DNA of 64,000 nucleotides from Plumapathes pennacea (Eukaryota > Cnidaria > Anthozoa > Antipatharia > Myriopathidae), in the NCBI GenBank assembly GCA_964036295.1, contig OZ038462.1:2301501-2365500 (forward strand), given 5' to 3'. The position numbers were made by a program, and so were the translations under genes. Of the stretch, positions 1-64,000 are shown one piece after another. A model generated the notes under the pieces. That model saw only the letters and a list, made by a program, of their open reading frames with translations, had not been told where the DNA came from and made no database searches. Each line of letters begins with the position of its first letter. Within the stretch, counting starts at the first letter, position 1.

Positions 1-334
1 CCATGACGACCGAAGAAAATATCGGGTTAAATATTGAATATACTCGTAAAATACTGAATATTTGCTCTCCCTAAACAACAGTGCTTTGCGGGCTTGTTTT
101 TATTTGTATGCCAACTGGATAAACTAAGCGCGCAAAGCACGACGGATGAGAGAACAATCACACCTTACAAGCAATTTAGCTGGGAGAGCTGACACGGTTA
201 AAAGCTGATTAAAGTCTTGACTCTTGTCATGTTGCCCATATGTTTGTTGTAAAATTGCACGCACCTCATTTGATGAGCGGCTTCGTTGAATCTCACTACA
301 ACAACCTCTAATCCTTTTCACTTCAACTGTGTAG

Positions 335-1467
335 GGCTTCTGGTCGGCGTCTTAGTGATTGGACCCATTATCGACTTGATCAAAGCCAAGGTTGGAGCTG
401 GAAAAAAGAAGTGTAAGCTGGACGCTGATACTCAAGCCGAGGTACGAACTGTTCACTAAAGAATCAAAATACGGATCGTCAAAATGAATTGCTGTGCACT
501 CTTCGATATATTATCTCGTAAAGAAAATCACAAAAAAAAAAAAAACATTTTCAAGCTGTGTTTGTGTCTGATATTGATATTTAACTGTTAGTCGTTCCCT
601 CGCCAGGTTACCGCTCTTTCTCATATTACTTTCCCAACCTTTCTTGCAGTTGGATAAAACTACCAACGTGTTAGATGTCCTCAAGGATTTGGTGAGTTCC
701 TGGGCGGACCAGCTGAAGAGTTTCAAACAAGACGACAGTCTAGGACAAGTGGACTACAATGGAACAGAAGCTGACGCAGCCGGAACTGTGTTCACTCTCT
801 TCACTGACATGAAGAACGTAAGTGTCTGGGGAAAAAAAGAAATATATCGCGCGTGCAGAGACACATTCGCACAGGCGCACACGTAAATAGCACACGATGC
901 ACACGCACGCAAGCGAGACACCCGTTGAATGCCGCATAACCCACATGCACACACATGCAAACATTCCCAAAGACTCTGTGTAGTAGGGTGAAGTTCACAT
1001 TCTCCTTACCAATTATCAAGAGTTTAAGTCCTGCTGTGATCAGTTGCTGGGTTTTCTCTAAAGCATTCATAAAAAGACGGTATGTGCTAAATTAAAAATA
1101 ATCACGACTGGATCGGTTTTTTACGTTGAGTTTAAATCAAACGTCAAGTTCTGCACAAAGATTGGAAAATAATATTTGTATTGATTGTCACTTGGATTTG
1201 AAAGTTAACGGCCCGGTTTCTTTTCAGCAACTGAACGCCGCATCACGAATCGCAAGCGAGTGCTCCGAAAATTGCGAGTGGAAAGCTAACTTGCAGCAGT
1301 TCAAGTTGGACGTGATCCTCGGAGCTTACGATGTTCAGGGAATCTTCCTCGCGAAAGACAATGGCACCGTCATGAAGCAGAAGAACTTCCCCCCCGGAGG
1401 CGGACCGCAAAAAGATGACGGACGCTTTCAACGCGAACTACTCCAGCACCTGGGTGCAGTTTATTAA
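335..1467 (+). pseudogene. Acidic-repeat membrane-protein family, broken copy A (exons 3-5)
   Basis: Three exons match exons 3-5 of the intact copies B and C. They are 335-441 (hydrophobic segment plus GAGKKKC lysine cluster), 650-817 (LDKTTN...TDMKN) and 1228 onward (QLNAASR..., CSENC). Acceptors (tag, cag, cag) and donors of the first two exons (gtacga, gtaagt) are intact and phases match copy B. The third exon has seven C where copy B has six, near 1390. This shifts the frame into a stop at 1465-1467. The donor that ends this exon in copy B is also missing, and exons 6-7 are not found downstream. Exons 1-2 would lie left of the window or are lost. Coding similarity to B is near-complete, so the damage looks recent. 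A transcribed short isoform cannot be excluded. Confidence 0.75.
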
Positions 1468-3860
1468 GATGATTGCCTTTTATTATGATAATATTGTGTT
1501 AAATTCTTCCAATAGTGTGTCATGACTTTTATTTTGTAATAACTCTTTTGCCGCGAAAAGAACCAAGTCAATGATAAATTTACTAATAGGACCAAAATAA
1601 ACGCGGCGGAGAAAGTTGTCGTAATATTTTTGGCTGAAGCGAGGTTACAAGGTTCGCGACCACAGCGAAACTCGGAACTTGGACAGAAAACGCATAAATG
1701 CGAGGAGAAAAATGCAATGACTCGGTAATATTTCATAAATAGAGCGAGTTTCACTTTGATGCTAATTAAAGTGCCCATGTTTTGATTCTTGACGTTGGTT
1801 CTTTACAAATTCAAAGTATATTATTGCAACGCGAAAACTGCCAGATACACGAGGAGCCGCAGCCGGGTTGAGCCGTAAGTACCCGTTGCTAACCAAGCTG
1901 TTTTAATCCCAGTTAACTGCGGCGAACAAAGGTGTAAGCAAAACAGCACGCAAGCGCCTCGATCCTTGGGGTGAGAATGTTTCCCGTGGGGCAAACGCCA
2001 GCCTGCTGAGCTGCTTTGTGAAAACCGGACATCAAGAATTCATTGAGCTTTGGGGCTGTTTTGCTGTATTTTTTGAGTCTCTTCAAAGTTTGTCATTTTT
2101 TCTTCGACAAATGGGCTGATACACTAAACTATTGCGCAAATTTAAAGTAGCCGTCTGTCGCCGAGTATTAAAATTGACAACTTTTTATCCTACCAAAATA
2201 AGCTGATAAGCAAGATTGAAACGTATATCAGTCTTGGAAAAAAGCCAATTACTACAAAAACGGTTTTACCTGATTTTGACTTCACTTCCGTGCAATATTC
2301 CCTCCCAAAGATTCGTGTCGGAACATCCACTTCCTGGGAACATTGCAGCAACTAAGATTCTGTCTAGTCAGGTAGTAATAGAAAGATCCTAAATGGCTGA
2401 AATTTGGTCCAAAAAAAGCCGAGATGTTTACTTCGCACAGGCGAGATCTTACTTGTTTTGTTTGAGTTACGATCGCAACGACAAGAAGACTGCTGAAACT
2501 GGACGGCTACAAGCTATTTTACCTGAATTTGACTTCACTTCCATACAATGTTCCTTCACAAAGATTCGTGCCGAAACACACACTTCCTCAGAACATTGCT
2601 GCACTAAGATTCTGCCAGGTCAGGTAATAACCGAAGTCGTAAAATATGTATCCGAAATTATAGTATTTCGCAGTAATAGTAGCCGGTTGAAAGCCAAGGT
2701 GTTCTCTTTTTTTCGCACAAGGTTGCGGTTCAACTCAAAACCCCCAAACACCACTGAAAGAACCAGTAGAGTTCTCGACAAACTTCAATCAAACTATAAA
2801 TACTTCGCCCTATAATTGATCAAAGACTCAAACGACCACGTACGAGTTAATGCTCTTGTACTTTCTGTGTGAGTCTGCCCGGAGTTTTGTCTTGTGTTCT
2901 CCTAACAAAGCTTAATTTAGCTTTAAACCATTCCATTTGCCGCAATGAGTAAAATACATTTCATAAAGCTGCCTGCAATGTCCAAACATCGATCAATTTT
3001 GAAAATTAAACTTAATCTTTCGCTATTACTATATAAACCTTTGGGCCTGCGCGAGTTTACAAGTAACCATGTTGTGATCAAATAATACTATACGCGGGCC
3101 GAGGGCTAGACCTTTGACAAGTACCCTGGGCTTCGTTCGCGAGGTGACCTCACACAGTAATATGGTTCGCTCAAAACCACCGATTGAACGGATCTGGCCG
3201 TCACACAAAAAGAGCCACAATCACTTCAAAATATAATTTTTAAAGCCATGAGCCATACTTCAAGAAACATAAGTCTAAACTAATATATCTACCCATCCTG
3301 AAATTTGCAGCTAAACAATTACAGAGCAAGATCCGGCCACAAAACCAAACATGTGGCCAGAACGTACACACGGGAAATCGGCCCGAATAAATCTCGCGGA
3401 TTAACTGAAATAGCGATAGCTTACCCTCAACCGATTATACCACTACACAAGTGATTCGCTAACCCTTTCAATCCTGCCTCTTGTCCTTCCGCGTAAAATA
3501 GTAATGCCCCGCGAATGTAATTTTATTCCTAAAACAAGAACTGGATGCTATCATGCTGATTTCATGACAGCTGAGAGTTGCCTGATGTGGATGAGCCTGA
3601 TTGAATCGACTGTTATTGGATTAATACCGCGGGACATTTTTCACTGATAACTAAACTTGAAACAGTCTTTTGTAAGATTTTGATAACGGCTTCAGCATCT
3701 AATTTGACTAATTCGGATTTACAAAAATTGATTTTCGATTTGGCACATTGTCTGCTAGCAGCTGATTCGGTCATAAAACTCGATAACGTGACATAACAGG
3801 GAACAGATTGAACGGACATATATATTTTTTCCTTCGGAAGATGAGCGTGAGCATGCATAT
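1468..3860. other. Intergenic region without a recognisable gene
   Basis: I see no supported coding sequence. The longest open frame (2393-2815, +, 140 aa) shows no known motif and overlaps the second unit of a tandem repeat pair. The region looks like old repeat DNA between family copy A and the DIRS-like element. Confidence 0.6.
2265..2624. repeat. Direct repeat pair with an inverted partner at 8431-8512
   Basis: A unit of about 108 bp occurs at 2265-2372 and again at 2517-2624, a 252 bp period. Both begin near TTACCTGA and contain TTGACTTCACTTCC and CACTTCCT. The reverse complement of the same unit lies at 8431-8512, on the other side of the DIRS-like element. The three copies therefore flank the retrotransposon in opposite orientation. 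They could be arms of an older, larger inverted-repeat element or independent insertions of one short repeat. Confidence 0.7.
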
Positions 3861-3920
3861 CGTGCTAACATATCTGTGTTAGCACGTGGAGTCCCTTGGG
3901 ACTCCAGATGGTTATATAAG
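3861..3920 (+). promoter_or_regulatory. Hairpin, palindrome and TATA-like box at the left end of the DIRS-like element
   Basis: CGTGCTAACA (3861-3870) pairs with TGTTAGCACG (3877-3886) across a 6-base loop. It is followed at once by the palindrome GGAGTCCC-TT-GGGACTCC (3888-3905). A TATA-like TATATAAG lies at 3913-3920. This cluster just upstream of the gag-like frame could be the element's terminal or internal regulatory sequence; that role is inferred from position only. Confidence 0.45.
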
Positions 3921-4014
3921 CCGCAGTGGATTCAAGATATCCATCACGTGTACCTCTACTCGGCGGTGCTTCACTTTACGTTCGGTTTATTTTAGTATTA
4001 TACATGCATTATAT

Positions 4015-4106
4015 ATTATCTATTTATTTATTTATTTATTTATTTACTCACTTACTTTTTATTTTTATTTATTTATTTATTTTATTTATTTACTTATTTA
4101 TTCTAA
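4015..4106. repeat. (TTTA)n microsatellite
   Basis: Tandem TTTA units with a few variants, in the 5' part of the DIRS-like element just before the gag remnant. Confidence 0.9.
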
Positions 4107-4121
4107 GTCCTGCCTCCTGGT

Positions 4122-4490
4122 TTGGCGCTGTTCGCTTTTATTATTTTCCCGTTTCAGGCCATCGAATGCCTTCTCAATCAGACATCTGCTTCAGATGCGG
4201 CAAAAGAGGTCACTGGAGTTCCTCTTGCAGACGATTCTATGAAGCTGCTGGAGCCGCGAGCCGCAGGACCACAAACAAGTTTGGACTTCACAGCGAATTC
4301 CGCAAGCCAGACGAGCGTCAGTGAATTCGGGGATCATGATGAGGCCACTGGACCTTTCGAGGATGTTGTTAAGGTAGTCAAATTACCTACGCCTACCTGC
4401 GAAGTAGAGTCAGGCAGCCTGGGCGTTTCAGTTATACCTAATGTTAAAGGTAGACTAAAAGCTAATGTTCAGTTTTGGGAAAAAATCAAT
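4122..4490 (+). pseudogene. gag-like remnant with CCHC zinc knuckle
   Basis: At 4187-4228 one frame encodes CFRCGKRGHWSSSC, a C-x2-C-x4-H-x4-C zinc knuckle as in retroelement nucleocapsid proteins. That frame stops at 4322-4324. A second frame (4122 onward) stays open through the following Val/Lys/Thr-rich stretch and reads KGRLKANVQFWEKIN just before the poly-C run. Such a sequence usually precedes the pol region in DIRS-like proteins. The coding sequence is therefore split between two frames by at least one frameshift after the knuckle and another at 4492-4510. Confidence 0.6.
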
Positions 4491-6199
4491 GCCCCCCCCC
4501 CCCCCCCCCCTTCATTATTAATTGTATTAGGGAAGGTTACAAGATTCCGTTCTATTCCACGCCGCCTGCGGCAGCATTTAACAATAATCGTTCTGCCATT
4601 CAACATTCTGACTTCGTTCGTTCGTCTATACTAGAGTTGCTTTCCTCGGGTAGAATTTGCCAAGTTTCTAAAAGTCATCTCAAGGTTATTAGTCCTCTTT
4701 CCGTTTCCGTTCAGAGCTGTGACAAAAAGCGTTTGATTTTAGACTTAAGGTACGTCAATCAACACATTCTGAAGCAAAAAGTGAAGTTCGAAGATTGGAA
4801 AGTCGCTTTAGACTACTTCGAGAAGGATAGTTTTTTCACCACCTTCGACCTTAAGAGCGGGTATCATCATTTGGATATTTTCCCTGAACACCAACCCTTC
4901 CTGGGTTTTAGCCGGGTCACGCTCGACGGAGAGCCTTGTTTTTTCATGTTTACAGTTCTCCCTTTTGGCTTATCCTCTGCACCTTACATCTTCACCAAAT
5001 TGGTCAGGCCATTAGTCAAACATTGGAGGTCCCAAGGCATACACGTTGTAGTGTACATTGATGATGGTTTCGATCTTGAACGCACTAAGTCCTGGAGCAA
5101 AAATTGTTCAGACAAAATTAGATCAGATTTGGCCCACTCCGGTTTCGTCACCAACGACGACAAGTCCGTGTGGGTTCCTACACAAGTCATTACTTGGTTA
5201 GGAATTATCTGGAACAGCCCTCAAGGAAAAATTTTCATCACCGAGTCAAGGATAGAAAAAGCATTGATTCACATTAATAGCGCTATTAAAGATCCAAGGC
5301 TCTCTGCTAGAAGCCTTGCCTCTATTGTGGGAAAAATAATTTCTATGAGCCCTGTATTAGGAAACCTCAGTCGAATCATGACCAGGCATTGTCAGATGTC
5401 TGTAGCAGCTGCACAAAATTGGGACAGTTTGTTCTTACTAGACAGATATTGCCTCGTGGAAATTGAGTTTTGGAGGGACAACCTTAGCTCCGTCAACGCT
5501 AAAAGTATATCGGACGTGCGGTTTCCAGCTACATCTATATACTCAGATGCTGGCAACGTTGCTTGTGCAGGTCATATCACGGGGAGAGACGTTAATGCTC
5601 ACAGAATGTTTACGGTAGCTGAACGTCTAGAGAGTTCCACTTATCGAGAGTTGTTAGCTATTCAGTTCGTCCTACATTCGTTTAGTTCAATTCTTTCTCA
5701 CTTAAAAGTGAAGTAGTTTACCGACAGCCAAGGGGCGACTAAGATAGTACAAGTTGGCAGCATGAATTTCAACCTCCACAAGCTGGCGTTTGACATCTTC
5801 TCTTTCTGTTTAAAATCTGGGATCGACTTGGACATTCAATGGGTTCCACGATCGCTTAATGAAAAAGCAGATTATCTCAGCAAGATCGTTGATTATGACG
5901 ACTGGGAGCTTGCCCCCGCAACATTTCACCGACTGAACGATCTGTGGGGGCCTTTCTCCCTGGACTGCTTCGCAACGTCCTATAACAACAAGGTTCAAAA
6001 ATTCTATTCCAGATTTTGGAACCCTGGTACTTCCGGGGTAGATACATTTTTTCAAGACTGGAGAGGCGAGAATTGTTTAGTCGTTCCACCAGCTGCGCTT
6101 TTATCCAAAGTGCTTATTTTCATGTTTCGATGTAAAGCCAGTGGAACAATAGTGGCTCCGTATTGGCCATCCGCACCTTTCTGGCCCTTGAGTGCATAA
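4475..6199 (+). pseudogene. DIRS-like pol: reverse transcriptase and RNase H with an in-frame stop
   Basis: This would encode the polymerase that copies the element's RNA. After the C run the frame reads GYKIPF, then reverse transcriptase motifs: RLILDLRYVN, TTFDLKSGYHH, LPFGLSSAPYIF and the catalytic YIDD (5054-5065). RNase H follows (IYSDAGN near 5540; TDSQ near 5720). A TAG at 5714-5716 sits directly before FTDSQ. Related proteins often have Trp here, so a TGG to TAG change is likely. The same frame then stays open to 6199 with the conserved pol extension (LDCFATSYNN, FYSRFWNPG, DWRGENCL, PYWPSAPFWPL). That extension may correspond to the methyltransferase-like domain described for DIRS elements, which is less certain. 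The stop and the 19-C run mean it cannot be translated as one protein. Confidence 0.82.
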
Positions 6200-6454
6200 G
6201 TTTTGGAACTTTGTCATCGATTACGCATTCTTTGAGGGTGCCTCGGCCTTGCGCCAAGGGCGCAATACAGGATCCCTCTTAGGTTCCCCGTCTTGGAACG
6301 GTTTTATCATTGCTGTCAGGCTACAATTTTCTCAAGGTGTCGACAATAACCAGTCGGACGTTGGTCCATAACGTTATCATTCTCGCCATATGCTCCGTAT
6401 CATAGATCTTGAGTTTATTTGGCATTGTTTTCAGCCAGATGGCAGTGCATGTAG

Positions 6455-6725
6455 CTCTAAGCCGGTTGGCAAGTTAATTCGAGCCGGTTGGCTATTTAAT
6501 TCGAGCCGGTTGGCAAGTTAATTCGAGCCGGTTGGCTGGTTTATCTGAGCCGGTTGGTACAAGCTAATCCGAGCCGGTTGGTAAGCTATCCGAGCCGCTT
6601 GGCAAGTATACGGAGCCGGTTGGCAACTTCTTTTTTTGAACCAATCAGTAGTTTGATTTGAGCCGGTTGGCAGTCCAAACTGAGCTGGTTGGCAGTATAT
6701 TAGTAGTTCGTTGGTAAGGTGGGAA
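6455..6725. repeat. GAGCCGGTTGGC minisatellite between pol and recombinase
   Basis: About ten imperfect units, roughly 20-25 bp each, share the core GAGCCGGTTGGC with variable spacers such as AAGTTAATTC. They fill the gap between the pol frame and the recombinase frame of the DIRS-like element. Confidence 0.85.
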
Positions 6726-6867
6726 GTCAGTTTACAATACATTTAACTTTAACCAGATGGCAATTATTCAAGCCAACCATTACTATTCCGCCGCGCGGCG
6801 TTTTCCCGGTTGGACCTAACATAGGCTCATCCTAACACAGCTCCTTAGTATTTTGTTTTCTTAGGAC

Positions 6868-7893
6868 TTGACAGAAGCCTCTTCTTGGGAACAGACATGC
6901 GGACCCAGAAGACGTGCTATGGTCCAACAGGTGTTAGCATCAAGAGCCAATTCCTCAGTTAAGAAATACTGCGCACAGTATAGAGCCTTCAGAGATTATC
7001 TGAGATCCAAAGGCCACATGTTAGTTTTGCCTTGTGACAATCTACTTATTTCAGAATACCTCTCCTTTCTTTCTGAAACAAAAAATTCGTATGCGATTGT
7101 TCTATCTGCGTTTTGTGCGTTAAAATGGGTTCATGGGCTTATTCCTTATGGCTCACAGGGTAACCCGGCTGACACAGAACTATCCCGCAACATCGTTGAG
7201 GCTAGTAAGCGTGTTTTCAAAAGGCCAGTAATCAAAAAAGAGCCTATTACTCCTTATATGATATACCGTATTTGCTCTAAGTTTGCTTGCGACGGCAGTA
7301 GTTTAAGTAATTTGCGTACAGCTCTAATATTCGTCTTAGGCTTCTACGGGCTCTTCAGAGTGAACGAGTTATTGGATTTACAGGCTTCCAATATCGTAGT
7401 ACACCAGGATTATTTAGAAATCTGCGTTAAGTATAGCAAAACCGATCAGTATAGACAAGGAAACATAGTCTTTATTTCCAAGGGTGGCGGAGTCACTTGT
7501 CCCCATTCCTTATTGTTACGATATTTTGCAATGGCAGGAATTGACCCTAACTCATCTGCATATATTTTTCGCTCACTCGTGCCTCTCAAGAAGGGCAAAT
7601 CGTATGTGTTAGGCCATAGGAAACTAAGTTATACCAGGTGCAGAGAGCTGATTAAGCAGTCTCTTTCCGCTATAGGAGTTGACTCTAAATCCTTTAGCAC
7701 TCATAGCCTTAGATCCGGTGGCGCTACCTTCATAGCAGATAATCTTGCTACGTCAGATTCATCTGATAGGTTACTTATGTTACATGGTCGGTGGAAATCC
7801 GATGCGGCCAAGAATATGTACATTAAGGAGTCCGTTCAAAGTAGATTACAGCTTACTAGATTATTCCCATCTTGCGATGAAAAGAACATGTAA
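6868..7893 (+). CDS. DIRS-like tyrosine recombinase (341 aa, intact frame)
   Basis: This is predicted to integrate the circular cDNA of a DIRS-type retrotransposon by site-specific strand exchange. The C-terminal catalytic domain has the full signature set: Arg164 in GLFRVNE, Lys191, the HSLR box (His279, Arg282), His306 in HGRWKS and nucleophile Tyr318 in NMYIKES. An N-terminal SAM-like core-binding region covers about residues 20-120 (SVKKYCAQYRAF). The frame is uninterrupted even though the pol frame upstream is dead, so this is the best-preserved part of the element. The first ATG at 6868 was taken; splicing or readthrough from upstream is possible because DIRS recombinases often lie in overlapping frames. 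Its last 16 codons have been copied into the tandem repeats that follow. Confidence 0.88.
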   Translation: MTEASSWEQTCGPRRRAMVQQVLASRANSSVKKYCAQYRAFRDYLRSKGHMLVLPCDNLLISEYLSFLSETKNSYAIVLSAFCALKWVHGLIPYGSQGNPADTELSRNIVEASKRVFKRPVIKKEPITPYMIYRICSKFACDGSSLSNLRTALIFVLGFYGLFRVNELLDLQASNIVVHQDYLEICVKYSKTDQYRQGNIVFISKGGGVTCPHSLLLRYFAMAGIDPNSSAYIFRSLVPLKKGKSYVLGHRKLSYTRCRELIKQSLSAIGVDSKSFSTHSLRSGGATFIADNLATSDSSDRLLMLHGRWKSDAAKNMYIKESVQSRLQLTRLFPSCDEKNM

Positions 7894-8227
7894 TTTCTAT
7901 GCTAAGTAGATTTTCAGCTTACTAGATTATTTCCAGCTTACGAAGAAAAGAACATGTAATTCTATGCTAAGTAGATTACAGCTTACTAGATTATTTCCAG
8001 CTTACGAAGAAAAGAACATGTAATTTCTATGCTAAGTAGATTACAGCTTACTAGATTATTTCCAGCTTACGAAGAAAAGAACATGTAATTTCTATGCTAA
8101 GTAGATTACAGCTTACCAGATTATTTCCAGCTTACGAAGAAAAGAACATGTAATTTCTATGCTAAGTAGATTACAGCTTACTAGATTATTTCCAGCTTAC
8201 GAAGAAAAGAACATGTAATTTCTATGC
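7842..8227. repeat. Tandem ~65 bp repeats derived from the 3' end of the recombinase ORF
   Basis: The last codons of the recombinase ORF (reading RLQLTRLF...EKNM) plus the first bases after the stop form the first unit. About five more units follow, each repeating AAGTAGATTACAGCTTACTA and AAGAAAAGAACATGTAAT. The units are almost identical, so the expansion looks young. Confidence 0.9.
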
Positions 8228-9537
8228 TTGCTTGTATGGCGCTGTATGTAATTAAAGCATCGTCGGGCATGTGGTCACACTCTGCCTGCCTTTACACAGT
8301 GTGCTGCGTCATGCGTCAGCGTTCTGGAGAAGGAAAATGTTTTTCCTTCGTACGAACGAAGTGAGAGAGAAGGAAATATAGCTTTTTGATTGCGGTGCAT
8401 AGAAACCGTTCACTGAGTGTTTTGGCGACTACCTGACCACTGTAATGTTCTCAGGAAGTGCGTGTTTCGACGCGAATCTTTGTGAGGAAATATTGCACGG
8501 AAGTGAAGTCAAATCAATGACATTGTTTGTGATTGGCGGAAAACTAATGAGATTTTTTTTACTGGGCATCAAGCTCTTTCGTTAGATACCGACTGATAAT
8601 TTTCGCCACATAAGCGCGACTTCTGTTATAGAGTCAGAAAGGCACCCCAGAGCACGATTGCCGGCTAAAATTACAATTTCTAATTCAGGACAAAATGATT
8701 ATCGGCACACGGACTGTGCTAATGGTTTGGAGTTTACACCTCTGTCATTCATACCAAGCAGACCGCACTCCACGGGCGGTGGGGACAAATTGTCCCCACC
8801 GAAAGGCCGTTGTCAAGGCGTGCGGCTCGTCATGCTCTTCAAAATGAAAGCTGCAAACCATAAACCAAGAACCCCTTATCAGAAACACGCGACATCCTCT
8901 GCAATAGTGTATTTTATTGTGTGCAAAGCAAAATTAAAGAGGTACTTGACTCGCTCTCGTTTTGATTGTTCCGCATATTTCGGATCAAGTAGAGTTTCGG
9001 TAAAATGCGACATCACTTCTCGCACAGTTTTACCCGCTGATCTGTAAATTAAAAGATTGCTATTGGTTATGTAACGCATTCAAGGGTCGCCCTCGGCTGT
9101 ACGTGCTGCTCAAGCAAAACTGGAAACAAAGCGGTTTAGAGCGACTATTGTCACCGTCAAATTACGTGTTTATCGAAGCTTTGTTTTGTAAAAATATTGT
9201 TTATTGTCTGTTTGAGGCGCTGGCCGGAACGCGGACAATCGGAAATCCACTTGAATCGCTGACGTGATTCTCCCCAGAGCATGCCGAGCACGTAGCCGCG
9301 ACCAAAGATATTTTCGATAAAGTAATCCTGCTGCAAGAATTTTCCTTGGCAAATAGAAACGCAATGGAGTATTCGATGATAATATCAGCGCATTTATCAG
9401 CAGGACGACATTTTTAGGAGGTTATTTCTCAATTTCGTGCTGCAAATAGTTCTACGTGCTGGTTCACCGGACGCGGTGTGACGTAAGAACACCGTGCAAC
9501 CAGTGTGAGTTGAAGTGTGATCACACCTCAGAGTTGC
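8228..9537. other. Intergenic region upstream of copy B
   Basis: No supported gene. It holds the inverted partner (8431-8512) of the 2265/2517 repeat. The open frames here (for example 8658-9047, +) show no family features. Confidence 0.55.
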
Positions 9538-9538
9538 T

Positions 9539-9546
9539 TATAAAAG
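9539..9546 (+). promoter_or_regulatory. TATA box of family copy B
   Basis: TATAAAAG lies 58 bp before the ATG at 9597. Copy D has TATAAG at an almost equal distance from its start. The short leader fits a transcription start near 9570. Confidence 0.6.
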
Positions 9547-9596
9547 CGAGGCCCACAACAGCACTTCACAACAGAGCTCAGTGAGTTACAATCAAC

Positions 9597-12500
9597 ATGG
9601 CAAGCGCAATCGTGGAAGTCATAGTGGAAGAGGCAGTAGAAGAGTCTGTCGAGACAGCCGTGGAGGAGACAGTGGAAGAGGCGGTCGAGGAGACAGTAGA
9701 GGAATCAGTAGAAGAAGCAGTGGAAGATACTGTTGAGCAGGTGCGCTAAATAAATGATCTCAGCTATAAATAAACAGTAAACTACTTTTGGCGAGGAAAT
9801 ATGCACGGATAATTGTCCGAGGATATTATCTGTTCCGAGGAGCGAAGCGAACAGCTCGGAGCAGATAATGTCCAAGGACAGTTATCCGTGCATATTTCCG
9901 AAGCCAAAAGTAGTTTACTGTCTTTATTATCCCTCAACTATTTCCTCTCGCAGCGCAAATAACGGCGCAAAGACTGTGAGGCTCTTTGGTGCTTTTTAGA
10001 ACTGCTTTTTCGACAAATGAATTGATGTCCTCCTCGGTAGTCATCTCGTTATGGTTTTTTGTGATTAATATATAAAACTGTGTTCGGATATTGTCAATAA
10101 ACAGCGTTTGTTCGCCAGGCGGGGTTATTCACTGATAACGTCCGCTCGGACGTTATTCGGTCACGTGTCACGATTTCACCAATCACGCACGGGAGGAAAT
10201 AACAGTTTATATATCGGCCTCCAAAATAGCCCAACTCGCCGTGAGCAGGCGTCTTGCCATGCTCACTTCATTTCCCCACAAGGAGAATGATTGTTGTCAC
10301 TAAAATTCACAGTAGCCTAGATCTGTTACTTCTAAATATATATGAGAAGCAAGTCTACCCGGCTCGGCCCCATGCCTTCGCAACCTTGTTTAGCCGCTGG
10401 AAAGCTGGTTTAACGGCTACCGCAGTAATTTCAGTTCGGCATTCATTTGACAATTCTTTGTCTTTTTCCATAGACCGTGGAAGATGCCGTCGAAACGGCT
10501 GTTGAAGACGCCGTCGAAAACGCTGTGGAGGACACGGTAGACGACACCGTCGAACAAGCGACGTCTTCGACGGTTAAAAGGAAACTGATGATGCTGATTG
10601 GAGGTTTGTAACTCCGACACTCGAAAACATCTCGTAAAATACTCGGTCACTGAAAAGACAAACTACGACGAATTACTTGTCTAACTAGAAATACAATAAT
10701 CGCAGATACCCCTCGCTCTGGCATGGATTAGGGCTATTATACTTGGGTAGCTCAACAAGAGAAAGCCTTCGTTTTACTGATATCTTGGCGCAAACATTTC
10801 TTGGAAGTCAACTGCTGCACACCATACGCATTTATCCCATGGTTAATACATCTTCGCGCCAAACCCCCTTTGCGGAATTCTAGATCCGCCCTAGAGGGTA
10901 CAGTCCGCATATAGCATATAAACATCACGGTCACGGTAATTGTTCGATTCTAACATAAAAGTACACGCACCTCATTTGATGAGCAGTTTAGTTGTATCTC
11001 GCTGCAACAACCTCTGATCCTTTTCCCTTCAACTGTGCAGGGCTTTTGGTCGGCGTCTTGGTGATTGGACCCATTATCGACTTGATCAAAGCTAAGACTG
11101 GAGCTGGAAAAAAGAAGTGCAAGCTGGACGCTGATACTCAAGCCGAGGTAAGAATTGACTCAAAGCACAGGTTCCCTTAACCTTACAGAAGAAAATGTAT
11201 GAGTGATGCAACGAGAATTAATAATTTGATTCCCTTTCATCAGTGAAAATTATGAAAAATCCAGTTCTCCTTACTGTGTGCTATATATTTTTTGATGAGA
11301 AACTGAAAGAAAAATTTAAAGTTGAGTCTTGAAAGAAAGGCAGTGAAAGGTTTAAAACCTCGTGCTGTGGGCACGAACTCTTTACCCCAAATCGCAAAAT
11401 AAACAGCGAAACAATACAACTCGACACAAAACACAAAATCAAACTAAAGCAAGGCTGCTAGCATGTGCGCAAATCAAACTTAAACAAGCATTAAAAAAAG
11501 GGTATATGTGATACTGCTTCTGTGTTGTTAATAATGATACTCGTTTTGCCTGAAACCCTCCCTTATTTGTCGATACGGATCCTGATATAATGTTCATCAC
11601 TTCGTCAAGTAAGGCTCAGTGGAACCACAATAATATTATTCAGCGGGCAGTGTCTGTGTCTGATACTCAACTGATATGGTTGTTCCCTCGCCCGTTGCCG
11701 CTCTTTCTCATGTTATTTTCCCAACCTTTCTTGCAGTTGGATAAAACTACCAACGTGTTGGATGTCCTCAAGGATTTGGTGAGTTCCTGGGCGGACCAGC
11801 TGAAAAGCTTTAAACAAGACGACAGTCTGGGACAAGTGGACTACCATGGAACAGAAGCTGACGCAGCCGGGACTGTGTTCGGTCTCTTCACTGACATGAA
11901 GAACGTAAGTGTCTGGGAAGAAAAAGAAAACTAAGATGAATCGCGCGTGCACAAACACGTTCGCACACGATACACGTGCGCATATTTAAACACCCACACG
12001 ACACACGCGTGGCCGCTTAGAATAAGCACAAACACGGCCATATTCCGTACCCTACATGCGCACATGTACACACGCACACGATAATTGCACACGATACACG
12101 CGTGGAATGCGTCAATCGTCACTTGGATTTAAAACTGAACGGCCCCGTTTCTCTTCAGCAACTGAACGCCGCATCACGAATCGCCAGCGATTGCTCCGAA
12201 AATTGCGAGTGGAAAGCTAACTTGCAGCAGTTCAAGTTGGACGTGATCCTCGGAGCTTACGATGTTCAGGGAATCTTCCTCGCGAAAGACAATGGCACCG
12301 TCATGAAGCAGAAGAACTTCCCCCCGGAGGCGGACCGCAAAAAGATGACGGACGCTTTCAACGCGAACTACTCCAGCACCTGGGTGCAGTTCATTAAAAT
12401 GAAGGTGAGAAAATTTGACTTGAGAGATTATATTCTATACTACAGCTGAACATTCAGACTGAGACTTGACCATCATTATGCCTAGTAACGAGTTTTGATT

Positions 12501-13543
12501 GTCCGAAAATGCGATGAAGACTTACAGACTGAACTCTACTACAGATTTCGCGTTTACGATAGTCAGTGGCTCAGTCTCTAAAATTCTGATACAGTCGGCG
12601 TTCATTCAGTGTCTCATCAATGTATCGATGTTTACATAAAGTATCCACAGTTCAGTTATTTCTCTCAATACGTCCTAAACAAAACGTATAGTGAAAATAG
12701 CGTTAGGAGAGCAGAGCAAAAGATCACCTGTCATTTTCTCCTCACTCAACTATATATACACAGCATTTAAGTTGATAGAAAGTACTTCCCTTTCTTATGA
12801 TTCAACTGTAATGTATGTTGCCTTTATAACTAGCAGTATTCAAACAAAAAGTTCAAACAAGACGTTTGTCTCTGATCACGTCTTTATCCAGGGGCATCCA
12901 AAACTGAAATTATACAGTGGACCTAATTATTTCTTTCTCGCTGCTTGCAGGCCAAGAGTAACTTGACTAAAGCAGTGAAGGCCCAGGCCAAGGCCGCGTC
13001 GCAGGCCGCTGTCAAAAAAGTGATCGCTGCACCAATGAAAACAGAAGTCAAGAGCGGCATGGAAAAACAAGTTGTCCCGGATGTTAAGTCTCAGGCCATG
13101 TCGGCCGCAAAGGCCCAAGTCACCGAGGTGATGAACAGATACAACTCGGCTATCAACAAACATGCAGCTATTCCAGTATACGGGATTTCCACCCTGAAGA
13201 GCTGGATGATTAAGAATGTTAAACCAACAGCTGTAAAGGAAGCTACGGACAAAGGTAAACGTCGAGTGAAAAGCGAACTGTAACTCATAGACCATCTGTA
13301 ACGTACTTTTTCCCTGACTCAGTTCTTTACTCCTTCAATCTTCTTCTATTCACAGCCAAAGCTGCCGCTAATGCCACACTGGAATTACCCCCGGCTCAGA
13401 TGAAAATAATGACCATTCAGTCTGACGCCCAACACAAGGTGCTGAGCGAGTACAACACTCGGATAAAGCAGGCCGCCAACCAAGCTGCTGACGAGGCTAT
13501 TCAGCAGGCTTTGGAGAAAGAACAGCAAAAGAACCAAAAGTAG
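9597..13543 (+). CDS. Acidic-repeat membrane-protein family, copy B (428 aa, 7 exons)
   Basis: I do not recognise this family. Exons: 9597-9740, 10474-10603, 11041-11147, 11737-11904, 12159-12404, 12951-13254, 13356-13543. All have GT-AG borders and the sum (1287 nt) closes in frame. Residues 10-90 are four-residue acidic repeats such as AVEETVEE, likely one long acidic helix. A hydrophobic segment follows (GLLVGVLVIGPIIDLI, about 92-107), then the lysine cluster GAGKKKC. Next is a helical region with Cys195 and Cys199 (CSENC). The C-terminal third is rich in Ala, Lys and Gln and probably helical. There is no signal peptide. The layout suggests a membrane-inserting or lipid-binding helical protein; this is inference. 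A TATA box precedes it and a possible polyA signal (AATAAA) lies at 13866. Confidence 0.8.
9766..9930. mobile_element. Palindromic MITE-like element in intron 1 of copy B
   Basis: Left arm AAACAGTAAACTACTTTTGG... with GCACGGATAATTGTCC pairs with a right arm ending ...CCAAAAGTAGTTTACTGT. The arms are about 70 bp with a short centre that itself folds (TTCCGAGGAGCGAAG / AGCTCGGA). No coding sequence. It looks like a non-autonomous foldback element. Confidence 0.8.
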
Positions 13544-14487
13544 ACACACACTCAGAAAGTTGAGACGTGTATACTATGTCTTTATTTGGTCTGTATATAA
13601 CCCCAGGCCGAGTTATGTTAAATTTAATAACAAACATGATTTAAGTAAGATTATATATCACTGCTTGCTAGGAGAACACAGAGAAAACGATGTAGACTTA
13701 ACCGACTTCCTGCACGTAAAAATGGCTTTTGTGCTCGCCAGACGTCACTTCAAACTTGACAATGAACCGCAGCAGTAATAACAGTATCTGTTAGATACCA
13801 TTATTTGAAGTATGAGAACGCTTGCTTGATATTTGTGGAGAACAAACAATCAAACTGACACCAAAAATAAAAATAGGGTCAGATCGCTTGATTCAAGTTA
13901 AGACATGCAGGATTTAATTGAGTCTCCAGGTTTTGTCAAATATCAAAATATGATTTAAGTAATCTTAAATTTTGTGCCTGATTTCAAGACATAAGAGAGA
14001 ATACAGAGAGAGTGGTGTAGATCGTGGGTTATTGTCAGCCGGCTGCAATTTGACGTATTTGTACTCCATCGTAAAAAGTGTTTTTGTCAAGAAATAATAC
14101 ATTAAAACCTTGTTTCTGTTGTATTGAGATGTTGATGATTGTGGTGATGATGTGATGATGGTGATGATGTGTAGGTCCCCCCCCCCTCCCCCTCCCTTTT
14201 GCTGAAATGACATTTCCTTCATTTTCACAGTTAAGTTTGAGAAAAATATAAAGGTTTTTTGATTTTGTTGTAAAGAGGTAGGGTTTTTGTGGCTATACCG
14301 CCAAAATTTATCGAAAACAGTTGAAGAATATACGGCCTTTTTACTGGGAAAAAAAGATGCACAGAAATTCCTACGCCTTGGCGGGCAAACTGCCAAGTTT
14401 GTATGGACACGACCGCCCGCTGTGTAGTGTAACTGCAGGCGCAGCTATACGGTTTTGTTTTGTTTGGCGGTTGTCAGTGTTGAAGAA
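13544..14487. other. Intergenic region between copy B and GSKIP
   Basis: It contains the 3' UTR of copy B (candidate AATAAA at 13866-13871), a GATGATG-type simple repeat near 14125-14175 and a C-rich run near 14176. No gene is supported. Confidence 0.5.
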
Positions 14488-16320
14488 ATGGAGGAAGAAG
14501 AAATCGACTTTGGAGTTGAAGCAGAAGGGGTCATCAAAGATGTGGAGTTTAGCGTAGAGTCCATCAGCGTCTCGTCCAAGCTTCCAGCAACCAAACAATG
14601 TGTTTACCTCAACCTTGTAACGAAGGAGAAGAGGATATTTTGTGTGGAGCTGAGCGTTCAAGGATTTCGAGTGAGTACTGCAGAGCTAGCTTTAGAGTAA
14701 GGCGGAGTACTTCTCAACACTTTGAGCGAATCGCGGAGGCAGAGTCTCCTTCATTTTGCTAATAATCTGTTTGCGAATGATTTAGAATAATCCATCTCTT
14801 TAGTTCATGTTTACGATTATACATCAGCTGCTGTTCCTAATGATTGAAAATAAATATGCTCATCGATTCACCACGTGGTCGATTTCCAAACCGTTGTTCA
14901 GGGTTTATTTATTACAACTTCTACCACGTAATATTGTCTTTGTTCTTTTTATGTGTGCGAAACATATCCAAGACAAAAACGTGCGTTCGCGCATGATTAT
15001 GAAAAACGCGTTCCGACAAATTTCGGTATTTTGCGGCTTACTGGCGTATTTATACAATAGTATTAAATTAGGCATTTGTAATTATTAGCAGACAAAAAAT
15101 AAGTGCTTGGGCCAATTTGTCAAGTTAGATACAGCAGAATTGGTGTGTATTAAAACAAGAACTTGGTCTTTGAACACAACTCCCCGGTTTTGTTCATTGT
15201 AAATTTATGAAGGATTTTATTTCAATATAATGTGCCGCAAATTGCGAAAACAATAATATCCTTCGTCTCTGATTCTGTTTTTTCAGCTCTTACCGAATGC
15301 CTTTAGTCGTTAAATATTTCAAAGATTTTAATATATTCTTATAACACAACCAATTTTCACGAAATATTGAGATTGTGCTGACACATTATATTTTATTTTT
15401 TACCACAACACATTAGTTTCTCGCTCTCTGATTGGTCGATTAACCGTGGTAAATAAGAGTCCAAACAACGATGTGACGCCAGTTGACGCCAGCGTGTCAC
15501 GTTTTGCAACGAAATACAGCAAAATATTGAGATTGTGCTGACACATTATATTTTATTGTGTGTTGATCGAGCACCTGACCTGTCAGAATAATTAATACTA
15601 CCCAGTTCGATTTCGAATGCCGACATGTAAAATCCACGTACCCAGCGACTACACTTTTTTAGCACAGCAGAAGTGCAGAACTTGTTATGTTGATTCAGAA
15701 TATAATATTAAAATTCGATATTTGTGAAACGACTTTTGTAACTTCTCATCGGTTGCCTCGTGGTTTCCCTACGCTGCTTTTATTAATCAATAAAAAACAT
15801 GACTTTCATCTTACGGGGTTATTTAGGTAATCAGAATATGTGTAGTATCATAGTTATTTTATAAATTTTCATGTTATGGTCAAAATCATCCTTTACAGCT
15901 AGTTTATCTGCTTGTGGCTTTCATATATATATATATTGCATTACATGCAATAACCTTATTACAGAAATAAAGCATTGAAAATTTAAAAGAATCATTCTTC
16001 AACTCCACATCTCTGAAATGTTCTTACAATTTCCCACTTTCTTCCTGCAACTCAACAAATAGCACACAGCTGTACAATGTGCATCTATGTACAAAATCTA
16101 ATGCCTTATCCTGCTGCAGGTTGTTGGTAGCCGTTTTGATGAGTGTAGTGAAACCTCCACACCCTTCTATGAGACAATCTATTCCTTGCTGGACACTCTG
16201 AGCCCTGGCTACCGCAAGTCATTTGGTGAAGCACTTGTACGGAAATTGTCTCGACTCCAGGAGGCGGAAGTAGTGGAGTTTAATCAAGACTCTAATCTAC
16301 AGCAACCAACAGAATCATAA
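14488..16320 (+). CDS. GSKIP: GSK3-beta interaction protein (GSKIP), 127 aa, 2 exons
   Basis: GSKIP binds GSK3-beta and, in vertebrates, anchors PKA regulatory subunit, linking the two kinases in the cytosol. Exon 1 is 14488-14670 and exon 2 is 16120-16320, phase 0, with gtgagt and ctgcag borders. The N-terminus is acidic (MEEEEIDFGVEAE), followed by the family core KDVEFSV, YLNLVTKEKR and CVELSVQGFR. Exon 2 gives VVGSRFDE and the highly conserved YETIYSLLDTLSPGYRKSFG (residues 78-97), the region that contacts GSK3. The length matches the family (about 130-140 aa). The start is the first ATG in frame and precedes the acidic stretch. The intron (1449 bp) carries a short repeat flanked by 36 bp direct repeats. 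It is unrelated to the acidic-repeat genes around it. Confidence 0.92.
15361..15556. repeat. 36 bp direct repeats flanking a short repeat, GSKIP intron
   Basis: AAATATTGAGATTGTGCTGA... occurs at 15361-15396 and again at 15521-15556. The DNA between them contains TTTCTCGCTCTCTGATTGGT, which recurs with its flanks at about 42465-42565. This is either a solo insertion with a long duplication or a small composite repeat. Confidence 0.7.
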
Positions 16321-16989
16321 CCAGATAGATATAGTTTCATGACTCTAATACAATGAACTCTCTCCAGCAGACACCTCTCTTGTATGCAGATGATCTTATC
16401 CCATCCTATCATGCTCAAAACATGGATTACAAAACTGCCTATAAATACATTACACAAGTTTTGTAAATCTTGGAAACTAGATGTGAATTTACAGAAAACA
16501 AAAGTTAAAATGCAAAACAAAAAGATCACAAAACTTCTACCTGGACAACTGCCTCGTAGAAACAACTGAGGAAGTCTGCTAGACATGTACCTCTCCAAGG
16601 CAGACAGCATGCAGATTTGGTCCTTGTCAAGTTTCACAGTTAGCTTCTGTTATATGTCTTGGTCAACAAAATACTATGTGAAGTTAGATGTGGGAAATGT
16701 AACTGAACAATCTTTGATGCAGACACCTCTCTTCTAAGGCAGACACTAAATGCTAGTCATGAGGGTGTCTGCGAGAGTTCAGTGTACACTATTTATTCAC
16801 AGAGAAAGTCTGTTGTTCATTTTAGAACTACTTAAGTTTTTTGAGTTTTTGTCTTTCCCCAAAAGCTGAAATGATCCTAATTTTTTATGGCATGTACTAT
16901 CAGTTATATGATTTGCATATTCACTGTCAATGCTTGTGACATTCTTGGAACTACACATATATATATATATATATATAATAAACTTTGCG

Positions 16990-17037
<48 letters not shown>

Positions 17038-17039
<2 letters not shown>

Positions 17040-17307
17040 GATATTACATGGTGGCACGAAGATATGAATTTTATTTTTGAGCGGTAAAAACAATATTTTA
17101 CGAACGAGCGCTTCGCGAGTATGTAAAATATTGTTTTTACCACAAGAAAATAAAATCCATATCTTCAAGCCGCCATGTAATTTTCTTTTTATTATATTAG
17201 ACATGAGTGTTTTACAAGAAACTGCACAAACAACCGTGCAAAAGCGGAAAATGATGCCAACGATATCCTCACTAGTGAGGATATGGAAAATACGCCACTC
17301 GGGTCCT
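17038..17307 (-). mobile_element. Palindrome-bearing MITE-like element, copy 1
   Basis: About 270 bp with an internal long inverted repeat (AAAACAATATTTTAC / GTAAAATATTGTTTTTAC) and the palindrome CTCACTAGTGAG near 17271. A second copy lies in opposite orientation at 19525-19794. Confidence 0.85.
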
Positions 17308-17584
17308 AAAGGAACTAAAGGAAACATGAAGAGAAGATACTGAATAATCACTTACGCAATGACTAACAGCACATGCACAAGCTTATTATGCATAAATATT
17401 TGGTTCGCTACAATAGTGCCTGAAGGTGTCAGTAAGAATGCACTCATGGTTGGGAAAAGTGCTTGTTTTGAGGATGTAATATGTCCCATGAGGCCATGAC
17501 AGCAATTAAATGACTTATCAGCACTTTGCAACATGAATTACAAGTGAAATATTTTCATCTTCAGCAACAAATGTGTGGGAGTTG

Positions 17585-17653
17585 ATGACGTCATTGTTTG
17601 ATGACACTGACTGGAGCCTGGATCTAATTTCGTCCTTTACGTCACCGGAAGTG
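17585..17653 (+). promoter_or_regulatory. Candidate CRE and ETS sites upstream of the four-helix membrane gene
   Basis: TGACGTCA (17585-17592) is a consensus CRE palindrome. ACCGGAAGTG (17644-17653) is a consensus ETS site. Both lie within 150 bp of the ATG at 17733, and no TATA box is seen. This combination is common in housekeeping promoters. Confidence 0.45.
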
Positions 17654-17732
17654 AAAGTGTGATCAGTCGTGTGACGAAACTGAATATTTTGTCAGTAGCG
17701 CTGTTTCGACTTTGGCTCAATAAAACGCCACA

Positions 17733-20219
17733 ATGCCTCTCCTACTGCAATACTGTGGATTGAATCCCCGTTCAGCCGTGATTCTGATTGCTTGCCTCGC
17801 CTCGGTAAGTCACGAAAAGCGAATTTATACGAACAACATGGCGATCGAACTAGTACAGTGTGCTTCCGTGTGCTTCGTCGGGTGAGCGCGCTACGCAATC
17901 CCTCAAAACGAGATCACCGAAGTTTCGCCTCGCTTAGGGAGGTTACGTTTAGAGTTAGGATTGCGTTAGGGTTAGGGTTAGGGTTAGGGTTAGGTTATGG
18001 TCATGGTTAGGTTATCTAACCGCCAGGAGTACAGCGAAATCTCTGTGATCTCGTTTTGAGGGATTGCGAAGCGTGCGCACCGCTTCGTCGTAGGCCTGAA
18101 AGAAGTCTAATGTGAATATAAGGAATAGGCCTAGATATTTTCTTTGACGTATATGTCGTTTGATACATACAATTTCATACCACTGTAAGTCGCATGATAT
18201 CGCAGTCTACTCAAAATTTGTTTGCTCGCAACTAGAACTTGTAAACGAGCTTTAATTCCTAATCATGTGGCAACTTTTCCTTTATTTCAGTCTGACTTGA
18301 CCGGTCTAAAGTATTCTCTGCTTTAGCCCCGGTCTATAAACTGCATACAGCGTTCGGTCTTGCCTCGCATGTCATGGATGATATGTTGTGTAATTGTAGT
18401 GAACTTCAATTTGTTGTCAGAATTATAAAGCGATATAAAGTTTGCCACTTGGGTGATACTGAATTGCTTGGTTTCTCTTTATACATGCATGCACGATTAG
18501 TTTGGTTCTTTTGGAGGTCAGGGTTTGACAGCTGGACCAACAGACTATTGATTTGTTCATGGTTATGATGACTATATAAACATCTTAACTCTGGACTCAT
18601 TTTCTTTCAGTTTTTCACTGGATACCGGATAATCAAGGATTCTCTATTTGTGACAGCGTTGGAAGACATTGACAATGGAACAACATATCCTGATGATTTT
18701 CCAGAGTCGGCAGTAAAGAGTATGGACTATCATGCAAAAACATCATTATAATATAATATACTTACTATTAAATATTAGAAGTTACTATTATAGTGTTTTC
18801 TAAGTATAAAGTCCCACTCAGGTTTGGATTTAAGGGTACTCCCATTTATCAGTTTCAGGGTCCTCTGTCTTGAACAGGGTATCAAAATTTAAATTTTTGT
18901 GTCTTAAACAGGGTTATTTTCCAAAGTGTGATATCAGCTCTTAAGAAAGCTAGATTAACCACATGTTTTGCACTCGCCATTTTTTAATGCGATTTCTTTG
19001 TATGCTTCAGTAGAAATGCATGCAATGCAGGCTAACTTATCTCTTTGACTGGAATATTAAAAACAGGGTATTAGACAGGGTAGCAAAATTTACATTTTTG
19101 TGTCCTGAACAGGGTCGGGATTTTATAGAGTCAGCAGAACCCCCCTAACCAAATTCCTATTAAACACACCCCCCGTGATTGGAAGGCTGTGCAGTAAGTA
19201 ACAATATTAATTTAATATTAACAATATTAATAATATTGTTGATCTTTTCAGCTATGATAAAATTGCTGATCACTGACCTGGTGTTGTCTGGTATTCTTCT
19301 CTTCTCCTCCTTGTTTCTTCTGCTGGGAGCCATGAAGGTACAGTCCTCAGTGTGTCAACTAGAAGATAACAGTTTAATTATTAACACTCACTTTGAGATA
19401 TTGAGGTGAACACTTGAAGTTAAATTTCATATCTCCATGTGCCCATGTATTACTCTTTATTATATAGACACGAGTGTTTTACTGGAAAATATACCATGCG
19501 TAAAATCCATACGAAACTACATCCAGGACCCGGGTGGCGTATTTTCCATATCCTCACTAGTGAGGATATTGTTTGCGTCATTTCCCGCTTTTGTACGGTT
19601 GTTTGTGCAATTTCTCGTAAAACACTCGTGTGTAATATAATAAAAAGAAAATTACATGGTGGCTTGAAATATAGATTTTATTTTCTCGTGGTAAAAACAA
19701 TGTTTTACTCACTCGCGAAGCACTCGTTCGTAAAATATTGTTTTTACCACTCGAAAATAAAATTCATATCTTCGTGCCGCTGTGTAATATCCTCTATTTA
19801 TGACCTATGACACTGTTATAACATTTCCCAAGTTACAAACTAATCCTCGCCTCCAGTTTCACGTTCCCCACTATTAATCAAACACTAGTCCATATTCAAG
19901 CAATATTACACACGTTCCCAAGTCTTTGTACTCCTATATATACAGGACGTTGTGTGAACATGAGAAAAGTTCAAAATCACGAGGCACTTTGGCTTATCTT
20001 ATTTTTCATTTTCAGAGCATCAGTGGAACAATGGCCTGGTGGACAATCATTGCATGTCTCTTTATTTGCTTTGATATTGGGTTGTCCATTTATCTCACAA
20101 CAATATATTATGAGGTAATTTGCCCACTTAATACCATTACCAAATTATGAGTCTGCAAGAATATGCATCATATTTTCTGACAGCCCTGCACCAAGTTTCC
20201 ACCTAATTAATGCATAGTA

Positions 20220-20276
<57 letters not shown>

Positions 20277-20970
20277 AATAATAATAATGGTAATATGCAT
20301 TATTATAATTATTATTTTTATTCCACTAACAGCCAGGGAAACATCACAGTTGTATCTCTTAATCTGAAGTATTTGAAAAGGGTGATTTCATGTAGAGGGC
20401 ATTTTCTGCGTATGGTGTAAGGCTTTATAAAAACAATATTTCGTTTTTTTTTTTTTTTTTGTTTTTTTGTTTTTTTTTGTTTTTTGTTTTTTGTTTTTTT
20501 GTTTTTTTTTTGATGAGTTGGCATTTTTGTGTTGAAAAAGTGTGATATGCAGTTACTTCTCCTCAGCTAAGTGACATTTCTTGGTCTCTGGCAATCAACT
20601 GTATTTGGTATGCCGTTGGGGTATGTACTATATTTTATTCAGACATTTGCTTCATGGCTATAACTCAAAAATCAAATCTGCCAATCAAGAAAGAAAACAA
20701 CTCGTGATGTGATCTGCTCATGCAGGAAAACAAACAACTAATGACACATTCTCACAGTGCTGATTTCTGATTGGTCGATATTAATTACAGCCTCTGTGAT
20801 TGGCTGCAGTAACTTACGTTGCTTTTAGTTCTTGAAAGTCTTCCAAAATATATCTCGATCTGGCTCTAACATTGTTAACTATTTTCCATTAGATCTACTC
20901 CATATGCGTGGTAGTCTTCTACGCAAATTTTATCCGAAGAGGCAACGAATATCAGAGCTTTGGTGTCTGA
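17733..20970 (+). CDS. Small four-helix membrane protein, weakly LAPTM4-like (165 aa, 6 exons)
   Basis: Exons: 17733-17804, 18611-18719, 19252-19337, 20016-20114, 20567-20620, 20893-20970. All borders are GT-AG and the 498 nt close in frame. Four hydrophobic segments are visible: about 14-30 (SAVILIACLASFF), 64-87 (LLITDLVLSGILLF), 95-118 (WWTIIACLFICFDIGL) and 130-152 (WYAVGIYSICVVVFYANF). The first loop is acidic with a glycosylation sequon (NGT, Asn46), which fits a lumenal loop. The short tail ends RRGNEYQSFGV. The layout recalls LAPTM4-type lysosomal tetraspan proteins, but I cannot confirm the family. A possible AATAAA lies at 21219-21224. Confidence 0.75.
17882..18080. repeat. Interstitial TTAGGG tract inside an inverted repeat
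   Basis: GTTAGGGTTAGGGTTAGGG, about five units with degenerate edges, lies at roughly 17964-17995. It is flanked by inverted arms containing AATCCCTCAAAACGAGATCA (near 17898) and its reverse complement (near 18050). It sits in intron 1 of the four-helix membrane gene, so it is not a chromosome end. Confidence 0.85.
19525..19794 (+). mobile_element. Palindrome-bearing MITE-like element, copy 2
   Basis: This is the reverse complement of the element at 17038-17307, with the same palindrome CTCACTAGTGAG near 19552 and the same internal inverted repeat. It lies in intron 3 of the four-helix membrane gene. Confidence 0.85.
20219..20512. repeat. (AAT)n microsatellite and T-rich run
   Basis: AAT/ATA units cover about 20219-20290 and a (T)nG-rich run covers about 20443-20511. 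Both are in intron 4 of the four-helix membrane gene. Confidence 0.9.
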
Positions 20971-22563
20971 ACGACTGGCTTGGTAACGTGACTCGCCACG
21001 CGGTTCGTCACGTGGGTTTGTGCTCTGGCCTTGACCCAGTGGCTCCTGTACCATTGTTTCTGTCTTTCTTGCCTTCAAGTTTGATATTAAACAATGAACC
21101 CCTACAGTATTAACGGTAACTAATACTATATATGTCTAAAGTGTATAAGAACGCTTGGGTTTTGCACTTGTATTTGTGAATTAACAACAATGCATATGTA
21201 TTTTTGGTAATGCTAAGAAATAAACAGTTTTGTTCTTACAAGAGAAGTGTCTTCTCGTGCATTACTTTTGTCCTCTTTTCATTACACTGCTGCTTCGTGC
21301 GCATTTTCGCGTCCAATTCAATTTTGACCGAGGTAGTCATGCGAGGCTCTTTAAGCTTTTTCGCGCAACACTTCGCGAGAATTTTGCGTCAGTGCTGTGT
21401 CTAACACAAGACTTCACAGCCATGGTTCTGTGGCGACAATTACGCAGTTGACAAAAAGCTAACCCTCGCCTAGCGCCGTTCACGGCGTCTAAGTATTTTA
21501 TACTTTTACAAACGCTTGGTTTATAAGCTGCAACATTAAAAAAAAAGGTGCCCATGATGCGGTATGACGGCCCAACTGCAAAAAAAAAAAAAAAAAATCT
21601 GATATTCGCGAGAAGAGTTTGTCGTTCTGAAAAGCAAGCGTAATAAGGCTATCTGCCTAAACTAGACCGCGCCCAAGAGCCGTTCATAGCTGTAAATGGG
21701 CACGAATGCACATTGGATGTACGCGCTATTAAGCTGTGCTAAGCCGCGCCCCGTCAAGTTGTCATTAAATAGCGCTGCTTGACCGTGTGCGTACACCAGT
21801 TGACATTTACATTATGGGCATCTCCGCAAGACATAAAATGCATGGATGCACGTTGAATGTTCTTCGTTCATGGAAGTTCTTTCGGGGTATGTAAGTAGAT
21901 CCTTTGCTGAGCCGTGAAGTTGTCATAACGCACATTTAGCGCTCTACTCAGTGACCAACCATTGCATGTGAGCGTGCGTGCTTGCATCAGATGCACGTTG
22001 AAAAGTCATCTTCGTTCACGGAAAATTTTCAAGTTGTGCCAGGCAAATTGTGTGCTGAGATCCGTCAAGTGTCATTAAAAAGAAGAATTTGACCCGCCCT
22101 TCACTCAACCTTTCTTGGCCTGCGAACACAGACGTCTCCCGTCGCGGGCAGCTTTTAAGTTCCCTGGAGAGACGGTCTCTCTCGGGGACTCAAAAGCTGC
22201 TCGATGGGAGACGGCTGTATTCACAGGCTAAGCCTCTCTGTGCACGAAGAATAGTTAGCACGTACGGGTCCATGCAGAAATCTGCAGTGCGGTCATGATG
22301 TTCCTCTTTGCCTTGATTGCCGAAACTTGAAGCATCACTCACTGTGCATGATTGAAAATAAAAGACTGGAAGCACTGTTGAACAGAATTACTCAGCTTAT
22401 TTGTTTATAACAGAAACAGCCGATGAAGACGGCATGCTGACTTCCCGCCCAGTGGGGCCTACTACACGAAACATACCAAGCATTTTGTTCTCATTCTTGA
22501 CCCGCGAGCCGAAGCGAGATAATACTATAGTTTTTAAATAATATACCGTGTTGTTCAGTGAGA
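20971..22563. other. Intergenic region upstream of copy C
   Basis: It contains the 3' end of the four-helix gene's transcript and a hairpin element at 22119-22232. No gene is supported. Confidence 0.55.
22119..22232. mobile_element. Hairpin MITE-like element
   Basis: TGGCCTGCGAACACAGACGT... pairs with ...GGCTGTATTCACAGGCTA, and an inner AGCTTTTAAGT...ACTCAAAAGCTGCT also pairs. The imperfect arms are about 50 bp. Confidence 0.75.
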
Positions 22564-25500
22564 ATGGCATCTGTAGTCGTAGAAGAAATCATAGAGGCCG
22601 TGGTAGAAGAGGCAGTAGAAGAGTCTGTTGAGACAGCCGTTGAGGAGACAGTGGAAGAAACGGTTGAACAGACAGTAGAGGAATCAGTAGAACAAGCAGT
22701 GGAAGAAACTGTGGAGCAGGTGCGGAAATTTACTGGTAATCGACAGTTTACAAATATCATGTCAGACTAGGCCCACTACCTTGGTGAGGCGTACTGATGC
22801 CCGGGGGGGGGGGGGGGGGGGTGGTGGGTATGGTATGTTTCTTGACCATAGTCGACCATGGTCAGATATGTTTTCTGACCAATAAAATATATCTGGCCAT
22901 GGTCAGGAAGAAAATTTGACCATAGTCGACCATGGCCAGGAAACATATTAGACCATGGTCGACCATGGTCAGAAATACATGAGAGTTCTGCGTTCTGCAC
23001 GCATCTTTTAAACTGTGTGTATTTGTCAGACCGTGGAAGATGCTGTTGAAACTGCCGTCGAAGACGCCGTCGAAAGTGCTACTGAAGACAGCGTGGAGAA
23101 CAGCGTGGAAGACGCAACCCAATCAGTCATCAAAAAAAGACTGGTGATGGCGGTCAAAGGTCGGTCAGCTGACAAATTTGTTTGTTTGTTTACTGCCAGG
23201 CAAATCACACTGAGTCCTCTTTCTGGCAAGTAAACAAAACTTGTTGTAAAATATATTAGTAAGACTATCGTCTCTGTGTATCTCGCTGTCTCTTTCTTAA
23301 AATGAGAAGGCGCACCTCTGGTAAAGAGATACACCAAGTTTATACCAGGCAGAAAGCTATCTCATGTTTATCTCAGCAAGTACATAGCTTGTGTAATACG
23401 AAAATTCAGGAATCTCTTAGATAGGAAACCATGTTTATCTTCGGCACATGAGTTACGTTTAATGTTACAGTCTTTGTTGTTATTGTCAGAAAACTGTATA
23501 TAGTCGAGGCAACAAGATTGTGGCAAGATTTGCCTCTCTTTTCAGCACTTGGCAGTATTGCTTCCGGCATTTCAACAATCGCTGGTTTCGTGAAGTCATT
23601 ACTTGGAAAAACGAAATGCGACTTGGATGCAGACACTGAAAGCCAGGTGAAAATGTGGTAGCTTTATCGATCACACACTGTAAAAACCGATGTTAGACAA
23701 TTAATTTATTAAAACTTGCATAGATTGCGTCGACTTGAATCTCTTTTGGCCAGGGCCGTTTCGTCCTTCAATGTTTTGAACCTAGAACAAACACTTCAGT
23801 TGCTCTTTATTTGATCGAGACTGTGCTGACTGGTTGTAATGCGAATGCTTGCTTTTCTCGCAGTTGGATAAAACTACCAACGTGTTAGATGTCCTCAAGG
23901 ATTTGGTGAGTTCCTGGGCGGACCAGCTGAAGAGCTTTAAACAAGACGACAGTCTGGGACAAGTGGACTACAATGGAACAGAAGCTGACGCAGCTGGAAC
24001 TGTGTTCACTCTCTTCACTGACATGAAGAACGTAAGTGTCGTGGAAAAAAAGCTGAGGTTGATTCTGCTGAGTACTACTAAAGGATAACGTTGCTTCATA
24101 ACTATAATGAACAACAAACAAAAAGATGCGAGTGAAACAAAGAGAGAAATACAAAACAAGATAAAACAAAGACAAGAGACAGATAAACAAAAATAGCAAC
24201 AAAGGAAGAAACATAGAAAACAACAACAACAACAACAACAACAATAACATAGAGAGAGGGTGGCAAAGATAAGATAAAGATAGATATTTGATAGATATTA
24301 TTCCATAGCCCTACGGTAACATCTGTTATTGGGCTTAGTTACTACACTATCACTCTATGTGGACAGAAGGACAGTCAATCACTGCTGTGTATATGAATCT
24401 GTCACTTTAGAAACTAAACGCAGTATCCCGTATCGCAAGTGAGTGTGCTGAAAACTGTCAGTGGAAAACGAACATGGATGAATACAAGTTGAACGTAATC
24501 CTGGCAGCTTACAGGGTGCAGGTAATATTCCTCGCTAAAGACAACGCTCCCGTCATGAAGGAGAAAAACTTTCCACCCCAAGAGGACCGCCACAAAATGA
24601 CTGACGCGCTGGATGATAGCTATTCGAAAGAATGGATCCAAGTGATACAACTTGAGGTAGGTTTGTCTTTAAAAAGTCATCCGCTGGACAAGGACGTCCA
24701 AAACAAACGCAGTTATCAGAATGTACTCATTGAGAGCTTTCATTTGAGTGGTCATACCTGTAGATTTTATTTGGAAGTCCAGGAGTTGGAAGTGAGCACT
24801 CTATGCTATTACTAATGTACTGTACTCGATGAGAGCTTTTTATTTGAGTGTTCACAATTTTAGGTTTCATCGTGATAGTTCAGGAGTTGGAAGTAAACAC
24901 TGAGGTTAGAGCGGTTTTCGGATGACTGTCGAAAGTAATTGTGTGATTGCTTTGGTTTTGCGTTTGCTTCGCTTTCGGATTGGTCCACACGAGTTTGTCG
25001 GCATGCTCAGCCAATCAGGAACAAAACCAAAACCAAAACCAAACACTTCTCACGCAAGCGATGGCGTGTACTCGCACTGCTGATTGGAAAGTAAAACCAA
25101 ACGCAAGACCAAACGCGAATTACTTTGGCTTCCAATTGGCTGAACTGTTTTCTCTCAGTCTCTGTGATTGGCCTGTGTGATTACTTTGGTTTTGGTTTTC
25201 GACAGTCATCCGAAAACGGCTCTATCACACCTTAAACACAACTGGACTTATTCTTCTATTCGCAGGCCAAGAAGAACTTGACCAAAGCAGTTCAGGCCCA
25301 GGCCAAGGCCGCGTCGCAGGCCGCTGTCAAAAAAGTGATCGCTACACCAATGAAAACAGAAGTCAAGAGCGGCATGGAAAAACAAGTTGTCCCGGATGTT
25401 AAGTCCCAGGCCATGTCGGCCGCAAAGGCCCAAGTCACCGAGGTGATGAACAGATACAACTCGGCTATCCACAAACATGCAGCTATTCCAGGTTACGGAA

Positions 25501-25971
25501 TAGCCACTCTGAAGAAATGGATGGAAGATAACGTTAAACCAACAGCTGCAAAGGAAGCTACGGACAAAGGTAAAAATCAAGTCTCGGATACAACAAGCTT
25601 GGCAGCTGGAAAAAAAGCAAAACTGCGTAGAACACGTAGAAAATTGCACCAAACAATAATTTGCTGGTTGAAGTTGACCATTTGAATGTGGAATGCGTGA
25701 TCTCAAAGCGAACTGTTAGTCAATTTGTGTCACTGAGATTATTTGTCTGTTCCAGACAAAGGTAACGTACATAATCCTTAACATTTTTTTTTTCTTTTCA
25801 GCTAAATCTGCCGCTGATTCCACCCTGAAGTTACCGCCGGCTCAGATGAAAATAATGGCCATCACAACCGGCGCTCAACACAAGGTGCTGAGCGAGTACA
25901 ACACTCAGATTAAACAGGCCGCCAACCAAGCTGCTGATGAGGCTATTAAGAAGGCTTTGAAGAACGAATAA
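22564..25971 (+). CDS. Acidic-repeat membrane-protein family, copy C (424 aa, 7 exons)
   Basis: Exons: 22564-22719, 23030-23159, 23546-23646, 23864-24031, 24411-24656, 25266-25569, 25802-25971. Intron phases equal those of copy B and the 1275 nt close in frame. The N-terminal 95 residues are VEE-type repeats (EEAVEESVETAVEETVEETV) with a basic end (IKKRLVMAVKG). The hydrophobic segment differs from B: ALGSIASGISTIAGFVKSLL (96-115), then KTKC. The CAENC pair is Cys197 and Cys201. Exons 4 and 6 are almost identical to copies A/B at nucleotide level, while exons 3 and 5 are clearly diverged. AATAAA at 26052-26057 is a good polyA signal 81 bp after the stop. Its function is unknown, as for copy B. 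Confidence 0.8.
22801..22976. repeat. G-run and GACCATGGTC palindromic repeats
   Basis: A run of about 19 G (22803-22821) is followed by at least six GACCATGGTC-like palindromes, some joined head to tail as GACCATGGTCGACCATGGTC. It lies in intron 1 of copy C. Confidence 0.85.
24905..25225. mobile_element. MITE with ~45 bp terminal inverted repeats, intron 5 of copy C
   Basis: The left end GCGGTTTTCGGATGACTGTC matches the reverse complement of the right end (GACAGTCATCCGAAAACGGC). The inner sequence is rich in CCAAAACCAAAACC and CCAATCA. No coding capacity. Confidence 0.85.
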
Positions 25972-27397
25972 GAAAAAGAACCATAGATAGACTTGCCGCT
26001 GCGCGAACATGATTCAAATGATGACAGTTATTTTGTTGGCGTTGATATCTCAATAAAGATTACTCAAAGAATGACCTGACCGCAACAGAACTGGCAAGCA
26101 ATGTGTTGAAAAGGTGCAGAAACTAGTTCCCGCAAATGCTGACCAACTTAGTCTTTTTATATGTAGCTGGAGAGATTGTATTCAAGACGCAAATTTGTAC
26201 ATTTTTTTAACTGTCCTGTCTATTGAAACGCGCCCCAGCTTGAGACTGGACCCTATATTTACGAACGTCAACACCAGTGTGGCACTGACAGCAGAAAATG
26301 TAATTCATTGTACAGAATATTTGCTCTTCTGATTCCGGGAGCAATAGGTACCTACCAAGAACTCAGGAATGACGACCCTACCCCTCCCCCGCGTACAGTC
26401 CCCCTGTAGGTAGCGGCTGGATAATCCACGGAGTATGCACTGCAGTGTTGAGTAGTCTGGTAAACGTAACCTTAATACGTATTGTACGTGCATGTAGAAA
26501 AATAGCGTTGCAAGCTTCACTTCGGCCGAATCACTGTTGAGTATTCACTCTCCGCGGACTGTCGAAAGTACCGGGCTTGTTTAACAAACACAAGAGATGC
26601 AAAACTAGCTTCTGCAGTAAACTTTGTCGATAAGAGGATGTCCTATGCGTCTTGGAGTTTGAGTGTTAACAGCTGTTTAAAATACACTGCAGAGTGCCAA
26701 ATCAAAATGGCCGACAGCGACCTGTTTGTGCTGAGTTATACGCTGTAAAAAGATAGCTGACTGATCTGAGTAATGCAGGAGCAACAGGTATGTGTTTAAG
26801 TTCGGCTAGTCATTTCAACGGAGGTTAAAATAACGTGCAATAACATTGACGTAAATGAGGTTCATCTGCTGTTCGACGTTCAACATGGCATACGTCTTAC
26901 CTTCGCTGATAGCATTTTCCGTCCTGTAGAATTGCCGCTTCGTTTGGCAACCAATTCTCTAACTCCAGAACCAACTCAAACCAATTCAAACGCTCGATCG
27001 GCACAGTACCACACAACAACTTGAGCACAAGAAGTAAACTGAAGTTTCGCGCCGGTGTTGTAGTTGTTTACCGCTGAGTTCAGAGCATTTTACTCACAAA
27101 GGGGGAGGGGGTAATGGAGAAAAGGGAGGGGAGGGAAGGGAGTTTTGATTTGTTTTGTCAACCGACTTACGTTCGCTTCATTTGAACTGACCGAGCCCAG
27201 GAATCAAATTCAAGATTACCAACTCATGGGGTAAGTGGAGAAAACTGCAACTTTTTGATCCACAAGAAAACCTTTATTCATAAAAACGAACAACGTAATT
27301 CCAACAACAATTTGGGCAAACCACGAGTATCCGTGCAAAATAGTGCGAGTAGAAAATACATCGCATGGAAGTAGGCTCAGCGCCATCGTTCTTCTTC
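25972..27397. other. Region between the convergent copies C and D
   Basis: It includes the polyA signals of both genes (26052-26057 for C; TTTATT, that is AATAAA on the minus strand, at 27273-27278 for D). No gene is supported between them. Confidence 0.6.
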
Positions 27398-30300
27398 TTA
27401 ATTCTTCAGTACGTTGTCTACGGCCTCTTTCACTTTTTCGTCGATTTCTGCTTTGTGGTCTGCAAACACTTTAGCTGCCACGGACGCTTTAATCTGATCC
27501 ATTTGCTCCTGAGGACATAAAGACGGAGAGATCGAGAACACAGACAGACATAAACATATATCCATAAGATAGATCTGACAGAGAAATAAAGATAGAGAGT
27601 TTATAGACCGGTGAGGGTTGATGAACTTAAAAACACTTCAGTCAAATTTTTGTATCTAGGCGGGTACATCGATAAGTACATTTTCAGGATTAGTAGTGAA
27701 GTTCGTTCACAAACCAGTCTTGCTCATTTTAGTTTAAAAGGCAGATTCTCCCAACCTTTTGAGAGGAAAATGTATAAGTGATGTAATGAGAATTGGTAGT
27801 TTAATCAGCTTTCATTTGAGCAAGGTATCAGAAGCCAAGTTCTCCTTACTGTATGATATATTTCTGGTGAGAAACTGAAGGAGAAAATCTAAAAAAGTTA
27901 ATCACTCTTGGGAGTGAAAGGGTTAAGGTCTCTTATCAGAAATTTTAGCCACGGAGTAGAAACATGACTCATATAATTACAGTTACCAGCGGCATTAGTT
28001 CAAGAACTGCAGAACTTGCTGGAAGCTAGATTGTGGACCACCTGTCAGTGTACTGTGGCCGGATTATTAATATTGCAGATGACAGTCATATGTACTTTCG
28101 GTGTTTCAATACTTTGTTTAACGTGATACACACCTTGGTGCTGGTCGAGTTGAACGCCTCTTGCACGCTGTTCTGAGCAGCTGTTTTGGCTGCTGCTTTG
28201 GCGTCGCTTGAAGCTTGGCTGATCATCATTGGTCCCTTCACCCAGCCATAGAACGGGATCAAACTCGTCAAAATGATATTTTTCCGGCGGTCATCAAAGA
28301 TCTTCTTTGCAGCGCTCTTCCCGGCTTCTTTGGCGTTTGCGACAATCTGTGGTTGAATGTCTTGTTTGACCTGGTCTTGAATTCCCTAAAACAGAACAAT
28401 CGACCACGTTACCTCCCAAAGAAACCATAACGATTAAGTGAAACCTACGGCCATCTCTATATTTCTGGTGAGAATAAACAGATTGAGACAATTGAAGCTG
28501 ATTTCTCTCAAGAGTGGAGGCATGCAGACGTATATACCTGACTTATCGGCTGTTTCACAATCGGCACTATTGCCTTAGTTGCCTCCTGAGTAGCTTGTTT
28601 TATCTTCATTTTGTTCAAACTTCTCTGCGCTTTTCTCTTGATGTACGCTTTCCAGTCGGGGAAGTCTTTGTCCAGAAGTTTTTGAATGGCTGTCTGGTCT
28701 CCTGCGGCTGGTAAACCACATTCCTGCATTTTAGGGGCTTTCTCGCCCAGTTGACAGATCGCTAATAGTGCAGTGATAGCATTCACTACTCCTAGGGTAA
28801 ACGTTTGCATGTTCGCTTTCCACGCGCAGCTTTCAGCGCATTTACTCGAGATCTTCTCTGCCCCACTGAAAGCCTGGACCAAAAAAAGAGAGAGAGGAAA
28901 TATTAAAAGTTAAAACTAGCCACATCAAATATTTAAAGAGAGTCGGGTCATAAATTGCAACAAACAAAATCGACCGAATACCGTAAAACTCTTATCCTTT
29001 CATATTCTCGTCAGGAGCAGGGTATAAATAGAGTTGGGTGTATAAATTCTCTTTGTTAGCCTTGCTGTATCTTCGTGAATGGGAGGAGAGTTTGTATTTT
29101 ATTCAAGTCAACTCACATTTTTTGCGTCGTTCAGCATTCCCCAGAAAACGGAGCTGATAGCCACTTGTTTTGTCTCGCCTTTAACCGTTACAGTGCTGGT
29201 GCCAAAGTCAGTGTCCTTAGGAAGGCCCTTGACAATGTCGTTCCACTTGGACATGATACCTACACACAGATACATAGGAGAGAAAAAAAGTCAATACTCT
29301 AATGAAGGACGCACAGATCAAACGACCAAAAGTGTTCCTGCCACTTGTACTTGCATTTCGCTTTTCCTTGCGTCGCTCGTTTCCATGGACACAAACCAGG
29401 CTTAAGTGCATTTGCAATCAATCCTGCTTATACCTGATATTCCGTCCAATGCGTCCTGCACGAGATCCAGCTTGTTCCTGTCACTTGCGTCCAGTGGACA
29501 TTTTTTCTTTCCTGCTCCCGTCTGGGCCTTGATCAGCTCGATAACCGAACTGACCCCAAGTCCAACAAACAAAATGGCGCCAACCTTCACGATCTTCCCA
29601 ACCATGCTACTGCTACTGGCGGCTTCCTGGTTCATGAATACAACTCATTATTTTTAACTTCATCTAACCTATCACTTTTATCAGACCTCCATCCCCTCCC
29701 CACCCCCTCCATCTAACGCGTGGTTTCCTACGTGACTCGTGGCAGCATTAACAATTACTTCACAAACTTTTCTTGCGTTTGTCCTTGTATCGTTCGTATG
29801 CACTTGATGTATGTTTCTTGAGCTTGCGTCCTTCGTAAAAATCAAGTTTTAGTTTGGAGCGCGCGAAAAAAATAGGGGATCATTCGCCCCAGTCCTTCCC
29901 CAACTTTTCGCGCGCTCAAAAAGAAACTGTCACGTGACATTTACCTCTGCCGCTTCTTCGGCCGCTTCCTCTGCAGCTGCCTCGGCTGCTTCCTCTGCGG
30001 TCGTCTCCGCTGCTTCTTCTGCCGCTGACTCGGCTGCCGTTTCTGCGGCGGCTTCTGCGGCTGACTCTGCCGCGGCTTCCGCTGCCCCTTCTGCTGCGGA
30101 TTCAGCTGCGGTCTCTATGGAGACGAACAAAGGAAATTAGTAGTTCGAGATATCGATAATTTTCGTTCTCACGAAATTTAGTGAATACTACCCCTGTGAC
30201 ATTCAGACACAGGCACGATTTTTTAAGCTGTTTGCTCAACGCGACGTTCAAAATGACTCAACCGGCAGAAAGTTTCTAACAACAGAAAGAAACCAGAAGA

Positions 30301-30874
30301 ACGTTGCTTACGTTCGAGAAGTGGAGAAAGTAAACAATAACAAACAAACAAACAAATAAAACAATAATTTAGCACAGAAATGCAAAAAAAAAAAAAAAAA
30401 AAATCACAGAGATGCACGAAAACCAATAGAACAAATGAAGGATAAGCGCTTTCGCGATGTTGGTTTAGCTGGATGTGTGTATTATTTCAGACTGTAAGAA
30501 AAAACTACTGCGTCGGCCGGGAATCGAACCCGGGTCAACTGCTTGGAAGGCAGCTATGCTCACCACTATACCACCGACGCCACACAGTGTACATTTACCA
30601 AGGCTGACTGATGAGCAATTAGTTGTTATGACTGACTTGTTCTCCGACTGCCGCAATGTAATATCGCAATGAATAATTATAAAGAGATGTACGTGCTGAG
30701 GATCAATGTGGAGAGAATTAAACAAGAGAAACATAGACACAGAAACGCGCAGCCAGAACAGAAAAACATCCCAGTATCAGAAGTACCTGCCACAGTTTCG
30801 GCCACGGTTTCCGCAATAGCTTCGGCTGCAACCTCTGCCACTTCAATGGATGCCTCAATCGCTATGGACGCCAT
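27398..30874 (-). CDS. Acidic-repeat membrane-protein family, diverged copy D (430 aa, 7 exons)
   Basis: Exons, minus strand: 30874-30787, 30114-29945, 29626-29434, 29259-29117, 28873-28538, 28385-28134, 27508-27398. All are GT-AG and the 1293 nt close in frame. Residues 1-86 are acidic four-residue repeats in which Ala replaces most Val (EEAAETTAEEAAEAAAEEAA). The hydrophobic segment is KIVKVGAILFVGLGVSSVIE, followed by IKAQTGAGKKKCPLDA, almost the same as in copy B. The CxxxC pair is Cys210 and Cys214 (CAESC). The C-terminal helices keep the Ala/Lys character but little sequence. Intron positions and phases differ from A-C and exon 5 spans what is exon 5 plus part of exon 6 there, so D is an older paralogue. 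The function is unknown. Confidence 0.78.
30509..30580 (-). tRNA. tRNA-Gly (UCC)
   Basis: This 72 nt gene folds as a normal tRNA. The acceptor stem GCGTCGG pairs with CCGACGC, and the discriminator is A (30509). The D arm reads GTGGTATAGTGG, the anticodon loop CTTCCAA holds TCC (30547-30545), and the T arm reads GGGTTCGATTCCC. The A and B box promoters are intact. A run of six T on the minus strand (30504-30499) serves as the Pol III terminator. It is nested in intron 1 of copy D on the same strand. Confidence 0.97.
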
Positions 30875-30927
30875 CTTCCTCCAGTTATGAACAACACAAC
30901 AGTGTCTATATTTTAACAGGGCGCGCT

Positions 30928-30933
30928 CTTATA
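30928..30933 (-). promoter_or_regulatory. TATA box of family copy D
   Basis: TATAAG on the minus strand lies about 55-60 bp upstream of the ATG at 30874, the same spacing as in copy B. Confidence 0.5.
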
Positions 30934-31280
30934 CTTTCTTCGGCTCAGCGGGTACAGCGAAATGTCACAGTAACGTGCGTGTTACTTCAACGGCAAACTG
31001 CACGAATTTGTCTGGATATTTTCGGAAATCTCAACTTGTTTCCTGTGCCGCCACGCACGTCATGCGCTTTGGTGTGGAAATCAAACAATGGCACAAAGGT
31101 TGTCTGTAATATAAGTTGTTTGTTTTTTTTTTTTTTTTTTTTTTTTTTTGTGATTCGTGATATTAAACTGCCAATATAGGTACATAAACGTACTGAACAA
31201 CATCTTAAAATGATTTTGGATAAGCTGGAGTTTATACATTATGAAACTAAACCGGGCGACGCCTGAAGTACGTTGTACTC

Positions 31281-31382
31281 TCAGAATCGTTCTTCAATTT
31301 CTGTTAATTCTTTTTCATTGTTCAGTGAGTTGTTTACGGCCTCTGTCATCTTTTGGCCAATTTTTGTCTTGTGCAAGACATT
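31281..31382 (-). pseudogene. Fossil last exon of a fifth acidic-repeat family member
   Basis: The minus strand reads HKTKIGQKMTEAVNNSLNN and more residues to a TGA at 31283-31281. The last exon of copy D reads HKAEIDEKVKEAVDNVLKN, so 10 of 19 positions are identical; the DNA is also similar (TTGTNTACGGCCTCT). No acceptor site precedes it and no other exons were found, so it is a relic lying upstream of copy D. Confidence 0.6.
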
Positions 31383-33286
31383 TTAATGTGAGCCATGGAG
31401 TCAGACAGATTCAGACGGAAAGACAGACAAAGACAGAGCAAAGAGGCGAATAGACACGAGATAGAGGGTGAAGTTGACCGATTAGAACTGCGAAAGGAAA
31501 TAATAAAGCTCGTGGTAAAACAGACAGACTACAGGAATTTTGCAATCCGCAGTGTTCACCGCAGGTTGAAACTTGGACACAACCTTTTGCCATTAGATCT
31601 AAACTGTCTGTTCACAGTGCACTTTCCCAGTCAAAACATCACGTGATCTGGCACGCGCCTTTTAGTTATTTATTAACTGACAGGAACAGGAAATCTTGTA
31701 ACCTTTATTCCTGTCACTAAACCACAAATCCCTTGCAGCGTAAAAAACAACGGCTGAGGACATTAACCATATAGCACGTTATCTTTAACCCTGTTCCTCC
31801 CGAGACTCGCTCCAACTTTTAATTACGTACAAGAGACGCAGTAAGAACTGATAGTGAATCAGTTTTTGTCTGGGCCAGCTATCACAAGCCAAGTTCTGAG
31901 AAACAACGAGCGACCGAACGTTTCGAGCATGTTCCCGCCGCGACGGTCTCACTTTGTAAAATAGTTTTTACTTCTCTGAGACGCGCCATATTTTTTTACA
32001 ACACAGTAAAACTGTTTCCTCTGATAACAAGCCAGGTGTTTTCTGCAGTACTCCTAACTTTTCAGAAAACGGTACACTCTGTTTTGAAGGCGACCTTCAT
32101 ACAGCAGCCCAGTGCATCGGCGGAGTAAGCGCATCATGCGAGTGGTGCTTTAAATTGAAAGATGGGCACGCTTTCAAAAAATACTGTAGTTGCAATTTCC
32201 GAAGTTGTCTAGAACTAGGAAGGGAAGAGGGGAACTGAAAAAGCGAGAAAAGTGTCAAAGGCTGAAAGGAAGTGAACAGATGAATGAGCTGAATATCCGG
32301 GGTGGGGGTACCCCTCAATTTTCAGTGCTCCGCTTGTTCTAAAACCCTTACCCCATTCAGACCAAAACACATGATTTTGGACCGTATCTCAGATCCGCAT
32401 CCCAAAGTGTTCCCTTTTTCAGGCCTGTATACCAACTGTGCACTCAGCTTTAGACCATTTCAGGCTAAGGCCTGGTTTATACGTCGCACAATCGTCGCAT
32501 TTAATTCACACAGAGTTACCTCCAGGGTGCCATAAAAATAACCTGCCAATAAGTAAAGCTGCCCGACGAAAGGTGTATTCGCAGGCTACCAGAAGAGGGC
32601 CGGGTTTTATAGACTCCCGTTTGCGAATGGCCCATGCATGTTTTGTCATCAGTTTGAACCGATTTGCATTTGGAAAAAGTCCAGTCTCTGCCATCAGAAA
32701 CATCAATGACGTTTGAACTTGTTTACGGCTACGGTGGAACCTCCCGTAAGCAATCACTTACCAAATGACCGATTGCTCCCTTTGTCAAATTACTGTTAGT
32801 GAAACCTCTCGTAAGCAACCAACCTCTCGTAAGCGACCGCGACCACCTTTGATGCTTACCGTTTGAGTTGTCATTGTTCTTTTTCCCCCGGTAAGCGATC
32901 ACTCTATACTCCCAGAGAGAAGAAACCGGGTCGAACAAAACACTAGCATGTGTAATGTAACGTGCAACAGGACACAAGATTAATTTCTTAAAACTCAAGG
33001 TGTTATTAAATCACTAAAACTGCATTTTTTGACGCTGGTTGTGGCTCAAAACTAGACTCACTTAGACCTCCAATGGTGAGAAAATTCCGTAAGCGACCAC
33101 CTCCCCTAAGCGACCACTAAAGCCGAACGAAAGGTGGTCACCTAACTTCCGCTTTGTCGTAACTTGCATTAATTAATTAATTAAGCCGACTGATTGACAG
33201 AACCTTTGCACTCACCCAAGCAAAGCCGCCAGAAAATTGTGCCAGACTCGTTCACTACCCGGGGCCCTCATCTTCAAACCAAAATC
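31383..33286. other. Intergenic region between the acidic-repeat cluster and TG1
   Basis: It holds copies of two dispersed repeats (about 32311-32425 and 32732-33145) but no supported gene. Confidence 0.6.
32732..33145. repeat. Dispersed repeat with CTCGTAAGCGACC motifs
   Basis: Five or more copies of GTAAGCGACC-like words (for example GGAACCTCCCGTAAGC, CCTCTCGTAAGCGACC, CCCCTAAGCGACCAC) occur in a 400 bp block. Confidence 0.65.
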
Positions 33287-36200
33287 ATGCCCAGAACATC
33301 ACGCTCAAGAGCAGCTGCCAAGCCGAAGCGAAGTCCATCTCCAGAGAGCGAACCAAAGTGAGTCTATTAATAACTTTTCAGTTTATAATACACTTACCAT
33401 GAAACGAAAACCCAGCAGGCTTCGGCGACTAGCCGCGCTTTTTCTCTCCTCGTGTCACACGTGTTTGTGCGACTTCGGCGACAGGAAGTGATATCAAAGG
33501 TCTTTTTAATAGCGTTTCCACAATCCGCACAGAGTTTTCATGATTCTGTGCCAGACACGTGCTGTTCCTCGAATAAATAATTGCACATTGGCGCGCAACA
33601 CGTCGTGATAAAGGAACATATGTTTACAATCGAAACCTTCGAAAATCGAAAATCGACAATCGAAACCAATTCTGCCCGCCCTTCCAATCTCTTTTACTAG
33701 TTGGCTAGCTGCAACAACTTCATCGCGAGTCGAAATTATTATTTCACAATCTGGAATTAAGAAGCGTCTGAATAAATTATACTAAATTAAGTGCAACCCA
33801 ACCGTCTGAAACAGAAAGAGAGAGAGAGAGAGAAAGAGAAAGAGAGAGGGGGGGAGGGATGGGATGGTGGAGAACAGAGGCTAAAACTTCGACCCTAAAA
33901 CTAAATTACTTCAGAGATAGTGCCGCAACAGAACTCACGAGGATTATTCAGATTATTATCTATTGACTGTCTTCGTCAAGCATGAGAGCGCACAGGCTTG
34001 AGACCCGGTCTGCTGTTGTTTGTTTATAAACTTTTTTTTGTTGGTTTATTTTTGACGTGTTTTGTTTGTTTGTTTGTTGTTATTTTTTGCACTAGCAGTT
34101 ATTAGTTTCATGAATATCGGAAATCGGACGAATTTGAATTGGCATGAACTTTTAAAACCTGCGAGCAAGCAATATATGGATTAATATTGTCCCAAACCCA
34201 CAATACATCTTGCGCAACAGGACGCTAAGCTGAAGCTCAGCCTTTGTTATTATGTGACTGAACACTGCCGGCGAAGCAGTTAGGCCCAGCAAGTACAGCC
34301 CATGTGACCTGAATAGTGGCAAAATGTATTATCTGGTACAACTTGGTGCTCTGCGCAAGAACTTCTCACTCTAATGACCAATAATTCATGATCCAAAATA
34401 AATACACGTATCTCTTTTTTTTTCCAGGCCGAAGAGAAGTCGTGGGGAACCAGCAGGGTAAGTGATACACCTTCTCCCTCCCTCCCGGGTCCCTTATGTC
34501 TGTCTGTCTGTCTGTTTCCTCGAGTTGCAGAGATAACAGTACAGTGAAGTAACGCCTTGCACCCACCCCTCCCCCCCCCCAACACCCCATATATATAAGC
34601 CATATAGGTATGTACCGCCCCAACGTGTATCGTTTTAATGCATTTTTGTCCGAAATAGGGTATATAGTTGTGTTTTTGGCCTGAAATAGGGTAGTCAGTT
34701 TTGTTTGTTTTATTATTTGTTCTGAAATAGGGTCCAAATTTTGGGATGTAGGTCTGAACTAGGGTATGGCAAATATTTTGGTCTCAAGAACGGTACAAAA
34801 CATCCACATCCAAAATTATGAAGAGTACAATGAAGGAGTTTTGGCTCCTCTGGAATCTAGAATCAGTTTCATTATTTCAGAGACGACTCTAGAATCCGCG
34901 CCAAGCCTGGACTCGGTGAGGAGTCGGCGGGAAGAAAGAAGACTCTGTCTGACAAAGCTTTCTTGTCGACAAATAAAGCCCTGCAAGCAGTGGGAGCGAA
35001 AAGCAAAGGTACTCTCTAAAGAGGACACTCCAACATGTCAACAAACAATTAACCGAAAGACAAACCGACAAATTTACCGACCAACCAGCCGAATGACGAC
35101 CGAGCGACCGAACAAATGACGAACGTACGGACGACTGACCGACCGAACATGAAACGGACGAACGGACCGAGCGACCGAAAAAATGACGAACGTACGGACC
35201 GAGCGACCGACGAATGACGACCGACCGAATAAGTAATAGATCGACCACCGACCAAACTTCTGTTTTATTTTTTCCTCTCAGCGTCTCAGCTGAAAGTCAC
35301 TAGTGTGGATCTTTGCGCTTCACAAAACCGGGAGAAGCATCACACGGACGAGTTCGAGATTGAAAACTTGATTGTGAGACGTGGCCAAACATTTGAGGTT
35401 AAGGTGACATTTGACCGGAAGTTCAACGATAAGAATGATGTCATCGTATTGCAGTTCGTTGTGGGTGCGTATATCATCTCATTATACTAAAAATCATCGT
35501 GTAATATATCATTGACGGGCAGAACAGTGTCAGTGCGAGCAAGTGAAGTAGCATTGAGCCTAAGAATCTATGTTAAACAAGGGTCACCAGGCAACAAGGT
35601 CTTAAAAAAAATTCCAGCAGCAGAGTAAAGTGTTGAACGTTATAACTCACACAGCGGACACAGCGGAAGAGTCTGCATATGAGATTGGTAATAACTTAGC
35701 CTTACCTGACATGCGCTGTGCTGACGACATTCCCCCCATGCTCTTTTCAGGCAACCGGCCACAAGAAAGCAAAGGTTCCTTGATCCGCGTCGTTGTTAAA
35801 GATGACCTGACCACCTCTGGGTGGGGAATGAAAATCAAGAGCTCTGACGGTAACACTGTGTGCTTGACTGTCATGTCGTCTGCTAAAGCGTTCATTGGAA
35901 AGTACAACTTGTTCGTGGAGACGAGGACCAAGACGGGTGACGCAGGAGACCAACTGGAGTCCAGATACAAACACGACCAGCAGATCATCGTGTTGTTTAA
36001 CGCCTGGTGTAAAGGTATGGGCTATTACCTTGTGAACCAGTGACCCCCTCTCCCTCCTCTCCCCACCCACCCCCCCCCCCCCCCCCCCCCCCGCACTCAC
36101 TCGTCCAGTTATCTCTTGCATGAACTAGGCACCCCTACCCTCCACCCCCCAATGTGCATTGAGTGCGGTTTGATGAGAAACAGGAGTTATTCACTGCTGT

Positions 36201-37171
36201 TAGTTTTAATCCTCACTCCTCGTTCTGTTGTTTCACAGATGACGCGGTGTTCATGGAGAAGGAGGATGAGCGGCAGGAGTATGTCATGAACGACTCTGGC
36301 TACATCTGGGTGGGAACGCACCGCTCTTACGAGGGAATTCCTTGGAACTTTGGACAGGTAAGACAAAAGTGTCCGCTGATAACGAAACCGAGAAAAATAG
36401 AACACATACTGTCAACATCAACGTAACCTTGGGAGAAATATAACAGTGTATGTAAAATTTACACGAGCCTGATAATTTTGCCACCTCCCAAGTTGGAAGT
36501 GTTGTTAAATGATTTTGACACTGGATCCATCTTGTATTTTTTAGTTTGATGAGGTGGTGCTGGATGCAGCTCTATACCTGTTGGAGTCTGCGAAGTTGCC
36601 GCCCCAGGCTCGCTCCAGCCCAGTGCGTGTTATTCGCTGCATGTCCGCCATGGTGAGAAAACCCACACGTTCAGACAACACTACTGACTTTACTTACACG
36701 TTCAGACAATTCTACCGACTTTACTTACACGTTCAGACAACACTACTGACTTTACTTACACGTTCAGACAACTCTACTGACTTTACTTACACGTTCAGAC
36801 AACACTACTGACTTTACACGTTCAGGCAACACTACTGACTTTACTTACACGTTCAAACAACACTACTGACTTTACACGTTCAGACAACTCTACTGACTTT
36901 ACTCACCAACAAAACAACGCATGCTGTTCTACCCTAACACATGATTAGTACCAATAATACTGACTGCTGTGACCCCACTATTACTAATGATTATTACAAC
37001 GTATAACTACTACTCTACTACTACTACTATGACTTCTGCTGCTGCTCCTACCACCAATACTACTACTAGAACTACTAGTCCATCACCACCACCACCATAA
37101 CTAACATATGTGGTTAACATTTTCACTTGTACTTCTTCACTTCGACTACTTTACTTTTATTATTTCAATCT

Positions 37172-37208
<37 letters not shown>

Positions 37209-40200
37209 CTTTTCTGTCTTGTCTCAATTTCTTGCTTTGTGTTCAGTAATTCTTCACGTACAATTTCCCCGTCATTGTCAGGCTAATTTTAACGACGATG
37301 ATGGCGGGATACTGTATGGCCGATGGACGGAGACTTACCCAAAGAGCTCCACCCCTCCAACAGCGTGGACCGGAAGTGTGAAGATCATCGAGCAATTCAT
37401 GGAGAAGAAGCGTGACGTCAAGTACGGCCAGTGTTGGGTGTTCTCGGGTCTAGTTACTTCATGTAAGTAGGCACAGAGTGGAGACTGTTTAAGTGACGTC
37501 ATGTGAAACGTCAGAGAGTATCCAAAGTTCTGTTGTGAACTGAACAGATATAAGATATCTGACTGTGCAGTTGTTGACACTCATATTCACTTTTGTTCTG
37601 CAGTGCTGCGTGCCTTGGGAATTCCCACTCGAAGTGTGACAAACTTCGAGTCTGCGCATGACTCGGATTCCAGCATGACTATTGATTTCCATTTCGACAA
37701 GGACGGGAATCCCATGGAAGATCTCGACGATTCAATTTGGTAAGCTGGAAAGAAAGCGGTAAAAGGTTTGGTGAAAATCGGGACAACTGATTTTTAAAAG
37801 TGTATGAAGAATAGAGTCGATTATCAATAATTGATCATTTGTATTATATCATATAATATTGTATTACATGAAAAGCACAATTGTCAACTAAGGTCTAGAC
37901 TATAAAATAAAGTTCAATATGATCCAGTCAGTAAGTCAACCAAATATTTACAGTCCGCAGTTGCAATTTTGTTTTCTTTTGGGTTCGTTGTTAAGGAATT
38001 TCCACGTGTGGAATGAATCGTGGTTTAAACGGCCGGACCTGCCGGACGGCCATGATGGCTGGCAAGCACTTGACGCGACTCCACAGGAAACCAGCGAAGG
38101 TAAACTGATGAGATTCTCCCTACCCTACATGAAGAAATAGATTGACTGCTTAAAGAGAATTCATAGTTGAATCAACAAAGCCAAAACGAGGTTGAAATGG
38201 CACATAAGACACGTACTTACATGTCATAATAAACTCTTAGCGACTGAGGACTAGCTTTCATTTCATATTTCGACCATTATAACTGAACTGACATCACATA
38301 TATCAACAATCGTGCGAAAGCTCTCCAAAATAACAATAAATAATAATAATAATATTAGTAATAGTAATACAGAATGCTTCCACCGGAACGTGCTTTGTTC
38401 GAAGAGGCTCTTAAACATTCTCAAGTTTGCTTCCGACTCTTGATCATTTCAGGAGTGTTCTGCTGTGGACCCGCGTCTGTCAACGCGGTGAAGAATGGCG
38501 AGGTATATCTGCCGTACGACACGTCCTTCGTGTTCGCTGAAGTGAACGGAGACCTGGTTTACTGGGACGTGAAAGAAGACGGCTCAATGGACCCTTACTA
38601 CAACGACAAGGGATCTATTGGCAAGAACATCAGCACAAAGGCTGTCGGGACCCGCTTCAGACAGGATGTGACATCACATTACAAGCACCCTGAAGGTGAG
38701 AGGGACCTGGGACCTGATTTTTTTACTCTCAAGTCGGGTTTTAGTGACTCAGTATAACTTTTGTTCAGTCTGATAGCGATGAAGTTCGACTTCTTAACAG
38801 GTTCCGCCGCGGAAAGACGTGCAGTGGAATTCGCCAACAAGTTCAGCAGCCGAGCAGACGAAAATATTTACAGGGAGGCGAATGATGACGTCACGTTCAG
38901 TCTTGACGTCATCGATGACATCAAAATAGGAGACGCGTTTGACGTCACCGTAAACATGACCAACAAGTCGACTTCCAGGCGTACAGTGAAGATTACGATT
39001 TCTAGCAAGTTGGCTTATTACACTGGAGTACCTGCTGGGGACTGCAGGGGGAAAGCCACCGAGGTCGATCTACCGGGCAAAGGAAGTATGTGACTTAAGA
39101 CAGCAGTAAAGACAGTCGTAAATATTGTCAATAAAACAATACAGAGAAAGACAATGATAGACAGATAGACAGCGACTGACAAGGCTGGTTCGCACGAGTA
39201 AGGCAAGTGCAACCGCAAGCGACCGATTCACACGGTAAATTTGTGATGCAAGTGCAAGCGCAAGGAAAATGGGAAGGTTGTCATTCTCTTGCGCTTGCTT
39301 CACTGTGTAAACCAGCCTATAGTGACTTCCATAGAAAGACAGTAATAGCTAGACATACAGCTATAGACATAGAGAGACAGAAATAATAAGACAGAGAGCA
39401 CAACAGAAAACAGCCAGGCAAACAGACAGTCGCCGCGGAGAAAGAAAACTCGTGAAAGAAAAGACAGGTAGAGAAGACAGCAAATATACAGTAAGACACA
39501 CAAGTATAACACACACATCTGCAATACACTGAATCGCACAGTACCACATCGTGCTCCAATAATCCCTGAATTGGATTTGTTTTACAGAGGGAAGTGCTGT
39601 TCTGTCAATCAAGAAGGAAGACTACATCAAGAAGATAGCAGCTGACGGAGGGATCAAGATTTATATCAAAGCGCAAGTGAAGGAGACGCGCCAGGCTTTT
39701 GCCAAACAAGACGTGGTGGAGTTTAAGAAGCCGGCACTCACATTAGAGGTTAGTGGAGGAGATTTTCATACCACATGGATCTCCTGGAATGTCAAGACTA
39801 AACACAAATTCTTCCACATACACCGAACAGTCAGGTACTCCAGTTTCCTCAGCCAATCAGCGACAAAGAAATGCAGTCAGAGTTGTAATATATCAAAAAC
39901 GAGCGCGAGTGTTTCATCACCCGTTCCAAACAACGAGAAACAGATGAAAGCACAAGGCCGCTTCGACGAACCTTAATGACCAATGAAAAACTAGTGATTT
40001 GGAGCAGGTATAAATTTCCGTGCATGTGGCCAAATACTATTCCCCCATTGGCTGAATAAGCTCATCCATAATTAATGAGTTTGAGAATGATTAATCAAGA
40101 CGTGGCTGTGATGTTGGATTTGAACCGGCCTCTTCATTTTCGACAAGTGGGATCTTGTATGAGGAAAGTTGCTACATGGCAAGATCATGCTATCCAGCAA

Positions 40201-40957
40201 CTTTTTCTATACAATTCGTATTATTCGTAAATGGCGCCGAGTTTTGTTTTGTTTTATCAATAGTTTTCTCTTTCCATTTCTCGCAATCAAATTATCCAAG
40301 ATGGTCGATTTTCAGTCACGCGGTGAATTTAGGGTTTGGATATAATTGGTTATTTAGGGCAGCAGTGCTTATTGGTTGATTCGATGTCACGTGTTTCAGG
40401 TTTCTAACACCAGCCCTGGTGTGCGAGAGGAAGTAGAAGTGAAGTTGTCCTTCAAGAATCCGCTACCAGTCAAGTTAACTGGAACGGAATTCCACCTAGA
40501 GGGGTCTTATATGGGGCCTAAAGCTCCTGTTATACCATGCAAGTAAGTCTGGTGATCTACAAAGCGATTTTAACTTTGTCTGGTTTTCGCCAGAAAATTA
40601 GTTTTCCGCAAAGACCCAGCGATAATTTCCACCAGAAGTTCAGTTTCTGGTCCAGTCGAGCAAGGATAGAAATTTCTATTTTCCCCCTTTTACTATTTGT
40701 TTGCGAGGCCAAAGCTTCTTTTCTTTCTTTTTTGTTCGCTGCATAAATTACTAGTTTTAAGAGGAGTACGGATAAGTTAGAGGAGTAATACTCACTTTTT
40801 ATCTCACTTCAGGTCAGTCGCTCCCGGGGCTCAGGCCCAGGCCTCCGTTACCATGATGGCTTACCGCTCAGGACAGCGCCAGCTGGTGGCTAGTTTCCAG
40901 GCCCATCAGTTGAGTGGCGTGCGCGGGGAGGCAACGCTGACTGTTTCTCGCAAGTGA
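33287..40957 (+). CDS. Transglutaminase 1 (766 aa, 15 exons)
   Basis: This is a calcium-dependent protein-glutamine gamma-glutamyltransferase that forms Gln-Lys isopeptide crosslinks. Exons: 33287-33357, 34428-34457, 34881-35008, 35282-35464, 35751-36014, 36239-36357, 36545-36652, 37282-37462, 37604-37739, 37996-38099, 38453-38695, 38801-39085, 39588-39748, 40400-40542, 40813-40957. The 2301 nt close in frame. The first 35 residues are basic ([18 protein letters not shown]). The N-terminal beta-sandwich is near 105-240. The catalytic core has Cys352 in YGQCWVFSG, His410 in NFHVWNESW and Asp433 in [10 protein letters not shown]. Spacings of 58 and 23 equal those of human TGM2. Two beta-barrels follow. 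No signal peptide. AATAAA lies at 41035-41040. TG2 is a tandem duplicate. Confidence 0.93.
34625..34770. repeat. CTGAAATAGGGTA-type dispersed repeat (also near 32311, 44780, 46700)
   Basis: CTGAAATAGGGT(A/C) recurs three times here in TG1 intron 2. The reverse form, ACCCTATTTCAGA, recurs at about 44815-44900 and 46735-46805, with a degenerate copy near 32341-32425. Spacing is irregular, near 30-45 bp. Confidence 0.75.
35040..35245. repeat. GACCGA-type low-complexity tract, TG1 intron 3
   Basis: Units such as GACCGAGCGACCGA and GAACGTACGGAC repeat with variation. A shorter related tract (GACCGACCGACCGACCGA) lies at the matching intron of TG2 near 49885-49905. Confidence 0.8.
36660..36905. repeat. 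~31 bp minisatellite, TG1 intron 7
   Basis: About eight units share CACGTTCAGACAACACTACT and GACTTTACTTA, a few of them shortened. It starts a few bases after the exon 7 donor and has no counterpart in TG2. Confidence 0.9.
37172..37208. repeat. Poly-T run, TG1 intron 7
   Basis: More than 35 T in a row. Confidence 0.9.
39183..39316. mobile_element. Short TIR element, TG1 intron 12
   Basis: GGCTGGTTCGCAC at the left and GTGTAAACCAGCC at the right form imperfect terminal inverted repeats around CAAGTGCAAGCGCAAGG. The matching intron of TG2 does not have it. A related sequence lies near 58430-58560. Confidence 0.6.
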
Positions 40958-41535
40958 TCGCGTCATAACATCTGTGGACCTTTTAATCAGCGCAATCTAG
41001 TTAGAAACTTCAGATACGCTGACCTGTTTGAATTAATAAAGTTACGTTCATATCGATCCCTTGTGAACTGTTACTCAACTTACCAGGCTTGTGACGTCAC
41101 AGCATGGCGCGGCTGAATCTGACCTTCCACACAATCTACATACACACTTTGTTGGCTTGCATTCTCTTCTCAGAATACGCTGAAACAGAAGTCCGTCAAC
41201 CTATGACGTCACAATCTGCCGGCGGGCACGTGATGAAGACGTCCACCAATAAGCAGCAAGTAACCACACAACTGCACAATCCTGTTTTATTGGTCTGTTC
41301 CTTTCATTTTCTAGCCTTTTTTGTACACCAAGTTATTACAAACAAATCTAGTGTCCTATCTAGTGTTTATATAGCAACTGACACGAATGCTCGCGCAGAC
41401 ATACTTAGCTGCTTGTTATCCGTGCATTTTGAACCCGTTTCAGCATTGATAGCGTTATTCGTTAAGAAACAGATAAACTGTTTTTGGATTTGTGATCCGG
41501 ATTCGGATTCTTAAAAAGAAACGCACCCTTTATGT
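40958..41535. other. TG1 3' flank shared with TG2
   Basis: The sequence from the polyA signal to about 41400 matches the TG2 flank at 56630-57070. It contains an open frame (41104-41514) whose counterpart after TG2 is interrupted, so I treat it as conserved non-coding duplicate DNA. The right half of a MITE seen at 57266-57440 also lies at the end. Confidence 0.65.
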
Positions 41536-42555
41536 GCAGCACAAGCTGATAGTCAATCATAAGAACATTTACATAAATTAACGGCCAGCAATATGTAACA
41601 TATTCGTTTGCGACAAAGTGCCGTTTGCATGAACTTTCACTTGCAAATTTGTAAATGTCAACTTTTTCCTTAACAACTCGAAAATGCGAACAGCAGTTAC
41701 TGTATGCCGTAATCTGGTCTCTCAATATTTCATGTTGTAGATTAGAAAACAATGCGCGCATTTGATCAGTAGCAACGGATAGATACAAATAATTCATTAA
41801 CAAGCGTGCAAAAAAGAAAAAAAATTACGTTCGCCGTGGGGAGAGCTGTCCGGATCCCAGGCCAGTTGGAGGGGCAACTCTGCTGAACACCCGCCCACGC
41901 TCAACGAACGGGGAGAGATAATTCGGCCCCCAAGCCATGGTGAATTATCCCTAAATCCGAAGAGCGCTTAACAATGCTAAGCCGACTTGTTTAATATATG
42001 CACACAATTAGGTATATATAGTTTCAGGCAGGCAGCCTTCATCCATATGGGATGTACGTTTGTATCGTCCTTCATTACTTTACAAACTTTCACACCGTCC
42101 TATTGTTATAACCGCTTCCCTACACCAGAGTGACTTAATATCCGCCTTTTTCACTTGAGTTAATTGTTTTAAATCGTCAGAATACACTGTTATATCAACA
42201 TTGGTACTCGGCGCATGCGCAACAGTTCAATCGAGACTGTGAGAGGAGAAATGTAATATCCACGTCCTGACGACCACGGAAGTACAATTAGCGAGCGAAC
42301 AAAAAACAAGGGACAAACCTCGAAAAGTCCCCTGGATCCGGCACACTAGCACAAACGTCTTTGTGCGCGTATAAGAAGCTTTACGAAAAACATTACTTTT
42401 CGTTTATTCCGAGCATTTCGCGCTGGACGGATCTTTGTGTCTTGAATAGGGTCAGGTTTTTTTTTACTACAACACACTAGTTTCTCGCTCTCTGATTGGT
42501 CGATTTACCGTGGTAAATTTACTAAATTTCCACTGGTTTGCCGTGGTGTGGACTC
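41536..42555. other. Repeat-rich intergenic region
   Basis: No gene is supported. A copy of the ~60 bp repeat seen in the GSKIP intron begins near 42465. Confidence 0.5.
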
Positions 42556-43068
42556 TTATTTACCACGATTTACGTACGTCACCACATGGTCAAAATGTTG
42601 TGGACTCACGAGGCGCTTCGCCGATTGCGTATAGGCAGCATCGATTTGTTTACCCGTCATAACAGTAGCTGCATATAAGGGAATCCTTGCATTGCAGTCA
42701 TACAGAACAGCCACTGTAGTGCCTTCACACAAATAGGCCAGGTGTACTGGTGCTAGTTCCCGGCCGCGCGGCGCGTAGCTGCTCATTTTGTCTTTATCTT
42801 TTATTGGTTTGGTTTTGGTGTTGGTGTTGGTGTTGCAGGGGGACACAAGCCCCCACTCGCAACCTTTAAAACCACTCCACGAACAAGATTGCCCCGTACT
42901 CCTTGCAGAAAATGCCAAATCGCTATACAGCCCAAAAGTCCTGGAAGCCGCATCTTCTGTACCATAGTCATGCTTTACCGGCCGCTTGACTGATAGACGC
43001 TTGGAAGCCGATCGCGAGAACAGACAATTATGAAGGGTTATCACCGCCAAAATTAAACATGACATCAT
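42556..43068 (-). CDS. Possible single-exon ORF or fragment, nuclease-like motif (170 aa)
   Basis: Unrecognised with confidence. The C-terminal half reads HLAYLCEGTTVAVLYDCN and RIPLYAATVMTG. This resembles the start of DNA/RNA non-specific endonuclease proteins of the ENDOD1 type, where a Cys, a LYD and an R-I/V-P-x-Y-S/A-A motif occur in this order. The catalytic part is absent, so at best it is a first exon or a fragment. The N-terminus (Ser/Lys/Arg-rich) and the overlap with a repeat near its stop make a pseudogene or repeat-derived frame possible. Confidence 0.3.
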   Translation of the reverse strand: MMSCLILAVITLHNCLFSRSASKRLSVKRPVKHDYGTEDAASRTFGLYSDLAFSARSTGQSCSWSGFKGCEWGLVSPCNTNTNTKTKPIKDKDKMSSYAPRGRELAPVHLAYLCEGTTVAVLYDCNARIPLYAATVMTGKQIDAAYTQSAKRLVSPQHFDHVVTYVNRGK

Positions 43069-43094
43069 GCAATGCTAAAGTTACATTTTGTAGT

Positions 43095-43292
43095 CTGTCA
43101 ATCTCATGACTGTGTCACATTATGAAATGGCTTAATTACATTCTGACATGTTATCTTTCTTTCTGTTATTACATTATGTGTTGCTGACATTTTGTTATGA
43201 CTGCATCGTGAATAACAGAAAGAAAGATAACATGTCAGAATGTAATTAAGCCATTTCATAATGTGACAGTCATGAGATTGACGGACTACAAA
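43095..43292. repeat. Long hairpin with ~80 bp arms
   Basis: The left arm (about 43095-43176, containing AATCTCATGACTGTGTCACA and ACATGTTATCTTTCTTTCTG) pairs almost fully with the right arm (about 43212-43291). The spacer is about 35 bp. A partial copy with only the right arm is at 46290-46345. Confidence 0.9.
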
Positions 43293-45400
43293 GTGTAATT
43301 TTAGCATGTCATGTTTAGACTATAAGGAACCAGTTTTCCTCGTTGAACGTTTTCCTGTTTACATTCTCTCGCATGAGCACCCTTGTAATGTCACCGCTGA
43401 ATATAGAATATGCTTGGCTTTTGCTTTCTTTTATATCAAAGTAACGCAAAACGCACTGCTGACAGAACTACTGGAATGAGCCAGAACGTTATTAAATGCC
43501 ACGTGAACGACATGCGTTCAAACCCATTTTTCGCGCTAGCGTTACATTTAACTAATAATAAAGTATATATTTTCTGAAAGCTCAACAATCATAGATTTAG
43601 GGTAAAGCTTTATACTTTTTGAATTTGCTAAAGAAAGAAAGTTATCAGCTTCCGAGTGAATTTTGACCTTGCCTCATTCAAAAAGCCTAATGTCACTCAG
43701 ATTTTACCCGATTTGATTATTTATTGTTTCAGCCTAATGTTGACACAATGAAGAACAAAAGGTGTCTCCGAATTTTGATATCTTGTCCATATACAAAGTT
43801 ATTGACTTTTAAAGTTGGCCGATCATATTTCTAGCTACGCGCAAGACAAAAGCGGACATATCTTCCGAACAAAAAAAAAAAAGAATTAAAATCGGAGACA
43901 CCTTTTTGTAGCTTTGATATTGATTCACATATTTGCCAAGTTTCAAGCCAATCGATTAAAATCCATTGAAATGCAGGTTTCCGAAAGAAACACTTTTCCG
44001 CGTTTGAAAACACTGAGAAAAACAAATTTAAAGATTCTGACCAGGGAGCCGGAAACCTGTTTACATAGCCTCATCTGTCAGCAATCTGTCAAAACACCGC
44101 GGTTAGTGCTTTCGCTTCGCATAGAGGCTTTCCAGTAACTACGGACATCAACGCTTCGTTCGGGTAAGTTTCGCAACATCTATTTTCGTTTCACAGTTGC
44201 ACTCACCACTCAACACCAATTCAACCTTTTGCAGCCACAGTTGGAATTCGGAATGAGTTCAAGCAAACAACAAACTCGTTCTAAACGTAAGAAAGCGTTC
44301 ACAAAGGCATACAGGGAATATTTCTTACGGCATTTCGATATTCTTGCAGATCTGCTGTTAGTCATGCGTTATCCGTCGCGCGGCTAAAATTTGTACTTTA
44401 TTGTTTTGCATGACTGACGCGCAAGCCGCGTGCTGTGCAGTTACGGGAGATACTAAACGATCTGTTGACAGGTAGCTTCCAGCGAGAAAGAGAAATATAA
44501 AATCCTTTCGTTTAATATCTCGAGGAAAAAAATAGGTATCCAAATTTTGTTTTCAGAAACACAAGGTAAAACATGCAATAATTTCGTTAAGCCAAAAAAA
44601 ATTTTTTCGAATCTGGCAAAGTCCGGAGGGTATCCTGATACCTTAAATAGCGGAAGTCCTGCTGTCGGCATCTGCAGGAAGAGCAAAACTGTGCTTCATT
44701 GTTTTCAATCCTTCATCCAACAACTAAAAATAAAGATTACGGATCCGGGGGAGGGGGGTACTCATCATAATTTTAGGTGTGAGTGTGCCGCCGGTGCTGA
44801 AAACCCTAACCTGGCCTATTTCAGACCAAAACATCTGATTTTCTATACCCTATTTCAGACTGATCCCAAAATGTATACCCTATTTCAGATCTGCAGGAAC
44901 CAAAACGTAGACCCTATATAGCATTTCAGAGATTTTTTTTTTTTTTTTTTCTGTTGCAACGATTTCCGCCCGGTGTTTATTTTCATTTGCCGTGCAATGT
45001 CCGCGGCAACACAATTCTGTTAAAATCATCTAGTCATCCTAAATATTATTCTATCCCAGACCAAATCGACAAAATTGATACCCTATGTTAGACTAAAAAA
45101 GGCAAAATCTAAACCCAACAAATTAAGAATGCTTGAAAACGATACTCTTTGGCCGGCACATACCTTGAGCGTAATGGCCTCGGGAATAAGGGATAAAGAT
45201 GAGCTATTCTAAGCACAAATATAACAGTACATCTTTGTCAGAGCCGTGGTTAACACTTGAAACGACAACGAAAATAACTTTACGACGTTTAGCATATCCA
45301 CATTAACATTATAGTTTACTGGTGGAACCAGGATTCTGTGCGGGGGAGTTTGAGCGGAGGTTCGTAGACCCCCTGAAAGGTGCCTTTGAACAAAAGTTTC
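43162..45400. repeat. Segmental duplication, copy 1 (partner 46250-47300)
   Basis: 43162-43490 and 44657-45400 both match the second copy in order and orientation. About 1.15 kb (43491-44656) is absent from the second copy. The shared DNA includes the hairpin right arm, ACGCAAAACGCACTG, CGGCATCTGCAGGAAGAGCA, the ACCCTATTTCAGA repeats and the GGTGGAACCAGGATTCTGTG block. Confidence 0.85.
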
Positions 45401-45559
45401 ACTAGCGAATACTGGCGTAATTTTCCTCGAGGGGTTTGTTTGCTGACCAACTAACACTAGTGTAGGCGCGCCACTGTTTTCACCACTGAAATCAGAAATG
45501 TTAAGTTGACATATGATCTGTCATCACTTCCGTTTTCTACAAAGCACATGTTTTGAAAG

Positions 45560-45960
45560 ATGGCGGGAGAAGAGAATGCGGTATTTGTAATTCTGTTGCT
45601 TGTCGCGGCAGTTCGTAGTCTCGCTCGCTTGCGACGACGAAGGCGACAATTTCACCAATTAAGGCAGCATTTACTGCAAAATCGGAGGCAGCAGATAGGG
45701 CATTTATATCTGTACGTAGACAAGTTGAGCCTCGGAGAAGAGCCAAAGCGGTATGGGTTCGTTTCAGACTTCAATTTTGGTTTGAGCAAATGTTGTTTAA
45801 CCAGTATGAGGACAATTTGTGGCGTGAACATTTTCGTGTCAACAAGAATACATTTCACTTCATTTGCGGACTGGTTGGTCCACACATAATGCGACAAGAC
45901 ACGATTTTACGCCAGGCAATAACTGTAGAAAAGCGAGTGGCTGTTGCTTTGTGGCGCTGA
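45560..45960 (+). pseudogene. PIF/Harbinger transposase fragment
   Basis: The frame starting at 45643 reads AAFTAKSEAADRAFISVRRQ, then FEQMLFNQYEDNLWREHFRV, FHFICGLVGPHIMRQDT and ITVEKRVAVALWR, ending in TGA at 45958-45960. The W-x-FR ... TF-x-I-x-x-L and T-x-R-x-AI-x-x-x-x-RVA-x-x-LWR pattern is the N-terminal part of PIF/Harbinger (HARBI1-like) transposases. A separate ATG-bearing frame (45560-45889) runs into it and suggests a frameshift. The DDE catalytic part is missing. It lies between the two copies of the segmental duplication. Confidence 0.75.
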
Positions 45961-46249
45961 GAAAGATGTCTTGATTTTGTTAAAGTTGGGTGTGTACAGT
46001 ATTTGACAACTTGGCAGAAAATGGAGCGCTGCAATTGGCTACGCTTAAGTACACACCGCGTTACACCATCTTTTCAGGTCGTGTATTTTTGCTCGGTTTC
46101 CGGTAATTATAACCCTAAAATCCCGGTGAAAAAACTTTGCAATTTACACTAATGAAAATTTACGTGAGTTACATCCTGGGTGTTTTCATTAGAACTTCCG
46201 GAATTTTCGCGTTACACCAGTGTAAAGTGTCATAGTGAAAACACAGCCA

Positions 46250-47300
46250 TTATGTGTTGCTGACATTTTGTTATGACTGCATCGTGAATAATAGAAAGAA
46301 AGATAACATGTCAGAATTTCATAATGTGACACAGTCATGAGATATGTAACTTTAGCATGTCATGTTTAATTATGGCGGTGATCACCCTTCATAGACTATA
46401 AGGAACCAGTTTTCCTCGTTGAACGTTTTCCTGTTTACATTATCTCGCATGAGCGCCCTTGTAATGTCACCGCTGAATATAGAATATGCTTGGCTTTGCT
46501 TTCTTTTATATCAAAGTAACGCAAAACGCACTGTTGACAGAACTACTGGAATGAACCAGGACATGTTATAGTGCTATGCGTCGGCATCTGCAGGAAGAGC
46601 AAAACTGTGCGTCATTGTTTTCAATCCTTCATCCAACAACTAAAAATAGAGATTACGGATCCGGGGGAGGGGGTACTCATCATAATTTTAGGTGGGAGTG
46701 TGCCGCCGGTGCTGAAAACCCTAACCTGGCCTATTTCAGAGCAAGATATCTGATTTTCTATACCCTATTTCAGACTGATCCCAAAATGTATACCCTATTT
46801 CAGATCTGGAATCAAAACGTAGACCCTATATAGCATTTCAGAGACTTTTTTTTTTCTGTTGCAACGATTTCCGCCCGGTGTTTATTTTCATTTGCCGTGC
46901 AATGTCCGCGGCAACACGATTCTGTTAAAATCATCTATAATCATCCTAAAAATTATTCTATCCCAGACCAAACCGACAAAATTGATACCCTATTTTAGAC
47001 AAAAAGGCAAAATCTAAACCCAACAAATTAAGAATGCTTGAAAACGATACTCTTTTGGCCGGCACATACCTTGAGCGTAATGGCCTCGGGAATACGGATA
47101 AAGATGAGCTATTCTAAACACAAATATAACAGTACATCTTTGTCAGAGCCGTGGTTAACACTTGAAACGACAACGAAAATAGCTTTACGACGTTTAGCAT
47201 ATCCACATTAACATTATAGTTTACTGGTGGAACCAGGATTCTGTGCGGGGGAGTTTGAGCGGAGGTTCGTAGACCCCCTGAAAGGTGCCTTTGAACAAAA
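46250..47300. repeat. Segmental duplication, copy 2 (partner 43162-45400)
   Basis: Collinear with copy 1 except for the missing 1.15 kb block, which would sit at about 46560-46575 here. The hairpin's left arm is truncated. Confidence 0.85.
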
Positions 47301-48747
47301 GTAAAAGTTCAGTTTGGTATTTTTCATACTAATGAGTACAATGAGGGGGTTTCGATTGTATGCCCCGAATTCCCCCCCCCCCCCCCCCCCCACCCTCCTG
47401 GATCCACGAAAAATCATGCGGCGTTGTTGAAACAGGGCCAAATAAGGCAATACCAACTTTAATCATCTCAGTGACATAACACCACATGCCACCGGAAAAT
47501 ATAAATTAGAATCGGTTTACACAGCGCAGTTTACTCTGTTCGTGTTGAACGCATTCCTCTGTGTTGAGCGTGAAGCGCAGGTTCAACTCTCACTCAAAGA
47601 AGGTGAGCTTTATGGGAATACTGATAAATGCAATTTAGTGATGCTCTTGTATAAAATGTCATGCACTAGTTAGAACTACGACGTTTGCAAATGTCCATTG
47701 TCCACAGCTGCACTCGTATTGCTGTAAATTTACCTTTAGTAGACTAAAAGAAAATGACTCCTATGAGAAAGAAGACGTAACTCCTTTTCTCAAAGTTGAG
47801 ACAGCCGTGGCGCCAAAACAACAGAGTTCACATTGTAAACAATTTCAGGGAGTAAGTTCATTTGTCTACTGCTACACGTAAATGCAAAAAAAAATAAAAA
47901 ATCTAGAGGTGCCTGCTTGTTCTTATCCAGCAAGCGGTGGTTTCTCCGGACGGAAATATTTCGGGCGTGGGAAACCATTCAAGTTTGTGCATAATTGATC
48001 ACGGCACGACATTTAACCTTCTTCGCCGTTGGTTGGTTCTTTACGCTAATGCCATTACGTCATGTAAGTGCCGGGGTTCCGATTGGTTGATATTTGCAGG
48101 GGGTTCCCCGGTCGAGCGAGCGCGGGCGGAAGATGTACAAAATTCCACAGTAAATTCCAAATTGTGAAAATGTATAAAGCTCTTACTTTTATCAATTAAT
48201 TAACTAGTGTACGACCTTTCTGAGACTTTACCATTCAGAATTGAACGTTATCAACGCGGCCAATGACAAATGAAGTTTATTTACAACTTAGATACAACGG
48301 ACAAAATATACGAAAACAAAACACTGTACTGGCAAGAAATCATTGCAATACGGAATATTTTGTTCGCCAAGATTAAAACAGCTCTTAAATTGTATTTAGG
48401 ATCGTCCTTGCAAGTGCCGATTCTCGTTTCTTGTTTCTTTTTGTTTGTTGTAACCTAGCAACCCAGTGTCTGTATCTTTTTTCGTATCCCAGTAGTCCGT
48501 GCACGCGTCACACTGTTTTGACTACGATTTGATAAAAAATACACCCCATGACTACAAATTACATTTTATCTACAAACTGGAGTGAATATTATCTTGATCA
48601 TATTATTAACTGTCCTTGTTCGTTTTAAGTTTAAAAGCTGAAGACTGTGGACAGAAATCTAGACAAGAAGCTTGGTTTCAGTATTAGCTGGTGAGCACGA
48701 AGCCACGAGCCTGCTCTCTGGAGAAGACGATACACCGCAGTTAAATC
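47301..48747. other. Intergenic region upstream of TG2
   Basis: No supported gene. Contains an 18-20 base C run near 47374-47391. Confidence 0.55.
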
Positions 48748-51700
48748 ATGCCCCTCTTTTCCAGAGCCAGGAGTCGGGGGTAAGTTTGGTTTAACAGTTT
48801 TTGGTTCGCGATTCGCGACTTTTAAAGGGGCAGTGCATGACCGTAGCGCACTCAGGGGCCGGGCGTGCCCCCCCCCCCCCCCCCAAAGTTTTTCCAAAAA
48901 AAAAAAAAAAAAAAAAAAGCAGGATATTATCAGGTACTTGACCCCTCGGGGCTTGAGCCACCAACGCGACATTAGTCAACTCAGCATAATACTGCTTTGA
49001 GAAAGCATTTCGGCAATTGTTTGTGTAACTTTATGTAATATTAAGTGGCGGATTTAGGGGGGGGGGGTGGCTTTCGTCTGGGTCTCGGATTTTTTAGACA
49101 ACGTAGACCTGTATAATGGTACACGGGTTTTCTTTTCTTTTCTTTTCTTTTCTTTTCGGTTTTTGTTGTTGTTTCTATCACAATTCAGAACTTTTGTTCA
49201 GTTTCGTTACCAGTAATTATTGTGAAGAAAATTGAGAAATATAAGCAGCAATGTGGAATGACTGCTTTGTGAAAGCAGCTCTCTGAAGCTCATCCGGCCC
49301 AGGCGTAATTGTGTAATTGTGTTGCAAAATCTGTCTGAAAAGAGCTTTAGAGCTAAAGAGAGAAATTGGATTTGTCGCTCAACATAACCTGTATATCTAA
49401 ACTTTATATCTAAAGTGTTACGCGTTCGATGCGGCGCCGAACTTACCAGCAGTACCTTGAAGATAATTTTCCTTCCAAATCCGCTGTGACACCGGCCCAG
49501 CAAGTCTTTGTGCACCCACTATGAACTCATTGATAATTAATGTTTGAAGTTCGTTGAGGTGTGCACGTTAATTCTTTTGTTTAGACACGATGGAAGAGAC
49601 AATGCGTCCCGTCTGGGGGAGGGAGTGGAAGGGAGAACCAACACAATGTCCGACACGGAGTTCTCATCCCGAAACAACGCTCTACGAATAATCAAGAGTG
49701 GTAAGTGCTACTGGATAATTCATTGATCCAGTATGTCTTAAATGCACTATCCTTCCATTTCTTTGTCCTTCTGCAATTCCACGCAGTCCGAGCGTCCATC
49801 AATCCAAATATTTTATTCGCGCCATGTCCAGGCAAGACAACAGTAACTGACCGATCGACAGGCATTCCGACGGACGGAATGATGATCGACCGACCGACCG
49901 ACCGATGTACAGAGAAATAAACCTCTTTTATTTTCAGCGTCCTACATGAATGTTAATGGCGTCGAACTTTTCGCTTCACAAAACCGGGACGAGCATCACA
50001 CGAACAAATACGCCGAAACCAAATTGATTGTGAGGCGTGGCCAGACATTTGACATCAGAGTGACATTTGAACGCACGTTCAACCCCCAAAATGATGTCAT
50101 CGTGTTGCAGTTCGTTTTTGGTGAGTATCAAAATTGCAGTAGTACACTCCTGGAGAAGCACCACCATTGCCTTCGCCCTTATTGATCGCATCCACTATAG
50201 TCATGAATGCTAGTAGATTGACAAGAGGGCTGGAAAACAGTGTTGATCACGTGACTGGTAACTACTAATAGATTAAGTTAAACAAGGGGAACCTGAGCAA
50301 AAATGTCGCAAAAATGTTGACAGCTGATCAAAATGACGTAAGAAGTTTGCTTTACTGGACTCCATGTTCTTTTTAGGCAACCGGCCACAAGAAAGCAAAG
50401 GTTCCTTGATCCGCGTCGTTGCTAAAGACGATCTGACCACCTCTGGGTGGGGAATGAAAATCAAGAGCTCTGACGGTAACACGGTGTGCTTGACTGTCAT
50501 GTCGTCTGCTAAAGCGTTTGTCGGCGAATACGACTTGTATGTGGAGACGAGGACTAAAACAGGAGAGGCGGGAGACCAACTGGAGTCCAGATACAAACAC
50601 GACCAGCAGATAATCGTGTTGTTTAACGCCTGGTGTAAAGGTACCCACCTCCCTGCTAGCTATTTCCTTTTTTTCTTCCGTCATCCAGTAGTTGCAGCTA
50701 TTCACCACGCTCCTTTTCTCTTTCTTCTTGAATTTCTAGTACACTAATCTTAAAAAAACTATTCTAAAATCACCTGACTCTTTTGTTTGTTTGTTGTTGT
50801 TGTTGTTGTTGTTGTTGTTTCAGATGATGTCGTGCATATGAAGAATGATGCTGAACGCCAGGAATACGTCATGAACGACACCGGTCGCATCTGGGTGGGC
50901 TCAGCTCGTTCAAATCGTGAGATACCCTGGAATTTTGGACAGGTGAGATAAGAAGCCCATGATACCTAAACCGACTATACAAGAAATACGGTAATCGCAG
51001 ATATCCCCTCGCCTTGTAGTGGGTTTTTGAGAAGCGGAATTCTCGTCTAATTTTCGCTTGGAGATTATTAATCGTTATTACAAACCATGGTTGTATAATG
51101 ATGTCACCAGTCGGCGGCTAAAAATAATGTTTGCCGCACGGCAGTCTGGTAAGGCTACGTTTACACTTTATCGGATAGGATTTTGAGCCGTTGCGAAAAC
51201 CTATCCGGTACTGTGTAAACACGAAAAGCCCTGGCCAAACGAGATGCAAGTCGACGCAAGTTCGACATGAGAGTGAACTTGCATCGACTTGCCAAAGGTT
51301 GGCCAAACGAGACGCAAGTCATTGCAAGCTCATACAAGTTTTGTAATATTTCTTTTTTTTTTTTTACGGTTCCGAGTCAGAATCCGAGTCAAATGTCTTG
51401 CTTGAGCTGGCAATTAATGAGTATGCTTTTTACTTTTGTTTTTGTTTTTTTTTGTGTGTGTTGTTTTGTTTTTATTTTATTTATTTATTTACTTATTTAT
51501 TTATTTATTTATTTTTTCGGTTTAGACTTGCCTTTGCTAACGCGCTCTTCACTGTTTTAGGTGAAAAACTTGCGTCTACTTTTTGTAAACACTGTCTATA
51601 TTAGACTGAGTGTCCCATTGAGAGTTTTCATTCGGGTGGTCACACCTCGACAGTTCAGGATTTGTAACGGCTCAGTTCCCACTTGAAATAATCTACAGAG

Positions 51701-54700
51701 CCAAGTCAGCCTGTTATAGATACAAAGACAGCCGAAGGAATAGACATTATTAACTCCGCGCTCTGTTTCAGTTTGAAGACTCCGTGTTGAATGCGTCGCT
51801 TTATCTGTTGAGAGTCAGCGAGATGGCGACCAATGCACGATCCGACCCTGTACACGTGGTGCGATGTATCTCCGCCATGGTAGGGAAGACTTTTGCTTTT
51901 TGTCCTTGTCCTTGTTTTTGTTTTTGTTTATATTCTTTTCTTGTCCTTATCCGTTTGTTGTTGTTGTTGTTGTAATAACTGTCCTTGTTCTTGTTGTCCG
52001 TTCTTGTCGTTATCCTTGTCGTTCTTCTTCTTCTACTCCTTGTTTTTTTCCCTTATCCTTTTTCTTGCTCTTATCCTTGTTGTTGTTCTCACTCTGTGTA
52101 AGGTGCTGTTTTTCTACCCTTTATAAGTCAATCACATGTCTTACATCGTTTTCGATCCTTTTTTACTCAGGCCAACAGTAATGACAACGATGGTGGGATA
52201 CTCACTGGGCGGTGGACTAAAACATATCCCTGGGACGGCACTCGTCCAACAGCGTGGACCGGCAGTGTTAAGATCATCAAACAATTTATGAAGACAAAAA
52301 GCGCAGTTAGATACGGCCAATGCTGGGTGTTCTCGGGTCTTGTTACTTCATGTAAGTACGCATATTATGGCTCAGACAGCATCATGGGAAACTCTACTAG
52401 TGGTCAGATAATTATTTGTTACGTGAAGGAATGTAATATGTATATATTTAGGCGGAAGGTATGTTTGCACACGTACAGTAAGTGTATTGAGTTCTGCTTA
52501 TCCTTTTCTGCAGTGTGTCGTTCGTTGGGAATTCCTACTCGAAGTGTGACAAACTTTCAATCAGCACACGATACGGATGCCAGCATGACAATCGACTTTC
52601 ATTTCGACGAAGAAGGATATCCCAGGCATGACCTGGATGACTCGATTTGGTGAGAAAGAAGCTCTACTACTTCTTGAAGCCCCGTTTACACTAGAGCGAA
52701 TTTATCCGGATTCGAGACATTTGTTTCCGGATTCGTGAAAGCGTTTGTTAATTGTTAATCCGATGTTATCTTTAGTTAGTCCAGAGAGAAAACAAATCCG
52801 GAATTGAAATTGGGAACTTTTCATCCCGTTACCTTGCATCCGAAATAGTTTAGTATTTTAGTTATTGTAATACTCATCCTTTCTCTCGTTTGCTGTTCGG
52901 CCTCTTTTTAAGGAATTTCCACGTGTGGAATGAATCGTGGTTTAAACGGCCAGACCTGCCGGACGGCCATGATGGCTGGCAAGTATTTGACGCGACTCCT
53001 CAAGAAACCAGCGGAGGTAAGCTGACGAGATTCTCCCTACCCTACACGAAGAAACAATAATGACGGCTTAAAGAGAATTTACAGTTGAATCAACTGCAAG
53101 CAATCAGATATAACCATGCGGTACTTTCAAGCACAGTAACAAACCGTACTGTTTTGTGGACGTATAAACGAGTGGAGTGTATGTCAAGTAAATCTCTCTG
53201 CTGGTTTTGTTTCTACATGATTGCATTATGACCGAAGAAACAGTTCTTCATGCTGCATGCCAAGTTTTATCATCATGTAAGGAGTGTAGAGCGTTAGCCC
53301 TTAGTCAGTGTTTCATTTTATAACACAGACTCGAGTCTGAAGTACGTTGAAAAACCTCATGCTTTCCTTGCTGTTTTTTTGTGATCATTTCAGGAGTGTA
53401 CCGCTGTGGGCCTGCGTCTGTGAACGCTGTGAAAAATGGCGACGTAAAACTGCCGTACGACACAACCTTTGTGTTCGGTGAAGTGAATGGCGATCGAGTT
53501 TACTGGACTGTGCACGAAGACGGCTCCATGGACCCTCTCTGCATAGACAAAAAAACCGTCGGCAAGAAGATCAGCACAAAGGCTGTCGGGAACGATACTA
53601 GGGAGGATGTGACATCACACTACAAGTATCCTGAAGGTGAGAGGGCTCCTCTTCTTGTTCACTTGAGCTCCTCTTATTCTTGTTCACTTCATCTTTTCTT
53701 TTTCACTTAAGCTCCTGTTGTTCTTCACTTCATCTCCTCCTCTCCTTCTTCACTTTATCTCCTCGTCTTCTTCACTTCAGCTCGATCCTCCTGTTCTTCT
53801 TCACTTTATCTCCTGGGATCTGTTTTTTTCTTTTTCTTTTCTTTTTTCTTTTTTCCTTTTCGCCCTCAAGTCACTTTTTAATGACTCAGTATAACTTTTG
53901 TTTAGTCTAATAGTGTTAATGAAGTTCGACTTCTTGACAGGTTCTGCCGAGGAAAGACGTGCAGTGGAATTCGCCAACAAGTTCAGCAGCCGAGCAGACG
54001 AACATATTTACAAGGAGGCGAATGATGACGTCACGTTCAGCCTTGACGTCATCGATGACATCAAAATAGGAGACGCGTTTGACGTAACCGTAAATATGAC
54101 GAACAAGTCGACTGCCAGACGCACAGTGAAGATTACGATTTCTAGCAAGTTGGCTTTTTACACTGGAATACCTACTGGGGACTGCAAGGGGATAGCCACC
54201 GAGGTCGATCTACCAGGCGAAGGAAGTAAGTTGCAAGAAAGATAGTCATAAGACTTAAGACGGCAGTAAAGACAGTCGTAAATATTGTCAATAAAACAAT
54301 ACAAAGAAAGACAGTGATAGACAGAAAGCGACAATGACTCTCCTAAGACAGTAATAGCCAGACATACAGCAATAGACAGACATACGGAGACAGAAGAAAT
54401 GATAAGACACAAAGAGAGAGAGAGAGAGGTGCACACAGGCGAAAGAAATAAAACTAGTGAACGAAGACAGGTAGTAAAAGAAGAAATCAGATACACGGTA
54501 GGACGCCCAAGTATAACACACAGAACCGCAACACACTGAATCGCACAGTATCACACCATGCTCCACCCGAAATACATCATATAGTAACCTGTCTCGCAAC
54601 GCCGTTGCGAGACAAGTTGCTGAAGAATTGCACAGTGTAACAGGACTTGTGTCGCAATTTTTTTTGCTGCGCGCAACGTTGCACGAAGTAGAACTCAGTT

Positions 54701-56573
54701 CTACTTTTCGCAACGCGTTGCAGCAACTTGCAACGCCATTGCAGAGTGTAACACCCCTCCAGCAACTTGTCTCGCAACTTTTGCCTTGGCGCGATCAAGA
54801 GCGCATGTGCACTTCTTTATAATTATTCAAATTCCACCGTGTTGACGTCTGGAATTTGCAGGGCGCCAATCACAATTTTTTCCAAACTTTCCTCGACATC
54901 AAACGTTGCAAGTTGCTGAGATCGCGTTGCACAGTGTAACACCCTACCTCCGCAACTGCAACGATAATTTTTCAACCGTTGCGAAACAAGTTGCTGAGAA
55001 AATTGCACAGTGTAACAGCGCCTTAAGGAGAACTTGGCTTTTGATATCTTGTTCAGATAATAGCTGATTGAACTGTCAGTTGTCACTACATCACTCACAC
55101 ACATTTTCATCTCAAATGGAAGAAGATGCATTTGAACTTGGTAGTGAAAGGGATCATCCCTGAATTTGAACTTTTTTTTTTTTTTTTTTTTTTTTTACAG
55201 AGGGAAGTGCTGTCCTGTCAATTAAGAAGGAAGACTACATCGAAAAGATAGCAGCTGACGGAAGTATCAAGATTTACATCAAAGCGCAAGTTAAAGAGAC
55301 GCACCAGGCTTTTGCAAAACAAGACGTGGTGGAGTTTAAGAAGCCGGCACTCACATTAGAGGTTAGTGGAAGAGGTTTTCATGCCACATGGATCTCTTGG
55401 AATGTCAAGACTAAACATTAAGAAAGCTTTCTGTCCACACTAATAACACGCTAAATCGACCGAAAGCCTTAAATGCCTAGATTGAGCATGCGCATATTTT
55501 GGATCTAGTTTAAATGACCAGGAGACTTCAACACAAGAGATCACATGATCATCATGACGTCACGCTGGAGTTTTCAAAAATATCCACTCTCGCGAGCGTT
55601 TTTGAAAATATCCGTTTTCGGTCACCGAAAACGCGTCTTTGTGTGGATAGGAGGCCAAAACGGATAAATATATATTCGGCGACCAAGAAATGCAGACATA
55701 GTTTGGTTAATCAGACGTGTCGGTCATGCTGGATTTGAACCGACTTCTTCACTTTCGACAAGTAGGATTTTGTTGCTACATAGCGAGATCATGCTATGTA
55801 GAAACTTTTTCTATACAAATCTGTTATTCGTAAAATGACGCCGAATTTTGTTTTCATGCCACGGACCAGAAATGTGTATGTCAATAGTTTTTGCTCTTTT
55901 CATTTCTCGCAATCAAATTATTCAAAGATGGTCGATTTCACTAGGGTTTGGCTACTGGTTATTACGGGCAGAAGTACTTATTGGTTGATTCGATGTCACG
56001 TGTTTTCAGGTTTCTAACACCAGCCCTGGTGTGCGAGAGAAAGTGAAGGTGAAGTTGTCCTTCGAGAATCCGCTACCAGTCAAGTTAACTGGCGCGGAAT
56101 TCCACCTAGAGGGGTTTTCTTGTATGGAGCTCAAGAATTCTATTATACCGTGCCAGTAAGTCTGATGAACTACAAAGCGATTCTAGCTTTGTCTGTTTTT
56201 CCCCAGAAAAATTAGTTTTTTTGCAATGACTCAGGGATAATTTCAACCAGAAGTTCAGTTTCTGGTCCGGTCGAGCAAGAATAGAAATTTTCTATTTTTC
56301 ATCTTTTACAATTTGTTTGCGAAGCCCAAGCTTCTTTTCTTTCTTTTTTGTTCGCTGCATAAGTTACTATTTTTAAGAGGAGCTCGTAGTTAGAAAAGTA
56401 ATACTCACTTTTTACCTCACTTCAGGTCAGTCGCTCCGAGGGCTAAGGCCAAGGCCACGACCTACGTCACCATGATGGCTTACCGCTCAGGACAGCGCAA
56501 GCTGGTGGCTAGTTTCCAGGCCCATGAGTTGAGTAGCGTGCACGGGGAGGCAACGCTGACTGTTTCTCACTAG
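48748..56573 (+). CDS. Transglutaminase 2 (741 aa, 14 exons)
   Basis: Tandem paralogue of TG1 with the same catalytic role. Exons: 48748-48779, 49585-49700, 49938-50120, 50377-50640, 50824-50942, 51772-51879, 52171-52351, 52514-52649, 52913-53016, 53394-53636, 53941-54225, 55201-55361, 56010-56155, 56426-56573. From exon 3 on, each exon equals its TG1 counterpart in phase and nearly always in length; the sum is 2226 nt. Cys325 (YGQCWVFSG), His383 (NFHVWNESW) and Asp406 ([10 protein letters not shown]) complete the triad. The first exon ([11 protein letters not shown]) matches TG1 exon 2, so the basic N-terminal extension of TG1 is shorter here; this start is the least certain part. AATAAA is at 56669-56674. 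Confidence 0.9.
48867..48918. repeat. C-run followed by A-run, TG2 intron 1
   Basis: About 18 C, then AAAGTTTTTCC, then about 22 A. Confidence 0.9.
54585..55025. mobile_element. MITE-like repeat with TTGCACAGTGTAAC motifs, TG2 intron 11
   Basis: TTGCACAGTGTAACA, CAAGTTGCTGA and GCAACG(C/T)nTTGC recur four or more times in both orientations over 440 bp, including near both ends. TG1 has no counterpart in the same intron. Confidence 0.65.
55172..55196. repeat. Poly-T run at the TG2 exon 12 acceptor
   Basis: About 25 T end directly at the ACAG acceptor for the exon starting at 55201, forming a very long polypyrimidine tract. Confidence 0.85.
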
Positions 56574-57480
56574 TGATCGCATCATAACATCTGTGGACGT
56601 TTTAATCAGTGCAATCTAGTTAGGAACTTCTGATTTGATCTGATCTGATCAAACAACCTGTTTGAACTAATAAAGTTACGTTCATATCGATCCCTTGTGA
56701 ACTGTTACTCAACTTACCAGGCTTGTGACGTAGCAACATAGCGCGGCTGATCTGACCTTCCACACGTTCTACATACACACTTTGTTGGTTTGCATTCTCT
56801 TCTCAGAATACGCTGAAATAGAAATCCGTCAACCTGTGACGTCACATTGTGCCAGCGGGCACGTGATGAAGACGTCCACCAATAAGCAGCAAGTAACCTC
56901 ACAACTGCACAATCCTGTTTTATTGGTCTGTTCCTTTCATTTTCTAGCCTTTTTTGTACACCAAGTTATTACAAACAAATCTAGTGTCCTATCTAGTGTT
57001 TATATAACAGCTGACACGAATACTCGCGCAAACATATTTAGCTGCTTGTAATCCGTGCATTTTGAACCCGTTTCAGCACTGATAGCGTGATTCGCTTGGG
57101 AGGACTGCTGTTCCAATGATGATTCACTTTTCTCCCGTGAACTGAGCAGGTAAGGAGAGCAAGAATGTTCAAAGCACACACACCGTGTACCAGTATGAAA
57201 ACGCTCGATCTTTTTCGGTAAAAGCACGTCCAACGGAATGAGCCGTCATTGAAAGTGGCCAAGAAGGGATAACTTTAGGTGTGTTTCTTTAATGGATCAT
57301 GGATCCAAAGTATCCGATTTGGATACGATCCAGTGAATCTGTCTAAAGTGTGGATCACATGGATTTACTATCAGTAAAGAAACAGACATACTGTTTTTGG
57401 ATTTGTGATCCGGATTCGGATTCTTAAAAGGAAACGCACCCTTTATGTGCAGCACAAGCTGCTAGTCAATCATAAGATCA
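56574..57480. other. TG2 3' flank shared with TG1, with an inserted MITE
   Basis: 56630-57070 matches the TG1 flank. At 57266-57440 a MITE with imperfect terminal inverted repeats (GGTGTGTTTCTTTAA / TTAAAAGGAAACGCACC) and inner GGATCATGGATCC is seen. Only its right half is present after TG1. Confidence 0.65.
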
Positions 57481-57738
57481 TTTACATCAAGTAATGGTCA
57501 GCCGCTTTTTAAAGCTGGGTAGTGACCTTGACAATCCGACAAAGAATCAGTTGCGGTTGAGTTCTGAAAATTTCCTTTCTGGAACAATAACTGATGTGAA
57601 CACTACACACACAAGTGAACGTTAGTCCAACTAATGTTATTTTGTTGCTGTTCCTGTTTTCTCCGTAAGTGGAAATAACTCAAGCAAACCTCTTCGGTTA
57701 TTTGGTTAAAATTCTGCGCATGCGCCACTCGCTCAACT

Positions 57739-60700
57739 CTACCGCAAACTGCTGACCCTTGCCTCTGGTTGTGTGGGGGCTCCGTAGATGTTTAGCAGTC
57801 GTTTGATGCGGCGAACAAGAACTTGAATGAAGCCGACCCGCGTTCTGCTCTGGTCACTGTTCTGCTGAAAGAAGTTTTGAAAGTGAAAAACTTTAGTGAG
57901 TTTGAGTTTTTTATTTATCGGGAAAGTAAAAGATGTGTTGATCAAATAGTCCATTGGTTATTTGCTGTAATTAACATAGACATCCCTCAAAAACTAGAAA
58001 TGATCTACAATTGGTTGCAAAAATAGTTCTGACATGCTTTTTCTTTATTTTGGACGTTTGTTTCCCTTCGCCCCTATTGCAATGTTGTTTGAGTCCCCAA
58101 ATCTGTTACACAGTATTACAGGATCAACATTGAAAAGAAATTTAGCATTTTTCAGCGAGTGTCTCAACAATTTTGCAACTCACTGTATGTCCCTTTTGTA
58201 CAAAAGCAGGACAATATGTAACAAGAGGAAAGTGGTCTCACCTGCTCCAGCTCAACCAGTTTCTTTAGCAGAGTTTCTGTTAAGCAGTTTGACGCGTCGC
58301 GTTTGAGCTAAAACAACAAAAAACACGTAAACAAAACTTATTCAAAACAAAACAAAACAAAACAAAACAAAAACAAACAAACAAAAAAAACGTAAATAAA
58401 ACTTATTCAATAAATAAAACTTGGTTTTGACCAGCGATGCAAGCGTAAGCACAAGAGAAATGCGTCCGTGAAAACGCGCGGCAGAAGTACAAGGAAACTA
58501 AATTGATCTTTGTTCTTGCGCTTGTTTCGAGCTTGTCTTCACTGTGACAGTACAACTCTTGTGCAAGTGTCCTTCTTAATAATGACATGATTCTAGTCAA
58601 CTTCGTTCCCAGGCTCTTTTATCTCGGCGGGGACGAGAGAGGGAGCCAATATGAAAGAGCCTGGAAACGAGGTTGCATTCTAGTCACGAGAAACTTGTGA
58701 TCTCGGTGGTTTCAAGATCCTTTTTCTTGTGCAAGACCCTGTTGCCTCACTGTTAATCAGACTAAATGTCACCACACAAAACAAAATACCGAGTTTAATC
58801 AAAAAGTGACGTTACCACTTCGATGTCATCACGCGTCACGCCATCTCCAAGTGTAACGGCGGGTTCTGTCGCGCCGGACTGGCTACGAGACCTCTCCCCA
58901 AAAAATGACACATCTGAGGAAAAACCCGATATAGTGACGTCAGGAAATGAAAACGTCAACACTCACACTGAGTATGCGCAGTCGCATTAAAATTCAGCAC
59001 GCCACCTCACCTTGCATTCTCCTCATGCGCGAGTCCGCTGACCTGGGCTGGCTCAACACCCGGTGCTGTTCGTCTGACGGAATGCAACGTAGGAAGTAGA
59101 AATCCAAATGGCGCCAAAATATCAGCAAGCAGTTCTCAAGAATGTCTGAAGGCAGGTTAGGGAAGTAACTTGTCGACGCGTGTAAGAGAGTAGGGCATTT
59201 ACTAGGCTTGATAACATGCTCTACGTGAACACTAGCCAATGCCGCATCATAACACCTTTTAAGTCGGCACTTAAAGTGCCTATAAGCCTTCAGACGTTAC
59301 GTTTTTATATGAAAGTAGGAAGTAATCTAAACAACTTATGGCCAAAGAAACTCCGCTCCGAAGCGTTTTTATATTTTTCCGCCCGGCAAACATGCAATTT
59401 TGACCGCCATTTTGAATCTGACCGCGCAAAGTTTTTCGATCGAGAGCCTGGGTTATGACGTCAGAGGAGGGATTCGTTTCTTGTCAAACAAAACTTTCAC
59501 ACAGATTTTGCAGTTGGCGAGGTGAGAATTATGCTCATAGATGTGTTGTCGAGAAAAACGTAACCAAGGGAAATCAAAGCAGCGTTGCCGCTCTAAGCTC
59601 GCCCATTCTTGTTGGTCGATAGGGTTCACATGGTTTTTGTTTAAAATTTTATTTTGCTTTTATAGTTAGTGAGACATTATTCATATAACAGAATCTGCTC
59701 AAAATTGTGCAGAAAGCACTCTTTAGTTGAACCCAGAAACTTCCAAAGAAGAATCTTTTTGTACATTGGACACCTAGATTAGGTTCACTATGTTTCAACT
59801 GTTCCATTGGTGACAAATAATTGTGTTCAAAGCCAGGATTGCAGTCATGATGCTGTAAATAGTGCAGTACAAAATAATATAAATCAAAATGATAATACTG
59901 TTTGTGCAGTTAGTTGCTCAAACAACAAAGATTGTGATTCTTCAGCTGTTGAGGAATGAAAAGCTTATTTGAGAGATTATAAAAGAAAGCAAAGAATGGA
60001 TCAACAATATCTTGCTAAAGATAAGCTAATGAGAATGCACATGAAACAGAAAAAGTAATCCCAAAGTAAAACAAAAAGAAGATAAAGCTAAGAAAATATA
60101 CAGAGAAGCAAACCCAGATTATGTGAAAGAAAAAGAGACAGGCCCAAAAAAGAAAAAGGGAAAAGGACCCAGATTTTGTTAAAGAAAAAGAGACAAGCCA
60201 AAAAAAATACAAAGGCAAAAAAATCCACAATTAGTGAGACTAAAAGAAAAACAGACGAAGCAAAAACAAAGAGTAAACAAATTAAAAACCATTGAGGGTC
60301 TTATTAAGCAACTTCATGAAAATATTAAATGTGGACCTGAGTTATGTGTACTTGCTGTGATCAACTTTGGTACAAAGCTGGTGTGATTAGATGTCATGAA
60401 CATTCATTCAACTCAGATCTTAATGCATCAGTCAAACTTTGTATCACTGGGGAAGAAAGTGTGAACAATTCTGAATGGATTTGTAGAACTTGTCATCAAA
60501 ACATCAAAGCTGGTAAGATGCCAAGTTGTGCAAAGGCCAATAAAATGACATTCCCACATAAGCCACATAAAGCCTTAATTTTTATGTTTCGTATTGGGCC
60601 GCTGCTTACACAGATGAACATATTTGCGAACCTTAATCTTGCTCTTATTTACAAGCTTTACGTGCCTCGTTAGACAGTGATTGGCACGGGTTTCATGCTT

Positions 60701-63700
60701 TTTACAACATTCGGCAAGAGCAGACGACTTGGGAACAAATTTACTTATGTAGCGACGTACCTTACGCCGCACGCGTTTGCTCTTTCGCAAAAGCCTTCGA
60801 ACTTTGCGTAATGGAATACGCGACGGTTCTCTCGCTCGCTTCCGATTAGTCTTACCCTTCCACGTAAAATGGTAACGCGACCGTCCGTCAAGCATTTCAC
60901 GTTCAGATGTTTCTACCGCAACACAATCCTTGCCATTCGATCTGGCGACGTGATAGCTTGTGTCAATCACAGCTGTAGAAGCACCCTCGTTTAACGCCTG
61001 GTCTTTGTTTACAAAACAGTGATCACAGCATTTCATTAATTTCAGTGTCGCTCAATCGCGGTATATTTTCGTAATCACAGCTCAATCCCTACATTCGTAG
61101 AAACACCCAGGCCTAATGGCCAAACAAACTTCGAATGCTTGACAACCATGACAAACAAGAAATTCCACATGAAGCTTTCGACGTCTTCTGTTTGAACGAA
61201 CTGCGTAACACGACCATGCCCAAATTTGGAAACTGACAAGTTCCTTCTTTGGAAATTCCTTATTTGGAAGTCCATTGTTGACACAGAAGCCTGGAAGGAC
61301 ACCGTGACAACTTCAAGCTCGCCTTCACTTCGTGAGGCGAGCTTAAAAACAACTAAGGTAAAGAGACGCCAAAGCGATGCCAGTGCCTTCTCTGACGTCA
61401 CAGACCCAGTCTCCCATGTCGCTCGGTCAAGATTTCGGAATTCTGAGTTCAACCGCGTGAAAAAAGTATAAGAACGCTTCGGAACGGAGTTTCTTTGAAT
61501 ATAAGTTGCTTAGATCACTTCCTACTTTCATATAAAAACGTAACGTCTGAAGGCTTATAGGCACTTTAAGCAATAAGGAAGCAATAATTTGCTCAACCAT
61601 CGACATGTTTTCTCTTCGACAATGTTTTTCTCCTTGAGGAGGAGCACGGACAGTAAGAAGAGGAGGAGGAACACGGACGACAACGCACGAGTGCCAAACA
61701 GCAAATGGGACATAACACAACACACACAACACGCTCTGGCATATAATAACGACAAAAGCCCACATTCACACAGCAAACACTACGCAAAGTGCCACAGAGC
61801 ACACGGGACATCACACAATACATATACGTGCGCACAAAACACAGCACACAAGAGAACCTTTATACGCGTAAAGCAAAGGGCTGCGTTTGTCCACTTCAAA
61901 AGGATACATAACAGAGAGGCGATTTCACGACTCTTCAATTCGGTGATCTGTTTGAGACTTTTACGAGCCAGCTGCTGTTTCTGTTGCGTGGGCAACTTCT
62001 CAGGAGAGGCAGACTGACAGGCGATCAGCTGAAACAAACAAACAAACAAACAAAGAAAACACAAATAAACAAACTAAAGGAGAGGCAGACTGACAGGCGA
62101 TCAGCTGAAACAAACAAACAAACAAACAAACGACTAAACAAACAATCAATCAACAAACGAATAAAAATTAAGCTGACTACTTGCCCCGGCAGACCGAGGG
62201 CTAGCTACAAACGGCAGCTTATGTCAGCATTATGCAAGACACACAACCAACATAGACCGTAACAAAAGGATTGATAAAGATTTGCGCAACGCCGTGAAGC
62301 ATGTCTTGGCTGCAGATGTTTCAAGCGTTATATCTTCATCGCATTCCTTAAACGACCACAAAAGATCCACATCAACTTAATGTCGATATACTCCACTAAA
62401 ACAATAAATGAACTGCTTGAAGGGACGGACAGACTTTTTTTTTTATCTTCCTCACCTCCCTGATCTCGTCGCCCGGGAGTTCTTGAACATGCTGCAGTTT
62501 TTGATTCGTCTGTTTATAAAATTCAGCAGCCTGTCCTAACTTGTCGGCGCTGTCTTTTATCGCGCCAATCAGGATACCGAGGCTGGGAGGGCGGTGGGGA
62601 GTCACCGCTGAAATGAGATGACCTACAAGGAATCAAGACAACGACGAGGAAAGCCGAGACAAGTTAAAACAGTGCAACACGTACAGTAAGCAGTTGGTCT
62701 TCACAGTGCCAACCATATTAACACTTCTCATCTTGAACTTTTGTGATGATGATTCTTCCAACCAGTATCAAAAAGATATTTGAATTACAGTCAAAATTGA
62801 TCGATCTATTGACTTTCATCTGAGCAAGATATCAGATACCACGTTGCCCTTACTGTATGACATGTAAGAAAACGAGATCACGTGTTGTCACGAACCTTCC
62901 CTTCATGCATTATATCATAACAAACCCTCCCTTCACGCATTATATCATCACGAACCTTCTCTTCTGACGCGCACATCTCTGGAAAGCGCGTCTGAAATGC
63001 TCGGCGCAAACAAAATCTGACAATGAGGTGCAACGGGACCTGACAACAAAAACACAGGAGAAGTTTACAATAATTTTTAAATGTTAAACTTGAAAAGTAG
63101 AAGCAGTATCTTCCACTACTAAATACACTAACCAGCTGAATTTACAACAGTCCGGCAGTAGCCAATCACGTTTGCACAAATCTGATGAAGACTGACGGAT
63201 GTTTCCATAGCAACTAGGTTGAATCTCGAGCTCTGTCCCTCGTGCCCAGGCTCTTCGTCACTTTGGTCCGTCAGAGATTTGATAATCTGCGGCCCAACGT
63301 AGATACAGCAAGTGTTACAACGGATGGTAATGCAGTCATGTTGGACAAACGTAAAAAAACGAAAAACAAAAACAAAAAACAAAAAAAAAAAAACACCACA
63401 ACATCAACAAAAAGCACGTGCCCGAAGAGGGTGGGGTGGGGTGCAGTGGCAAAAAGAAAAGGGGGAGGGGGCGCAAAAGACACCACTTTTTGACTTGTCC
63501 CACGTGTCCACTGAACACTTATCAGAGTAGAAAGGGACTAGGAGAGGGAGGGGAGGGACGGGCAGAACGGACACAACTTCGTACCTTGTCCCAGTTGTCT
63601 GCTGAACAGTATCTAGGCAACAGGGCAATCATGAGCCTCTGTATTCTGGTCAACGGTCCCTTAAGCGCCACCTGGTCGACCAATAGCTGCGTCTCGTTGT

Positions 63701-63848
63701 CTAACACTCCCGCGTCCACCAGCCCCGCGTTACACACAATGCCCGTCACCAGTGCCAACTCCTGCAGTGAGCCCACAGTGTGCACGGTCAGCCGGTCTTG
63801 AAGAATGCCGATGAAGACGTCAATGTGCGAGACGATGAAGTGGAAGGC
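57739..63848 (-). CDS. NUP205: NUP205-like nucleoporin, C-terminal 8 exons (371 aa, partial)
   Basis: NUP205 is a large scaffold protein of the nuclear pore inner ring. Exons, minus strand: 63848-63585, 63286-63133, 62607-62456, 62028-61908, 59145-59011, 58913-58816, 58307-58242, 57864-57739. All are GT-AG and stay in frame to the TAG at 57741-57739. Recognised blocks in order are VGSLQELALVTGIVCNAGL, LHQICANVIGYCRTVV, PPSLGILIGAIKDSADKL, LQHVQELPGDEI, ENCLLIFWRHLDFYFLRCIP and VGFIQVLVRRIKRLL near the end. These follow the order of the extreme C-terminus of animal NUP205. The sister protein NUP188 is less likely given these blocks. The large N-terminal part lies right of the window. A 2.3 kb repeat-bounded insertion sits in the 61907-59146 intron. 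Confidence 0.9.
60336..60590 (+). pseudogene. Helitron-type (DUF6570-like) zinc-ribbon fragment
   Basis: The frame reads MCTCCDQLWYK, then WICRTCHQNIKAGKMPSCAK and NKMTFPHKP. The CxxC ... CxxC with MP-x-x-A-x-x-N is the pattern that opens many Helitron helicase and related transposon proteins. A lysine-rich stretch lies upstream (about 59955-60330), which is also typical, but it is broken by stops. No Rep or helicase domain follows. I read it as a dead 5' fragment. Confidence 0.6.
60575..61036 (-). CDS. Unrecognised Arg/Lys-rich ORF inside the NUP205-intron insertion (153 aa)
   Basis: I do not recognise this protein. It starts MKCCDHCFVNKDQ, has SEREMLDGRSRYHFTWKG in the middle and a strongly basic C-terminus (RKVRRLLRKSKRVRRKVRR), with Cys/His residues near the end. 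Another open frame lies upstream on the same strand (61452-61075). They may be parts of one transposon gene, since both lie inside the inverted repeats. No splice link was established. Confidence 0.3.
   Translation of the reverse strand: MKCCDHCFVNKDQALNEGASTAVIDTSYHVARSNGKDCVAVETSEREMLDGRSRYHFTWKGKTNRKRAREPSRIPLRKVRRLLRKSKRVRRKVRRYISKFVPKSSALAECCKKHETRANHCLTRHVKLVNKSKIKVRKYVHLCKQRPNTKHKN
61075..61452 (-). CDS. Unrecognised ORF inside the NUP205-intron insertion (125 aa)
   Basis: The frame has no known motif. It holds a mixed region (NFQRRNLSVSKFGHGRV) and a hydrophobic end (FMWNFLFVMVVKHSKFVW). It begins right at the inner edge of the right inverted arm. It may be a chance frame or an exon of the element. 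Confidence 0.2.
   Translation of the reverse strand: MNSEFRNLDRATWETGSVTSEKALASLWRLFTLVVFKLASRSEGELEVVTVSFQASVSTMDFQIRNFQRRNLSVSKFGHGRVTQFVQTEDVESFMWNFLFVMVVKHSKFVWPLGLGVSTNVGIEL
62003..62130. repeat. Duplicated exon-intron junction in NUP205
   Basis: GGAGAGGCAGACTGACAGGC and ATCAGCTGAAACAAACAAAC occur at 62003-62045 and again at about 62079-62122. The first copy is the true acceptor and first nine codons of the exon 62028-61908. The second is an upstream decoy with its own ctgttt(g)tttcag-like acceptor, followed by an early stop. Confidence 0.85.
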
Positions 63849-64000
63849 CTGGGAACGAGTAGATAAAGTGTGCCCCTCAACAACCTCGTAATCACAAATC
63901 AAATTCTCTCAACTAGTCAACTAGTCAAGAAGGAAACGTATGAGTGATGCAGTGAGAATTGATACTTCAGACTATCCGGATGCGTCGACGATAAAAATGG

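Follow-up and report, generated by a model that had tools for sequence, protein, structure and literature searches.

A single-locus family of charge-segregated helical proteins interleaved with transglutaminase genes in Plumapathes pennacea

Gene models and gene relics

The window analyzed here is a 64,000-nt stretch of the Plumapathes pennacea genome (assembly GCA_964036295.1, contig OZ038462.1, positions 2,301,501-2,365,500 of the forward strand), and all feature coordinates below, except those marked C1, are those of the window. It contains three intact genes of one family, B, C, and D, each consisting of seven exons that are joined at GT-AG splice sites and keep one open frame up to the stop codon, in agreement with an earlier note on this DNA that had taken the three copies for real genes closing in phase. 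Gene B (9597-13543, plus strand, 428 aa) begins with two exons encoding an acidic repeat with a period of four residues (9597-9740, including the ATG, and 10474-10603). These are followed by exon 3 (11041-11147) with most of the hydrophobic segment and a GAGKKKC motif, exon 4 (11737-11904), exon 5 (12159-12404) with a CxxxC motif, exon 6 (12951-13254) encoding a basic Ala/Lys/Gln helix with the motif AIPxYGIxTLKxW, and exon 7 with the stop codon (13356-13543); the sequence TATAAAA is found 58 nt upstream of the ATG. Gene C (22564-25971, plus strand, 424 aa) occupies 22564-22719, 23030-23159, 23546-23646, 23864-24031, 24411-24656, 25266-25569, and 25802-25971, with AATAAA 81 nt downstream of the stop. 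Gene D (27398-30874, minus strand, 430 aa) is composed of exons at 30874-30787, 30114-29945, 29626-29434, 29259-29117, 28873-28538, 28385-28134, and 27508-27398; it has TATAAG 59 nt upstream of the ATG and AATAAA 120 nt downstream of the stop.

Two relics accompany the intact genes. The broken copy A proved to be real, with exons 3 to 5 on the plus strand of the window and truncation after the exon 5 remnant. Its exon 3 (335-441) lies within a 202-bp block of 91% identity to B, exon 4 (650-817) is 98, 95, and 100% identical to A0, B, and C, respectively, in tblastn over 647-817, and the exon 5 remnant (1228-1472) matches in two frames. Exons 1-2 of this copy were found upstream of the window, and no exon 6 or 7 was detected after approximately position 1472, where homology to A0 and B ends. 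The fossil exon, also correctly recognized before, is a D-type exon 7 on the minus strand (31308-31373) that matches the 3' end of gene D over 66 bp with 77% identity (E 6e-10).

Three further intact members, A0, E, and F, are located in the genome flanking the window, so that the family totals six full-length seven-exon paralogs of 424-486 aa. The nonsynonymous proportion pN is lower than pS in all 15 pairs of the six members. The dN/dS ratio is 0.25-0.29 in the five pairs with finite dS, two of which (E versus A0 and E versus B) are near saturation, the other ten pairs being saturated; thus, amino acid changes in the six intact genes are held down by selection. An AATAAA signal occurs within 400 nt of the stop codon in all six genes and, taken together with the six full-length paralogs and the pN/pS and dN/dS values, places the family beyond chance. 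A search of the 290-Mb genome, in which counts are lower bounds, revealed no locus of the helical family beyond this one cluster. The proposed local cluster therefore stands as a single locus, but not as one confined to the window, since members lie on both sides of it.

Comparison with known protein families

The family had been described as unrecognized, and it remains so after searches of Pfam, NCBIfam, PHROGs, and PDB sequences, none of which gave a credible match. In Pfam, the matches of B and C are below the gathering scores and D matches no family at E up to 1; in NCBIfam, D matched three families, all below the cut-off. The best E-values over all six members (A0, E, and F being judged by E-value) are 3.4e-4 for Pfam and 2.9e-4 for NCBIfam, and a profile search of PDB sequences gave three matches with E of 0.81, 0.93, and 7.4. 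The strongest Pfam likeness is that of C to DUF445 (PF04286; E 3.4e-4), where two of the six members give a match with E of 1 or lower, but C scores 21 bits while the gathering score is 33.8, and about half of the matching region (residues 5-158) is acidic repeat. Similarly, the TolA model (NF007065) shares with the family an alanine-rich charged helix, a compositional likeness that extends to other alanine- and charge-rich helices, but it matches only one of the six members (D, residues 12-89) with 16.6 bits versus a cut-off of 213. The DUF445, TolA, phage capsid, and bL17 matches, mostly over the acidic repeat, and the weak slr1513, DUF6959, and endonuclease PHROG matches in the tail were rejected as compositional or due to chance.

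Scanning of bacterial sequences with acidic-repeat patterns produced at least 594 pattern matches, with one confirmed among the matches listed, a Rhizobacter protein aligned over residues 3-85 only. We regard it as convergent low complexity; for exons 3-7, the bacterial scan is hardly informative. In viral sequences, none of 600 matches for the acidic patterns and none of 209 for the exon 6 patterns was confirmed.

Protein architecture

The domain order proposed for the family is supported across the real genes. The acidic N-terminal repeat encoded by exons 1-2, with a net charge of -24 to -27, has a period of 4.00-4.02 residues in all six proteins, a value reached in none of 500 shuffles, which confirms the earlier description of this region. 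The basic C-terminal part encoded by exons 6-7 (charge +3 to +13, with just +3 in D) has a period of 4.00-4.04 in five of six proteins (0 to 7 of 500 shuffles), the exception being F with a peak at 3.66. A heptad period of 3.5 is the peak in none of the six proteins in either region. Period 4 in both charge halves (in the basic half, in five of six) is thus unlike heptad or 11-mer helices and is a new observation; a strict four-residue period in both halves is an unusual helical design. The period in exons 1-2 could stem simply from expansion of a 12-bp DNA repeat.

These periods bear on the possibility that the family consists of intracellular stress or lipid-surface proteins, with long, largely disordered amphipathic helices that serve as a lipid coat or in protein protection. 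LEA proteins and perilipins have 11-residue amphipathic repeats and resemble the family in having a long amphipathic helix with a high content of Ala, Lys, and Glu. Such a role would agree with the Ala/Lys/Glu/Gln-rich composition, with an N-terminus that, judged by eye, does not look like a signal peptide, and with the helical models of low confidence. In the latter, each based on the three window sequences, exon 6 appears as three helices (mean pLDDT 60.1, D6 being poorly aligned), and neither this model nor that of exon 5 (mean pLDDT 48.8) is very informative beyond helix. However, the family period is 4.0 rather than 11/3 (3.67), which is the peak in none of the six proteins in exons 1-2 and only in F in exons 6-7. 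In the absence of any credible Pfam match as well, we consider a LEA- or perilipin-like function very doubtful.

In all six proteins the Kyte-Doolittle 19-residue maximum (1.62-2.78) exceeds 1.6, the usual hydrophobicity threshold, at or close to the beginning of exon 3; the main stretch begins at residue 86 in B, 90 in C, and 98 in D. The description of a single hydrophobic segment holds for A0, B, C, and E, but the threshold is exceeded a second time in D and F (1.79 from residue 223 and 1.65 from residue 218, respectively), both of which also have a weaker stretch (1.31) around an IPFYGW motif. The hydrophobicity of the six members makes a membrane-inserting segment plausible, membrane insertion being one of the properties, beside self-assembly and lipid binding, that the earlier note had suggested. 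Accordingly, one could imagine a membrane-inserting effector or scaffold, in which one or more segments span or insert into the membrane, the two charged ends (acidic N-terminus and basic tail) control oligomerization, and the neighboring transglutaminases (see below) are incidental. The segments near exon 3 in all six proteins, the additional stretches of D and F, and the low identity of B and C in the hydrophobic exon speak for this explanation, which we nevertheless hold to be unlikely, as C (1.62) and E (1.78) have segments of only marginal hydrophobicity and the Pfam searches of B, C, and D yielded no family. Nothing found here favors a pore-forming role in particular.

The motifs of the middle region are less uniform than first proposed. 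The GAGKKKC-type cluster is present in B and D and replaced by LGKTKC in C, but E has no such motif; CxxxC is found in all of B, C, and D, but E contains no cysteine at all. The three middle-region cysteines occur together in five of the six members and, as a set, are missing from E. Lys and Gln make up 13.8-17.5% of each of the six proteins, as a raw share, and the Gln-rich extreme C-terminus EQQKNQK is found only in A0 and B, not being conserved in C, D, and F.

Mosaic structure of gene C

Gene C is very similar to A0 and B in exons 4 and 6 (dS 0.09-0.16) and diverged from them in exons 2, 3, and 5, with unalignable introns; in the hydrophobic exon, the amino acid identity between B and C is 0.40. 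Constraint on synonymous sites as the cause of this mosaic was ruled out, because D and F are saturated in exons 4 and 6. The pattern, new in this analysis, suggests exon-wise gene conversion. Conversion limited to exons would mark the constant parts of the protein as opposed to the parts that are free to vary.

Transglutaminase genes at the same locus

Two transglutaminase genes were identified on the plus strand of the window, their extents being given by Pfam matches to exons only. TG1 (35302-39096) matches PF00868 and PF00927, the latter match including one TGA, which seems to be located at its extreme end, and has a GQCWVF motif at C1:2338926. TG2 (49961-54212) matches PF00868, PF01841, and PF00927 and has GQCWVF at C1:2353815. 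Genome-wide, at least eight PF00868 exon matches (two per gene for four genes) and at least four PF00927 matches were detected, these counts being lower bounds, and all of them are at the family locus; GQCWVF is present in all four transglutaminases. The four detected transglutaminases are interleaved with the helical family, a new observation. Together the two sets of genes occupy about 127 kb, with spans of 103 kb and 78 kb for the two families, within the 290-Mb genome, and the F gene is placed between TG2 and TG3. A Nup192/205-family gene also lies inside the interval and a ligand-gated channel gene is nearby, both without obvious link.

The arrangement suggests that the genes for the enzymes may lie next to those for their own substrates. 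Alternatively, two unrelated tandem families may have expanded adjacently by chance, the orphan family being structural in some other way, e.g. cytoskeletal or nuclear. Local tandem duplication is common, and the nucleoporin-family and channel genes are likewise neighbors. However, the searches placed both families exclusively in one 127-kb region, where F is flanked by TG2 and TG3, and random overlap of two single-locus families has a probability of approximately 6e-4, uncorrected for the post hoc look; a chance neighborhood thus appears somewhat unlikely. The co-location was spotted after the fact, and adjoining tandem families amount to one coincidence, not ten.

Possible function of the family

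Because every detected transglutaminase lies in the cluster and the C-terminal period of 4 is present in five of six members, we tentatively lean toward charge-segregated, self-assembling helical proteins that are cross-linked by the neighboring transglutaminases, the evidence for cross-linking being gene position and Lys/Gln content. The family members would be leaderless structural proteins with a long helix, whose acidic and basic halves, with the four-residue period in most members, would pair intra- or intermolecularly. The hydrophobic segment could anchor the assembly at a membrane or be buried in its core, and the cysteines may stabilize it. The neighboring transglutaminases would then link Gln and Lys residues of the tail, producing an insoluble layer, plug, or fiber that could serve, for example, in wound sealing or as a barrier, while exon-wise gene conversion would keep exons 4 and 6 alike and exons 2, 3, and 5 would diversify.

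Two known systems offer parallels. The epidermal differentiation complex encodes vertebrate cornified-envelope proteins, such as involucrin, which are cross-linked by transglutaminases. They resemble the family in being clustered tandem duplicates of low complexity, rich in Gln, Lys, and Glu, structural, and without an obvious signal peptide; the functional tie to transglutaminases would, by analogy, be a further likeness. The family is set apart by description in its seven coding exons, hydrophobic segment, and strict four-residue period, and the transglutaminases share its cluster, whereas mammalian TGM1 is located elsewhere. Among invertebrates, the clotting substrates of transglutaminases include crayfish clotting protein, horseshoe-crab coagulin, and caraxins. 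Conversion of a soluble precursor to a cross-linked plug would work in the same way, but the family is distinguished from these proteins by the searches of Pfam, PHROGs, NCBIfam, and PDB sequences. Among the papers listed by literature searches, none describes, in its title or the opening of its abstract, the helical family or a cnidarian cluster of transglutaminases and substrates.

In its most specific form, which we consider rather unlikely, the locus would be a "glue cassette", in which all animal-type transglutaminases of a non-vertebrate genome are interleaved with a whole family of tailor-made substrates, of an architecture that has no matched family. The period-4 halves would zip together before cross-linking, with conversion homogenizing the scaffold exons and the exons for the hydrophobic segment and the cysteines being left to diversify. 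Should the linkage prove functional, it would provide a testable handle on wound sealing or barrier building in an early-branching animal, and a direct one, since the enzyme set and the candidate substrates would both be identified at a single locus.

Gene models and members of the family

The seven-exon models proposed earlier for genes B, C, and D of the window are borne out, each having GT donors, AG acceptors, and a single open frame; the spliced proteins comprise 428 aa (B), 424 aa (C), and 430 aa (D, with exon 2 running to its GT donor). Search of the organism's own genome (24 contigs totalling 290 Mb, in which the window is C1:2301501-2365500) revealed three further intact members beyond the window: A0 (C1:2295210-2299217, plus strand, 428 aa), E (C1:2292469-2288554, minus strand, 486 aa), and F (C1:2387463-2391733, plus strand, 431 aa). 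Copy A, described as broken, is indeed so: exons 3-5 are present (window 335-441, 650-817, and 1228-1472), exon 5 is matched in two frames, homology ends at about 1472, and exons 1-2 were found upstream of the window. The reported fossil exon (window 31308-31373, minus strand) was identified as a D-type exon 7. A retrotransposon between copy A and gene B (window 4466-8284) contains an ORF for reverse transcriptase (PF00078, E 6e-15), another resembling tyrosine recombinases (PF00589, 22.2 bits, under the 27.1 cut-off), and a 65-bp tandem repeat; by these parts we take it to be of DIRS type.

Among the six intact members, pN is lower than pS in all 15 pairs. In the five pairs with finite dS, dN/dS is 0.27 (A0-B), 0.28 (A0-C), 0.29 (B-C), and 0.25 (E-A0 and E-B, where dS of about 2.5 is near saturation); dS is saturated in the remaining 10. 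An AATAAA signal lies 81-323 nt 3' of the stop codon in every member. Within 150 nt upstream of the ATG, a TATA-like box is seen in A0, B, D, and F, only TTTAAA in C, and no TATA-like box in E.

Exon phases define two broad groups, A0/B/C/E versus D/F, with the exception of the third intron of E, which has the D/F phase. A0 and B are 97% identical and D and F 57%; C shares 76-78% identity with A0 or B, and the other pairs lie at 27-36%.

The earlier note could match these proteins to no known family, and this judgment stands. For the six corrected proteins, Pfam, NCBIfam, and PHROGs gave a best E of 2.9e-4, with all scores printed with a cut-off falling below it; a Pfam scan of B, C, and D with uncorrected exon 2 yielded nothing better than E 2.9e-4, and the best E of a profile search of PDB sequences was 0.81. 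The family is unrecognised in the libraries searched. The structure prediction suggested earlier was realized in part, AlphaFold returning low-confidence helices for exon 5 and exon 6 alone (three window sequences each).

Periodicity, cysteines, and hydrophobic segments

The hydrophobic period was tested by exon group in six proteins against 500 shuffles. Exons 1-2 peak at 4.00-4.02 in all members, with no shuffle equally strong, in agreement with the proposed period-4 acidic helix. The unbroken run of Glu/Asp at every fourth residue extends over 18-19 repeats in five members and 8 in E. Exons 1-2 of B and C are built on twelve-base DNA repeats, and hence the period there may partly be a trace of sequence growth. 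In exons 6-7 the peak is 4.00-4.04 in five members (equalled by 0 shuffles for E, A0, and C, 2 for B, and 7 for D) and 3.66 in F (3 shuffles). Exon 3 has no significant period in any member. For exons 4-5 the members divide: D and F have a peak at 4.00-4.02 (7 and 11 shuffles, respectively), the other four one at 3.34-3.42 (22 shuffles for A0, 35 for B, 82 for C, and 335 for E).

The lysine-cluster cysteine (KKKC, in C KTKC) and the CxxxC pair each occur in five of the six members, D and F having extra cysteines. Cysteine is entirely lacking from E, in which a Ser-rich insert occupies the expected position of the lysine cluster. The joint absence of all three cysteines from this single member suggests that they act together. 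Of the single hydrophobic segment described earlier, the segment itself is retained, with a maximum of 1.62-2.78 near exon 3 in all six members, but not its uniqueness, since a second stretch above 1.6 occurs in exon 5 of D (1.79) and F (1.65).

Mosaic structure of gene C

Exons 4 and 6 of C (window 22564-25971) are near-identical to those of B (9597-13543) and A0, whereas exons 2, 3, and 5 and the introns have diverged. The dS values for exons 1-7 are 0.33, 1.36, 1.52, 0.09, 2.62, 0.09, and 0.41 against A0, and 0.38, 1.30, 1.52, 0.12, saturated, 0.16, and 0.35 against B. Intron identity is 42-59% for B-C, barely above the level of unrelated sequences, and 96-99% for A0-B. Ungapped B-C identity, which is also lowered by small indels, is 0.30-0.85 within 20 bp of exon edges and 0.10-0.50 beyond. 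Intrinsic freezing of exons 4 and 6 is ruled out, as dS is saturated in both for D-F. The simplest reading of these patterns is gene conversion, confined to exons, of C with the A0/B/A group.

Transglutaminase genes of the locus

In eight genome searches, family matches were confined to the present locus, the counts being lower bounds; the queries were single-exon proteins from exons 3-6 of at least one member, four searched at E <=0.001 and four at E <=1. Scoring of 6 candidates genome-wide gave four PF00927 matches, and scoring of 7 gave eight PF00868 matches, each gene contributing two of the latter. All fall in four transglutaminase genes of the same locus, these two profiles having detected no others in the genome: TG1 (window 35302-39096), TG2 (window 49961-54212), TG3 (C1 about 2393230-2397598, minus strand), and TG4 (C1 about 2409000-2415130, minus strand), their extents being those of domain matches, not gene models. 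One TGA lies within the PF00927 match of TG1. All four retain a GQCWVF motif, which holds the active-site cysteine.

Gene F is located between TG2 and TG3, and the two families together occupy C1:2288554-2415130, about 127 kb. By our own arithmetic, two random single-locus families with such spans would overlap by chance with a probability of about 6e-4, before any correction for the co-location having been noticed post hoc.

Other neighbors include a Nup186/192/205-family nucleoporin gene between TG2 and F (PF11894, E 2e-38; C1:2365556-2366122, minus strand), possibly extending to a window ORF without a Pfam match (63522-63908), and a 360-aa open frame just 5' of F, also lacking a Pfam match (C1:2384617-2385696, plus strand). 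A ligand-gated ion-channel gene (PF02932, E 1e-43; C1:2278778-2279668, plus strand) lies on the far side of E from the window, with a similar extracellular-domain-like ORF, judged by eye, at C1:2257438-2257830. The TG4 region contains a kilobase-long simple repeat (C1:2412786-2413844), whose frames give poly-Ser, Leu, Phe, Glu, Lys, or Arg.

That the family proteins are a self-assembling substrate cross-linked by the local transglutaminases is suggested jointly by their co-location, their content of Lys and Gln, and their long helices with segregated charge, although we consider this reading somewhat less likely than not. A tandemly duplicated, lineage-restricted structural gene family is of an ordinary kind; the new element would be the pairing of such a family with the complete detected transglutaminase set.
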